Below, piece after piece: positions 1-64,000 of a DNA stretch of 64,000 bases. Location of the stretch: NCBI RefSeq assembly GCF_000715075.1, contig NC_134097.1, positions 130,012,997-130,076,996 on the forward strand, written 5' to 3'. How positions within the stretch are numbered: position 1 is the stretch's first letter; every line of letters begins with the position of its first letter. Position numbers and translations under genes: made by a program. The DNA is from Nicotiana tabacum. Its lineage: Eukaryota > Streptophyta > Magnoliopsida > Solanales > Solanaceae. Below the pieces are notes generated by a model. It was not told the origin of the DNA, made no database searches, and saw only the letters and a program-made list of their open reading frames with translations.

Positions 1-170
1 AGCAATCTTCCTTATAATTTTATCAGCTTTATCCTCTTTCACCATATGCTCCAAAATTGCCATAATATTAATGTTTTTCCTTAATAAACAACTTTATTTC
101 CTTCTGTTTGTGCAACTTATTTAACCCCCTAACATTCTAAGTGATAAGCTTCATTTTGGAATGCAAGATT
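1..170 (-). pseudogene. LINE ORF2 endonuclease N-terminus, remnant
   Basis: Read on the minus strand, this stretch gives the opening of an L1-type LINE ORF2: an N-V-R-G-L-N start of the APE-like endonuclease, followed by residues resembling AILEHxVKEDKA. A stop and at least one frameshift break it, and it runs off the left edge of the window. It lies directly downstream of the ORF1 remnant, as expected for ORF1-ORF2 order. The match is from memory of plant LINE endonucleases, so the family is fairly safe but the exact limits are not. Confidence 0.5.
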
Positions 171-876
171 TATTAGTGCTCCCCTTGTCCATGCTTTTGC
201 TGCCATTTTCTCCAATTATCATTGTTCCATGTTGTTGTAGTGTTTATTCATGAGTCATTAATGAGGATAATCCACTGGTTGTTCTAACATTACTAGCATC
301 AACCTTAGGAATAAGTGACTTCTTAGCTGCAGACTTGCTTTTAATATTCTGCCAGTTTTTCTGTGAGGGGGATGGTTCGTGCCTTACTGAACTTATTTTC
401 TGATTATCTTCTACCGAGTTGACTTTTCTATTTCTCCTTTTTTCCTTCTATTTCTACTGCTTTGGCAGGCATGGACTTCCATTCCTACATTTGTCTTCTA
501 TGCGCTTCTATTAGCTTCGGGATCGCCTTTGGGTGCTATTTAATTTCTAACGGGGAGCTTTTTTATGATATGTTGTGTTGCAATTGTGGCCTGCCTGCAA
601 ACAAGTTTCATAGAACCATGGAACCAGTCATACCATATTTCTTGTTCAAAGATTCTTCCCATAGGGTCCTGGATTTTAGTCTTTTTGGAGAGGGGTTTGG
701 TGACATCCATTTCTACCAAGACTCTAGCAAAAGATATTCTATCTACTTTTGTTATACAGGAATCAACATATAATTGGTTCCCCAAAGTAATACAAATTCT
801 ACTCAACGACTTCATGTTCCAGTAGTTTAGGGGTAGGTTTGGCAATTTCATCCATATTGGAATTATTTTCAATACC
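171..876 (-). pseudogene. LINE ORF1 (DUF4283 / CCHC knuckle), C-terminal half
   Basis: The minus frame 872-540 encodes the second half of a DUF4283 domain (IPIWMKLPNLPLNYW, then FARVLVEMDV), the RNA-binding-like domain of plant L1-type ORF1 proteins. A zinc-knuckle of the CCHC_4 type follows but is out of frame (ETCLQAGHNC around 560-630), and its first Cys position reads Tyr. Further left, lysine/serine-rich coding-like sequence continues to about 240. The reading frame ends exactly at the Athila insertion (877) and resumes in register at 51505, so this is one half of a split gene. Frameshift and stops make it non-functional. Confidence 0.75.
872..876. repeat. Left target-site duplication of the Athila insertion
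   Basis: ATACC directly precedes the TG of the left LTR, and the same five bases follow the CA of the right LTR at 51505-51509. Five bp is the usual duplication for Ty3/gypsy integrases. Removing 877-51509 restores the LINE reading frame. Confidence 0.92.
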
Positions 877-990
877 TGATAATAGGTGAATTTAACTTTA
901 TTCAGACCCTAAATAACCGTCTTCTTGCATAGTTTTGATAATAAAAGTGATAACAAAATGCTCTTATTAGTGCTTTTCATAATTTGCAGG

Positions 991-999
991 TTATATATG
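991..999 (+). promoter_or_regulatory. Candidate TATA box of the Athila LTR
   Basis: TTATATATG is the best TATA-like sequence in the first third of the LTR, and it is conserved in the 3' copy near 50316. Transcription would start about 30 nt downstream, which would put the CG-rich hairpins in the RNA leader. Position is the only support. Confidence 0.4.
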
Positions 1000-1118
1000 A
1001 CTAAGGAAGGCTAGGGAGCACGTTTGGAGTGAAAAAAAATGAAGAAAGAGAGGCCAACCATGAAATATCCCAAGTGAACCACGCAAAATAGGCTGAAGAA
1101 TCAGAAAATTGAGTCTAT

Positions 1119-1230
1119 CGCGGTTCCACCAGGACCGCGGTAGAACCGCGGAGAAGGATGTTTGCGGATAGAAGAAAGATCAGAGGCCATGTTTGGCTGC
1201 GGTTCTACCGCGACCGCGGCAGAACCGCGG
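1119..1230 (+). repeat. Two CG-rich long hairpins in the Athila LTR
   Basis: At 1119-1151 and 1199-1230 the sequence GCGGTTCTACC (or TTCCACC) is followed by a short GCGACC-type loop and its inverse GGTAGAACCGC (or GGCAGAACCGC). This gives stems of about 12-16 bp with one mismatch. The same motif recurs three times upstream of the third ORF (8051-8207). Function unknown. Confidence 0.8.
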
Positions 1231-2184
1231 CAGGAGGCGGGAATTTCAGGGACTAAAGTGCAAAACACGGGATTTTTAGCCCAAAACCCTATTTTAAACA
1301 CTAGACTTCGCCCAAGAGAAGTATGTATTGATTTTGTGAGTATCTTGGCAAGAAAAAGAATTGTGAGAGATCACCCAAAACATCTTTCTTCTTTTCTTTG
1401 ATTTCTATTGCTAGTTTATGATGAATCTTATCTTAGTTTGTTTACCCATAGTTATGAGTAGCTAAATCTTTTGTCTAAGGTTTTGATGGAACCTATTGGG
1501 GGATGAACTTCTTGTTTATGTGAATACAAATTGCTAGTTTCAATCTTTATTTGTTCAACTTTGTGTATGTTGTAGTTAATTGACAGGATCCTCAATTAGC
1601 TGTGCCTATTTAGTGTGCATAACTCGGGAGAGAGTGCATATTTAGGTTATTGTTGAATAACACCACTCCTAAAGTATAAGAGGAATCTATAACTGCGGGT
1701 TTAAAGGCGGGATTAGGGATAACGAAGCCTTGGGTACAATCTTAAGTGAACTGTGTTAATTAAAGCTAGCTAGTGTATCTCGGGAGAGTGCAATAGTATA
1801 TTACTGTGATTACTCGGGAGAAATTTATGGTAAGACGAGCGTTCATGATTGATAGAGAAGTGTTGGTACATTTGTATGAAGCATAAACAGAAGGGATTCC
1901 ATCAATAGGGGAAATCTTTACCTTAGCTTTATCTCTTCATTGTTTACAACCTTAGTGTTTTAAATTACAGCCTGTTTAATTTACTTGCAATCTTAGTTAC
2001 TAAAGAAATCATCAACTTGTGATTCAAACATTTGGGAAGCTGGTTCTGAAGAGTTTAGTGAGTCTAAAGATAGTGATTGATAGGTTGACTCTCTGTGGAT
2101 TCGACCCTAGGCGTAATACTCGGGTTATATTTGCAACGTCCGCATTGTCCTTTTTATAAGGCATAGTTGGGCGTGATCAAATTT

Positions 2185-2202
2185 TGGCGCCGTTGCCGGG
2201 GA
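2185..2202 (+). other. Primer-binding site, tRNA-Asp type
   Basis: TGGCGCCGTTGCCGGGGA lies five bases after the LTR end and is complementary to the 3' end of plant tRNA-Asp including CCA. It is the usual primer of Athila/Calypso elements. Confidence 0.88.
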
Positions 2203-2323
2203 GTTAACGGAATTATCAATTACCATTGCTAGAAATACAAAAAAATTCTTCGCGTAGGCAGTTCCTCTACACCCAATTTTTGATTGAAATTTTTGACGGT
2301 TGTTGACTTGGTTGCACAGGTGT

Positions 2324-3817
2324 ATGCCTAGAAACTCTACAAGGACTGGAGAACTACTTGAAGGACTCGCAGACCCTGAGAAAATATTTAGGGCATTGAA
2401 CCGTGCCAACAAAAGACTTCAACCACCTCAACAAACAGACAAATTCGAAACTGACATGGGAGACGCAATCGACCCTAACGGAAACGGCAGGCATGAGCAA
2501 GTCAACTTGAATGTCAGAGACGCGGCACCTCTGGTGCCCGAGGGTGCATTGTATGACTGGGCACAGCCCACAACTGACAATTTAGCTATTGTCATAGTTG
2601 TGCCTGCAATACAAGCTGAGTCGTTCCAGATCACAAATAATATGCTACACTTGTTGCAAAACAAGGGACTCTTCTCTGGGACACAACTTGAAGATCCTCA
2701 GCAACACTTGAAGAACTTCCTGTCGATCTGTAAGACCCAAAGGCAGCCCAATGTCACTCCAGAGGCTATCAGGTTATTATTATTCCCATTCTCGGTGGCA
2801 GGAGCTGCACAGGTTTGGCTAAACTCACTCCCCATAAATTCTATAGCAACGTGGGATGAGTTAGTCAAGCAGTTTCATAACAAGTTTCATCCACCCAACA
2901 AAACTGCCCAACAAATTGATGAGATCGTGAGCTTCAAGCAGAAACCAATGGAGACACTGCATGAAACATGGAGCAGGTTCAAAGGAATGTTGGTTATGTG
3001 TCCACATCATGGTATTCCAGAACAGATGTTGGGACAACGATTTTATATGGGACTGTCGGATGGGTTGAAGAATATTGTGGATGCTTCAGCTGGTGGGGCA
3101 TTCTTGAGCAAGACATGGAGAGAAGTTCAGAGTTTACTTGATAAAATGGCACAGAATTCGGGATGGACATCCAGGAATGCACCCCTCACTCCAGTGGTAC
3201 ACTCAGTGCCCCTTGATCCTTCAAACACTATGGCTAAAAATATGGCGACCCTCTTGACACAAATGAGCATCCTCACCAAAAAGGTGGAGGAATCAGGACA
3301 GAAGCAGCAGGTACACATAGTAGACACTACCAATGGGGGCTTGTGCACATCTTGCATTAGTCAACCAGTTGGTAATCCTTGGAATACAGAGCTTGATCAT
3401 CATCATCAGCACCCTGAAGATATGAACTATGTAGCTAACTATGGGGGTCAGAGACAGGGAAATCAGAACTGGGGTAAGCAGACTCAACAACAGTACAGAC
3501 CACCTCCGCCACAATATAATGCCGGAAACATGGGAGGTATAAGACCCCTCAACAACATGGCACCGTATCCTAGATCCCAGGGGTACAACAATCAGCAGCA
3601 GGGGTACCACCCGCCTCAGCAGTAGCATGGTGGAAGATAGGATGATGGGTTTGCTAGACTGGAAGCAATGATGCAGCAGGTTATTGGGTCCACTGCGAAG
3701 ATAAATGAGAGAGTAGATGCACATGATGCAACTATCAAAAATATTGAAGTGCAGGTGGGCCAAATTTCAATGTCTCTGAATAATCATCCTCAAGGAACGC
3801 TACCTGCAGATACCTAA
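2324..3817 (+). pseudogene. gag: Athila gag, broken by nonsense codons
   Basis: The first ATG of the frame is at 2324; the frame is open upstream to 2300 without an ATG. The retrotransposon gag core lies around 2690-3180 (AQVWLNSLP, TWDELVKQFHNKF, ETWSRFKGML, GLSDGLKNIVDASAGG). A Gln/Pro-rich tail follows around 3430-3620. In-frame stops occur at 3623-3625, 3638-3640 and 3815-3817, and the frame continues past each with plausible sequence, so they are acquired mutations. TAG after CAG codons and TAA fit C-to-T changes. No frameshift was seen. Gag would form the cytoplasmic virus-like particle. Confidence 0.88.
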
Positions 3818-5254
3818 ATCAATCCTAAAGATCAGGGCTTGAAGCAGCTGATGGCGGTGAGTCTCTGTAATGGCAGGGATCTCGATGAAGAGCAGGAGAG
3901 AGTTCGTGCCAATATACAGGCTGAGACACTTATTCAGGTACCCATTGAACTAGATGAATCCATAAGGCTGACAGATGTGACAGTCCAGCCTGCTCAGGAA
4001 GAAAAGAATACTCAGCAGGAGACTGAGAAAGTTGCTGAAGCAGTTAAAGAGCCAGTAGTAGAGATAGTAGCTGAGAAAGAAAAGTCCCAAGTGATTGGGA
4101 AGAAAAGACCTCTTGCACCATTTCCCCAGAGGTTGGCTAAATACCAAAAGGAGGAGCAATACAAAAAGTTCTTTGAGATGCTCAAGCAAATCCAGGTAAA
4201 TATTCCATTGATCGAAGCTTTAAATGAGATGCCTGGATACGCAAAAATGATGAAAGACTTAATGTCCCGGAAATTTGACTTCCAAGACTTGGCTACGGTG
4301 ACACTTACTCAGACGTGCAGTGCAGTGGTAACTAGACCTGTTGCTGAAAAGCTCTCAGATCCCGGGAGTTTTACTATTCCATGTACTATTGGAAACTTTG
4401 CTTTTGCGAAAGCACTCTGTGATTTAGGGGTCAGCATTAATCTTATGCCTCTGGTCATTTACAAGAGGTTGGGCATTGGGAGAGCTAGACCCACTTCTAT
4501 GTTGTTGCAGCTGGCCGACAGGACTGTGAAGCGTCCATTTGGGTTCCTTGATGATGTACTTATTCAGGTGGGGAAGTTCGTGTTCCCTGCTGATTTTGTG
4601 ATATTGGATTGCAAAGTGGATGAAGAAATTCCTATCATCTTAGGAAGACCATTCTTGGCCACAGGGAGAGCTCTTATTGATTGTGAGACCGGGGAGCTTA
4701 AGATGAGGCTCAATGACGAAGAGATTATATTCAATGTGCAGAAATCTATGAGGCGCCCAAGTGAGTTCGCAAATTTCTCTCGTATTGATGTCGTGGATGT
4801 AATCGTTCAGTGTGATGATGAAGTGTTGACGATTGAGGATCCCCTCGCTGCATGTTTGACGAATTTGGAGGAAGTGAACGGTGAGGACTTGGCAGAATGG
4901 GTGTTGACATTGGAAGGTAGAGGGTTTTGGGAAAGAAATCTAGAGTTTGAGCCCCTACACTTAGAAAAGAGGGAGACTCCTCCAGCTAAGCCATCCATTG
5001 AAGAACCACCGAAGCTGGAACTAAAGCCATTACCAGGCCACCTCAGGTATGAATTTCTAGGACCTAACTCCACTCTACCTGTTATTATCTCATCTGGTTT
5101 GTTAGATGCGCAGGTCCAACAGCTTCTACAGGTATTGAAGGAGTGCAAAACTGCCATTGGGTGGACCATGGCATACATCAAGGGGATCAGCCCCGCGTAC
5201 TGCATGCATAAGATTCTGCTGGAAGAGGGGCACAAACCTTCCAGGGAACATTAG
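3818..5254 (+). pseudogene. pro: Athila protease region
   Basis: It is in the same frame as gag. A Glu/Lys-rich linker (3840-4100) precedes the aspartic-protease fold. The active site reads CDLGVS near 4417-4434, where the D-L-G form is normal for Athila, and [15 protein letters not shown] near 4635-4680 is the conserved distal flap. The frame closes at 5252-5254 (TAG, most simply an old CAG), just before the reverse transcriptase, and continues in register after it. The enzyme would cut the Gag-Pol polyprotein. Confidence 0.85.
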
Positions 5255-6172
5255 AGGAGGCTGAACCCGAATATGAAGGAGGTGGTGAAGAAGGAAGTGA
5301 TAAAGTGGCTAGATGCGGGAATTATTTTCCCAATCTCTGACAGCAGCTGGGTTAGCCCAGTTCAATGTGTGCCTAAGAAGGGTGGCATGACGGTTGTGAA
5401 GAATGACAACAATGAACTAATCTCAATGAGAACCGTCACAGGCTGGAGAATTTGCATGGATTATCGAAAGTTGAACCTAGCCACCCGGAAAGACCACTTC
5501 CCACTTCCCTTCATTGATCAAATGCTGGATAGATTAGTAGGGAGGTCACACTTTTGTTTTCTGGACGGGTACTCAGGGTACAATCAGATTTCCATTGCAT
5601 TTGAGGATCGAGAGAAGACCTCCTTCACATGCCCTTATGGCATCTATGCCTTTAGGAGGATGCCCTTTGGCCTATGCAATGCACCTGCCACATTCCAACG
5701 GTGCATGATGGCCATATTCACTGACATGGTTGAGGATATAATGGAGGTGTTCATGGATGACTTCTCAGTGGTGGGGAATTCATTTGATGAGTGCCTGGTG
5801 AATCTGACGTGTGTGCTGAAAAGGTGCATCGAGACTAATCTGGTGCTGAATTGGGAAAAGTGCCATTTCATGGTACAAGAAGGCATAGTCTTGGGGCACC
5901 GGGTGTCAATCAAGGGAATAGAGGTGAATCGAGCAAAGGTTGATGTAATAGCAAAGCTGCCTCCACCAACTTCGGTCAAAGCAATCAGGAGTTTCCTTGG
6001 ACATGCCGGTTTCTACCGGCGGTTCATAAAAGACTTCTCCAAAATCGCCAATCCTCTCTGTAAGTTATTAGAGAAAGATCACCCGTTTGTATTTTCTGAT
6101 GATTGCAGGGTATCATTTGAGGAGCTGAAGCAGAAGCTGGTCACAGCACCCATCATTGTTGCCCCCAACTAG
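5255..6172 (+). pseudogene. RT: Athila reverse transcriptase
   Basis: The fingers and palm motifs are in order: WVSPVQCVPKKGG, GWRICMDYRKLN, FCFLDGYSGYNQI, FRRMPFGLCNAPATFQ and the catalytic box VFMDDFSVVG at about 5748-5775. FMDD rather than YVDD is common in Athila. The thumb follows (LGHRVSIKGIEV, IRSFLGHAGFYRRFIKDFS). The TAG at 6170-6172 replaces an expected Trp codon just before RNase H, a G-to-A change. The catalytic residues are intact, but the polyprotein cannot be made through the stops. Confidence 0.9.
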
Positions 6173-6622
6173 GAGCAACCGTTCGAACTAATGTGTGACG
6201 CTAGTGATTATGCAGTGGGGGAAGTGCTGGGCCAGCGAAAAGATAAATGGATGCACCCAATCTACTATTCTAGTAGAACGCTGAGTGGAGCCCAGTTGAA
6301 CTATACGGTGACTGAAAAGGAGATGCTAGCTGTGGTGTTCGCATTCGACAAGTTCCGGTCCTACCTGATAGGATCAAAGGTAATTGTATACACTGACCAT
6401 GCTGCTCTCAGATACTTAATAGAAAAGAAACACTCTAAGCCACGCCTGATTCATTGGGTGCTGCTTCTGCAAGAGTTTGATCTTGAAATACGTGACCGCA
6501 AGGGCACTGAGAATCAAGTCGCTGATCACCTATCACGACTTGAGGGATCTGAAAATGCAATTGAAGTTGAGGAAATTCTGGAAACTTTTCCAGACGAGCA
6601 ACTGCTCGCCACCACTCATTAG
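6173..6622 (+). pseudogene. RH: Athila RNase H
   Basis: It continues in frame from RT. The RT-RNase H fold shows [11 protein letters not shown] (first Asp), [14 protein letters not shown] (Glu), VYTDHAAL (second Asp) and [10 protein letters not shown] (last Asp), so all four catalytic positions remain. A TAG at 6620-6622 closes the frame in the RNase H-integrase linker. It would remove the RNA strand of the RNA-DNA hybrid during reverse transcription. Confidence 0.88.
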
Positions 6623-7933
6623 GAAGCGCCATGGTATGCGGACTTGGACAATTACCTAGCTAGTGGTATAGTCCCTCACGACCTTTCATTGGTCCAGAGG
6701 AAACAATTTTTTCGTGAAAGCCGCTTGTACTATTGGGATGAGCCCTATCTCTTTAGAATATGCCTGGATAACATGATCCGGAGATGCGTCTCCGAGATAG
6801 AACAATCTTCTATTTTGCAGGCTTGTCATGCATCGGCTTATGGTGGACACTTTGGAGGGATCAGGACAGCAGCGAAGGTGCTAGAGGCCGGATTTTTCTG
6901 GCCAACTGTGTTTAAAGATGCGCACTCATGGGTGAAGGGTTGTAATGAATGTTAACGCACCGGGAAAATTTCGCGGCACCACGAAATGCCCATGAACCCA
7001 ATTCAGGAGATAGAAGTGTTCGACGTCTGGGGGATTGATTTCATGGGTCCCTTCGTTAGCTTCTATGGCAATAAATACATCCTTGTTGTTGTAGACTATG
7101 TGTCCAAGTGGGTGGAAGTTGTAGCATTGCCCACAAATGATGCGAAAGTGGTGGTGGGATTTCTAAAGAAGAACATATTCACCCGCTTTGGGACACCACG
7201 GGCGATTATTAGCGACGGAGGCACTCACTTCTGCAATAGAGCCTTCGAGAAGTTGCTTATGAAATACGATGTGCGCCACAAGGTAGCTACTCCTTACCAC
7301 CCGCAGACTAGTGGACAGGTTGAGGTATCCAACAGGGAAATCAAGAGTGTGTTAACGAAAACTGTAAACGCCACAAGAACTGATTGGGCAAGGAAGCTAG
7401 ATGATGCACTCTGGGCTTACAGAACAGTTTTCAAGACACCAATTGGTATGTCACCATACAAGTTAGTGTTTGGGAAGGCCTGTCACCTACCTGTAGAACT
7501 TGAGCATAAAGCGTGGTGGGCACTGAAGCAACTAAACTTATATATGGAAGCTGCGGGCACATCAAGAGTCACAGAATTGCATGAGCTCAAGGAATTCAGG
7601 TATCTTGCTTTTGAGGGCACAAGGCTGTACAAAGAGAGAATGAAGAAACTACACGATCAAAACATTGTCGAGCGAAATTTCAAACCTGGGGACATGGTAT
7701 TGCTATACAACTCAAGACTAAGGTTGTTCCCGGGCAAGCTGAAGTCACGATGGTCGGGACCATTTCGAGTAGTTGAAGTTTTCCCGTCAGGAGCGGTTGA
7801 AGTTGCCACTGAGAATGATTCTCGTACATTTAGGGTCAATGGTCAGAGATTGAAGTTGTATGTGGGTATGAGCGAGCTTAAGGAAGGGTCTGCACTACAC
7901 CTGACTAAACCACAGAGGTCGAGCGAGCCTTAA
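6623..7933 (+). pseudogene. INT: Athila integrase
   Basis: The HHCC zinc domain spans about 6828-6952 (H..H near AYGGHFGG, C-N-E-C at the end), followed directly by a TAA at 6953-6955 where a Gln codon is expected. The D,D-35-E core is complete: WGIDFMGP near 7029, IISDGGTHF near 7205-7225, and GQVEVSNRE with the Glu 35 residues later. The C-terminal GPF module ([11 protein letters not shown]) is present and there is no chromodomain. The natural stop is at 7931-7933. It is catalytically plausible but separated from RT by nonsense codons. Confidence 0.9.
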
Positions 7934-8469
7934 ATGCGCTCATCCTGCGTCGTGCCGCGACGTTAAATCAGGCGCTCCGTGGGAGGCAACTCACAAAATT
8001 GTTGTAAGTATAACATAAAAAAAAAGACGTCAGAATCAGAGACGCGGTCAGACCGCGGTTCCACCGCGACCGCGGTCAAACCGCGGTACTGACCCCTCTC
8101 TGAACCCAGGTTATCGTGTTTCTATCGCGGTCGCATAGAAACGCGGTAAGTACGACCCTATGAACTTGGTCTACCGCGTTTCTACCGCGACCGCGGTAGA
8201 ACCGCGGCAGACACAGATCGGGTCCAGGTCCGATTTGTTTTTAAAATTTTTTTTTTTCCTTTCCCTTTTACCCAAAATACCCCACCCCCACCTACCACTA
8301 ATTCCCCCATCTAACCAGCACAATAAAACACCACCCCCCCTTTCTTTTCTCATTCTCTTCTTCTCCATCTTCTCTCTATCTTCTCTCTTCCACTCTTCTC
8401 CTCCCAAAACCCCATTATCACACTCTCTTGCCATCCACCTTCATCACCCACTTCTACTCAACCACACTA
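7934..8469 (+). other. Athila spacer and pyrimidine-rich leader before the third ORF
   Basis: The first 100 bp hold nothing recognisable. From 8041 to 8208 come three CG-rich hairpins. From about 8240 to 8469 the plus strand is C/T-rich with CTTCTC and CCACC runs and ends CACTA|GTAAGT. This composition is typical of plant 5' untranslated leaders, and it stops exactly at a good splice donor. I read it as the non-coding first exon of the third ORF. No clear TATA box was found just upstream. Confidence 0.5.
8051..8207 (+). repeat. Three tandem CG-rich hairpins upstream of Athila ORF3
   Basis: Units of about 60 bp each contain one hairpin: 8051-8087 (ACCGCGGTT..), 8113-8147 (CGTGTTTCTAT paired with ATAGAAACGCG) and 8173-8207 (CCGCGTTTCTACC paired with GGTAGAACCGCGG). 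The middle unit changed both arms relative to the others and keeps its pairing. Same family as the LTR hairpins at 1119-1230. Confidence 0.78.
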
Positions 8470-9065
8470 GTAAGTTTTTATTTTTCTCTCTCTATTTAAT
8501 CTTCTATTTTTGTGTAATCTAGAATACTTTTACTTAGTTTAAACCTAGGTAGGCTTCGTATAATTTTTGTCAATTTTCGCTTTGTTCTTGATTTTAGTTG
8601 TTGTATGATAATGTTGTGAACTTGGTTGGTGTTAAGGTGCTTGGGCCTTCATGGTATTTGTGATGTTTTGGTCTAAAAATAAAATCTTTTGGGAATAGTT
8701 GTTGTTAGGCACCATGTGGGCCACAATTTTGGAGTTGTTGTGATATTGCGGGGCGGGTTCTACCCACCCCTAATTGTGGAGTGTTGTACTCGATGATAGG
8801 GGGTGTTGTTTATGTTTGGAAAGATATGCACATGAGTAAGTGTGGGGTGGTGTTGGCAGAATGTGGTAAGTAGTTCTGTTGTGAGGCCCCTATGGAGGTT
8901 ATGACCTTCACCACCCCGCTTGTGCGGCTAGTTGTCATGAAGAATTATATGGGGGCATTGTTTTGGTGCCATAAGGTGGCGATGTCTGAGTACCCATCTG
9001 ACTGGCACTAATTAGGATGAAGTTGATGTTTCTTTTTTTTTTCTTTTTCTTCTGACTCCCTGCAG
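8470..9065 (+). other. Predicted intron in the 5' UTR of Athila ORF3
   Basis: The donor GTAAGT is at 8470. The acceptor is a long T/C tract (about 9031-9060) followed by CTGACTCCCTGCAG ending at 9065, only 5 nt before the ATG of ORF3. The 596-nt body is T-rich with no coding potential, as in plant introns. It contains a PPT-like AAGTGTGGGGTGG at 8838-8850. Spliced third-ORF transcripts are known for some Athila relatives such as barley Bagy-2, so this is plausible but unproven here. Confidence 0.5.
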
Positions 9066-9070
9066 GTACT

Positions 9071-10093
9071 ATGGCACGTAAAAGGCAAAGGAGAGGGGCA
9101 GGCACATCCCTCCAGCCGGCATTTGACGAGTCCCGGTTTGAATCGGAACGAGATGAGGACGATTTTAATGCGAAGGCTGGAAAGAACTTCATTCACGAGA
9201 TTCAAATTGACCGGGCAGCCCTCCACGTGGAACAAGAGGACATGTATGAAGAAATTCGGAGGAGGGAAATGGAATTCCTCTTTGATCCTCCTGGCCCGGT
9301 AAACCGGATGATTGTTAGGGAGTTTTACGCGAACTGCCCTGCACATATGCTGCGGGAGGTGATTGTGCGAGGCATAGTGGTGGATGCCTCTATTGTGGCT
9401 GTCCAACAGGTATTGCAGCTCCCTCAGTTCACGGGCGACGTTGATTTCTACCATGACAGACCAGGTGTCACGTGGGAGGCTATGACGGATGTACTTTGTG
9501 CTGGGGGGCACCCCACCTGGATCAAAGACCAAAGCACCCTGAATTCCAATTCTTTCACGCATTTGGCTAAGTGTTGGTTGACTGTTATCTGTAGCCGGTT
9601 CATGCCCTCCAGCAACACCACTGATGTGAACTTCAACAGAGCATTATTGACATGGTGCTTCGTGACGAAGAAGGACTTTTATGCAGCCCGGGTAATTAGT
9701 GACGAAATGGTCCTGCGGGGACCGCTGCTGTCAAAGGGGTTTCACTTCCCTTCCTTGGTGACTGCACTGTGCTTGTGGAGGGGGGTCCCCACAGGTCCTG
9801 CCGATGGAGAGTTGGCACCTGAGGCACCATTCCGAGCTTCACGCATCAGAGTGGGCAGGGGTACACGTGCAACAATTGTGCTAGATAATGAGGATGATGA
9901 CCCATTTCCGAGTGCACCGTCCAGGAGATCGACTGACAGTGCGGGACCCTCTTGGCGCCTCCATACTGGGGCAGGCTTCGCCAGATCTCAATCTACCAGG
10001 CCTATGCTGCGTTCTATGGAGGAAGAGGTCGCGGATCTCCGCGCCTCAGTGGATGGCCTACACACACGAATGGATGCAATGTCTCAGAGGTAG
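9071..10093 (+). CDS. Athila third ORF, putative plant transposon protein domain
   Basis: This 340-codon ORF from ATG 9071 starts with a basic stretch (ARKRQRRG) that could be a nuclear localisation signal. An N-terminal acidic region is followed by the conserved block often annotated in plants as putative plant transposon protein (PF20167, Transposase_32): NRMIVREFYANCPAH, VVDASIVAVQQVLQLP, NSFTHLAKCWLTVICSRFMPS, NRALLTWCFVTKKD. It holds the position of the env-like ORF of Athila/Calypso, but I see no signal peptide or convincing membrane helix. After the TAG at 10091-10093 the frame stays coding-like for 29 more codons to a TGA at 10181-10183, so the stop is probably an acquired one in a roughly 370-residue protein. 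Function unknown. Confidence 0.72.
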   Translation: MARKRQRRGAGTSLQPAFDESRFESERDEDDFNAKAGKNFIHEIQIDRAALHVEQEDMYEEIRRREMEFLFDPPGPVNRMIVREFYANCPAHMLREVIVRGIVVDASIVAVQQVLQLPQFTGDVDFYHDRPGVTWEAMTDVLCAGGHPTWIKDQSTLNSNSFTHLAKCWLTVICSRFMPSSNTTDVNFNRALLTWCFVTKKDFYAARVISDEMVLRGPLLSKGFHFPSLVTALCLWRGVPTGPADGELAPEAPFRASRIRVGRGTRATIVLDNEDDDPFPSAPSRRSTDSAGPSWRLHTGAGFARSQSTRPMLRSMEEEVADLRASVDGLHTRMDAMSQR

Positions 10094-10496
10094 GCCCGGT
10101 CTGAGAACAAGTTCATGGCCTGGTTCCGTACTTTGGGGAGAGATTGCCATGTGGACCCCAACACCGTCTCCGACTCTGATTGAGTCTCAGGGAAGTCTTC
10201 TTACCCTTCTGCTCTTTACTTTCTTGATATGACATGAGGACATGCCATTATTTTTAAGTGTGGGGTGGGAGACTTGCTCTAGTTATATGTGTACTGTACA
10301 TAGACATTGTGTGTGTTGTAGCATAAAATTGATGTTGTTGTATATAAGTAATTGTTCTTATATTAGGAGTCAGATTTGACCCAACGACGGACACTTGTCG
10401 ACGGGTCTCTTGAGGGTCCAAATCGTATATATAAAAAAGAAAGAGGGACTCTTCCTGAGGACGGACCACTTGGACAGTACTCTTGAGGGAAGTAGT
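10094..10496 (+). other. Athila spacer left of the Ogre insertion
   Basis: It begins with the probable lost C-terminus of ORF3 (to 10183). A PPT-like TTTAAGTGTGGGGTGGGA follows at 10252-10269. Then come three spaced CTCTTGAGG or CTCTTCCTGAGG segments (about 10408-10490). The Ogre LTR starts at 10497. No other gene is visible. Confidence 0.7.
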
Positions 10497-10662
10497 TGTA
10501 AGCACGTGATTTTTAACCCTCCCCGAGAATTTTCACATTTTTAGCGTGAATATGTGAAATTGGGTCTAGTATAGCTATTTTAACTATTTTACCTTATTTT
10601 GTTGCAAAAAGAAAAAATCACAAAATATATATATAAATTTTAGTTTATGTATTTCTCATAAA

Positions 10663-10970
10663 CTTGAAAAATACAAAAAAATTGTACTTTATTTTGGTAC
10701 TTTATATAAAATTCGAAAATTACAAAAAATATAATTCTATTAATGATTTGTAGTCATTTTAATTTTGGAAAAATACAAAAAATATTACTTTATATTTTGT
10801 CTTTATTAAAAAACGAAAATTACAAAAAATAGTTTTTTATTAATATTCTATAGTCATTTTAACTTTGAAAAATACAAAAAAATATTACTTCATATTTTAT
10901 CTTAATATTTAAGAAAAACGAAAATTACAAAAAAAATAGTTTCATTAATATTTTGTAGCTATTTTAAATC
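10663..10970 (+). repeat. Three AT-rich tandem repeats in Ogre U3
   Basis: Units starting near 10663, 10765 and 10864 share GAAAAATACAAAAAA, CGAAAATTACAAAAAA and TGTAGTCATTTTAA or close variants in the same order. They occupy the enhancer position of U3 and recur in LTR2 and LTR3. Confidence 0.7.
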
Positions 10971-11173
10971 TTTAAAAAAAAAAATATTTTAAAAAAATAT
11001 ATAGTTTTGTTTAAATACTAGTCTTATTTTTGGTAGTTATTTTGCTTACATAGGACTAGTTAAGCAACGTGTTCCTATTTCTCGGGTCCGGGCAAAAGAA
11101 TAATATTCGGGTTCAAACTACCCGGTTTTAGGCCTAATTTTCGGACCTAGCCCATAATAAACCGTGTCCAGGA

Positions 11174-11262
11174 CACGTGGGGAACCCCACCACGCGTGGG
11201 GGACATATGCCTTGAACCCCACCACGCGTGGGCTCATTTTTCTGGGCAAAGACTATACAAAT
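11174..11262 (+). promoter_or_regulatory. Candidate Ogre LTR promoter: G-box, CGCG palindromes, TATA
   Basis: A G-box CACGTG (11174-11179) is followed by two copies of CCACGCGTGG (11190-11199 and 11222-11231) and by CTATACAAATA (11253-11263), a fair plant TATA box. Transcription would then start near 11285-11295. The set is repeated in LTR2 (about 29027-29115) and LTR3 (about 46894-46983). Inferred from motif order only. Confidence 0.5.
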
Positions 11263-11350
11263 ACACGGACAAAACTTTGAATTGGGGGGATTTTTGGGAA
11301 TTTTGGAATTTAAAAAAAAAAAAAAGAAAAAGAAAACAGCTACTGTTGAC

Positions 11351-11378
11351 GCTTCTTCTTCATAAAAGAAGAAGAAGC
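11351..11378 (+). other. Perfect 10-bp hairpin in the Ogre LTR leader
   Basis: GCTTCTTCTT is followed 8 bases later by its exact inverse AAGAAGAAGC. It lies some 60-90 nt after the predicted start of transcription and is present in all three LTRs. Confidence 0.6.
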
Positions 11379-13087
11379 AAAAACCTAAAGAAAACAGAAC
11401 AAAACGAGCCCCCCTCCATTACCAAGCAGACCCCTCCCCCTCGTCGTCATTTCCAAACCCAACACCAAACGAACGCCATAACCACTAGCCCGTTCGTCGC
11501 CCCAGCTGCCGGAACCACCGGAGCCCCGTCGAGACCCACCACTGTTTCTGCCTCCTCCATCACCACCATCAACAAACCACCATTGTTACCCATCTAGCGT
11601 CGCCACCAGCTTCACCAACACTACGACCAACACCTTCCCCGGCACCCCTACTGTCCAAACCACCTACTGCCGCAGGTCCAGCCATGAACGACCACCCTCG
11701 TCCTCCCAAACACCACCCCGACGCCATAACCACCACCCCCCACGTCCAAACCACCAAACAGGTCCGTCAGTAGCCCCCTCCCCCCGCGTCGACCTTACTG
11801 CTGTCGACGTCGTTCCGTCTTTCGCAGGCAGTTGCGGGTTGCCGCGATCCCGCCTTGCCGAGTTTTCTGTTTTCCGTCGAGGTCGACTTTGGTTCGTCGA
11901 GGTGCTGTCCGAGGTTCCGTCGTTGTTCTTCGTTCAGAGAGGTCCGGCTTGAGTTCCGTCGGAATCGTGTTTGTCGTCCTGAGTTTGTCGAGGTGCAAAG
12001 GTTAGTAAACCTCGATGTATTAGATAAATAAACTTACGTTGAATGTTGGAGATGCAATATAAAAATTGGTATGGAAATTTTCTGCCTATGTTTCATTGTC
12101 TGCATTTTGGTTCATTTTGCGTTGTGTTATTCTTGTTTATTTGATGTCATTTAATCAAGTTGGGCTAGTTGTTCTATGACACAAGTTTGACATTAATCTG
12201 TTCGTCTTTTCCTTCGGTTAGTTCATTCGAAAAAATAGTATTAGTGCATGCTGTTACTACTACCGAAATACTCATTTGCTAAAACTCTTTTTATTAAACT
12301 TCTAACAAGTTATGAGATTTTAGTTGTAAAGAAGCTGTAAGGTTTAGTATGGTTAAAAACGTAAAAATGGCATCCCTTTAAAAATATAAAAAATAAATAA
12401 ATAGTAAATAATAATAATAAAAAATAAAATGAGACGAGCCTCGCCAAATAAAAGGGACAAATTGCGGGGCCCTCACAAAATATATGTATTAAATATTTAG
12501 ATCCCGGGATGGGTCGTTTAGCAAATTTCACGGCCCTACCCAAAAATAATAATGTGCTAGTCGCTTTAGGCGCACCTTTAATAATCTAATTTTCTTAAAC
12601 TCGGGTGTGCATTTCATGCGACCCAAATCCAAATCCTAAAACATCAAATAAAATATGTTTCGGATTGTGGGTGCATTTCATGTGACACAGTCCAAAGATA
12701 TATTTTAAGCGATGTTCACATTCTTGTAAAAACAATAATAATAAAGCGGTTAAAAGATAAATTTGCACATAAGTTCATAGTGTATTAAAAATCAGATAAA
12801 TAAGCCAAATATAACAGTTGAGCGACCGTGCTAGAACCACGGAACTCGGGAATGCCTAACACCTTCTCCCGGGTTAACAGAATTCCTTATCTAGATTTCT
12901 GGTACGCAGACTGTAATATAGAGTCATTATTTTCCTCGATTCGGGATTAAAATTGGTGACTTGGGACACCCTAAATCTCCCAAGTGGCGACTCTGAAATA
13001 AACAAATAAATCCCGTTTCGATTGTCCTTTAATTGGAAAAAACTCCCTTGCGCCCCACGGGCGCGGAAAAAGGAGGTGTGACAGCTC

Positions 13088-13105
13088 TGGCGACTCCGCT
13101 GGGGA
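13088..13105 (+). other. Ogre unit 1 primer-binding site
   Basis: TGGCGACTCCGCTGGGGA follows the LTR after GCTC. It is of the tRNA-Arg type used by Ogre/Tat elements. Its 3' part can pair in a CTGGG/CCCAG hairpin just downstream. Confidence 0.8.
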
Positions 13106-13691
13106 TTAATAACCCAGAACCACTGGTTCAGGGTTAGAAATTCGAGCTTAGATAAATTGTTATATTTGGCTTTATCTGATTTTTTACATGTTTTAAGCCT
13201 AATGTGCTAAATGTTGCTTTTACCGCTTTGATATTATGTGAACTGTATATAAATTGTGCCGAAACCCATCTTCTCTCTGAGTCTTCTAAATCATGAAGAA
13301 GGGCGTACTTCGTATGACTTCTTTTCTGTATAGTGTCAAATCCCAATTTAGAACGAGGTTCGGATAAGTTGCTAAGCCGGTGAAGCTTCTGTATTCCCGG
13401 TACGCTGCCCCCCCTCGGCTCGAGCTGTCCGCTCGGGTAAGCCAGGTCTAGAACAAACACCCAGGTTCTGAACCTAGTATAACAAAGCCACATGCCGGAT
13501 CCCTAGTAGGAACGTTTATTTGCATCATGTGCATTTGACTTAGGGGACTCAACACAGGGGTTGGGTCCGTCTAGGACAAGCAACCTGAAAATAATAGACC
13601 ATCTTATGGCATCCTATGTGCTACATGTTGTATTTAGTCAAGGGCGTATGGGTCATTGGGTCATTCCCAGCATAATGTTATTTTAATCAAA

Positions 13692-13905
13692 GCATGGGGA
13701 ACATTTGTGGAATCCAAGAAGCCTTGGAATTCCCTATGTCCCTCACGCTTGCTTTTTGGGAAAACACATGGGGAACATTTATGGAATCCAAGAAGTCTTG
13801 GAATTCCCATATGTCCCCCACGCTTCATATGTTGGGAAAAGCGCATGAGGAGCATTTGCGGAATCCAAGAAGTCTTGGAAATCGTTATGTCTCCCATGCC
13901 ACATT
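13692..13905 (+). repeat. Leader hairpin triplet, unit 1
   Basis: Three units start at about 13693, 13767 and 13844 (period 74-77). Each contains TCCAAG-AAGY-CTTGGA, an exact 6-bp hairpin, extended outward by imperfect pairing such as GGGGAACAT with ATGTCCCC. The third unit gains GCATG/CATGC pairing. Confidence 0.75.
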
Positions 13906-14680
13906 TTTGAAAGAAATAATAAATAAAATAAAAAATTACAAATAAAACAAAGCATGAAAATTCAAAAGATTTTGTATGTTTTCATTATTTTCCACAGATT
14001 AAAAATAAATCGTGAAAAAGAGGAGAAAATAACAGCATAGAAGTCCGAGTAGAGTCGAAACTCTGCCGAAATTTTAAAAATGAAAAAATGTCTTGTTAGT
14101 TTGTTATATTAAAAGCAAAGGAAAAATAAAAAAAAAATCACCATTGTTCTATCTGTTTTTTTAAAAAAAATATTAAAGAAAATAGTTTGTTTTGCCATTA
14201 AATGAAAATGAAAAAGAGTTTGTTTTTTTAAAAAAAAAAAATGTTTTATTTTATTTTATTTTGTTTGTCTATGAAAACGCCAGAAATAAAAATAAAAAAG
14301 AGTCCAGCGTTGAATGTGATTTTATTATTTGTTCCAAAAATAAGTATATATATAATCCAAAAAAAAAAAATCAAAAGAAGGTTCAAAATTCAAAAAGATA
14401 AATGAAAAATCCGAAAATAGATTCTTCTTTAGAAAATTCAAAAAAAACATGTTAGAAGCATTTCTTATATTGAAGGTAAAATTCCGAAAATATTTTCTTC
14501 TTTTTTTAGAATAAAAAAAATGATGAAAATTCAAAAATATTAGTTTTGCTTTTAAAAAGAAAATCAATCAAAAAATAATATTTCCTTGCTTCTTTTAAAG
14601 TAGTTCTTTTAAACGAAAATTCAAAAAAAAAAGGGTTAGTCCATCTGCTTATTATTATTTGCCTACTTATTCTTATTTGA

Positions 14681-14746
14681 CCGAACTACGCTGGTTTGAT
14701 TCTCACCGGATGTGAGATACGTAGGCAACCCTCATCGGGTCCAACC
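14681..14746 (+). repeat. CTACR structured motif, unit 1 copy 1
   Basis: CTACG pairs with CGTAG. Between them CTCAC-CGGAT-GTGAG forms a hairpin, and ACCC-TCATC-GGGT forms a second hairpin after GCA. Confidence 0.75.
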
Positions 14747-14903
14747 CCACCTTCTCAAAAAAGAAGGAATGTTTTATGTTTTTCGTTAATTTGTTTGTTT
14801 GTTATGAATGAAAAATAATAGTCTATTTGATTGTTGTGGGAAAAATAACAAAAACAAAAAATATAGAAAATGGAAAAGGGTCCTCTCAAAAATAGTTTAT
14901 TCG

Positions 14904-14970
14904 CCCGAACTACGCGGGTTTGATTCTCACCGGATGTGAGATACGTAGGCAACCCTCATCGGGTCCAACT
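14904..14970 (+). repeat. CTACR structured motif, unit 1 copy 2
   Basis: Nearly identical to copy 1, and 151 nt upstream of the ORF1 start. Stems CTACG/CGTAG, CTCAC/GTGAG and ACCC/GGGT. Confidence 0.75.
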
Positions 14971-15121
14971 CCCCTTTCCATTTTACCAATAATGATATAC
15001 CATAAAGCATATATGTACACACATGTATATAAATACATATACTGTTTGTTTTGTTTTCCAAGATTTTTGTTTAGAGTCAAAATAAAGGTTTCTGTTTTGG
15101 CCTAAAAGGTCACCTTAATAA

Positions 15122-17167
15122 ATGTGCAGGATGAGCACAGAGAAAAATGAACCATTCTCGGCCCTCAGCGAGGTCCCCCTACAACTCCACATGTGGTGGA
15201 ATGATTTGGAAGCCAATAGCAAAGAGGTAGTAGGAAGAATATTGGGAGGTTTTGTAAATTTGTTGGGCGTTAGGCCAAGGACAGATATTCTTGAAGCTCT
15301 AATACCATTTTGGGACCCAACCCGCAATGTATTCCGTTTTGTTGACTTTGAACTTTCACCAACACTTGAGGAAGTCGCCGGATATGCGGGATTGAATGAG
15401 AGGTTAAGAGGGCAATATTTGCTTTCGCCAAGGCCAGTGTCTCCGCATGCGTTTCTGGATCTACTAAGCATTAGTCGGAAGGTACAACATGACGATTTAT
15501 CGAGAGGATATTGTGATCTCCATTTCTTGTATCAGCGGTACGGAACCCCGCAGGGTTTTGAGGAACCAAACCTTGGGTTAACTCACGGAGGGAACAGAAA
15601 CAAATGGGAAGCAAGACGTACTTTGGCTTTTATCACAGCATTCTTGGGAGTCATGGTCTGTCCAAGGAAGGATAAAAAGATAGAGATAGGTCTGGTAGGG
15701 ATGGCCGACGTGGCAATCAAAAGAACCAATAGTACTGTGGTTCCTTTGATTTTGTCCGAAATCTACCGGGCTCTGACTATATGCCGAGAAGGAGGCAAGT
15801 TCTTCCAAGGTTGCAACCTGTTACTTCAGCTATGGATGCAGGAACATCTCCATCACCGAGTAGGATACATGAACCACGGGTTGACCGAGAGGAATTGTAT
15901 CAGCGGATTCAAGAAGCGCATGACAGGCGCCAGATTTCCTGAAGGCGTCGAAGCATGGTTTACACGGTTAAGGTCAACAACAGCTGACCAAATTGAATGG
16001 GCATTCGGTTGGTTGGCTGATACTGAGGTGATCTACATGTCGGCTGAAGAATGTCATGTTCTCTTAATAGGCCTTCGCAGCATCCAGCCATATGCCCCTC
16101 ATCGGGTATTACGACAATTGGGCAGGTTTCAAGTAGTCCCTACTGACGAAGACATGAGCAAGCATGCCTTAGAATTAAGCCCGGGAGTCATATTCCCCGA
16201 GGGGAAGATTAGAAAACTGTGGCATGAATGTAGATTCTTGGAGCCCAAGACCATGGTGCGAGAACTAGCCAAAGGTGAGGTAGACCCAAAGTACGATGCT
16301 TGGTTCAAAGGAAGGTTTCAGATTCGGCAAAGACCTGCTAAAAGGGCACACGTCCAACACTTCACAGATGATTCGCAAGAGCAATGGGGATGGTTAAAAA
16401 GGGAGGAAGGTTACCGGGTTGAAATCGGGAAGCTAAAGCAACAAGTAGAAAGACTTACATTCGAGAACAATGTGCAAGCCGCTTCGGAGCAGGCTGAAAG
16501 AAACAAGCTAGCCCAAGAAAACCAAATCTTGAAGGCCCGCCTTCACCAAGACAGTAAGAGTGACGTTGACCGACAGAAGCGTCGCTCTGACGAAAGATTG
16601 ATAGCAAGTTTGAGAAGTCAGGTCATCCAGAGCCAAGAAGAATTAGAACAATCAGAAGCATGCATAGCAAGGATGAAGGTCAGATGGGCAAGGCACACAA
16701 TGGCCCGGAAGCAGCGTTTGCAACAGGTCATAAGGGATTATGAGATGAGCATCGGAATATTGAGGGAGACGAACTCCACTCTACATGATCGGATCGTCAA
16801 ACAAGCACGAGATGCCCAAGCCGACAGAAGGCGATGTTACGATGCAATGACCAGAATGGAAAGACGAATGGAGATATTCCAGGATCAGCTTGCCAACAAT
16901 GCGCAAACACTGGGGTTGAAGAACCGACAGATAAGGCATTTGTTCGCAGAAAGGGACAACATTCCAGGAAGGATCGACGAGATTGGGCATTACATCTACA
17001 TGAGATGCCTGGCATGCGAGCAAATGCCTCGGAAGACCCTCCTTGTTTCCATCATGGGTTGCGTCCACCGAATCATGAATGAGTTGAAAGGTCTGCAGAG
17101 AGACCTCACACCAAGGGCCGCGGAAAGGCCGAATGATGCCTCGCGGGCCCCTAAGTTGGAAAATTAA
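15122..17167 (+). CDS. Ogre ORF1 protein, unit 1
   Basis: This is a 681-codon intact ORF upstream of gag, the hallmark of Ogre/Tat elements. ATG 15122 is followed by a second in-frame ATG at 15131 (MSTEKNEP), which may be the true start. Residues about 15-330 form the conserved domain often labelled DUF7745 (LEALIPFWDPTRNVFRF, GGKFFQGCNLLLQLWMQEH, EWAFGWLADTEVIYM). Residues about 425-600 are Gln/Glu/Arg-rich with heptad spacing, a likely coiled coil. A conserved C-terminal block has MRCLACEQMPRK. The same blocks recur in element C. The role of ORF1 is unknown; a nucleic-acid or particle function is a guess. Confidence 0.85.
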   Translation: MCRMSTEKNEPFSALSEVPLQLHMWWNDLEANSKEVVGRILGGFVNLLGVRPRTDILEALIPFWDPTRNVFRFVDFELSPTLEEVAGYAGLNERLRGQYLLSPRPVSPHAFLDLLSISRKVQHDDLSRGYCDLHFLYQRYGTPQGFEEPNLGLTHGGNRNKWEARRTLAFITAFLGVMVCPRKDKKIEIGLVGMADVAIKRTNSTVVPLILSEIYRALTICREGGKFFQGCNLLLQLWMQEHLHHRVGYMNHGLTERNCISGFKKRMTGARFPEGVEAWFTRLRSTTADQIEWAFGWLADTEVIYMSAEECHVLLIGLRSIQPYAPHRVLRQLGRFQVVPTDEDMSKHALELSPGVIFPEGKIRKLWHECRFLEPKTMVRELAKGEVDPKYDAWFKGRFQIRQRPAKRAHVQHFTDDSQEQWGWLKREEGYRVEIGKLKQQVERLTFENNVQAASEQAERNKLAQENQILKARLHQDSKSDVDRQKRRSDERLIASLRSQVIQSQEELEQSEACIARMKVRWARHTMARKQRLQQVIRDYEMSIGILRETNSTLHDRIVKQARDAQADRRRCYDAMTRMERRMEIFQDQLANNAQTLGLKNRQIRHLFAERDNIPGRIDEIGHYIYMRCLACEQMPRKTLLVSIMGCVHRIMNELKGLQRDLTPRAAERPNDASRAPKLEN

Positions 17168-17711
17168 TCTTTGGTTGAGTCTTGTTTATTTGGTTTTGTT
17201 GTTTTTCCATATGTTGTTTTCTTTTCTTTTAGTCAAAACGGCTTAAGAACTGTGGAGTCTGTACTATTGCTATTCCTTGCTTGAAGTAATTTGTAATAGC
17301 AAAATTTTGAGAATGAATTTAACGATTTCACAAGAATTTTGTGTTTCTTTACTTTAAGGCAGAACTACGCCTGGTCTGATTCACGCGGGGACGTGATACG
17401 TAGGCAATCCCCATAAGATTCGACCGCTTTTAATAAATAAAAATAAAAATACAAAATAAAACACAGGGTTTCCCAAAGTACTTTAAAAATGGATGAATGA
17501 GCAAACCGGGATGACGTATGTTGTTTGAGGCAAGGCATGTAGAAACGATTAATTGCCTAGGTGCATTGCATCCTCTATGTGTTATGATCAAATCTGTTAA
17601 GCTCTAACACTAACAAAGTTTGTTGTTGTCTGATACAAGACAGTTAGTTGTTAAAGAATTCTGGCAACACATTCATACCAAACCAGATCCAAAGGACCGG
17701 TAGCAACAAGC
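17168..17711 (+). other. Spacer between ORF1 and gag, unit 1
   Basis: No gene is visible. It holds one CTACR motif copy (17361-17424) and otherwise T-rich sequence. Confidence 0.7.
17361..17424 (+). repeat. CTACR structured motif, unit 1 copy 3
   Basis: The stem is CTACG/CGTAG. The hairpins differ in sequence from copies 1-2 but keep pairing: TCACG-CGGGGA-CGTGA and AATC..GATT. GAA pairs with TTC as outer closure. It ends 287 nt before the gag ATG. Confidence 0.75.
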
Positions 17712-18155
17712 ATGACCACTTCTGAGAATAGTAATGAGGAAGAAAGGCCGATGAGCCAGTTGCTAAAAGAGGCAATGGAAAAGATTGAAAGGATGGGACT
17801 AGAGATGCATGCAATGCAGCTAGCCCTGGCCAAAACGCAAAAGAGCCCTGAGACACTGGGACACGTGCCGGAGTACCCTCACTCTGGCCCTTCCACAAGC
17901 CGCCCAAACCCCCTCTATCATCAAGAAAGAAGCCCTCATGATTCCCAAGCTCCACCACCCCATCAACCTCTCCCAACATCCAATATTCCCATTTTTGTGG
18001 GACCTGCATCAGCCCCTTTGCAACGAACGACCAGTGAGCCATTGTTTCAGGCTCACGATACACAATACTATCCCCCTGAGCCTACATTCCACGTTTGGAA
18101 GTACCGGCAGAGGATGAGAAGCCGGTTAAGGCCCCTGAACAGGATGAAGTGTTAA
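17712..18155 (+). pseudogene. gag: Ogre gag N-terminus, unit 1 (out of frame with the rest)
   Basis: ATG 17712 opens a 147-codon frame: a helical start (SQLLKEAMEKIERMGLEM) and a Pro-rich linker ending near SEPLFQ..YYPPEPTF. It matches the start of gag in element C. At about 18090 the homologous frame moves to 18095-21142, a -1 register change. Compared with element C about 30 bases that are not a multiple of three appear to be missing here. The last 20 codons of this frame are shadow sequence. Unit 2 has the same break, so it predates the duplication. Confidence 0.72.
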
Positions 18156-21142
18156 GAAAGTTCAAAAGCCTGGAGCAATCCTTCAGAAACTTGCACGGGC
18201 TAGGCAATCAAGTCAGCGTGGCATACAAAGATCTGTGCCCTTTCCCAGATGTCCAACTCCCGGCTGGGTTCAAGATGCCCAAGTTTGATTTATATGAAGG
18301 GCACGGTGATCCCATGGCACATTTGCGGGGATTCTGTAGCAAAATGAGAGGGGCAGGAGGCAAGGATGAGCTTTTGATAGCTTACTTCGGCCAAAGTCTG
18401 AGCGGATCTGCACTGGAATGGTATACCAGGCAGGATTTCAGCAGGTGGTACACGTGGGATGATCTGGCACAGGCTTTTGCAGGTCATTTCCAGTACAATC
18501 TAGAGATAGTCCCCGACCGTCTCACATTATTGAGAACTGGGAAGAAACCCGGGGAAAGTTTTCGCGAGTTCGGATTCCGCTGGAGAGAACAAGCAGCTAG
18601 AGTCGATCCTCCCATGAGAGAGGGAGAAATGGTAGACTACTTTTTGCAGACATTGGATCCAACCTACTTTGGTCACTTGGTGACAACGGTTGGAAAATCT
18701 TTCAACGAGGTGGTCAAAATAGGGGTCATGATAGAAGAAGGTTTGAGGTCGGACAAGATCTTAAACTATTCGGCACTTAAGGCCACAACCCAGGCTATTC
18801 AAAGCGGCACGGGAGGTGCGCTAAGAAGAAAGAAAGAAGAGGTTGCCACGATCGAGGCAGGCAGTTGGTCCAGGGCTGGCAGGCCGCACTACAACCAACC
18901 CAGGCCTCACAGGTCAAACTACCCATACAACCCACCACAAAATTTCTATCCACCTCGAGAACCGCATTGTTCCGTACACCAAGCCCAGATATACACTCAG
19001 CCTCCGGTTCGCCCACAATGGCGCGCACCGGCTCCCCAGAACATATATGCACCACCACAAAACACTTACCCTCCACCAAGGGCATATAGAAATCCTTCAG
19101 GGGCAGGTTTCCGGGGAAATCCAGATGCCAGAAATGACAGGTTGCGGAAACAAAGAACCTTCACCGAACTGGGAGAAACCTACACCGCTGTGTTCCACAA
19201 GCTGCGGCAATTAGGTTTGGTTAGTCCTGTCCATACTCGGGAACCAAATCCTCCGCCTCAGAATTTGGATCGTTCAATCAGTTGTGAATACTGTTCAGGG
19301 ATGCTCGGGCACGATACCGAGAAGTGTTGGAAGTTAAGGCATGCCATACAGGATCTTATTGACACCAATAAGATCGAGGTCCAGACACCGGAGGCTCCTA
19401 ACATCAACCAAAACCCGCTGCCAGCGCACCACGAAGCTCACATGATTGAGTTGGTGTGTGAGGGAGGTGAATTAAGAAAACCCTCACAAACAGTGATGAT
19501 GATCCAAGCTGCCCCAAAAGAAGTCTTAACCAGTGGAGGAACAAATGTACAGTCGCAGGGAGAAGGCGTCAAGCCGGTAGTAATATGGGGGAAGAACCCG
19601 TCCGCCATAGCAAGCAAACCCGAGCCAAGCAAGTTGGTAATACCAGGGATCCTGCCCACACCGGCGGTCGTGTTGAAAGGGGTATGTAGAGAACGGGTAA
19701 CCATAAAGCCGGTGGTCCAACTGCCTATGCTTGACAGCAGGGCTGTGCCCTGGAAATATGAAAAAGCAGTGGTGACGTACCAAGGAAAACAGGTGGAAGA
19801 AGTCAGTTGTGAAGCGCAAGGGCTGACCCGATCAGGTCGATGTTTTGTTCCGGTGGAGTTAAGAAAAACCAACCCAGTGGCAACCAAGAAGCCAGTGTCA
19901 GAGGAAGAGGCTGAAGACTTCCTAAGGAAGATGAAAGTACAAGACTATTCTGTGGTTGAGCAGCTGAGAAAAACGCCTGCCCAGATCTCACTATTGTCAT
20001 TACTCCTCCATTCCGAGGAACATCGCAGGGCCCTGTTAAAGATACTGAACGAGGCCCATGTACCCAGTGAGATTTCCGTAAACCACCTGGAAACCATTGC
20101 CAGCAAGATTTTCGAGGTGAACAGGGTAACATTCTCAGATGATGACCTGCCGATGGAAGGTACGGAGCATAACAAAGCTCTATATCTAGCTGTCAAATGT
20201 GAAGACTCGGTGGTAACTCGAGTATTGGTGGATAATGGCTCAAGCGCCAATATTTGTCCATTATCCACCCTGGACCAGTTAAAGATTGACCGTGGAAGAA
20301 TCCGGGAGAATAGCATCTGTGTCCGAGGGTTTGACGGAAACGGAACAGCCACTGTGGGGGATGTTGTACTTGAACTAACCATTGGCCCGGTCCTGTTTAC
20401 CATGGAATTCCAGGTGTTGGACGCCACGGTATCTTACAACTTGTTGTTAGGACGACCTTGGATTCATGCAGCTAAAGCGGTGCCTTCCACCCTACATCAG
20501 ACAGTGAAGTTCGAGTGGGAAAGACAAGAGGTCGTGTTGCACGGCGAGGATACGACATGCACCATGGGCGGAACCATTGTGCCTTTCATAGAGACCACTG
20601 ATGACAAGGGTCCCTGGGTCTACCAGATTCTCGATACAGGGTCGGCCAACAAAATTTCTGAAGGAGAAATCATCCCGCACCCTAGGGTGACTGCCGCAAC
20701 AGTAATGATGGTATCAGAAATGCTGGGTAATGGGTTTGTGCCGGGAAAAGGCCTGGGAGTTGAACTTCAAGGGATAGTCCAACCTGTCTCCCTTCCTAAG
20801 AATCTGGAAACTTTCGGGTTGGGGTTCAAACCAACCGCAGCAGACAGGAAGCAAGCGCGAAAAATGAAGAAGAGGGTCTGGTTTCTGCCTAAACCAGTGC
20901 CACGCCTCTCAAGGTCTTTTGTTAAAGCTAGTGCCAAGGGGTCAGCGATCCCAAAGATTCGAGGACCTTTGATCGGCATAAGTGAAGACCTGAATCAGAG
21001 TTTTGAGAGACTATTCGCGGATGTCAGTATGGTGGAAGCTGGAGAGGGTTCCAGCAGAGCAGAGATACAATTTGTGGGGCCTGAGGCCAAGACCAACAAT
21101 TGGACGGTTACTCCTCTCCCTGTCCGAGGGGAGTCTTGGTAG
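18095..21142 (+). CDS. gag-pro: Ogre gag-protease, unit 1
   Basis: The frame is open for 1015 codons from a TTG with no ATG near its start, consistent with loss of the upstream part by frameshift. Gag core at residues about 60-200 (GDPMAHLRGF, SGSALEWYTRQ, WDDLAQAFAGHFQYN, GESFREFGFRWRE). A Pro/Tyr-rich linker follows. The knuckle CEYCSGMLGHDTEKC near 397-411 has CX2CX5HX4C spacing, one residue longer than usual. The aspartic protease has VDNGSS near 712-716 (D-N-G rather than D-S/T-G, also seen in element C) and LLGRPWIHAAKAV. A G-patch-like segment (GNGFVPGKGLGVELQG) lies near 880-895. The stop at 21140-21142 lies inside the predicted intron. Confidence 0.87.
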   Translation: MEVPAEDEKPVKAPEQDEVLRKFKSLEQSFRNLHGLGNQVSVAYKDLCPFPDVQLPAGFKMPKFDLYEGHGDPMAHLRGFCSKMRGAGGKDELLIAYFGQSLSGSALEWYTRQDFSRWYTWDDLAQAFAGHFQYNLEIVPDRLTLLRTGKKPGESFREFGFRWREQAARVDPPMREGEMVDYFLQTLDPTYFGHLVTTVGKSFNEVVKIGVMIEEGLRSDKILNYSALKATTQAIQSGTGGALRRKKEEVATIEAGSWSRAGRPHYNQPRPHRSNYPYNPPQNFYPPREPHCSVHQAQIYTQPPVRPQWRAPAPQNIYAPPQNTYPPPRAYRNPSGAGFRGNPDARNDRLRKQRTFTELGETYTAVFHKLRQLGLVSPVHTREPNPPPQNLDRSISCEYCSGMLGHDTEKCWKLRHAIQDLIDTNKIEVQTPEAPNINQNPLPAHHEAHMIELVCEGGELRKPSQTVMMIQAAPKEVLTSGGTNVQSQGEGVKPVVIWGKNPSAIASKPEPSKLVIPGILPTPAVVLKGVCRERVTIKPVVQLPMLDSRAVPWKYEKAVVTYQGKQVEEVSCEAQGLTRSGRCFVPVELRKTNPVATKKPVSEEEAEDFLRKMKVQDYSVVEQLRKTPAQISLLSLLLHSEEHRRALLKILNEAHVPSEISVNHLETIASKIFEVNRVTFSDDDLPMEGTEHNKALYLAVKCEDSVVTRVLVDNGSSANICPLSTLDQLKIDRGRIRENSICVRGFDGNGTATVGDVVLELTIGPVLFTMEFQVLDATVSYNLLLGRPWIHAAKAVPSTLHQTVKFEWERQEVVLHGEDTTCTMGGTIVPFIETTDDKGPWVYQILDTGSANKISEGEIIPHPRVTAATVMMVSEMLGNGFVPGKGLGVELQGIVQPVSLPKNLETFGLGFKPTAADRKQARKMKKRVWFLPKPVPRLSRSFVKASAKGSAIPKIRGPLIGISEDLNQSFERLFADVSMVEAGEGSSRAEIQFVGPEAKTNNWTVTPLPVRGESW

Positions 21143-21320
21143 TAGGCTTTGATTAATGTTTTGTTTGTTTGTTTGTTTGATCGGATTATTCAAGGGTGTA
21201 ATCCCAATTTTACTTTCGTTTTGTAAAAGTGTGAACCCTTTTTATCCTGCAAATTTAATAAAGTTCTTTTCTTTTGTCCCGTTTTTAATTTCTTGTTTTG
21301 TTCTTTTTCTTTCTGAACAG
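21139..21320 (+). other. Predicted intron between protease and RT, unit 1
   Basis: The donor is GTAGTA at 21139 or GTAGGC at 21142 (both the same phase), and the acceptor is CTTTCTGAACAG ending at 21320. Splicing removes the gag-pro stop and joins the frames in register. An intron at this place is an established Ogre feature. The 182-nt body is T-rich. Confidence 0.65.
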
Positions 21321-24300
21321 TTTTCTTTTTACTGGTCCTAATGACATGGCATGCACAGCGGATCTTCGACCTAGTCTAAATAATCAATCTGAATCTGACT
21401 CAATGATGCAAGAGGTCGTTTGTGATAATGAACCCGAAGGTGACGAAGGGGAAGCCTTCGAAGAAATAAACCGAGAACTGTGCCAATTTGAAGAGAAACC
21501 CAAGCCTAACCTAAATGACACTGAGGCTGTGAACCTAGGAGACGCTGATAACATCCAAGAGACCAAAATTAGCATCCACATTGAGCCGAATGTCAAAGCA
21601 GAATTGATCGAAACTCTCAGGGAATTCAAAGATGTTTTTGCATGGTCATATGATGATATGCCTGGATTGAGCACCGATTTAGTGGTTCACAAATTGCCCA
21701 CTGACCCGGCATACCCTTCGGTCAAGCAAAAACTAAGGAAATTTAAAACAGAAATGAGTGTAAAGATCAAAGAAGAAGTGATTAAGCAGTTGCAATCGAA
21801 GGTCATTCGGGTCACTCGGTATCCCGAGTGGCTGGCCAATGTGGTACCAGTCCCAAAGAAGGATGGAAAAATCAGGGTGTGCGTCGACTACCGCAACCTC
21901 AACAAAGCAAGTCCCAAGGACAATTTCCCGTTACCCAACATTCATATCCTGATCGATAATTGTGCTGGGCGCGAGATCGGATCCTTTGTGGATTGCTATG
22001 CGGGTTATCATCAGATCCTAATGGACGAAGAGGATGCTGAGAAGACAGCGTTTATTACGCCATGGGGAACCTACTGCTATCGGGTAATGCCGTTCGGATT
22101 AAAGAACGCAGGAGCAACGTACATGCGAGCAATGACTGCTGTGTTCCATGACATGATACACAAAGAAATAGAAGTGTACGTCGATGATGTGATCATCAAA
22201 TCTTGGCGTCAGGAGGACCATGTGGCATACCTAAGGAGATTTTTCCAAAGACTCCGGAGGTATGATATCAAGCTTAACCCGGCCAAATGCGCATTCGGGG
22301 TTCCATCAGGAAAGTTGCTAGGATTCATCGTCAGTCGACGGGGGATTGAGTTAGACCCATCCAAAATTGAATCCATCCGAGACTTGCCACCGCCAAGGAA
22401 CAAAACAGAGGTAATGAGTTTGCTGGGTAGACTCAACTACATCAGCAGGTTCATCGCTCAACTCACAGCAACTTGTGAGCCCATATTTCGGCTACTGAGA
22501 AAGGATGCTGCAGTAGGTTGGACAGCAGAGTGTCAGGAGGCCTTCGACCAAATCAAAGGGTATCTGTCTAATCCACCCGTATTGGTCCCACCTAAGCCCG
22601 GGAAACCCCTAATCCTTTACCTGACGGTCTTGGAAAATTCATTTAGTTGTGTATTGGGGCAACATGATGACACAGGGAGGAAGGAGCAGGCCATCTACTA
22701 TCTTAGCAAGAAATTCACAGTGCATGAGGTCAAGTACACTCAACTCGAGAAAACATGTTGCGCCCTAACTTGGGTAGCTCAGAAGTTGAAGCACTACCTG
22801 TCTTCATACACTACTTATCTCATATCCCGTGTGGACCCGTTGAAGTATATCTTTCAGAAACCTATGCCCACGGGAAGGTTGGCAAAATGGCAAATTCTGC
22901 TCACAGAGTTTGATATCATCTACGTGACAAGGACGGCCATGAAAGCCCAGGCACTGGCAGACCATTTGGCAGAGAATCCCGTCGATGAGAAATACGAGCC
23001 CTTAAGAACGTATTTTCCTGACGAAGAGGTGATGCATACGAATGAGTTGGAAATACCCGAGGAACCGGGTTGGAAGCTTTTCTTCGATGGAACGGCAAAC
23101 GCAAAAGGGGTTGGAATAGGAGCAGTACTCATTTCTGAAACAGGACGGCATTATCCTGTTACGGCTCAACTACGCTTCTATTGCACCAACAATATGGCCG
23201 AATATGAAGCTTGCATTCTGGGTCTGCGCTTGGCTGCTGACATGGGTGTCCAAGACGTCTTGGTCTTGGGAGACTCGGACCTCTTGGTACATCAAATTCA
23301 GGGTGAATGGGAAACACGAGATCTAAAGCTCATACCATACCGACAATGCTTGCATGATCTGAGCAAGAAATTTCGATCGGTAAAGTTCAAACATATCCCG
23401 AGAGTTCACAATGAGGTTGCGTATGCCTTAGCCACCTTGGCATCAATGCTGCACCACCCTGACAAAATGTATGTTGATCCTCTACACATCCAGGTCCGTG
23501 ATCAGCACGCCTACTGCAATGCCATAGAAGAAGAAGCGGATGGCGAACCCTGGTTTCATGATATCAAAGAATACCTTAGGATGGGGATATATCCAGAACA
23601 TGCTTTTGGGGACCAAAAAAGAGCCCTTCGGCGTTTGTCGAATGGTTTCTTCCTCAGTGGAGGAGTATTGTACAAAAGAACCCCGGATTTGGGATTGTTG
23701 AGATGCATAGATGTCGGGCAGGCAACGACGGTTATGGCGGAAGTACATGCCGGAGTTTGTGGGCCACACATGAGCGGATATATATTGGCAAGAAAGATCC
23801 TTCGAACAGGGTGTTATTGGCTAACCATGGAACACGACTGTATCACTTTCGTAAGGAAATGCCATCAGTGCCAGATACATGGAGATTTGATTCGTTCTCC
23901 GCCAACAAAGTTACATACGATGTCAGCACCCTGGCCGTTTGTAGCATGGGGCATGGATGTCATTGGGCCCATCGAGCCAGCAGCGTCCAACGGTCATAGG
24001 TTCATTCTAGTGACCATTGATTACTTCACCAAATGGGTTGAGGCTAAAACCTTCAAATCAGTAACTAAGAAAGCAGTGGTGGACTTTGTTCACTCCCATA
24101 TCATCTGCAGATTTGGGATCCCAAAAGTGATCATCACAGATAACGGTGCGAATCTTAATAGCAGCCTGATGAAAGAGGTATGCCAACAATTCAAGATTAC
24201 ACACCGCAATTCCACCCCATATCGTCCTAAGGCAAATGGAGCAGTCGAAGCAGCCAATAAGAATATCAAGAAGATACTGCGAAAAATGGTGGAAGGGTCC

Positions 24301-24798
24301 AGACAGTGGCACGAGAAATTGCCCTTTGCTTTGTTGGGTTACCGCACTACCGTCCGGACTTCCATAGGCACAACTCCTTATTTGTTGGTGTATGGAACTG
24401 AGGCCGTGATCCCAGCGGAGGTCGAAATTCCGTCCCTCCGAATTGTCGCTGAAGCCGGGATTGATGATGATGAATGGGTAAAAGCTCGATTGGAACAGTT
24501 GAGCCTGATAGATGAGAAAAGATTGGCAGCAGTGTGCCATGGTCAACTGTATCAGAAGAGAATGGCAAGAGCATATAACAAGAAGGTGCGCCCCAGGAAG
24601 TTTGAGGTAGGGCAGCAGGTGTTAAAGAAGATCCTCCCACATCAGGTCGAAGCAAAAGGCAAATTCGCCCCAAATTGGCAAGGGCCTTATATCGTGACCA
24701 GAGTATTGTCCAACGGCGCTCTGTGTTTGACAGATATCGAGGGTAGATGTGTCGACATGGCTATCAATTCAGATGCAGTCAAGAGATATTATGCGTAA
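21321..24798 (+). CDS. pol: Ogre pol: RT, dual RNase H, integrase, unit 1
   Basis: The frame is open from 21298, where it begins with TTG; I start it at the predicted exon. Numbering from 21298: RT has RVCVDYRNLNKASPKDNFPLP and YVDD at 294-297. The first RNase H lacks its catalytic residues (LYLTVLENS where DAS is expected), as in Tat elements. A second, archaeal-type RNase H has FFDGT (D597), MAEYEA and GDSDLL, but its last Asp is Tyr (residue 709, TAT at 23422-23424), so it is probably inactive. Integrase has an HHCC finger and D887, D948, E984 (D,D-35-E), then NWQGPYIV. The stop is at 24796-24798. Confidence 0.9.
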
Positions 24799-25022
24799 TA
24801 TCTTTAATTATGGCAATTTTTGGTTTATTTGTTTGTATTTGGCATTTGATGGATAATGAGATGACGGAGGCAATTCTTTCTTCTATCCAAACACTGTTTA
24901 ACCCTTGCTTCCCCCTTTGAGCCTTAAGTAATTCTTTCATACCCCTCTTTTGGAATCACTAATGGAAAGGACATGAAAAAAAAAAAAGAAGAAAAAGAAG
25001 ATAAAATCATAAGAAATACAAA

Positions 25023-25087
25023 ACCGTGGGAACTACGTTTGACCTGATTCCTCAAAGAGGATACGTAGGCGCCTCACGGCTCGGTCA
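25023..25087 (+). repeat. CTACR structured motif, unit 1 copy 4
   Basis: CTACG/CGTAG stem; hairpins TCCTC-AAA-GAGGA and GCC-TCAC-GGC; ACCG/CGGT as outer closure. It lies just after pol. Confidence 0.72.
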
Positions 25088-25367
25088 TAGTATGCATCAT
25101 AGGGGATATCCGATGCATAATGTACATAGTGTGCGTAATAGGAACAGCGTGCGTAACGCACATAGCGCAACATAAGTATAAATAATAAATTCCCCAAGCA
25201 AGAAAACTGGGGCCGAAGTTATGTTTTAAAATTCCAACAAAGGTTCGATTCCAAAAGTTGTAGCACATCACCCATCAAATTATTTTCATTTCTTTCATAG
25301 CCTTTCTTTAACCCCACACCAAAACCAACATCAACGTCCAAAAGACCTCCCGATCAATGTTCAAGAG

Positions 25368-25514
25368 ATGTCGAGTCAGGCGAATAAGACCGAGAATAAT
25401 ACACCAAGCCCCAGCAAAGAAGAGGATCGTAAGATTGGGAACGAATTGATAGTCAAAGGAATCTCCAGAAAAGAGGGTCGTATCTACAACACCCCGATTC
25501 CTCGAAAGAAATAA
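25368..25514 (+). CDS. Small hydrophilic ORF after pol, unit 1
   Basis: ATG 25368 to TAA 25512-25514, 48 residues beginning MSSQANKTEN, rich in Lys, Glu and Ser. It lies 280 nt after a CTACR motif, a spacing like that before gag. There is no family match I recognise, and it may be chance. Confidence 0.2.
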   Translation: MSSQANKTENNTPSPSKEEDRKIGNELIVKGISRKEGRIYNTPIPRKK

Positions 25515-25696
25515 AATGAGAGAGTCTCATCGGTGAAAACCTTCGCAGGCACCGAGAGGCGATGTAAGATGAGGGATATAAAATGAGAGAGTATTATAGG
25601 TGAAGACCTTCACAGGCACCATAAGGCGCCGGGAGATGAGAGAAAAGAGAGAGTCTCATTAGTGAAAACCCCTCGAAGGGCACTATGAGGCGACGA
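25515..25696 (+). repeat. Structured triplet (about 60-bp units), unit 1
   Basis: Three units each carry GAGAGAGT, then a two-step hairpin: CGGTG-AAAA-CCT-TCGC-AGG-CACCG; AGGTG..CCT-TCAC-AGG..CACC; AGTG-AAAA-CCCT-CGA-AGGG-CACT. Pairing is kept while bases change. Confidence 0.72.
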
Positions 25697-26424
25697 AACA
25701 GATCAGCAAAGCTACCACATTCGCAACAAGATGAACATCCATTTATCATCCCCAGCAAGTCAGACCGTCGGACAAATCGATTGATACAAATAGACTGGGT
25801 CGGGAATCTATGGTGCACGTCATGATCACGGGGACCAGTTGTGTCCTCCAGATAAGTTCTTTGGATTGTCTCCTCCCACAAAATATTGGTTCAGAAAGTT
25901 TTTCTTTTTTCCATGTCTTTATTTCTTTTCCTAAAATGTGTCTTGAAAGGATTTTTCAAAGCTTACTACCAGAAACCAAAGGAGAATTCATCCAATGCAG
26001 GATGATACAAACAGTCTTAAAGGCCGGTCCCAGGCAATGCAGGGATTGTGCCCGGAAATTTTGGAAGAAGTAAGCTCCAAAAGGGAGTGGTTTCGGGAGT
26101 TAGAAGCAGACTCCCACATCATGTGTTTAAAGAGAAAGCAGAAAAGGGGATAAATTGAAAACCAATCCCCAGCAGGCTAGAGACCCCCAACAGGCAACTT
26201 TGCCTGCCAACCAATTATGGGGACAAAGAGCAAGAAAAGGGGAAGAGAGAAAAATTGCTCGCCAGAAAGGCACCCTCTACCACCACGATTAAAACTGACT
26301 AAATCCTTTTGTCTTTTGCAGGAGAGCAAAGAATTGATGACGGCAACAAGATGCAATGCCATGGAAGTTACCAAAAACCGGGGCAGAAAATTTTCTGCCG
26401 ATTGTCGAAAATTTTCTCGGAAGA

Positions 26425-27300
26425 GCGGGAATACATTTTAAGTTCTAGGTCGCCCACCAGTATAATGCGGGAATACTTTTAAGTTCTAGGTCGCCCACCA
26501 GTATAATGCGGGAATACATTTAAGTTCTAGGTCGCCCACCAGTATAATGCGGGAATACTTTTAAGTTCTAGGTCGCCCACCAGTATAATGCGGGAATACA
26601 TTTTAAGTTCTAGGTCGCCCACCAGTATAATGCGGGAATACATTTAAGTTCTAGGTCGCCCACCAGTATAATGCGGGAATACATTTAAGTTCTAGGTCGC
26701 CCACCAGTATAATGCGGGAATACTTTTAAGTTCTAGGTCGCCCACCAGTATAATGCGGGAATACATTTTAAGTTCTAGGTCGCCCACCAGTATAATGCGG
26801 GAATACTTTTAAGTTCTAGGTCGCCCACCAGTATAATGCGGGAATACATTTAAGTTCTAGGTCGCCCACCAGTATAATGCGGGAATACTTTTAAGTTCTA
26901 GGTCGCCCACCAGTATAATGCGGGAATACATTTTAAGTTCTAGGTCGCCCACCAGTATAATGCGGGAATACATTTAAGTTCTAGGTCGCCCACCAGTATA
27001 ATGCGGGAATACATTTAAGTTCTAGGTCGCCCACCAGTATAATGCGGGAATACTTTTAAGTTCTAGGTCGCCCACCAGTATAATGCGGGAATACATTTAA
27101 GTTCTAGGTCGCCCACCAGTATAATGCGGGAATACATTTAAGTTCTAGGTCGCCCACCAGTATAATGCGGGAATACATTTAAGTTCTAGGTCGCCCACCA
27201 GTATAATGCGGGAATACATTTTAAGTTCTAGGTCGCCCACCAGTATAATGCGGGAATACATTTAAGTTCTAGGTCGCCCACCAGTATAATGCGGGAATAC
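26425..27300 (+). repeat. 41-bp tandem array, 21 units, unit 1
   Basis: The unit GCGGGAATAC + (ATTTA, TTTTA or ATTTTA) + AGTTCTAGG + TCGCCCACCAGTATAAT repeats 21 times. Naming the three variants A, B and C, the order is CBABCAAB, CBABCAAB, AAACA, so an 8-unit block was itself duplicated. Hypervariable 3' arrays are known in Ogre-type elements. Confidence 0.95.
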
Positions 27301-27560
27301 TTTTGTTTGAGTCATTGAGGTTTTATTTTAGCAGACGCATTTGCTAACAAAAGTTTTGTTTTACCCGTAGGAGATGCACATCCTAGCCTAGTCTTTAGTT
27401 TACTCATCATTGCATCAGTAGTATAAATGAGTTACAATTTTGCTAACGACTCACGAATCTTCCTAGTACAAACTGGGTTAGGAAATTTTGTTTGTTTTGT
27501 TTGTTTTGATTGTCAGGGACCCGCCTGTAGAATGGAGGGTGTTGCGTGTCAAAGAAAAGA

Positions 27561-27714
27561 AGAAATCAGGCGTCCACCTGGAGAACAAGGACAAAGAAAA
27601 ATAGAAGTCAGGCGTCCACCTGGAGAACAAGGACAAAAGAAAGAAGAAATCAGGCATCCACCTGGAGAACAAGGACAAAAGAAATAGAAATCAGGCACCC
27701 ACCTGGAGAATAAG
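27561..27714 (+). repeat. 42-bp tandem array, 4 units, unit 1
   Basis: Four units with period 42, 42, 41 share CAGGCGTCCACCTGGAGAA and AAGGACAAA. Each contains CAGG-N6-CCTG. The first three are open in one frame because 42 is a multiple of three. Confidence 0.85.
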
Positions 27715-28165
27715 GGAATACAATTGAAGTATTGAAGTCAAAAGCCCGCTCATATGAGAAAGGAGCACACTCATAATCAATAAAGCAGAGGAATACAACA
27801 GGAATCCCCATCAAGAAGCAATAAAAATCCCCAGCATTCACAAAAGGCTGGTCAGAAAAGAGAAAAACAAAAAGGGAGAAAAACACGAAAGTGGAGAGCA
27901 AATGTGGTCTGCTCAAGAACTAGCACCTACAACTAGCAAGTATCAAGGTTCAGATCCAAAGTCTGCGTGAAGCACCATTCAAGACTCAAGACCAAGCTTC
28001 AGAAGACTTAAGAGATAGGAATCCTTGTAACTAGTAGCTGATAGGCTTAGTTAGTCTTTTTCAGTTTTCATTTTTGTTGTAATGACAGGATCGCGGACCG
28101 GAACCTCGACGGAACGGCACCTCGATCGGCTCTTCACCTCGGTACACTTCACTATCTCTCTCATT

Positions 28166-28236
28166 TCCGAACTACACGTGGCCTGATTCCTGTATAACCA
28201 AGGATATGTAGGCAGCTCAGATACCAGGGCTCGGTC
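28166..28236 (+). repeat. CTACR structured motif, unit 1 copy 5
   Basis: Here the conserved stem is CTACA/TGTAG, a double change that keeps the pair. The hairpins are TCCT..AGGA and AGCTC..GGGCT, with CCGA/TCGG as closure. Confidence 0.75.
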
Positions 28237-28336
28237 ACAATCCCTCCCTTTCCTTAAGTGTAGTCCGTCCAAGCAATGGTCGGGTCAAAAACACGTCTGG
28301 TCGTTCTTTGTCGGAAAACTCTTCGTGTTTCCAGTC

Positions 28337-28349
28337 AAAGAGGGGCAGC
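28337..28349 (+). other. Polypurine tract, unit 1
   Basis: AAAGAGGGGCAGC directly precedes the TG of LTR2; it is the plus-strand primer site. Confidence 0.8.
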
Positions 28350-30950
28350 TGTAAGCACGTGATTTTTAACCCTCCCCGAGAATTTTCACATTTTTAGCGT
28401 GAATATGTGAAATTGGGTCTAGTATAGCTATTTTAACTATTTTACCTTATTTTGTTGCAAAAAGAAAAAATCACAAAATATATATATAAATTTTAGTTTA
28501 TGTATTTCTCATAAACTTGAAAAATACAAAAAAATTGTACTTTATTTTGGTACTTTATATAAAATTCGAAAATTACAAAAAATATAATTCTATTAATGAT
28601 TTGTAGTCATTTTAATTTTGGAAAAATACAAAAAATATTACTTTATATTTTGTCTTTATTAAAAAACGAAAATTACAAAAAATAGTTTTTTATTAATATT
28701 CTATAGTCATTTTAACTTTGAAAAATACAAAAAAATATTACTTCATATTTTATCTTAATATTTAAGAAAAACGAAAATTACAAAAAAAATAGTTTCATTA
28801 ATATTTTGTAGCTATTTTAAATCTTTAAAAAAAATAAAATATTTTAAAAAAATATATAGTTTTGTTTAAATACTAGTCTTATTTTTGGTAGTTATTTTGC
28901 TTACATAGGACTAGTTAAGCAACGTGTTCCTATTTCTCGGGTCCGGGCAAAAGAATAATATTCGGGTTCAAACTACCCGGTTTTAGGCCTAATTTTCGGA
29001 CCTAGCCCATAATAAACCGTGTCCAGGACACGTGGGGAACCCCACCACGCGTGGGGGACATATGCCTTGAACCCCACCACGCGTGGGCTCATTTTTCTGG
29101 GCAAAGACTATACAAATACACGGACAAAACTTTGAATTGGGGGGATTTTTGGGAATTTTGGAATTTAAAAAAAAAAAAAAAGAAAAAAAAAAGAAAAAGA
29201 AAACAGCTACTGTTGACGCTTCTTCTTCATAAAAGAAGAAGAAGCAAAAACCTAAAGAAAACAGAACAAAACCAGCCCCCCTCCATTACCAAGCAGACCC
29301 CTCCCCCTCGTCGTCATTTCCAAACCCAACACCAAACGAACGCCATAACCACTAGCCCGTTCGTCGCCCCAGCTGCCGGAACCACCGGAGCCCCGTCGAG
29401 ACCCACCACTGTTTCTGCCTCCTCCATCACCACCATCAACAAACCACCATTGTTACCCATCTAGCGTCGCCACCAGCTTCACCAACACTACGACTAACAC
29501 CTTCCCCGGCACCCCTACTGTCCAAACCACCTACTGCCGCAGGTCCAGCCATGAACGACCACCCTCGTCCTCCCAAACACCACCCCGACGCCATAACCAC
29601 CACCCCCCACGTCCAAACCACCAAACAGGTCCGTCAGTAGCCCCCTCCCCCCGCGTCGACCTTACTGCTGTCGACGTCGTTCCGTCTTTCGCAGGCAGTT
29701 GCGGGTTGCCGCGATCCCGCCTTGCCGAGTTTTCTGTTTTCCGTCGAGGTCGACTTTGGTTCGTCGAGGTGCTGTCCGAGGTTCCGTCGTTGTTCTTCGT
29801 TCAGAGAGGTCCGGCTTGAGTTCCGTCGGAATCGTGTTTGTCGTCCTGAGTTTGTCGAGGTGCAAAGGTTAGTAAACCTCGATGTATTAGATAAATAAAC
29901 TTACGTTGAATGTTGGAGATGCAATATAAAAATTGGTATGGAAATTTTCTGCCTATGTTTCATTGTCTGCATTTTGGTTCATTTTGCGTTGTGTTATTCT
30001 TGTTTATTTGATGTCATTTAATCAAGTTGGGCTAGTTGTTCTATGACACAAGTTTGACATTAATCTGTTCGTCTTTTCCTTCGGTTAGTTCATTCGAAAA
30101 AATAGTATTAGTGCATGTTGTTACTACTACCGAAATACTCATTTGCTAAAACTCTTTTTATTAAACTTCTAACAAGTTATGAGATTTTAGTTGTAAAGAA
30201 GCTGTAAGGTTTAGTATGGTTAAAAACGTAAAAATGGCATCCCTTTAAAAATATAAAAAATAAATAAATAGTAAATAATAATAATAAAAAATAAAATGAG
30301 ACGAGCCTCGCCAAATAAAAGGGACAAATTGCGGGGCCCTCACAAAATATATGTATTAAATATTTAGATCCCGGGATGGGTCGTTTAGCAAATTTCACGG
30401 CCCTACCCAAAAATAATAATGTGCTAGTCGCTTTAGGCGCACCTTTAATAATCTAATTTTCTTAAACTCGGGTGTGCATTTCATGCGACCCAAATCCAAA
30501 TCCTAAAACATCAAATAAAATATGTTTCGGATTGTGGGTGCATTTCATGTGACACAGTCCAAAGATATATTTTAAGCGATGTTCACATTCTTGTAAAAAC
30601 AATAATAATAAAGCGGTTAAAAGATAAATTTGCACATAAGTTCATAGTGTATTAAAAATCAGATAAATAAGCCAAATATAACAGTTGAGCGACCGTGCTA
30701 GAACCACGGAACTCGGGAATGCCTAACACCTTCTCCCGGGTTAACAGAATTCCTTATCTAGATTTCTGGTACGCAGACTGTAATATAGAGTCATTATTTT
30801 CCTCGATTCGGGATTAAAATTGGTGACTTGGGACACCCTAAATCTCCCAAGTGGCGACTCTGAAATAAACAAATAAATCCCGTTTCGATTGTCCTTTAAT
30901 TGGAAAAAACTCCCTTGCGCCCCACGGGCGCGGAAAAAGGAGGTGTGACA
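28350..30950 (+). repeat. Ogre LTR2 (2601 bp), shared by both units
   Basis: Internal sequence lies on both sides: PPT on the left and PBS on the right. It shares 29273 (C), GACTAAC near 29491 and the AAATAAAATAT form with LTR3 against LTR1, and has one private T (about 30118). Confidence 0.93.
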
Positions 30951-30954
30951 GCTC

Positions 30955-30972
30955 TGGCGACTCCGCTGGGGA
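30955..30972 (+). other. Ogre unit 2 primer-binding site
   Basis: Identical to the unit 1 PBS. Confidence 0.8.
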
Positions 30973-31558
30973 TTAATAACCCAGAACCACTGGTTCAGGG
31001 TTAGAAATTCGAGCTTAGATAAATTGTTATATTTGGCTTTATCTGATTTTTTACATGTTTTAAGCCTAATGTGCTAAATGTTGCTTTTACCGCTTTGATA
31101 TTATGTGAACTGTATATAAATTGTGCCGAAACCCATCTTCTCTCTGAGTCTTCTAAATCATGAAGAAGGGCGTACTTCGTATGACTTCTTTTCTGTATAG
31201 TGTCAAATCCCAATTTAGAACGAGGTTCGGATAAGTTGCTAAGCCGGTGAAGCTTCTGTATTCCCGGTACGCTGCCCCCCCTCGGCTCGAGCTGTCCGCT
31301 CGGGTAAGCCAGGTCTAGAACAAACACCCAGGTTCTGAACCTAGTATAACAAAGCCACATGCCGGATCCCTAGTAGGAACGTTTATTTGCATCATGTGCA
31401 TTTGACTTAGGGGACTCAACACAGGGGTTGGGTCCGTCTAGGACAAGCAACCTGAAAATAATAGACCATCTTATGGCATCCTATGTGCTACATGTTGTAT
31501 TTAGTCAAGGGCGTATGGGTCATTGGGTCATTCCCAGCATAATGTTATTTTAATCAAA

Positions 31559-31772
31559 GCATGGGGAACATTTGTGGAATCCAAGAAGCCTTGGAATTCC
31601 CTATGTCCCTCACGCTTGCTTTTTGGGAAAACACATGGGGAACATTTATGGAATCCAAGAAGTCTTGGAATTCCCATATGTCCCCCACGCTTCATATGTT
31701 GGGAAAAGCGCATGAGGAGCATTTGCGGAATCCAAGAAGTCTTGGAAATCGTTATGTCTCCCATGCCACATT
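31559..31772 (+). repeat. Leader hairpin triplet, unit 2
   Basis: Same three units and pairing as at 13692-13905. Confidence 0.75.
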
Positions 31773-32544
31773 TTTGAAAGAAATAATAAATAAAATAAAA
31801 AATTACAAATAAAACAAAGCATGAAAATTCAAAAAGATTTTGTATGTTTTCATTATTTTCCACAGATTAAAAATAAATCGTGAAAAAGAGGAGAAAATAA
31901 CAGCATAGAAGTCCGAGTAGAGTCGAAACTCTGCCGAAATTTTAAAAATGAAAAAATGTCTTGTTAGTTTGTTATATTAAAAGCAAAGGAAAAATAAAAA
32001 AAAAATCACCATTGTTCTATCTGTTTTTTTAAAAAAATATTAAAGAAAATAGTTTGTTTTGCCATTAAATGAAAATGAAAAAGAGTTTGTTTTTTTTAAA
32101 AAAAAATGTTTTATTTTATTTTATTTTGTTTGTCTATGAAAACGCCAGAAATAAAAATAAAAAAGAGTCCAGCGTTGAATGTGATTTTATTATTTGTTCC
32201 AAAAATAAGTATATATATAATCCAAAAAAAAAAATCAAAAGAAGGTTCAAAATTCAAAAAGATAAATGAAAAATCCGAAAATAGATTCTTCTTTAGAAAA
32301 TTCAAAAAAAACATGTTAGAAGCATTTCTTATATTGAAGGTAAAATTCCGAAAATATTTTCTTCTTTTTTTAGAATAAAAAAAATGATGAAAATTCAAAA
32401 ATATTAGTTTTGCTTTTAAAAAGAAAATCAATCAAAAAATAATATTTCCTTGCTTCTTTTAAAGTAGTTCTTTTAAACGAAAATTCAAAAAAAAAAGGGT
32501 TAGTCCATCTGCTTATTATTATTTGCCTACTTATTCTTATTTGA

Positions 32545-32610
32545 CCGAACTACGCTGGTTTGATTCTCACCGGATGTGAGATACGTAGGCAACCCTCATC
32601 GGGTCCAACC
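32545..32610 (+). repeat. CTACR structured motif, unit 2 copy 1
   Basis: Identical to the unit 1 counterpart. Confidence 0.75.
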
Positions 32611-32767
32611 CCACCTTCTCAAAAAAGAAGGAATGTTTTATGTTTTTCGTTAATTTGTTTGTTTGTTATGAATGAAAAATAATAGTCTATTTGATTGTTG
32701 TGGGAAAAATAACAAAAACAAAAAATATAGAAAATGGAAAAGGGTCCTCTCAAAAATAGTTTATTCG

Positions 32768-32834
32768 CCCGAACTACGCGGGTTTGATTCTCACCGGATG
32801 TGAGATACGTAGGCAACCCTCATCGGGTCCAACT
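32768..32834 (+). repeat. CTACR structured motif, unit 2 copy 2
   Basis: Identical to the unit 1 counterpart; 151 nt before ORF1. Confidence 0.75.
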
Positions 32835-32985
32835 CCCCTTTCCATTTTACCAATAATGATATACCATAAAGCATATATGTACACACATGTATATAAATAC
32901 ATATACTGTTTGTTTTGTTTTCCAAGATTTTTGTTTAGAGTCAAAATAAAGGTTTCTGTTTTGGCCTAAAAGGTCACCTTAATAA

Positions 32986-35031
32986 ATGTGCAGGATGAGC
33001 ACAGAGAAAAATGAACCATTCTCGGCCCTCAGCGAGGTCCCCCTACAACTCCACATGTGGTGGAATGATTTGGAAGCCAATAGCAAAGAGGTAGTAGGAA
33101 GAATATTGGGAGGTTTTGTAAATTTGTTGGGCGTTAGGCCAAGGACAGATATTCTTGAAGCTCTAATACCATTTTGGGACCCAACCCGCAATGTATTCCG
33201 TTTTGTTGACTTTGAACTTTCACCAACACTTGAGGAAGTCGCCGGATATGCGGGATTGAATGAGAGGTTAAGAGGGCAATATTTGCTTTCGCCAAGGCCA
33301 GTGTCTCCGCATGCGTTTCTGGATCTACTAAGCATTAGTCGGAAGGTACAACATGACGATTTATCGAGAGGATATTGTGATCTCCATTTCTTGTATCAGC
33401 GGTACGGAACCCCGCAGGGTTTTGAGGAACCAAACCTTGGGTTAACTCACGGAGGGAACAGAAACAAATGGGAAGCAAGACGTACTTTGGCTTTTATCAC
33501 AGCATTCTTGGGAGTCATGGTCTGTCCAAGGAAGGATAAAAAGATAGAGATAGGTCTGGTAGGGATGGCCGACGTGGCAATCAAAAGAACCAATAGTACT
33601 GTGGTTCCTTTGATTTTGTCCGAAATCTACCGGGCTCTGACTATATGCCGAGAAGGAGGCAAGTTCTTCCAAGGTTGCAACCTGTTACTTCAGCTATGGA
33701 TGCAGGAACATCTCCATCACCGAGTAGGATACATGAACCACGGGTTGACCGAGAGGAATTGTATCAGCGGATTCAAGAAGCGCATGACAGGCGCCAGATT
33801 TCCTGAAGGCGTCGAAGCATGGTTTACACGGTTAAGGTCAACAACAGCTGACCAAATTGAATGGGCATTCGGTTGGTTGGCTGATACTGAGGTGATCTAC
33901 ATGTCGGCTGAAGAATGTCATGTTCTCTTAATAGGCCTTCGCAGCATCCAGCCATATGCCCCTCATCGGGTATTACGACAATTGGGCAGGTTTCAAGTAG
34001 TCCCTACTGACGAAGACATGAGCAAGCATGCCTTAGAATTAAGCCCGGGAGTCATATTCCCCGAGGGGAAGATTAGAAAACTGTGGCATGAATGTAGATT
34101 CTTGGAGCCCAAGACCATGGTGCGAGAACTAGCCAAAGGTGAGGTAGACCCAAAGTACGATGCTTGGTTCAAAGGAAGGTTTCAGATTCGGCAAAGACCT
34201 GCTAAAAGGGCACACGTCCAACACTTCACAGATGATTCGCAAGAGCAATGGGGATGGTTAAAAAGGGAGGAAGGTTACCGGGTTGAAATCGGGAAGCTAA
34301 AGCAACAAGTAGAAAGACTTACATTCGAGAACAATGTGCAAGCCGCTTCGGAGCAGGCTGAAAGAAACAAGCTAGCCCAAGAAAACCAAATCTTGAAGGC
34401 CCGCCTTCACCAAGACAGTAAGAGTGACGTTGACCGACAGAAGCGTCGCTCTGACGAAAGATTGATAGCAAGTTTGAGAAGTCAGGTCATCCAGAGCCAA
34501 GAAGAATTAGAACAATCAGAAGCATGCATAGCAAGGATGAAGGTCAGATGGGCAAGGCACACAATGGCCCGGAAGCAGCGTTTGCAACAGGTCATAAGGG
34601 ATTATGAGATGAGCATCGGAATATTGAGGGAGACGAACTCCACTCTACATGATCGGATCGTCAAACAAGCACGAGATGCCCAAGCCGACAGAAGGCGATG
34701 TTACGATGCAATGACCAGAATGGAAAGACGAATGGAGATATTCCAGGATCAGCTTGCCAACAATGCGCAAACACTGGGGTTGAAGAACCGACAGATAAGG
34801 CATTTGTTCGCAGAAAGGGACAACATTCCAGGAAGGATCGACGAGATTGGGCATTACATCTACATGAGATGCCTGGCATGCGAGCAAATGCCTCGGAAGA
34901 CCCTCCTTGTTTCCATCATGGGTTGCGTCCACCGAATCATGAATGAGTTGAAAGGTCTGCAGAGAGACCTCACACCAAGGGCCGCGGAAAGGCCGAATGA
35001 TGCCTCGCGGGCCCCTAAGTTGGAAAATTAA
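32986..35031 (+). CDS. Ogre ORF1 protein, unit 2
   Basis: 681 codons with the same predicted protein as unit 1 (15122-17167): DUF7745-like N-terminal domain, coiled coil, conserved C-terminal block. The intact and unchanged state of ORF1 in both units agrees with a very recent duplication. Confidence 0.85.
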   Translation: MCRMSTEKNEPFSALSEVPLQLHMWWNDLEANSKEVVGRILGGFVNLLGVRPRTDILEALIPFWDPTRNVFRFVDFELSPTLEEVAGYAGLNERLRGQYLLSPRPVSPHAFLDLLSISRKVQHDDLSRGYCDLHFLYQRYGTPQGFEEPNLGLTHGGNRNKWEARRTLAFITAFLGVMVCPRKDKKIEIGLVGMADVAIKRTNSTVVPLILSEIYRALTICREGGKFFQGCNLLLQLWMQEHLHHRVGYMNHGLTERNCISGFKKRMTGARFPEGVEAWFTRLRSTTADQIEWAFGWLADTEVIYMSAEECHVLLIGLRSIQPYAPHRVLRQLGRFQVVPTDEDMSKHALELSPGVIFPEGKIRKLWHECRFLEPKTMVRELAKGEVDPKYDAWFKGRFQIRQRPAKRAHVQHFTDDSQEQWGWLKREEGYRVEIGKLKQQVERLTFENNVQAASEQAERNKLAQENQILKARLHQDSKSDVDRQKRRSDERLIASLRSQVIQSQEELEQSEACIARMKVRWARHTMARKQRLQQVIRDYEMSIGILRETNSTLHDRIVKQARDAQADRRRCYDAMTRMERRMEIFQDQLANNAQTLGLKNRQIRHLFAERDNIPGRIDEIGHYIYMRCLACEQMPRKTLLVSIMGCVHRIMNELKGLQRDLTPRAAERPNDASRAPKLEN

Positions 35032-35224
35032 TCTTTGGTTGAGTCTTGTTTATTTGGTTTTGTTGTTTTTCCATATGTTGTTTTCTTTTCTTTTAGTCAA
35101 AACGGCTTAAGAACTGTGGAGTCTGTACTATTGCTATTCCTTGCTTGAAGTAATTTGTAATAGCAAAATTTTGAGAATGAATTTAACGATTTCACAAGAA
35201 TTTTGTGTTTCTTTACTTTAAGGC

Positions 35225-35288
35225 AGAACTACGCCTGGTCTGATTCACGCGGGGACGTGATACGTAGGCAATCCCCATAAGATTCGAC
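35225..35288 (+). repeat. CTACR structured motif, unit 2 copy 3
   Basis: Same as 17361-17424; between ORF1 and gag. Confidence 0.75.
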
Positions 35289-35575
35289 CGCTTTTAATAA
35301 ATAAAAATAAAAATACAAAATAAAACACAGGGTTTCCCAAAGTACTTTAAAAATGGATGAATGAGCAAACCGGGATGACGTATGTTGTTTGAGGCAAGGC
35401 ATGTAGAAACGATTAATTGCCTAGGTGCATTGCATCCTCTATGTGTTATGATCAAATCTGTTAAGCTCTAACACTAACAAAGTTTGTTGTTGTCTGATAC
35501 AAGACAGTTAGTTGTTAAAGAATTCTGGCAACACATTCATACCAAACCAGATCCAAAGGACCGGTAGCAACAAGC

Positions 35576-36019
35576 ATGACCACTTCTGAGAATAGTAATG
35601 AGGAAGAAAGGCCGATGAGCCAGTTGCTAAAAGAGGCAATGGAAAAGATTGAAAGGATGGGACTAGAGATGCATGCAATGCAGCTAGCCCTGGCCAAAAC
35701 GCAAAAGAGCCCTGAGACACTGGGACACGTGCCGGAGTACCCTCACTCTGGCCCTTCCACAAGCCGCCCAAACCCCCTCTATCATCAAGAAAGAAGCCCT
35801 CATGATTCCCAAGCTCCACCACCCCATCAACCTCTCCCAACATCCAATATTCCCATTTTTGTGGGACCTGCATCAGCCCCTTTGCAACGAACGACCAGTG
35901 AGCCATTGTTTCAGGCTCACGATACACAATACTATCCCCCTGAGCCTACATTCCACGTTTGGAAGTACCGGCAGAGGATGAGAAGCCGGTTAAGGCCCCT
36001 GAACAGGATGAAGTGTTAA
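35576..36019 (+). pseudogene. gag: Ogre gag N-terminus, unit 2 (out of frame)
   Basis: Same 147-codon frame and same register break as unit 1. Sharing the break means the frameshift was present before the tandem duplication, or in the element that inserted. Confidence 0.72.
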
Positions 36020-39006
36020 GAAAGTTCAAAAGCCTGGAGCAATCCTTCAGAAACTTGCACGGGCTAGGCAATCAAGTCAGCGTGGCATACAAAGATCTGT
36101 GCCCTTTCCCAGATGTCCAACTCCCGGCTGGGTTCAAGATGCCCAAGTTTGATTTATATGAAGGGCACGGTGATCCCATGGCACATTTGCGGGGATTCTG
36201 TAGCAAAATGAGAGGGGCAGGAGGCAAGGATGAGCTTTTGATAGCTTACTTCGGCCAAAGTCTGAGCGGATCTGCACTGGAATGGTATACCAGGCAGGAT
36301 TTCAGCAGGTGGTACACGTGGGATGATCTGGCACAGGCTTTTGCAGGTCATTTCCAGTACAATCTAGAGATAGTCCCCGACCGTCTCACATTATTGAGAA
36401 CTGGGAAGAAACCCGGGGAAAGTTTTCGCGAGTTCGGATTCCGCTGGAGAGAACAAGCAGCTAGAGTCGATCCTCCCATGAGAGAGGGAGAAATGGTAGA
36501 CTACTTTTTGCAGACATTGGATCCAACCTACTTTGGTCACTTGGTGACAACGGTTGGAAAATCTTTCAACGAGGTGGTCAAAATAGGGGTCATGATAGAA
36601 GAAGGTTTGAGGTCGGACAAGATCTTAAACTATTCGGCACTTAAGGCCACAACCCAGGCTATTCAAAGCGGCACGGGAGGTGCGCTAAGAAGAAAGAAAG
36701 AAGAGGTTGCCACGATCGAGGCAGGCAGTTGGTCCAGGGCTGGCAGGCCGCACTACAACCAACCCAGGCCTCACAGGTCAAACTACCCATACAACCCACC
36801 ACAAAATTTCTATCCACCTCGAGAACCGCATTGTTCCGTACACCAAGCCCAGATATACACTCAGCCTCCGGTTCGCCCACAATGGCGCGCACCGGCTCCC
36901 CAGAACATATATGCACCACCACAAAACACTTACCCTCCACCAAGGGCATATAGAAATCCTTCAGGGGCAGGTTTCCGGGGAAATCCAGATGCCAGAAATG
37001 ACAGGTTGCGGAAACAAAGAACCTTCACCGAACTGGGAGAAACCTACACCGCTGTGTTCCACAAGCTGCGGCAATTAGGTTTGGTTAGTCCTGTCCATAC
37101 TCGGGAACCAAATCCTCCGCCTCAGAATTTGGATCGTTCAATCAGTTGTGAATACTGTTCAGGGATGCTCGGGCACGATACCGAGAAGTGTTGGAAGTTA
37201 AGGCATGCCATACAGGATCTTATTGACACCAATAAGATCGAGGTCCAGACACCGGAGGCTCCTAACATCAACCAAAACCCGCTGCCAGCGCACCACGAAG
37301 CTCACATGATTGAGTTGGTGTGTGAGGGAGGTGAATTAAGAAAACCCTCACAAACAGTGATGATGATCCAAGCTGCCCCAAAAGAAGTCTTAACCAGTGG
37401 AGGAACAAATGTACAGTCGCAGGGAGAAGGCGTCAAGCCGGTAGTAATATGGGGGAAGAACCCGTCCGCCATAGCAAGCAAACCCGAGCCAAGCAAGTTG
37501 GTAATACCAGGGATCCTGCCCACACCGGCGGTCGTGTTGAAAGGGGTATGTAGAGAACGGGTAACCATAAAGCCGGTGGTCCAACTGCCTATGCTTGACA
37601 GCAGGGTTGTGCCCTGGAAATATGAAAAAGCAGTGGTGACGTACCAAGGAAAACAGGTGGAAGAAGTCAGTTGTGAAGCGCAAGGGCTGACCCGATCAGG
37701 TCGATGTTTTGTTCCGGTGGAGTTAAGAAAAACCAACCCAGTGGCAACCAAGAAGCCAGTGTCAGAGGAAGAGGCTGAAGACTTCCTAAGGAAGATGAAA
37801 GTACAAGACTATTCTGTGGTTGAGCAGCTGAGAAAAACGCCTGCCCAGATCTCACTATTGTCATTACTCCTCCATTCCGAGGAACATCGCAGGGCCCTGT
37901 TAAAGATACTGAACGAGGCCCATGTACCCAGTGAGATTTCCGTAAACCACCTGGAAACCATTGCCAGCAAGATTTTCAAGGTGAACAGGGTAACATTCTC
38001 AGATGATGACCTGCCGATGGAAGGTACGGAGCATAACAAAGCTCTATATCTAGCTGTCAAATGTGAAGACTCGGTGGTAACTCGAGTATTGGTGGATAAT
38101 GGCTCAAGCGCCAATATTTGTCCATTATCCACCCTGGACCAGTTAAAGATTGACCGTGGAAGAATCCGGGAGAATAGCATCTGTGTCCGAGGGTTTGACG
38201 GAAACGGAACAGCCACTGTGGGGGATGTTGTACTTGAACTAACCATTGGCCCGGTCCTGTTTACCATGGAATTCCAGGTGTTGGACGCCACGGTATCTTA
38301 CAACTTGCTGTTAGGACGACCTTGGATTCATGCAGCTAAAGCGGTGCCTTCCACCCTACATCAGACAGTGAAGTTCGAGTGGGAAAGACAAGAGGTCGTG
38401 TTGCACGGCGAGGATACGACATGCACCATGGGCGGAACCATTGTGCCTTTCATAGAGACCACTGATGACAAGGGTCCCTGGGTCTACCAGATTCTCGATA
38501 CAGGGTCGGCCAACAAAATTTCTGAAGGAGAAATCATCCCGCACCCTAGGGTGACTGCCGCAACAGTAATGATGGTATCAGAAATGCTGGGTAATGGGTT
38601 TGTGCCGGGAAAAGGCCTGGGAGTTGAACTTCAAGGGATAGTCCAACCTGTCTCCCTTCCTAAGAATCTGGAAACTTTCGGGTTGGGGTTCAAACCAACC
38701 GCAGCAGACAGGAAGCAAGCGCGAAAAATGAAGAAGAGGGTCTGGTTTCTGCCTAAACCAGTGCCACGCCTCTCAAGGTCTTTTGTTAAAGCTAGTGCCA
38801 AGGGGTCAGCGATCCCAAAGATTCGAGGACCTTTGATCGGCATAAGTGAAGACCTGAATCAGAGTTTTGAGAGACTATTCGCGGATGTCAGTATGGTGGA
38901 AGCTGGAGAGGGTTCCAGCAGAGCAGAGATACAATTTGTGGGGCCTGAGGCCAAGACCAACAATTGGACGGTTACTCCTCTCCCTGTCCGAGGGGAGTCT
39001 TGGTAG
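35959..39006 (+). CDS. gag-pro: Ogre gag-protease, unit 2
   Basis: 1015 codons from a TTG, with the same domains as 18095-21142: gag core, CX2CX5HX4C knuckle, DNGSS protease, G-patch-like tail. I saw two residue differences from unit 1: Ala to Val in SRVVPW (near 37606) and Glu to Lys in IFKVNR (near 37978). One silent T/C change lies near 38309. Neither residue change touches a catalytic motif. Confidence 0.87.
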   Translation: MEVPAEDEKPVKAPEQDEVLRKFKSLEQSFRNLHGLGNQVSVAYKDLCPFPDVQLPAGFKMPKFDLYEGHGDPMAHLRGFCSKMRGAGGKDELLIAYFGQSLSGSALEWYTRQDFSRWYTWDDLAQAFAGHFQYNLEIVPDRLTLLRTGKKPGESFREFGFRWREQAARVDPPMREGEMVDYFLQTLDPTYFGHLVTTVGKSFNEVVKIGVMIEEGLRSDKILNYSALKATTQAIQSGTGGALRRKKEEVATIEAGSWSRAGRPHYNQPRPHRSNYPYNPPQNFYPPREPHCSVHQAQIYTQPPVRPQWRAPAPQNIYAPPQNTYPPPRAYRNPSGAGFRGNPDARNDRLRKQRTFTELGETYTAVFHKLRQLGLVSPVHTREPNPPPQNLDRSISCEYCSGMLGHDTEKCWKLRHAIQDLIDTNKIEVQTPEAPNINQNPLPAHHEAHMIELVCEGGELRKPSQTVMMIQAAPKEVLTSGGTNVQSQGEGVKPVVIWGKNPSAIASKPEPSKLVIPGILPTPAVVLKGVCRERVTIKPVVQLPMLDSRVVPWKYEKAVVTYQGKQVEEVSCEAQGLTRSGRCFVPVELRKTNPVATKKPVSEEEAEDFLRKMKVQDYSVVEQLRKTPAQISLLSLLLHSEEHRRALLKILNEAHVPSEISVNHLETIASKIFKVNRVTFSDDDLPMEGTEHNKALYLAVKCEDSVVTRVLVDNGSSANICPLSTLDQLKIDRGRIRENSICVRGFDGNGTATVGDVVLELTIGPVLFTMEFQVLDATVSYNLLLGRPWIHAAKAVPSTLHQTVKFEWERQEVVLHGEDTTCTMGGTIVPFIETTDDKGPWVYQILDTGSANKISEGEIIPHPRVTAATVMMVSEMLGNGFVPGKGLGVELQGIVQPVSLPKNLETFGLGFKPTAADRKQARKMKKRVWFLPKPVPRLSRSFVKASAKGSAIPKIRGPLIGISEDLNQSFERLFADVSMVEAGEGSSRAEIQFVGPEAKTNNWTVTPLPVRGESW

Positions 39007-39184
39007 TAGGCTTTGATTAATGTTTTGTTTGTTTGTTTGTTTGATCGGATTATTCAAGGGTGTAATCCCAATTTTACTTTCGTTTTGTAAAAGTGTGAAC
39101 CCTTTTTATCCTGCAAATTTAATAAAGTTCTTTTCTTTTGTCCCGTTTTTAATTTCTTGTTTTGTTCTTTTTCTTTCTGAACAG
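39003..39184 (+). other. Predicted intron between protease and RT, unit 2
   Basis: Same donor choices (39003 or 39006) and acceptor (39184) as unit 1. Confidence 0.65.
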
Positions 39185-42100
39185 TTTTCTTTTTACTGGT
39201 CCTAATGACATGGCATGCACAGCGGATCTTCGACCTAGTCTAAATAATCAATCTGAATCTGACTCAATGATGCAAGAGGTCGTTTGTGATAATGAACCCG
39301 AAGGTGACGAAGGGGAAGCCTTCGAAGAAATAAACCGAGAACTGTGCCAATTTGAAGAGAAACCCAAGCCTAACCTAAATGACACTGAGGCTGTGAACCT
39401 AGGAGACGCTGATAACATCCAAGAGACCAAAATTAGCATCCACATTGAGCCGAATGTCAAAGCAGAATTGATCGAAACTCTCAGGGAATTCAAAGATGTT
39501 TTTGCATGGTCATATGATGATATGCCTGGATTGAGCACCGATTTAGTGGTTCACAAATTGCCCACTGACCCGGCATACCCTTCGGTCAAGCAAAAACTAA
39601 GGAAATTTAAAACAGAAATGAGTGTAAAGATCAAAGAAGAAGTGATTAAGCAGTTGCAATCGAAGGTCATTCGGGTCACTCGGTATCCCGAGTGGCTGGC
39701 CAATGTGGTACCAGTCCCAAAGAAGGATGGAAAAATCAGGGTGTGCGTCGACTACCGCAACCTCAACAAAGCAAGTCCCAAGGACAATTTCCCGTTACCC
39801 AACATTCATATCCTGATCGATAATTGTGCTGGGCGCGAGATCGGATCCTTTGTGGATTGCTATGCGGGTTATCATCAGATCCTAATGGACGAAGAGGATG
39901 CTGAGAAGACAGCGTTTATTACGCCATGGGGAACCTACTGCTATCGGGTAATGCCGTTCGGATTAAAGAACGCAGGAGCAACGTACATGCGAGCAATGAC
40001 TGATGTGTTCCATGACATGATACACAAAGAAATAGAAGTGTACGTCGATGATGTGATCATCAAATCTTGGCGTCAGGAGGACCATGTGGCATACCTAAGG
40101 AGATTTTTCCAAAGACTCCGGAGGTATGATATCAAGCTTAACCCGGCCAAATGCGCATTCGGGGTTCCATCAGGAAAGTTGCTAGGATTCATCGTCAGTC
40201 GACGGGGGATTGAGTTAGACCCATCCAAAATTGAATCCATCCGAGACTTGCCACCGCCAAGGAACAAAACAGAGGTAATGAGTTTGCTGGGTAGACTCAA
40301 CTACATCAGCAGGTTCATCGCTCAACTCACAGCAACTTGTGAGCCCATATTTCGGCTACTGAGAAAGGATGCTGCAGTAGGTTGGACAGCAGAGTGTCAG
40401 GAGGCCTTCGACCAAATCAAAGGGTATCTGTCTAATCCACCCGTATTGGTCCCACCTAAGCCCGGGAAACCCCTAATCCTTTACCTGACGGTCTTGGAAA
40501 ATTCATTTAGTTGTGTATTGGGGCAACATGATGACACAGGGAGGAAGGAGCAGGCCATCTACTATCTTAGCAAGAAATTCACAGTGCATGAGGTCAAGTA
40601 CACTCAACTCGAGAAAACATGTTGCGCCCTAACTTGGGTAGCTCAGAAGTTGAAGCACTACCTGTCTTCATACACTACTTATCTCATATCCCGTGTGGAC
40701 CCGTTGAAGTATATCTTTCAGAAACCTATGCCCACGGGAAGGTTGGCAAAATGGCAAATTCTGCTCACAGAGTTTGATATCATCTACGTGACAAGGACGG
40801 CCATGAAAGCCCAGGCACTGGCAGACCATTTGGCAGAGAATCCCGTCGATGAGAAATACGAGCCCTTAAGAACGTATTTTCCTGACGAAGAGGTGATGCA
40901 TACGAATGAGTTGGAAATACCCGAGGAACCGGGTTGGAAGCTTTTCTTCGATGGAACGGCAAACGCAAAAGGGGTTGGAATAGGAGCAGTACTCATTTCT
41001 GAAACAGGACGGCATTATCCTGTTACGGCTCAACTACGCTTCTATTGCACCAACAATATGGCCGAATATGAAGCTTGCATTCTGGGTCTGCGCTTGGCTG
41101 CTGACATGGGTGTCCAAGACGTCTTGGTCTTGGGAGACTCGGACCTCTTGGTACATCAAATTCAGGGTGAATGGGAAACACGAGATCTAAAGCTCATACC
41201 ATACCGACAATGCTTGCATGATCTGAGCAAGAAATTTCGATCGGTAAAGTTCAAACATATCCCGAGAGTTCACAATGAGGTTGCGGATGCCTTAGCCACC
41301 TTGGCATCAATGCTGCACCACCCTGACAAAATGTATGTTGATCCTCTACACATCCAGGTCCGTGATCAGCACGCCTACTGCAATGCCATAGAAGAAGAAG
41401 CGGATGGCGAACCCTGGTTTCATGATATCAAAGAATACCTTAGGATGGGGATATATCCAGAACATGCTTTTGGGGACCAAAAAAGAGCCCTTCGGCGTTT
41501 GTCGAATGGTTTCTTCCTCAGTGGAGGAGTATTGTACAAAAGAACCCCGGATTTGGGATTGTTGAGATGCATAGATGTCGGGCAGGCAACGACGGTTATG
41601 GCGGAAGTACATGCCGGAGTTTGTGGGCCACACATGAGCGGATATATATTGGCAAGAAAGATCCTTCGAACAGGGTGTTATTGGCTAACCATGGAACACG
41701 ACTGTATCACTTTCGTAAGGAAATGCCATCAGTGCCAGATACATGGAGATTTGATTCGTTCTCCGCCAACAAAGTTACATACGATGTCAGCACCCTGGCC
41801 GTTTGTAGCATGGGGCATGGATGTCATTGGGCCCATCGAGCCAGCAGCGTCCAACGGTCATAGGTTCATTCTAGTGACCATTGATTACTTCACCAAATGG
41901 GTTGAGGCTAAAACCTTCAAATCAGTAACTAAGAAAGCAGTGGTGGACTTTGTTCACTCCCATATCATCTGCAGATTTGGGATCCCAAAAGTGATCATCA
42001 CAGATAACGGTGCGAATCTTAATAGCAGCCTGATGAAAGAGGTATGCCAACAATTCAAGATTACACACCGCAATTCCACCCCATATCGTCCTAAGGCAAA

Positions 42101-42662
42101 TGGAGCAGTCGAAGCAGCCAATAAGAATATCAAGAAGATACTGCGAAAAATGGTGGAAGGGTCCAGACAGTGGCACGAGAAATTGCCCTTTGCTTTGTTG
42201 GGTTACCGCACTACCGTCCGGACTTCCATAGGCACAACTCCTTATTTGTTGGTGTATGGAACTGAGGCCGTGATCCCAGCGGAGGTCGAAATTCCGTCCC
42301 TCCGAATTGTCGCTGAAGCCGGGATTGATGATGATGAATGGGTAAAAGCTCGATTGGAACAGTTGAGCCTGATAGATGAGAAAAGATTGGCAGCAGTGTG
42401 CCATGGTCAACTGTATCAGAAGAGAATGGCAAGAGCATATAACAAGAAGGTGCGCCCCAGGAAGTTTGAGGTAGGGCAGCAGGTGTTAAAGAAGATCCTC
42501 CCACATCAGGTCGAAGCAAAAGGCAAATTCGCCCCAAATTGGCAAGGGCCTTATATCGTGACCAGAGTATTGTCCAACGGCGCTCTGTGTTTGACAGATA
42601 TCGAGGGTAGATGTGTCGACATGGCTATCAATTCAGATGCAGTCAAGAGATATTATGCGTAA
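39185..42662 (+). CDS. pol: Ogre pol: RT, dual RNase H, integrase, unit 2
   Basis: Same architecture as unit 1. The difference that matters is residue 709 (numbered from 39162), which is Asp (GAT at 41286-41288), so the second RNase H has its full D-E-D-D set (FFDGT, AEYEA, GDSDL, VADALA). In RT, residue 281 is Asp instead of Ala (near 40002). The YVDD box and the integrase D,D-35-E are intact. Of the two units this is the one with a potentially active pol. Confidence 0.9.
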
Positions 42663-42889
42663 TATCTTTAATTATGGCAATTTTTGGTTTATTTGTTTGT
42701 ATTTGGCATTTGATGGATAATGAGATGACGGAGGCAATTCTTTCTTCTATCCAAACACTGTTTAACCCTTGCTTCCCCCTTTGAGCCTTAAGTAATTCTT
42801 TCATACCCCTCTTTTGGAATCACTAATGGAAAGGACATGAAAAAAAAAAAAAAGAAGAAAAAAGAAGATAAAATCATAAGAAATACAAA

Positions 42890-42954
42890 ACCGTGGGAAC
42901 TACGTTTGACCTGATTCCTCAAAGAGGATACGTAGGCGCCTCACGGCTCGGTCA
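42890..42954 (+). repeat. CTACR structured motif, unit 2 copy 4
   Basis: Same as 25023-25087. Confidence 0.72.
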
Positions 42955-43234
42955 TAGTATGCATCATAGGGGATATCCGATGCATAATGTACATAGTGTG
43001 CGTAATAGGAACAGCGTGCGTAACGCACATAGCGCAACATAAGTATAAATAATAAATTCCCCAAGCAAGAAAACTGGGGCCGAAGTTATGTTTTAAAATT
43101 CCAACAAAGGTTCGATTCCAAAAGTTGTAGCACATCACCCATCAAATTATTTTCATTTCTTTCATAGCCTTTCTTTAACCCCACACCAAAACCAACATCA
43201 ACGTCCAAAAGACCTCCCGATCAATGTTCAAGAG

Positions 43235-43381
43235 ATGTCGAGTCAGGCGAATAAGACCGAGAATAATACACCAAGCCCCAGCAAAGAAGAGGATCGTAAG
43301 ATTGGGAACGAATTGATAGTCAAAGGAATCTCCAGAAAAGAGGGTCGTATCTACAACACCCCGATTCCTCGAAAGAAATAA
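43235..43381 (+). CDS. Small hydrophilic ORF after pol, unit 2
   Basis: 48 codons, the counterpart of 25368-25514; possibly chance. Confidence 0.2.
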   Translation: MSSQANKTENNTPSPSKEEDRKIGNELIVKGISRKEGRIYNTPIPRKK

Positions 43382-43563
43382 AATGAGAGAGTCTCATCGG
43401 TGAAAACCTTCGCAGGCACCGAGAGGCGATGTAAGATGAGGGATATAAAATGAGAGAGTATTATAGGTGAAGACCTTCACAGGCACCATAAGGCGCCGGG
43501 AGATGAGAGAAAAGAGAGAGTCTCATTAGTGAAAACCCCTCGAAGGGCACTATGAGGCGACGA
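43382..43563 (+). repeat. Structured triplet, unit 2
   Basis: Same as 25515-25696. Confidence 0.72.
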
Positions 43564-44291
43564 AACAGATCAGCAAAGCTACCACATTCGCAACAAGATG
43601 AACATCCATTTATCATCCCCAGCAAGTCAGACCGTCGGACAAATCGATTGATACAAATAGACTGGGTCGGGAATCTATGGTGCACGTCATGATCACGGGG
43701 ACCAGTTGTGTCCTCCAGATAAGTTCTTTGGATTGTCTCCTCCCACAAAATATTGGTTCAGAAAGTTTTTCTTTTTTCCATGTCTTTATTTCTTTTCCTA
43801 AAATGTGTCTTGAAAGGATTTTTCAAAGCTTACTACCAGAAACCAAAGGAGAATTCATCCAATGCAGGATGATACAAACAGTCTTAAAGGCCGGTCCCAG
43901 GCAATGCAGGGATTGTGCCCGGAAATTTTGGAAGAAGTAAGCTCCAAAAGGGAGTGGTTTCGGGAGTTAGAAGCAGACTCCCACATCATGTGTTTAAAGA
44001 GAAAGCAGAAAAGGGGATAAATTGAAAACTAATCCCCAGCAGGCTAGAGACCCCCAACAGGCAACTTTGCCTGCCAACCAATTATGGGGACAAAGAGCAA
44101 GAAAAGGGGAAGAGAGAAAAATTGCTCGCCAGAAAGGCACCCTCTACCACCACGATTAAAACTGACTAAATCCTTTTGTCTTTTGCAGGAGAGCAAAGAA
44201 TTGATGACGGCAACAAGATGCAATGCCATGGAAGTTACCAAAAACCGGGGCAGAAAATTTTCTGCCGATTGTCGAAAATTTTCTCGGAAGA

Positions 44292-45167
44292 GCGGGAATA
44301 CATTTTAAGTTCTAGGTCGCCCACCAGTATAATGCGGGAATACTTTTAAGTTCTAGGTCGCCCACCAGTATAATGCGGGAATACATTTAAGTTCTAGGTC
44401 GCCCACCAGTATAATGCGGGAATACTTTTAAGTTCTAGGTCGCCCACCAGTATAATGCGGGAATACATTTTAAGTTCTAGGTCGCCCACCAGTATAATGC
44501 GGGAATACATTTAAGTTCTAGGTCGCCCACCAGTATAATGCGGGAATACATTTAAGTTCTAGGTCGCCCACCAGTATAATGCGGGAATACTTTTAAGTTC
44601 TAGGTCGCCCACCAGTATAATGCGGGAATACATTTTAAGTTCTAGGTCGCCCACCAGTATAATGCGGGAATACTTTTAAGTTCTAGGTCGCCCACCAGTA
44701 TAATGCGGGAATACATTTAAGTTCTAGGTCGCCCACCAGTATAATGCGGGAATACTTTTAAGTTCTAGGTCGCCCACCAGTATAATGCGGGAATACATTT
44801 TAAGTTCTAGGTCGCCCACCAGTATAATGCGGGAATACATTTAAGTTCTAGGTCGCCCACCAGTATAATGCGGGAATACATTTAAGTTCTAGGTCGCCCA
44901 CCAGTATAATGCGGGAATACTTTTAAGTTCTAGGTCGCCCACCAGTATAATGCGGGAATACATTTAAGTTCTAGGTCGCCCACCAGTATAATGCGGGAAT
45001 ACATTTAAGTTCTAGGTCGCCCACCAGTATAATGCGGGAATACATTTAAGTTCTAGGTCGCCCACCAGTATAATGCGGGAATACATTTTAAGTTCTAGGT
45101 CGCCCACCAGTATAATGCGGGAATACATTTAAGTTCTAGGTCGCCCACCAGTATAATGCGGGAATAC
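44292..45167 (+). repeat. 41-bp tandem array, 21 units, unit 2
   Basis: Same copy number and same order of A, B and C variants as the unit 1 array. Confidence 0.95.
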
Positions 45168-45427
45168 TTTTGTTTGAGTCATTGAGGTTTTATTTTAGCA
45201 GACGCATTTGCTAACAAAAGTTTTGTTTTACCCGTAGGAGATGCACATCCTAGCCTAGTCTTTAGTTTACTCATCATTGCATCAGTAGTATAAATGAGTT
45301 ACAATTTTGCTAACGACTCACGAATCTTCCTAGTACAAACTGGGTTAGGAAATTTTGTTTGTTTTGTTTGTTTTGATTGTCAGGGACCCGCCTGTAGAAT
45401 GGAGGGTGTTGCGTGTCAAAGAAAAGA

Positions 45428-45581
45428 AGAAATCAGGCGTCCACCTGGAGAACAAGGACAAAGAAAAATAGAAGTCAGGCGTCCACCTGGAGAACAAGGA
45501 CAAAAGAAAGAAGAAATCAGGCATCCACCTGGAGAACAAGGACAAAAGAAATAGAAATCAGGCACCCACCTGGAGAATAAG
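45428..45581 (+). repeat. 42-bp tandem array, 4 units, unit 2
   Basis: Same as 27561-27714. Confidence 0.85.
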
Positions 45582-46032
45582 GGAATACAATTGAAGTATT
45601 GAAGTCAAAAGCCCGCTCATATGAGAAAGGAGCACACTCATAATCAATAAAGCAGAGGAATACAACAGGAATCCCCATCAAGAAGCAATAAAAATCCCCA
45701 GCATTCACAAAAGGCTGGTCAGAAAAGAGAAAAACAAAAAGGGAGAAAAACACGAAAGTGGAGAGCAAATGTGGTCTGCTCAAGAACTAGCACCTACAAC
45801 TAGCAAGTATCAAGGTTCAGATCCAAAGTCTGCGTGAAGCACCATTCAAGACTCAAGACCAAGCTTCAGAAGACTTAAGAGATAGGAATCCTTGTAACTA
45901 GTAGCTGATAGGCTTAGTTAGTCTTTTTCAGTTTTCATTTTTGTTGTAATGACAGGATCGCGGACCGGAACCTCGACGGAACGGCACCTCGATCGGCTCT
46001 TCACCTCGGTACACTTCACTATCTCTCTCATT

Positions 46033-46103
46033 TCCGAACTACACGTGGCCTGATTCCTGTATAACCAAGGATATGTAGGCAGCTCAGATACCAGGGCTCG
46101 GTC
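46033..46103 (+). repeat. CTACR structured motif, unit 2 copy 5
   Basis: CTACA/TGTAG form, as at 28166-28236. Confidence 0.75.
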
Positions 46104-46203
46104 ACAATCCCTCCCTTTCCTTAAGTGTAGTCCGTCCAAGCAATGGTCGGGTCAAAAACACGTCTGGTCGTTCTTTGTCGGAAAACTCTTCGTGTTTCCA
46201 GTC

Positions 46204-46216
46204 AAAGAGGGGCAGC
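46204..46216 (+). other. Polypurine tract, unit 2
   Basis: AAAGAGGGGCAGC directly before LTR3. Confidence 0.8.
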
Positions 46217-48815
46217 TGTAAGCACGTGATTTTTAACCCTCCCCGAGAATTTTCACATTTTTAGCGTGAATATGTGAAATTGGGTCTAGTATAGCTATTT
46301 TAACTATTTTACCTTATTTTGTTGCAAAAAGAAAAAAATCACAAAATATATATATAAATTTTAGTTTATGTATTTCTCATAAACTTGAAAAATACAAAAA
46401 AATTGTACTTTATTTTGGTACTTTATATAAAATTCGAAAATTACAAAAAATATAATTCTATTAATGATTTGTAGTCATTTTAATTTTGGAAAAATACAAA
46501 AAATATTACTTTATATTTTGTCTTTATTAAAAAACGAAAATTACAAAAAATAGTTTTTTATTAATATTCTATAGTCATTTTAACTTTGAAAAATACAAAA
46601 AAATATTACTTCATATTTTATCTTAATATTTAAGAAAAACGAAAATTACAAAAAAAATAGTTTCATTAATATTTTGTAGCTATTTTAAATCTTTAAAAAA
46701 AATAAAATATTTTAAAAAAATATATAGTTTTGTTTAAATACTAGTCTTATTTTTGGTAGTTATTTTGCTTACATAGGACTAGTTAAGCAACGTGTTCCTA
46801 TTTCTCGGGTCCGGGCAAAAGAATAATATTCGGGTTCAAACTACCCGGTTTTAGGCCTAATTTTCGGACCTAGCCCATAATAAACCGTGTCCAGGACACG
46901 TGGGGAACCCCACCACGCGTGGGGGACATATGCCTTGAACCCCACCACGCGTGGGCTCATTTTTCTGGGCAAAGACTATACAAATACACGGACAAAACTT
47001 TGAATTGGGGGGATTTTTGGGAATTTTGGAATTTAAAAAAAAAAAAGAAAAAAAAAAGAAAAAGAAAACAGCTACTGTTGACGCTTCTTCTTCATAAAAG
47101 AAGAAGAAGCAAAAACCTAAAGAAAACAGAACAAAACCAGCCCCCCTCCATTACCAAGCAGACCCCTCCCCCTCGTCGTCATTTCCAAACCCAACACCAA
47201 ACGAACGCCATAACCACTAGCCCGTTCGTCGCCCCAGCTGCCGGAACCACCGGAGCCCCGTCGAGACCCACCACTGTTTCTGCCTCCTCCATCACCACCA
47301 TCAACAAACCACCATTGTTACCCATCTAGCGTCGCCACCAGCTTCACCAACACTACGACTAACACCTTCCCCGGCACCCCTACTGTCCAAACCACCTACT
47401 GCCGCAGGTCCAGCCATGAACGACCACCCTCGTCCTCCCAAACACCACCCCGACGCCATAACCACCACCCCCCACGTCCAAACCACCAAACAGGTCCGTC
47501 AGTAGCCCCCTCCCCCCGCGTCGACCTTACTGCTGTCGACGTCGTTCCGTCTTTCGCAGGCAGTTGCGGGTTGCCGCGATCCCGCCTTGCCGAGTTTTCT
47601 GTTTTCCGTCGAGGTCGACTTTGGTTCGTCGAGGTGCTGTCCGAGGTTCCGTCGTTGTTCTTCGTTCAGAGAGGTCCGGCTTGAGTTCCGTCGGAATCGT
47701 GTTTGTCGTCCTGAGTTTGTCGAGGTGCAAAGGTTAGTAAACCTCGATGTATTAGATAAATAAACTTACGTTGAATGTTGGAGATGCAATATAAAAATTG
47801 GTATGGAAATTTTCTGCCTATGTTTCATTGTCTGCATTTTGGTTCATTTTGCGTTGTGTTATTCTTGTTTATTTGATGTCATTTAATCAAGTTGGGCTAG
47901 TTGTTCTATGACACAAGTTTGACATTAATCTGTTCGTCTTTTCCTTCGGTTAGTTCATTCGAAAAAATAGTATTAGTGCATGCTGTTACTACTACCGAAA
48001 TACTCATTTGCTAAAACTCTTTTTATTAAACTTCTAACAAGTTATGAGATTTTAGTTGTAAAGAAGCTGTAAGGTTTAGTATGGTTAAAAACGTAAAAAT
48101 GGCATCCCTTTAAAAATATAAAAAATAAATAAATAGTAAATAATAATAATAAAAAATAAAATGAGACGAGCCTCGCCAAATAAAAGGGACAAATTGCGGG
48201 GCCCTCACAAAATATATGTATTAAATATTTAGATCCCGGGATGGGTCGTTTAGCAAATTTCACGGCCCTACCCAAAAATAATAATGTGCTAGTCGCTTTA
48301 GGCGCACCTTTAATAATCTAATTTTCTTAAACTCGGGTGTGCATTTCATGCGACCCAAATCCAAATCCTAAAACATCAAATAAAATATGTTTCGGATTGT
48401 GGGTGCATTTCATGTGACACAGTCCAAAGATATATTTTAAGCGATGTTCACATTCTTGTAAAAACAATAATAATAAAGCGGTTAAAAGATAAATTTGCAC
48501 ATAAGTTCATAGTGTATTAAAAATCAGATAAATAAGCCAAATATAACAGTTGAGCGACCGTGCTAGAACCACGGAACTCGGGAATGCCTAACACCTTCTC
48601 CCGGGTTAACAGAATTCCTTATCTAGATTTCTGGTACGCAGACTGTAATATAGAGTCATTATTTTCCTCGATTCGGGATTAAAATTGGTGACTTGGGACA
48701 CCCTAAATCTCCCAAGTGGCGACTCTGAAATAAACAAATAAATCCCGTTTCGATTGTCCTTTAATTGGAAAAAACTCCCTTGCGCCCCACGGGCGCGGAA
48801 AAAGGAGGTGTGACA
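46217..48815 (+). repeat. Ogre LTR3 (2599 bp)
   Basis: It has the same TG..CA ends but is followed by PBS and leader sequence, not by a target duplication or Athila sequence. It differs from LTR2 by one substitution I noticed and several homopolymer lengths. Confidence 0.93.
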
Positions 48816-49022
48816 GCTCTGGCGACTCCGCTGGGGATTAATAACCCAGAACCACTGGTTCAGGGTTAGAAATTCGAGCTTAGATAAATTGTTATATTTG
48901 GCTTTATCTGATTTTTTACATGTTTTAAGCCTAATGTGCTAAATGTTGCTTTTACCGCTTTGATATTATGTGAACTGTATATAAATTGTGCCGAAACCCA
49001 TCTTCTCTCTGAGTCTACTAAA
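48816..49022 (+). mobile_element. Truncated third Ogre unit: PBS and start of leader
   Basis: The PBS (48820-48837) and about 200 bp of leader match 13084-13283 base for base, then diverge after GAGTCT. The next bases (ACTAAAAC against TCTAAATC) still resemble each other, which suggests a microhomology junction with the Athila spacer. Confidence 0.85.
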
Positions 49023-50201
49023 ACGAACTTGAGAGTGTGAAGTCTGGGCTCAGTTGTGGACTTATAAATCTATGCCTTAATATTGAACATCTTGCCTTGC
49101 TCGAACGCTTGTATGAGTGTGTTGATAAACTGATTCAGAATGAGTTACATGTTGTGTGTGTGTGAGGTTTGTGGTATTCTGTGCATTGCATTTGATGCCT
49201 AGAACTTGCCCGGTGTGTTTGCAAAGCGAAATAGTAGTTTGTTCAGTCTTGGAAGTGATATAGGCATTTCTTTGTTGAGCCAGATATCTATATTTTACCC
49301 GCCTAATTGTCATATATCGTAGTTAACCCCTTTGAGCCTGTAATCCTGTTTCTTTGGCAACCACATTACAAGTCTTACCCAATTGCTTGAATTAACCATC
49401 TTTGTGAACCGTTGTAACCTCTCATGAGCACTTGAATTGTTTATGAACTTTGTAAAAGTTAAAGTGTGGGGTGGTTGGTTTGGCTTTTGAGTGGAACTAA
49501 TGAAATAAGGAGAAAGGGTGCATTGATTTGAAAAGCAAGAGCCACTTGAATTGAAAAAGAAAAGAATGAAAAAAAAAACAATATTCTTTGATAGTGGTGA
49601 CTTTTGATATAATTATGCTTAAATAATTTGGGAGTTGATGTATATTAATGTGAAGGTGGAGTTTGGCTTGACATAAGTATAGGATTTGAATGTTAAAGTA
49701 TAAGTATTAAAGTGCTAAGGGAGTTGTAGTCACTCTTATATCTAAATGTATCCTACCCGTCCCTCAACCTACATTACAACCAAATAAAGTCCTAATTGAT
49801 CCTAGATTGAATGAGCTCCATTAGTAGAGTAGTACACTACGGGCAAGCTTATGGTGCATCTTTTGTGGCATATGAATGTTATTTCTGAGAGTGAGTGAAT
49901 TCTTGATATCTTCGATTCCTTGTGTTTAAATTTTATGCGTGTGGAACTGCTCTCAGATTTTTAATGTGAGGGAATGTGACTCAGGAAGAAAAAGTAAGTC
50001 TTCACCTCTGTTAGAGTAACTAGAGTGAGCGCAAGTGTGTCATGGCAGTAGAGTCTGCAACTGGGGTGTGACCGGCACATTTCTTAGGCTGTTCTGTCAA
50101 AATGGAAGGTGTGACATACATGGGGTAATGCGTCAAATGGTTAGGCCTAGAAGTGTGGTTTAGCTTGCTCGAGGACGAGCAAAGGTTTAAGTGTGGGGTG
50201 T
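49023..50201 (+). other. Athila 3' spacer
   Basis: No gene is visible. It contains a PPT-like AAAGTGTGGGGTGG (49460-49473) and ends with GAGGACGAGC and the PPT. Confidence 0.7.
50186..50201 (+). other. Athila polypurine tract
   Basis: TTTAAGTGTGGGGTGT directly precedes the 3' LTR; the preceding CTTGCTCGAGGACGAGC is a palindrome often seen at this place in Athila. Confidence 0.75.
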
Positions 50202-51504
50202 TGATAATAGGTGAATTTAACTTTATTCAGACCCTAAATAACCGCCTTCTTGCATAGTTTTGATAATAAAAGTGATAACAAAATGCTCTTATTAGTGCTT
50301 TTCATGATTTGCAGGTTATATATGACTAAGGAAGGCTAGGGAGCACGTTTGGAGTGAAAAAAAATGAAGAAAGAGAGGCCAACCATGAAATATCCCAAGT
50401 GAACCATGCAAAACAGGCTGAAGAATCAGAAAACTGAGTCTATCGCGGTTCCACCACGACCGCGGTAGAACCGCGGTGAAGGATGTTCGCGGATAGAAGG
50501 ATGATCAGAGGCCATGTTTGGCCGCGGTTCTACCGCGACCGCGGCAGAACCGCGGCAAGAGGCGGGAATTTCAGGGACTAAAGTGCAAAACACGGGATTT
50601 TTAGCCCAAAACCCTATTTTAAACACTAGACTTCGCCCAAGAGAGGCATGTATTGATTTTGAGAGTATCTTGGCAAGAAAAACAATTGTGAGAGATCACC
50701 CAAAACATCTTTCTTCTTTTCTTTGATTTCTATTGCTAGTTTATGATGAATCTTATCTTAGTTTGTTTACCCATAGTTATGAGTAGCTAAATCTTTTGTC
50801 TAAGGTTTTGATGGAACCTATTGGGGGATGAACTTCTTGTTTATGTGAATACAAATTGCTAGTTTCAATCTTTATTTGTTCAACTTTGTGTATGTTGTAG
50901 TTAATTGACAGGATCCTCAATTAGTTGTGCCTATTTAGTGTGCATAACTCGGGAGAGAGTGCATATTTAGGTTATTGTTGAATAACAACACTCCTAAAGT
51001 ATAAGAGGAATCTATAACTGCGGGTTTAAAGGCGGGATTAGGGATAACGAAGCCTTGGGTACAATCTTAAGTGAACTGTGTTAATTAAAGCTAGCTAGTG
51101 TATCTCGGGAGAGTGCAATAGTATATTACTGTGATTACTCGGGAGAGATTTATGGTAAGACGAGCGTTCATGATTGATAGAGAAGTGTTGGTACATTTGT
51201 ATGAAGCATAAACAGAAGGGATTCCATCAATAGGGGAAATCTTTACCTTAGCTTTATCTCTTCATTGTTTACAACCTTAGCGTTTTAGTTTACAGCCTGT
51301 TTAATTTACTTGCAATCTTAGTTAATAAAGAAATCATCAACTTGTGATTCAAACATTTGGCAAGCTGGTTCTGAAGAGTTTAGTGAGTCTAAAGATAGTG
51401 ATTGATAGGTTGACTCTCTGTGGATTCGACCCTGGGCGTAATACTCGGGTTATATTTGCAACGTCCGCATTGTCCTTTTTATAAGGCATAGTTGGGCGTG
51501 ATCA
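50202..51504 (+). repeat. Athila 3' LTR
   Basis: 1303 bp, the full-length partner of 877-2179. Its CG-rich hairpins (50444-50476, 50522-50555) are closer to perfect than those in the 5' copy, e.g. CCACGACCGCGG against CCAGGACCGCGG. Confidence 0.95.
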
Positions 51505-51509
51505 ATACC
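51505..51509. repeat. Right target-site duplication of the Athila insertion
   Basis: ATACC, matching 872-876. Confidence 0.92.
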
Positions 51510-52276
51510 TCATTGTTGAAATTGAAGCCTGCCTCCCAAGCTTTGATAATAATAAGTCTGTTATTCATTGTATGAGGGCCAGAGTACAATACCTCATTTT
51601 TGTCGTCTATATTGTTGAACCTCGCCAAAAAATACCCATCATTGTGATAAAAGATCTTTGGGTTCGTAGAAAAATTCCATTGCATTGCAATAAAATGTTC
51701 CAAAGAACCTACTTTAGGAGAATCATCCACTACATATAGGATCACAACCATCTTCCATTTTTTGCAGTGTCTTTTTCTATCTCATGTTGTTGTAATTGTG
51801 CAATTTTCTCACCATCATGAATTACTGGAGCTATCTATATATGTTAAGCTCATGCATCTAGCAGCAAGTTTGTTACTAGTGAATAAATTCCCCCAATTAA
51901 GCTCTAACTTGGCGCCTTGTTTCCTTTCTGGCTCAATTGGTTGGGTTTACTGGTCTACCCCTATCTCAGTGCTCTTCTCCGTCACCATATTTTTTGGGCC
52001 ATTCGTTGTTTGAATATTTGGGGTTGATTCAACTAATTTTAGCTTGTCTTTCTCCCAGTTGCTGGAATGGGAGGGGTCTTCATCTCTCTACATAAATTTG
52101 GTTGAAGAGTTATTGCCTAATTTCTGACCTAGTTCCTTGAATTTCCCTGATTTCATCCATCTCCAACAAATTTTCCATCGATTAGCGTTTGTGACTTTGC
52201 ATTCTAAAAGCTGTATCTTATTGACTATCTTCCATTTCCGTGCCCCGATCATTCCGGCGAAGGCGTACTTTAGCAC
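51505..52276 (-). pseudogene. LINE ORF1, N-terminal half
   Basis: Read from right to left, 52276-52088 gives a basic start (KICWRWMKSGKFKELG). Broken segments around 51870-52010 follow (KLELNWGNLFTSNKLAA). Then comes the first half of DUF4283 (GSLEHFIAMQWNFSTNPKIF, IIIKAWEAGFNF) at 51751-51505. Stops and frameshifts separate the pieces. The last frame runs into the Athila LTR and continues in register at 871. Plant L1-type ORF1 proteins have this order. Confidence 0.75.
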
Positions 52277-52523
52277 ACTCTATTGTACGTCTTAGGAAAT
52301 CCAGTAACGAGAGTATGGGAAAGCCACCCATAAACATATTTAAAATTTCCAATATTGATTCCTAAGTTAAATTATCTAAACTTGGTGCAATATGCTCCAG
52401 GAAAAAACTAACAAAAAGAATGTTGTAAATCTTAACCCGTCATGATAGTAATTTAAAATTGTTATACATTATACATAAAAGTAAAATCTGTTAATTGTAC
52501 TCAGTATCTCTTATAGAAAAATT
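52277..52523. other. Short AT-rich stretch between inverted LINE parts
   Basis: No gene is visible. It would contain the LINE 5' end (minus strand) and the inversion junction to the plus-strand ORF2 fragment. Confidence 0.45.
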
Positions 52524-53257
52524 TTATGGCAAAATCTAGAACACTTTGCTAGTAGCCATACCTGCCCATGGTTGTTATGTGGAGACTTCAATGAAGTCAC
52601 CTCTAGTACAGACAAGTTTGGTGGTAATCCCATTAATTTAAATCGGACTACTGCATTAAATAACAGCCTTACCATAATCGATCTAGGTTTCACTGGGTCA
52701 AATTATACTAGTACTAGGACTAATAAACGTACTATTAGGAGTAATCTCATTCTAGAACGACTAGATAAGTTCTATGCAAATGATGCTTGGCTTCTCATGT
52801 TTGTCGATTGCAGTGTCCTATATTTACCACATACTCAATCTATCCATTGCTCATTAATACTTAATCTCCACAAAGCTGCCTCAAAGCCTCCACCCGCATT
52901 CAGATTCGAGCCACCCCGATTTCTCTTCTAGCGTATCTGCTAATTGGTCTTCCAATTCACACTATCCTAATACATTACAAAATTTTACCAACCATGCAAT
53001 TAATTGGAATAAGGAGACCTTTGGCAACATTTTCTACAAAAGGAAAATTACATTAGCCTAGACTTAAGGGGTTGCAAACAATGGATGTAACTAAGTAAAA
53101 TAGCTTTCATTACATCTTAAAAATTCACTAATTACTGATTTTAGCTAACTGTTAAAACATGAAGAAGACTTTTGGAAGCTAAAATCGCACATCCAATGGC
53201 TCAATGAAGGAGATGTCAACACTCGCTTCTTCCATATTATGACCACTCAACGTCGCC
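52524..53257 (+). pseudogene. LINE ORF2 fragment, endonuclease C-terminus to linker
   Basis: The plus strand encodes LLCGDFNEVTSSTDKFGG (the GDFNE box of APE-type LINE endonuclease), NLILERLDKFYAND, and QSIHCSLIL where SDHCPL is expected, so the catalytic Asp of that box is lost. Further on, HAINWNKETFGN and FWKLKSHIQWLNEGDVNTRFFH mark the linker before RT, with stops between. The sequence is cut at 53258 by an LTR. It lies in opposite orientation to ORF1. Confidence 0.8.
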
Positions 53258-56200
53258 TGTGAGAACGCAATTTTTGCCCTAGGAGAAATACTCCTACAAA
53301 TTAAAGAAATAGAGTTTTTCCAATTATTTGCAATTTTATAGGATTTTTGTAAGAATTTTTGTTAAATTGTTGTATTTCTGTGCATGTTTACTTTTATTAA
53401 AACAATGAAAAATACCAAAAATACCATGCATTGCATTTAGATTTTGTGTTCACATTTTTAGGATTAATTAATTAATTAGTTGTTTCATTAAAAATAAAAA
53501 TCACAAAAATGACTCACTTTTACATTTTAGCTATTTAATTTTAGATTAGTAAATTTTATCTTTTAATCCAGGAGCAACTAATTTTTATAAATATTACAAT
53601 CAGATAATTAGCCTAATTTTACAATTTAGATTAATTTAGAATTTTTAATCTAGGATTTTTATTAATTAAAAGGAAAAGAAAAACAAAAGAAAAAGGTTGG
53701 AAAAGAAAAAAAAAGGAATTTGAGAATGAAAGGGCTGCTAGGCCAAAATTGCTGAAGCCCAAACCATTTTTGCCCCAAATTCGAGCCCAAGAACCAAAAT
53801 ACCCGATCCAGATTTTCCCCACCACTAAACGACACTGTTTTATCCCTATTTCATCATAGCCGTTGAATCCTAGTGATCCAACAGTTCGAAACTAACCCTC
53901 CCCCCACCAAATATAAAACTGTCTGAAAGCCCTCCACCCCCCTCATTCGAACCCCAACCCTAACCTTCGTCTCCCTCAAGCAAACCCTAGAGACCGCCGC
54001 CCCAAAATCCCTGTCGTCTCCGCCATCAATCACCCACCGGCAATTGCCCCACGACGGCAACGACACTCCAAATACCACCAAATTAACACCACATAACCTC
54101 CTCGCCCTCCTCTTTCCAAACCTCTTAACCATTTTCCCAAAATCCTTGTCAAACCCCTCAAATCTTAGATCTAAGATCAGAACCCCAAAACCCTAAGTCA
54201 CTCAAAAGGCCCCAAAATCACACCCCATAGTCCTTACAACCCCTGAAACCTAAACTACAATTAATTTCCCGAAAATCCCAGCCAATTTCCTCCAATTTCG
54301 AATCTGGAATTCATTGAACCCTAATCCTGCCCCTTTTTGGTCTTCTGGTCAGAACCCGGTCATTTGAACTCTAAACTTTTATTAGCCGACTGTTCTTGTT
54401 GAGAACGGTCGATTAATAATAGTTCCATATTCATTTTACCCTTTCCAAAGCCTGGTCAAGACTCGTCTGAAGTGGCCCTGTTTGGTAACTTCTTTTACCT
54501 TTTCCTTTATTTTTTTTTCTTTTTGGTTGATTCCATCTCATTTAATTGTTCCTGACTTAGCCGTTTGATTTAGGTTTTATCTTCTTTTCTTTTGGTTGTG
54601 TTTGTTCGTTCCTTCTGATTAATCAAGCATGTTGATATTTGTTCTTCTAAAGTTAATTTTGCGTTTATGCTTAATTAGGGTTTTGGTGAGGCGATTATTC
54701 TGTTTTGTTTAACTGTTCCACGCCTGTATTTTGTTAATTAAATGTTGGTTTGATTATTGTATGGATACTTTAGTCGTTTAAGTCTGGCTTTGTTTAAATC
54801 AATTAGATAAAACACTTTTGATTAGGTTAGTGTTGGTTTGAATTTCATCATTTTTGGTTCTATTGCCCTTTCAATTTGCATTCTGATCTTTGATGGACTT
54901 TTGTGTTGTTTGCCTTAATCTGTAAATCATTAGAACTTCTAGGGGGTTAATTGCACAACTGAAAACTTAGGGGTTGAGCTGGGAAATAAACAGGGATTTT
55001 TAAATAATTTTTATATTAGGAAGGCTCTAGAATAGGGGCAGCTGGCTTCATTTGGTTTGCACAAAATGCATAAGCCAATGAGGGACAGCCAGTTGTCCCA
55101 ATTCTGTTAGGATAGATGCCTTGTGAGGGAATAATTCCCACGCTGTTTTCAGCAACAGAGGGCATCCCTTAAGAGTTATATATAGACCCTTTCTTTCACA
55201 CAAAAGGGACAGACATTGGCACTCTGAAAAATACCCTGAAAATACCTAAAAGTTTTCTGCATTCTTATTATCAAATTTGGCTCGAACTACTTCCTGATCT
55301 TTCTTTTAGAACTTAAAAAAAACGTTTTTATAGGAATTTCTGATCTTCTAAGCTGAAACTTGGCTGGTCATTGAAGCTGATGTTTTGATTTTCACTATTG
55401 TTTCTTGCTGTTGGCCTGCTCATCTCGGCTGACCTCAGGACCTTCTTTTCTTTTGTTGTTGTACCCAGGTACTTTTGAACTTTGGATATCCATGGGAATG
55501 CAAGCGTGTTATCAGCATGTGTAGAATGTTTCGTTAAAGTTCCATTTCAGATTTTAAGTCTTAGCTTTATTTTATGTGTTTCTTCTCATTTCTTTTATTT
55601 TCACTATTTTTTTTGTATTCTGTCCTTAGATCTGTTTTAGGATCTCAGATCTAGTATGATGGTGTGTGACTTGACTAAGGATCTTCATGCTTGTGTAGTA
55701 GTTTTAGTTTTTGGTGATGTTGAAAAGCCATGGTGATGAGTGTTATTCATTGTGTCCAGTTTTCATCTTTTCATTTAAATGGTTTTAAAATGCTAAGTCA
55801 AGGTTCTGTTATTAGTTTAGAATTATGTTTTTCACGAAAAAGGGTTGTATGGCTAGTGTTATGCCACTAGTTAGGGATTTCAGTTAATGTTGTATTAATA
55901 CTGCCTATTAGTTAGTATTTGTAATTGTAGTCAAACATCTTTGATTCCGAGAATTTGTGTAAAGGCTATTAGTTGTAGTTATAAGGCCAACATGCTTTAG
56001 AAACGAATTGCGCCAAGAGTGGGCCTAGATGGATGGCCTGGTCAGGATCACCTTTGGTGTGGTTTTGGACCTTTGTATCGCACGTTGGACTCAATTTCAG
56101 GGCCCAAACCGTGTCAGTATTTGTATTTCCTTAAATTTTACAATGATCATGATCAAATAGCTCATTGGGCCTCCTGCAGGTTTAATTTACCATAGTGTGG

Positions 56201-57039
56201 AGTTGGTCCTGGCACTTATTGGCCCATCTGGAGCTAAGCAACTGCCTGCCCTGGTTTCATTTTTGGGCTCGGTCTATAGCCCAGTCTTCTTAAAATAGTT
56301 ATGGGCCTAAGGCCAGCCTTAACTTTAACATAGATTAAAATCTGAACCTCTTTTAGGCTGCTTTAGTTAAATATAATTATTAAAAATGGATTGAGGTGTG
56401 CCATCCATAATTAGATCACTCACGACCCTCGCAAATATTATAACTTAGATATTTAAAAATTAACATTCGTAGAAAAGTCTTTAGGCACGACTTATATACC
56501 ATCGTGATTGTGTACATGTTCGCGTGACATAATTGCGATTTTAAAAACAAAATCGGAGTATGCGTTTGCGCAACTTCGACTAAACTCTCTTAATAATAAC
56601 AAAGCATTATTAATTGTGGACACGTTCGAATGACATAATTTTGACGCGCCAGACAAATGGGCACACGTACGCGTGACCTGTTTTAAGATAATTTCTTAAT
56701 TAAAAATGCAAATGCACATAGGTTTTAAAATAAGTAATTAAATAATTTTATTAAGTCAAGTATGATCAATGCGACCGTGCCAAAACCACGAAACCCGGGA
56801 ATGCCTAACCCCTTTTTCCGGGTTAACAGAATTCCTTACCCGGATTTCTATGTTTCGCAAACATTAAAATAGAGTCAAACTTCCTCGATTCGGGATTTTA
56901 AACCGGTGACTTGGGACACTATAAATTATCCCAAGTGGCGGCTCTGATTATTAAATAAATAATCCTTTTTCGATTGTCACTTAAATTGGGAAAAAACTCC
57001 TTTATACCCTTTCAGGGGTAGTAAGAAGGAGGTGTGACA
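53258..57039 (+). repeat. 5' LTR of a second Ogre/Tat family (element C), 3782 bp
   Basis: It starts TGTGAGAACGCAATTTTT, resembling the Ogre LTR start, exactly where the LINE reading frame breaks. It ends GGTGTGACA before a PBS. The final 280 bp are clearly related to the Ogre LTR end (GGGAATGCCTAAC, GGTTAACAGAATTCCTTA, GACTTGGGACAC), while the rest is divergent. The 3' LTR lies outside the window, so no target duplication can be checked. Confidence 0.8.
53912..53918 (+). promoter_or_regulatory. Candidate TATA box in the element C LTR
   Basis: TATAAAA lies 655 bp into the LTR and is followed by a C-rich leader-like stretch, the same layout as the Ogre LTR promoter. A second candidate is TATATATAG at 55177-55185. 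Confidence 0.35.
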
Positions 57040-57043
57040 GCTC

Positions 57044-57061
57044 TGGCGACTCTGCTGGAGA
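57044..57061 (+). other. Element C primer-binding site
   Basis: TGGCGACTCTGCTGGAGA, the tRNA-Arg-type site with one or two changes from the Ogre copy. Confidence 0.75.
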
Positions 57062-58270
57062 TCGAACTCAGAATCTCTGGTTCAGGGTTCAAGAATTCGA
57101 GCTTTTTAATATGATTTTATTTGGCTTTATTTATTGTTAATATTACTGTATTTTATGAACCTTTTGTGTTAATTGCTGTCTATTTACCGCTTTGATATTA
57201 TTTGAATTGTATATAACTGTCTTCTTACGCCACCCCTCTAAGTCTTCTGAAAATGGTGCACATGTTCACATGGCCCGCTTTTTTCTGTAGAAGTCATACC
57301 AAATAGAACGAGGCTGGGCCAGCAACAAGGTCGGTAGACTTTAGTGCTCCCGGTACATTGCCCCCTCTTCGGTTCGAGTTGTCCGCTCGGGTAAGCCAGG
57401 TGAAGAACACAACCCCAGGTTTAAACTTAGAATAACACAACCTCATGTTGGATCCCTAGTAGGAACATTTGTTTGCATCATGTGCATTTGACTTTGGGGA
57501 CTCAACACAGGGTTTGGGTCCGTCTAGGACAGGTGTACCCAAAATAATAGACCATCCTGATGCATCCTATGTGCTATGTGAATATTTATTTGTTTCGGCT
57601 TGCATGTTGATCGGCTAGGAAAAGTAAATCAAGAGGAAAACTAAGAGTGATGTAGGAAAGAAATAAATCCTGGTTCTGAAAAATCCCTGGTATTTGGAAA
57701 TATCCCAAAACTCTGCCAAAATTTTCAAAAAAAAAGAGAGAAAAAGAAAATAGTCAAGGAAAAAGAGTCATTTCAAAATGAGTCGATAATATGTCTCTTT
57801 CAAATATGTCAAAACTGACCGAACTACGCAGATTTGATTCTCACCGGATGTGGGATACATAGGCAACCTACATAAATTTCGGCCTTATTTTTCAAAAAAA
57901 AAGAGTAAATGGTCAAATAAATGCAGTTTAGGGTTTTGGTCAAAAGAATAAGCGGATCCAGCTTCGGTCATGTCTTAAGTCGTTCTTGCCGGGATAGCCT
58001 TAGAGTATCTTCAGTTGTCGAAGGGCTATTTTCGTAAAGAATGGATAAGTCTATCGGTAAAGTGTCATTTTTCCATGAAGTACTTCTCCCCGACCTCAAA
58101 AATTATTTTAAATTGTGAAGGGGCCACATTTGCAAAAACGACCACTTTTGCTAAAAGTAGCATAGAGGGGAGGGGGTCATGTTCCGTTGATTTTTCTTTT
58201 AGAAATTGAAAAACCTGTTTTACAAAAGTCCACCAGAGTCAACCCTAACCTTAACCTTCCACAGGTACAT
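57062..58270 (+). other. Element C leader
   Basis: Non-coding. The part 57363-57584 is conserved with the Ogre leader. One CTACR motif lies at 57818-57884. Confidence 0.75.
57818..57884 (+). repeat. CTACR structured motif, element C copy 1
   Basis: Closure CCGA/TCGG and hairpin CTCAC-CGGAT-GTGGG are kept, but CTACG faces CATAG, so the middle stem is damaged, as expected in a decayed element. Confidence 0.65.
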
Positions 58271-60344
58271 ATGAACACTGTCCAGAACCCGTCACAACTG
58301 GTCATAGAACAGGTTCAGCTACAGCTATGTATGTAGTGGAACGATCTAGATAAAGATGGTCGGGATTGGGTAAAAGAGCATTTGGGTGCCCTTATAGACA
58401 TTCTGGAAATCGAACCATGGGAGGATCTAATCAAGGCTTTGGTAACTTTTTGGGACCCCGTCCATAACGTTTTCCATTTCTCGAATATTGAGCTCACCCT
58501 TACTCTGGAGGAAATGGCTAGGTATATTGAGTTTGGTCGGTACTTGAGGAAACAGCAACTTATATTCCCAAGGGCTCCCTCTGTACACAAGTTCTTTGAC
58601 CTCCTGAATATCAATAAGAAAATGAAGAAGGCCCATGTAAACAAAGGATATTGTTCTTTCTACTTCTTATACTTCAGGTTCGGGCACTCAGCTGGGTTCA
58701 AAACGCATGAAAAGGGTTTGAACAACAAACAAGATAAGAGAATCTGGCAAATTCATCGTCGGTTCGCTTTCATTGTAGAGTTTTTGGGGATTATGGTCTT
58801 TCCAAATGCAGAAGGGACAGTGGATAACCCTATGGCCAGAACTGCACAAATCCTCACTACTAAGAAAGATCATACACTTGCTCCGTTAGTGCTGGCAGAC
58901 ATTTATCGAGCATTGACATTGTGCAAGGCCGGGGCTCAATTTTTTAAAGGTTGCAATATTCTTCTACAAATGTGGTTGATTGAGCATCTCCGCCATCACC
59001 CCAAATTCATGAGGTATGGTTCGAGCGTAGATAACTTCATCAAGAGATACGAGGAAAAGGTGAAAGACTACAATGCTCCAGAAGGGTTTGAAGTCTGGGT
59101 CTCCCACTTGAAAGCTCTAAAAGTAAGTCAGGTCGAGTGGACTATAGGATAGCTCCCGATGATAGAAGCCATACACATGACGGCTACCAAGGGTTACCTA
59201 ATGTTGATGGGTTTGAGGAGTGTCCATCCATATGCACCGTAGAGGGTCTTAAGGCAGTTAGAAAGATATCAGGTGGTGCCCGAAGATGAATATCTAACCA
59301 CCCAGGTCATTGAGCTACATCCAGAAGCTACATTACCCGAGACTTTAGTTCAACAAGATTGGAATGATTGCCGGTATCTGAAAAATGGCACCCAGGTACC
59401 GGATGTTTCAAAGGGGGAAATGGATCCAGATTACGCTGCATGGTTTAAGAAAAGGTCTTGTGCAAACAATGAGCCAGAGCCCGAGCCCGAGAGGCCTGCC
59501 AAGAGACCTCATGTTCAAGCTTTTGATGATAAAGTCCAAGAAAGGTTGGCCTGGGAAGAAAAGGAGAAAAAATATCAAGCCACCATTCACACCTTAGAAG
59601 AGAAATTGAGAAACATGGAATTCAATAATGATCTCCAGGCACAAGAAGCGTAAGGTGAAAGGAGGAGGTTGGCCAAAGAAAATGAAGCCCTCTGAGCCCA
59701 AATCCAAAAAATGAAAATAGCCGCTGAGAACCCTGTTAGAAGTGAAAGAGATGAGAAACTTATAAACAAACTCAAGCTAAAAGTATGTGATTATGGATTT
59801 GACTTGGAAAAGACTGAAGCTGAACTAGCAAAATCCCGAGCCAAGTTAGCTATGAATGTGGAGGGACGGTCAAGTTTCGTTCGACAGCTGAAGGAGAAAT
59901 AAGACAATGGAATCATGGGGTTGAAGAGAAAGATCACCGTCCTTGAGAACGAAATAAACAAGCAGGCAAGAGATTTCAAAGCAGAAAGAGAACACAACTA
60001 TGCCCCAATGTCGCAGCAAGAAAAAGACCTGCAGCAACTTCAAGAGCAAAATCATACAGCCGAACAAGTTTTGGAGGCCAGATCTCAGCAGATTGGACGG
60101 TTGCTACAAGAGAAGGGTATCATCAGGGAAATGCAACTACATTGTGACGGTTAGGAGGATTGCAGACTACATTGTGATGAAATGCAACGAATGCGAGGAC
60201 ATGCCCAGGTCCATGTTCTTTGCTTCAGTTATAATTTTTGTCCGGCAGATCACAGATAACCTGTTCCGCATCCAAGAAGATATGGCGCATAGGCCCGCGG
60301 CGAGGCCAACCGGAGCAGCAATGGAAGCACTTATGTATTCTTGA
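58271..60344 (+). pseudogene. Element C ORF1, decayed
   Basis: Homologous to the 681-residue ORF1 of the Ogre units: WNDLDKDG, LVTFWDPVHNVFHF, FFKGCNILLQMWLIEHL, then a charged coiled-coil part and a C-terminal KCNECEDMPRS block. From ATG 58271 the frame holds until about 60150, with in-frame stops at 58334, 59150, about 59240, 59651, about 59693, 59900 and 60152. After that the homology moves to another frame (to 60344). The first stop replaces a Trp that is present in the intact relatives. Confidence 0.82.
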
Positions 60345-61041
60345 TTTTATATTTTTTTCAAGTGTGTATTGCAGTTTCTTTTAAAGTCTGTTAGTCCATT
60401 TTGAGTCCTGTTTTAGTTTTTGAAAATGTTTAAGTCTGTAGGGTGGAGTCGTTGTAATAGGAAAAACCGGGATGTTTTTATTTTATAAAAATTTGAAGAA
60501 AAAAAAAGAAAAAAACCAAAAAACGTGTCTTTTTTTATTTCGCATTTCTCCCTTGAACTACGTAATGATCTGATTCATGCGATGTCATGATATGTAGGCA
60601 ATCCCCATAGGATTCGATCATAACCATAAAATAAAAAAATAGAGAGAAAATAAAAACAAAATAAAAGGAAAGAACTGAGTGGAAAGAAATAATGGCAACA
60701 TGAGAGAGAAAAACAAGTGCAAAATAAAGGAAAGCAACAAAACAAGTGGGAAAGGCCAATAGTGATCAAAGAGAAGTTGGAGTGAAAAGAAAAAGAGAGA
60801 GAAGAGAAAGCGCAAAAATGAGAAAAGTTAGTTAAAAGCCGGGATGAAACATGCAGCCGTTTAAATACACGATAGAATCTTTAACTGTTTAGGTGCATTG
60901 CATCTCAAATGTGTGGTTGCCTATCTGTTAAATCTTAAACACTAACAAGTTGTTGTTGTTATTGAGAACAGGAAGGTGGTTAGTTTGTTCGGCATTCTAG
61001 CAACCCACCCGTACAACACCAGGTCTTAAAACTAGTTGATA
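60345..61041 (+). other. Element C spacer between ORF1 and gag
   Basis: No gene. A CTACR motif is at 60553-60619, flanked by A-rich sequence. Confidence 0.7.
60553..60619 (+). repeat. CTACR structured motif, element C copy 2
   Basis: Stem CTACG/TGTAG (one wobble), hairpins TCATG-CGATGT-CATGA and AATCC-CCAT-A-GGATT, outer closure TTGAA/TTCGA. It is at the same relative position as copy 3 of the Ogre units. Confidence 0.75.
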
Positions 61042-64000
61042 ATGGATGGCCAAGAACTGGACGCAAGTATTATTGATCCATTAAGAGAGGTGGAAGAGTT
61101 TGAGGTTGGTCTGAAAGAGGAGTTACATAAATTGAAACACCAGATAGTCGAAATGTTCTAGGCATGGATGAAAGGGCACCCCCCACCATCATACCCCGCC
61201 AACCCTGCTTTTGTCCCACCACTAGCTCAATCCCAAGAACCTCCCACTGTTGATTCATCACACAACATACACCAAGATTCACCCCTTACCACCACTACAC
61301 AAACCATACAAGTTTTACCAGCCAAAACAACCCCGTACCCCCCTCACCAACTACCCCTGTTTTCATAGAGCCTCCACCAGCTGCGCTCCATCGATCTTCC
61401 AGTGAGCCGCTATTCCAAACCCAAGTTAATCAGTACTATCCCCCAGAGCGTACCTTCAAGGCCCTAGATCATTACTCCTACACTCCTCATTTTGACCTTC
61501 CTGTTGAGGCTGAGAAACCACCTAAGAACCCGGAACAGGAGGAGATGTTTAGGAAGGTGAGAAGCTTGGAACAATCACTCAGAAACATGCAAGGGTTGGG
61601 AGGTCAAGTGAGCGTAGCCTACAAAGATCTGTGTTTGTTCCCTAACGTACAACTACCTGTTGGGTTCAAAATGCCCAAATTTGGCTTGTATGACGGGCAC
61701 GGAGATCCCGTAGCCCACTTAAGGAGATTTTACAGTAAAATGAGAGGAACTTGTGAGAAAGATGAGTTGTTAATGGCATACTTTAGCTAGAGTCTGAGTG
61801 GCGCGGCATTGGAGTGGTACACTCGTCAGGATCATAACAGATGGTATACCTAGGATGATTTGGCCCAAGCATTCACTCGTCATTTCCAATACAACATAGA
61901 AATTGTTCCAGATTGTTTGTCTTTGACTAATATAGAGAAGAAGCCTAGTGAAAGTTTCAGGGAATATGGTTTCCGCTAGAGAGAACAGGAAGCACGGGTT
62001 AACCCTTCAATGGAGGAGGATGAAATGGTGGAATACATTCTTCGGGCTTTGGACTTGGAGCCTACTTACTTTGGCCATCTGATCTCGGCCATAGGCAAGT
62101 CTTTCAATGAAGTAGTCAAAATGGGAGGAATGGTATAGGAAGGGCTCAAATCAAGCAAGATCATGAGCTATTCTGCCATTAAAGCAACTACGCAGGCAAT
62201 CCAGAATGGCACCGGAGGCGTGCTTGGGAAAAAGAAGAAAAAGGATGTCGCTATGCTCATTTCAGGATCGTGGCACGGCCTAGGGGTTCTCTTATCCACT
62301 ACACCCAACCTCGACCCCAGCTTCAAACCTATACCCCAACTCCATATAGTCCATCCCAACACTACTTCCCACCACCAGAGCCTCAGTACTCAGTCAGGCC
62401 ACCCCAATATCATGTTCCTCACACACAGTCATATGTACAACCCCCTCCTCACCCGCAATGGCGTGCACCAGCTCCACGAAACCCTTACCCACCTCCACAA
62501 ACATACCGAAACCCTGCTGGTCCAAACTTTCGGTCCAAGCCAGAATTCAGGAATAAAAGGTTGTAGCGAAAGAAAACTTTCACCCCCGCTTGGGGAATCT
62601 TATACCAGCCTATTTCAAAGGTTGAGGCAGTTGGATGTTCTGAGGCCAATTGAGTCAAAACTACCAAACCCCCTTGTAAAGAACCTAGATTATTCTCTCA
62701 GATGTGTGTACTGTTCTGATACTCCAGGGCACGACACAGAAAAGTGTTGGCACTTGAAGAACGCCATCCAAGAGCTTATTGATACAAACCAAATTGTGGT
62801 CCAGAGCCCAGAAGCACCCAACATCAACCAGAACCCATTGACAGCCCATGCTAAAACACACATGATTGAGATAGTGCACATGGATGGGAAGCCTAAGAAG
62901 CTTTCACAATCTGTCATGATGATCCGGTCTATTAAAAGTAAGTCAGTCAAGGACCCGGTTGTCACAAAGGCAACCTCTTCGATAGCTGAAGGATCGGCAG
63001 ATAAGTTGAGCATGCCAAATGATAAGCCAGTTGTGGTAGTTGAAAAGAGGTCCCTAAGTGATGATGTAGCAAAGCAAAAAAAGCCAAAGGTGATCGTGTC
63101 GGGGGTAGCAAGTAAGCCAGTCATAATTGTGGAGGGTGCTCGCATGGACCCTATCATTATCAAACCTGTAACCCAGCTACCGGTAGCTAACACCAAGGCT
63201 GTCCCATGAAACTATGAGCGAGTAATAGTGACCTTTAAGGGGAAGGAAGTGTAAGAGGAAGTTAACGAGGTCCAAGGATTAACTCGTTCAGGGAGATGCT
63301 TTGATCGAGAAGAGTTAAGGAAAGCTAAAACACGCAGAGACAATCCAGTTCTAGTGAAGAAATCGGTCACTAAAGAAGAGGCGGAGGAGTTTTTGAGAAA
63401 AATGAAGGTACAAGATTACTTCATCGTAGAACAGTTGAGAAAGACTCCTGCTCAGATTTCCCTGTTATCATTGTTGATCCATTCAGATGAGCACCGCCGG
63501 GCCCTGATGAAGATTCTGAACGAAGCTCATGTCCCCGACAAAATCACAGTGAACCATTTGGAGAAGATTGCTAATAAGATATTTAAGTCTAACAGGATCA
63601 AATTCTCGGATGATGATTTGCCTCTTTAGGGTACGGAGCACAATCGATCCCTCTATATCATAGTGAAATGTGAAGATTCTGTGGTCACAAGGGTGTTAGT
63701 TGACAATGGTTCCAGTGCAAACATCTGCCCTCTCTCTACTCTGAACAAGTTAAAAGTTGATGATGAGAGGATTTACAAGAACAGTATATGTGTCCGAGGT
63801 TTTGACGGAGGGGGAAAAGACTCTGTTGGCGACATCATGCTCGAGTTGACAATAGGACAAGTTGAATTCACCATGGAGTTCCAGGTACTGGATGTGACTG
63901 TTTCTTAGAATTTGCTGTTGGGTAGGCTTTGGATACATGTTGCCAAGGCGGTTCCGTCTTCTTTACACCAGATGGTGAAGTTCGAATGGGATAGACAAGA
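61042..64000 (+). pseudogene. gag-pro: Element C gag-protease, decayed and cut by the window edge
   Basis: It begins at ATG 61042, with a stop near 61159 and a frameshift near 61335. The gag core follows (KMPKFGLYDGHGDPVAHLRRF, GAALEWYTRQD) with several stops (e.g. 61788). From about 62275 to 62566 homology is in another frame (RAPAPRNPYPPPQTYRNP), then returns. The knuckle CVYCSDTPGHDTEKC has the same CX2CX5HX4C spacing, and the protease VDNGSSANICPLSTL lies near 63690-63735. It runs off the right edge in the protease. Confidence 0.85.

Follow-up and report, generated by a model that had tools for sequence, protein, structure and literature searches.

Introduction

In exoribonuclease-resistant RNAs (xrRNAs) of the xrRNAD class, a P1-P2 stem carries a loop that pairs with sequence downstream. 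The helices of HDV-like ribozymes follow one another in the order P1, P2 5', hairpin, P1', hairpin, P2', and the hammerhead core consists of CUGANGA and GAAA. Plant-virus xrRNAs are reported to combine covarying stems and a pseudoknot with near-invariant loops at intergenic and 3'-UTR positions (PMC6299227), and the consensus given for the coremin class (xrRNAC) is a 4-bp hairpin with a YGAD loop, a spacer of 8-10 nt and a second hairpin (PMC10520033). Evade, a plant LTR element, is reported to gain mobility through an RNA-protecting structure, its ENE, and ~200 such elements have been described, chiefly in plants and fungi (PMC12501189). The Rous sarcoma virus (RSV) RNA stability element is reported to act where the 3' UTR is long (PMC5580461, PMC2925335).

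Here we describe a motif of ~60-75 nt in the sense RNA of Tat/Ogre retrotransposons, found in a 64,000-nt stretch (the window) of the 4.0-Gb assembly of Nicotiana tabacum; Ogre elements are noted for great length. As far as xrRNAD is described, the motif resembles it as an apparently compact, cis-acting RNA with covarying stems and a pseudoknot, near-invariant loops and intergenic or 3'-UTR sites. In contrast to xrRNAD, no hairpin loop supplies the upstream pseudoknot strand, which is instead flanked by P1 and hairpin 1, and to our knowledge the helix layout fits no known xrRNA class. The carrier, moreover, is a retrotransposon and not an RNA virus, no xrRNA sequence family matched, and resistance is a candidate property only. 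Unlike coremin, eight copies inspected by eye shared no hairpin in the 12 nt preceding GAA. With ENEs the motif shares being a structured element in plant transposon RNA, but its internal loop is TGAT/TA in place of U-rich loops, and its copies are spread along the RNA, whereas the ENE is single and lies in the 3' UTR. The helix order is that of HDV-like ribozymes, with hairpins before and after the 3' strand of P1, but P1 is short, the hairpin-1 loop is not conserved and Rfam gave no match to such a family. Unlike the hammerhead ribozyme, the motif has TGATTC and GATA, and no such family was among the Rfam matches. A position behind a stop codon of a long retroelement transcript recalls the RSV element; this agreement holds only for copies 3 and 4 and for a copy next to a hAT transposase gene, whereas other copies lie in the leader and before the PPT, and we know of no sequence or fold common to the two.

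Results

The window holds two Ogre elements in tandem, 99.8% identical. In the first, ORF1 (15131-17167, + strand), with domain matches to PF10536 and PF24924 (plant mobile domain/DUF7745), precedes gag. It is followed by a gag-pro region of two overlapping frames (17713-21142, +; start placed by eye), in which a G-patch match stayed below Pfam's cut-off, and, after a short gap, by a pol frame (21289-24798, +) in which a domain search gave the order RVT_1, RT_RNaseH, RVT_3 and rve, a second RNase H thus lying between RH and INT. A plant mobile domain ORF, this domain order and the frame gap are named as features of Tat/Ogre elements in PMC6317226, which reports the plant mobile domain for 57% of Ogre elements, and the first-pass annotation, which had placed the motif in Ogre/Tat spacers, is borne out.

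That annotation had listed 12 copies, all of which were found, all on the + strand. A regular expression for the core matched 11 places exactly together with the left half of the twelfth copy (57818), with no complete core on the - strand of the window, and a covariance model of 83 copies, whose training set includes 5 window copies, recovered the same 12 and nothing further at E up to 1. From 5' to 3', the motif consists of GAA, the P1 5' strand (CTACR), the pseudoknot 5' strand, TGAT, hairpin 1, TA, the P1 3' strand (YGTAG), GCA, hairpin 2, 1-3 nt and the pseudoknot 3' strand, such that the 4-6 bases immediately 5' of TGAT pair downstream of hairpin 2. In copy 1 (class A, in the leader ahead of ORF1, 14683-14746), P1 pairs 14686-14690 with 14720-14724, hairpins 1 and 2 occupy 14701-14717 and 14728-14740, the linkers are TGAT (14697-14700) and TA (14718-14719), and the pseudoknot joins GGTT (14693-14696) to AACC (14743-14746).

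Copy 2, also of class A and in the leader (14907-14970), has the pseudoknot GGGTT/AACTC with one G-U, its outermost pair extending to 14971. Copy 3 (class B, 17362-17425; GGTC/GACC) lies in the ORF1-gag spacer ~195 nt downstream of the ORF1 stop, copy 4 (class C, 25030-25087; TGACC/GGTCA) ~230 nt downstream of the end of the pol frame, and copy 5 (class D, 28169-28238) upstream of the PPT, identified by eye, and the 3' LTR. The P1 of copy 5 reads CTACA/TGTAG in place of CTACG/CGTAG, as originally noted, and its pseudoknot is GTGGCC/GGTCAC with one G-U. The second tandem element carries the corresponding five copies at 32547-32610, 32771-32834, 35226-35289, 42897-42954 and 46036-46105. A second family contributes a class B copy (60555-60621), whose pseudoknot ATGATC/GATCAT has six Watson-Crick pairs, and a degraded class A copy (57821-57884), in which P1 is mismatched (CTACG/CATAG, in place of CGTAG) and no pseudoknot was found at the matching place; a class A copy of similar sequence (L030:1894) retains the pseudoknot GGTC/GGCC. 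Copies precede ORF1 and gag in both families, with others after pol and before the PPT, as the annotation stated. Its count of ten Ogre copies as five independent ones holds for the five pairs but not for independence, since the copies at 14681 and 14904 are near-duplicates; the distinct copies in the window are about four from Ogre and two from the second family.

The fold first proposed stood in its two hairpins, P1 and constant linkers, but had overlooked the pseudoknot and included an outer closing stem that was not upheld: 42 of the 83 copies had 4 bp or more of it, against a mean of 46.1 with shuffled partners. Nested-fold energies of seven window copies were no better than those of shuffled sequences (z -0.43 to +0.42), and nested stability was dropped as proof of the fold. 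For covariation, we built an alignment (A3) with one row per distinct first 75 bases, which gave 84 rows, or 83 with the copy from another plant omitted; window copy 17362 stands in it as the L010 row, identical over the first 75 bases. That GAA, CTAC, TGATTC and GATA do not vary among the 83 copies follows in part from the pattern used to find them; in 20 copies that fall outside the strict form of this pattern, the constant bases changed little. Under the four-helix model, 94.4% of cells were paired in the 83 distinct copies, compared with 21-39% after sliding the partners, and the pseudoknot helix was 96.1% paired, with two-sided changes at four of its four pairs.

Ranked by corrected MI, the top five column pairs all fell within the fold. 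A tree-aware null, run as a custom script (not R-scape) with a tree built from the same short alignment, likewise ranked four fold pairs highest among 2,295 column pairs: 52-66 (E=0.01) and 16-70 (E=0.03) passed E 0.05 and 24-37 (E=0.09) came near, while 16 of the 18 fold pairs, 6 of them invariant, were not below E 0.05 alone (over all pairs, E=5.1 for 14-72 and E=8.5 for 15-71). Much of the covariation is inherited within subfamilies, the effective number being 28 of 84. Before tobacco copies beyond the window were fetched, the 5-bp pseudoknot had scored 38 of 40 pairs in eight copies, a score matched by 4 of 40,320 permutations. Counted in free register with G-U allowed, a 4-bp pseudoknot was present in 76 of 83 copies against a shuffled mean of 68.5 and maximum of 76, a weak difference, and a 5-bp pseudoknot in 44 against a mean of 26.9 and maximum of 35, a clearer one.

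G-U outnumbered A-C at the fold pairs of the 83 copies (73 to 33) and at the nested pairs of the 20 copies beyond the strict pattern, which include 4 of the 83 (23 to 7), as would be expected if the sense RNA were under selection. The excess leans on columns 53-65 (24 of the 73), and columns 25-36 show the reverse, with A-C over G-U by 9 to 1. At one pseudoknot pair, for which only two combinations were counted genome-wide, T-A occurred 2,942 times, the 100 T-A copies listed being nearly all from one subfamily, and C-A 731 times. With covariation in hairpin 1, hairpin 2 and the additional pseudoknot helix, and with constant linkers, the selected RNA fold that the annotation had claimed is supported, and, judged from sequence, the motif is almost certainly an RNA element that acts in cis and is under selection in the sense transcripts of Tat/Ogre elements.

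The annotation knew no name for the motif, and an Rfam search of the whole window likewise gave no family at gathering scores. With the threshold relaxed to E=10, the matches around the hAT copy and copies 1, 2, 3 and 5 were all far below gathering and were taken as chance; examples are Lnt RNA, overlapping copy 3 in the same orientation (19.4 bits where 55 are required, E=0.59), and ceN28 over copy 1 on the other strand (17.2 bits against 70). An open-literature search that included short motif strings returned nothing on the motif in the titles and abstract openings of the matches listed.

In the tobacco assembly, the pattern GAACTACRN{3,9}TGATTCN{8,20}GATAYGTAGGC had 60,205 exact matches (30,538 + 29,667) and, read backwards, none in the 3,996,098,646 bases, which rules out a chance origin. 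Diverged Tat/Ogre elements carry copies at matching positions. The motif strand was the coding strand of the element in 18 of 18 ten-kb loci with coding matches; at L016, an additional pol match lies on the opposite strand, 4.5 kb away. One locus with three copies (L019) had no match to ten reference proteins from the window. In another plant, one contig holds an intact copy 52 bases downstream of the stop codon of a hAT transposase; it has the constant linkers and scored 42.3 bits with the model, which was not trained on it. The motif was present in 0 of 20 tobacco hAT genes within the next 600 nt, and no relatives were found in the viral contigs searched. A Clostridioides difficile match (L001; 17.7 bits, E=0.004) lay inside a coding gene and was rejected.

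Discussion

The motif sits in spacers or the leader, downstream of ORF1 and pol and, in a different plant, behind a hAT stop codon; it probably protects or manages the RNA of its element. We tentatively propose, by analogy with xrRNAs, that it is an RNA-stabilising roadblock; Evade with its ENE offers a precedent for RNA protection in a plant LTR element. P1, the pseudoknot and the constant GAA, TGAT, TA and GCA would form a compact knot that bars 5'-to-3' decay. The long element RNA, if unprotected, would be exposed to decapping, nonsense-mediated decay (NMD) and XRN decay, and a copy at each gene boundary could yield protected, ORF-bearing 3' fragments; reverse transcriptase, arriving from the 3' side, could still unfold the knot. 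Several points weigh against this proposal, among them the helix layout, the nested-fold energies and the uneven G-U excess described above. Class A copies in the leader might impede ribosome scanning, as coremin xrRNAs are reported to do in vitro (PMC10520033); 731 genome copies have C-A at one pseudoknot pair; and, with the motif in 0 of 20 tobacco hAT genes, the hAT case comes from one contig. The three copies of L019, beside which no coding match was found, fit any cis role and not just ORF protection.

Export or splicing control, in which the knot would bind host factors so that unspliced, intron-keeping genomic RNA leaves the nucleus, much like a retroviral constitutive transport element, is somewhat unlikely. 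Multiple copies with near-invariant internal loops would suit it, as would splice-acceptor-like sequences directly before ORF1 and gag in both families, among them sites near 15130 and 17672, which would make classes A and B intronic; these sites, however, were predicted by eye from the letters. Ogre RNA is partly spliced, according to PMC6317226, which cites Pisum and Medicago work, but no copy lies in the gag-pro/pol gap (21143-21288), the site of the known Ogre intron, and the need for such control is less obvious in a hAT transposase 3' UTR. The merged gene model P0024, being a predicted model, was set aside as uninformative on splicing.

Insulation of stop codons that have very long 3' regions from NMD, as by the RSV element, we regard as unlikely. 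A stop or frame end does lie a short way upstream of copy 3, copy 4 and the hAT copy (~195, ~230 and 52 nt, respectively), but the two leader copies and the one before the PPT follow no frame of at least 150 aa. Copies upstream of ORF1 and gag in both families could also serve as an IRES or translation enhancer for these frames, an improbable role given the further copies behind pol, upstream of the PPT and past the hAT stop. A packaging, dimerisation or reverse-transcription signal, which L019 with its three copies and no detectable coding homology might favour, is quite improbable, with five dispersed copies per element and one at a hAT gene standing against it. Packaging and internal translation start had both been suggested in the annotation, and the copy that closely follows a hAT DNA transposon stop codon in another plant makes both less likely; on this single case, the function of the motif is probably not retroelement-specific.

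A self-cleaving ribozyme is very improbable: the HDV-like order, the small size and many near-invariant unpaired bases speak for it, but no ribozyme family appeared in Rfam up to E=10 for copies 1, 2, 3 and 5 and the hAT copy, P1 has only 5 bp, the hairpin-1 loops are not conserved, and five cleavages per genomic RNA would come at a high cost. That the copies are duplicates in unselected drift, or that the signal acts at the level of DNA, is scarcely credible, for although copies 1 and 2 are near-identical duplicates, covariation is largely subfamily-inherited and most fold pairs individually fail the tree-aware null, the four best pairs under that null lie in the fold, sliding the partners loses the pairing, G-U exceeds A-C and the linkers are constant in the 42.3-bit copy outside the training set.

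It is possible, though doubtful, that the motif represents a new class of transposon-borne pseudoknot RNA, present both in LTR retrotransposons and in the hAT DNA transposons of distantly related angiosperms, and serving at every gene boundary as a reusable module for RNA protection (or RNA cutting). If so, the tobacco genome would have in it a very numerous structured RNA element, as counted by strict matches and without ranking against others. The boundary knot, whose pseudoknot lends itself to disruption and repair by paired mutations, makes it possible to ask at the bench how the long Ogre RNA persists, is exported from the nucleus and gives rise to ORF1 and gag products. The strict matches also offer a strong handle for the annotation of Tat elements, including regions without detectable coding homology.

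The motif and its carrier elements

The first-pass annotation had listed twelve places for a recurrent structured motif, and the motif was present at all of them (starting at window positions 14681, 14904, 17361, 25023 and 28166; 32545, 32768, 35225, 42890 and 46033; 57818 and 60553), in every case on the + strand. The core pattern matched 11 of the 12 exactly, the remaining copy having one mismatch in P1, the stem formed by CTACR and YGTAG. A covariance model built from 83 tobacco copies recovered the same 12, with no thirteenth copy in the window at E values up to 1.

The carriers are, first, two tandem Ogre elements of 17.86 kb each with a middle LTR common to both (window 10494–49022, LTR-internal-LTR-internal-LTR with a 17.86-kb period), and the pair is 99.8% identical across 20.7 kb; this arrangement probably arose through LTR–LTR recombination. 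ORF1 contains a plant mobile domain, and the pol domains run in the order RT, RNase H, second RNase H and integrase, both as reported for Ogre in an excerpt of PMC6317226. Among the 27 ORF1 relatives listed, all 23 named ones are from Nicotiana, the best of those listed being 90% identical (N. tabacum). Because a 1.3-kb direct repeat (98%) lies on both sides of the tandem (877–2180 and 50202–51505), with gag, RT, integrase and Transposase_32 frames in the interval separating the left repeat unit from the Ogre LTR, the pair seems to be nested inside another gypsy-type element. A second carrier family, degraded, begins at about 56.8 kb.

Each Ogre element in the window has two copies upstream of ORF1 (class A), one approximately 195 nt past the ORF1 stop and upstream of gag (class B), one approximately 230 nt past pol (class C) and one upstream of the PPT, which was read by eye (class D). 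Arrays of a 41-bp tandem repeat lie in the interval from the class C copy to the class D copy (26425–27304 and 44292–45171). Across twenty 10-kb tobacco loci, the covariance model found 54 copies, which shared the strand of the element's coding matches in 18 of the 18 loci having coding homology; the other two, L019 and L021, gave no coding match. L019 holds three copies (4630–7475) resembling classes A, B and C, matches none of ten reference proteins from the window and is perhaps a non-autonomous Tat derivative. Seven elements had both a class A and a class B copy. Each of these 14 copies resembled, on average, the copies of its own class in the six remaining elements more closely than the copy of the opposite class beside it in the same element. 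Mean identity was 80% for A–A and 78% for B–B, and 62% (highest, 67%) for A versus B within one element, indicating that the motif positions are old.

Covariation within a pseudoknotted fold

Reading eight copies, seven from the window and one from another plant (L002), revealed that the sequence directly 5′ of TGAT is complementary to the sequence 3′ of hairpin 2 in seven of them (GGTT/AACC, GGGTT/AACTC, GGTC/GACC, TGACC/GGTCA, GTGGCC/GGTCAC, ATGATC/GATCAT and GGCCTT/AAGGCC), the sole failure being copy 57818, which showed no pairing at the matching place. The interior of P1 thus pairs with the far 3′ end, forming a pseudoknot. With the register fixed by the end of hairpin 2, Watson–Crick pairing over 4 bp reached 27 of 32, a score attained by 124 of all 40,320 partner permutations, and pairing over 5 bp with G-U allowed reached 38 of 40 (attained by 4 of 40,320). 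The paired changes noticed earlier in both hairpins passed the same kind of test in seven copies: 19 of 20 inner pairs formed in hairpin 1, a score attained by 4 of 5,040 permutations, and 19 of 21 pairs in hairpin 2 (6 of 5,040). The outer closing stem proposed with them failed in a separate comparison with shuffled partners. Plain folding energies were unremarkable in the seven window copies (z=−2.1 for the copy from the other plant), so the case for the fold rests on covariation rather than on stability.

The strict pattern, GAACTACRN{3,9}TGATTCN{8,20}GATAYGTAGGC, occurs at 60,205 places in the tobacco genome, and its reverse at none. Twenty 10-kb stretches, forty of 131–141 nt and eight 3-kb loci were fetched, giving, with the window and the other-plant copy, 84 distinct copies, 83 of them from tobacco; the tobacco copies outside the window all lie within the initial 5 Mb of a single contig. 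In a structure-free alignment (effective number, 28), two of the five column pairs with the highest corrected mutual information fell in hairpin 1, two in the pseudoknot and one in hairpin 2. Pairing in the named structure reached 94.4% across the 83 copies from tobacco, compared with 21–39% when slid by 1–3 columns, and the pseudoknot helix was 96.1% paired, with changes on both sides in four of four pairs. When column changes were replayed on a tree as a null, the best 4 of 2,295 column pairs all lay within the fold (52–66, E=0.01; 16–70, in the pseudoknot, E=0.03; 24–37, E=0.09; 23–38, E=1.1). Compensatory changes also occur within several subfamilies (GGGTT/AACCC versus GGGTC/GACCC, TGACC/GGTCA versus TGACT/AGTCA, TGGCC/GGTCA versus TGGCT/AGTCA, and ACC/GGT versus ACT/AGT). 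In P1, four of five pairs are invariant in the 83 copies, an invariance forced by the search pattern; among 20 copies that the strict pattern does not match, the changes in P1 were mostly C-G to U-G (five) or C-A (three). These sequence comparisons support an RNA structure that contains a pseudoknot and is under selection. Of the 2,942 matches with T-A at one pseudoknot pair, 100 were listed, and almost all of these belong to a large subfamily in which hairpin 1 is very short (TCC-GAAA-GGA) and the pseudoknot reads TGACT/AGTCA.

A copy downstream of a plant hAT transposase

Two matches came out of a scan covering 84,980 prokaryote species genomes; one of them, in C. difficile, was set aside as chance. 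The other, L002, lies on GTDB contig JAFUBK010000065.1, assigned to a Bacilli MAG from roe deer jejunum, which looks chimeric, with bacterial genes joined to plant hAT transposon DNA; its bacterial part includes a seemingly truncated SSB frame. The plant portion carries the gene for a hAT transposase (PF05699, E=1.9e-21; PF14372, E=2.0e-9). The protein closest to this transposase is 97% identical; among named proteins, those of Dipteronia sinensis come nearest (73% over 85%). The motif begins 52 nt past the transposase stop and scored 42.3 bits (E=1.3e-11) with a covariance model trained without it. Its P1 and hairpin-1 stem are the same as in class C, and its pseudoknot and hairpin 2 differ in sequence with pairing intact. 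On the grounds of this position and the intact pairs, we favour uptake of the motif by a plant hAT as the likelier reading over a piece of another element lying there. The motif was found in none of 20 tobacco hAT 3′ regions of 601 nt each (20 of 67 matches; transposases ~30% identical).

Classification and possible roles

Structured RNA elements of transposons are already known as a kind, and the fold described here looks like a new family among them. No Rfam family reached its threshold for the motif, overlaps with single copies being far below threshold and chance-like, and we did not find the motif described in the open-access literature. It lacked one or more tested features of each of HDV-like ribozymes, ENEs, coremin and xrRNAD, and was therefore assigned to none of these.

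Its many positions, together with the hAT copy, suggest that the motif acts for the benefit of the RNA as such, and not in a step exclusive to retroelements. The closest working model, drawn by analogy, is that it would act as a roadblock to 5′-to-3′ decay. Plant-virus xrRNAs, as described in part of PMC6299227, have an intergenic and 3′-UTR placement and a covariation pattern similar to those of the motif, which may still work like an xrRNA. The plant LTR element Evade benefits from RNA protection by its ENE, according to an excerpt of PMC12501189. After a decay roadblock, the next candidates are control of export or splicing, and shielding from NMD. In both families, acceptor-like sequences (a branch-point-like CTAAC or variant followed by ...CAG), read by eye at about 15130, 17672, 58266 and 60972, directly precede ORF1 and gag; if they are used, classes A and B would be intronic.
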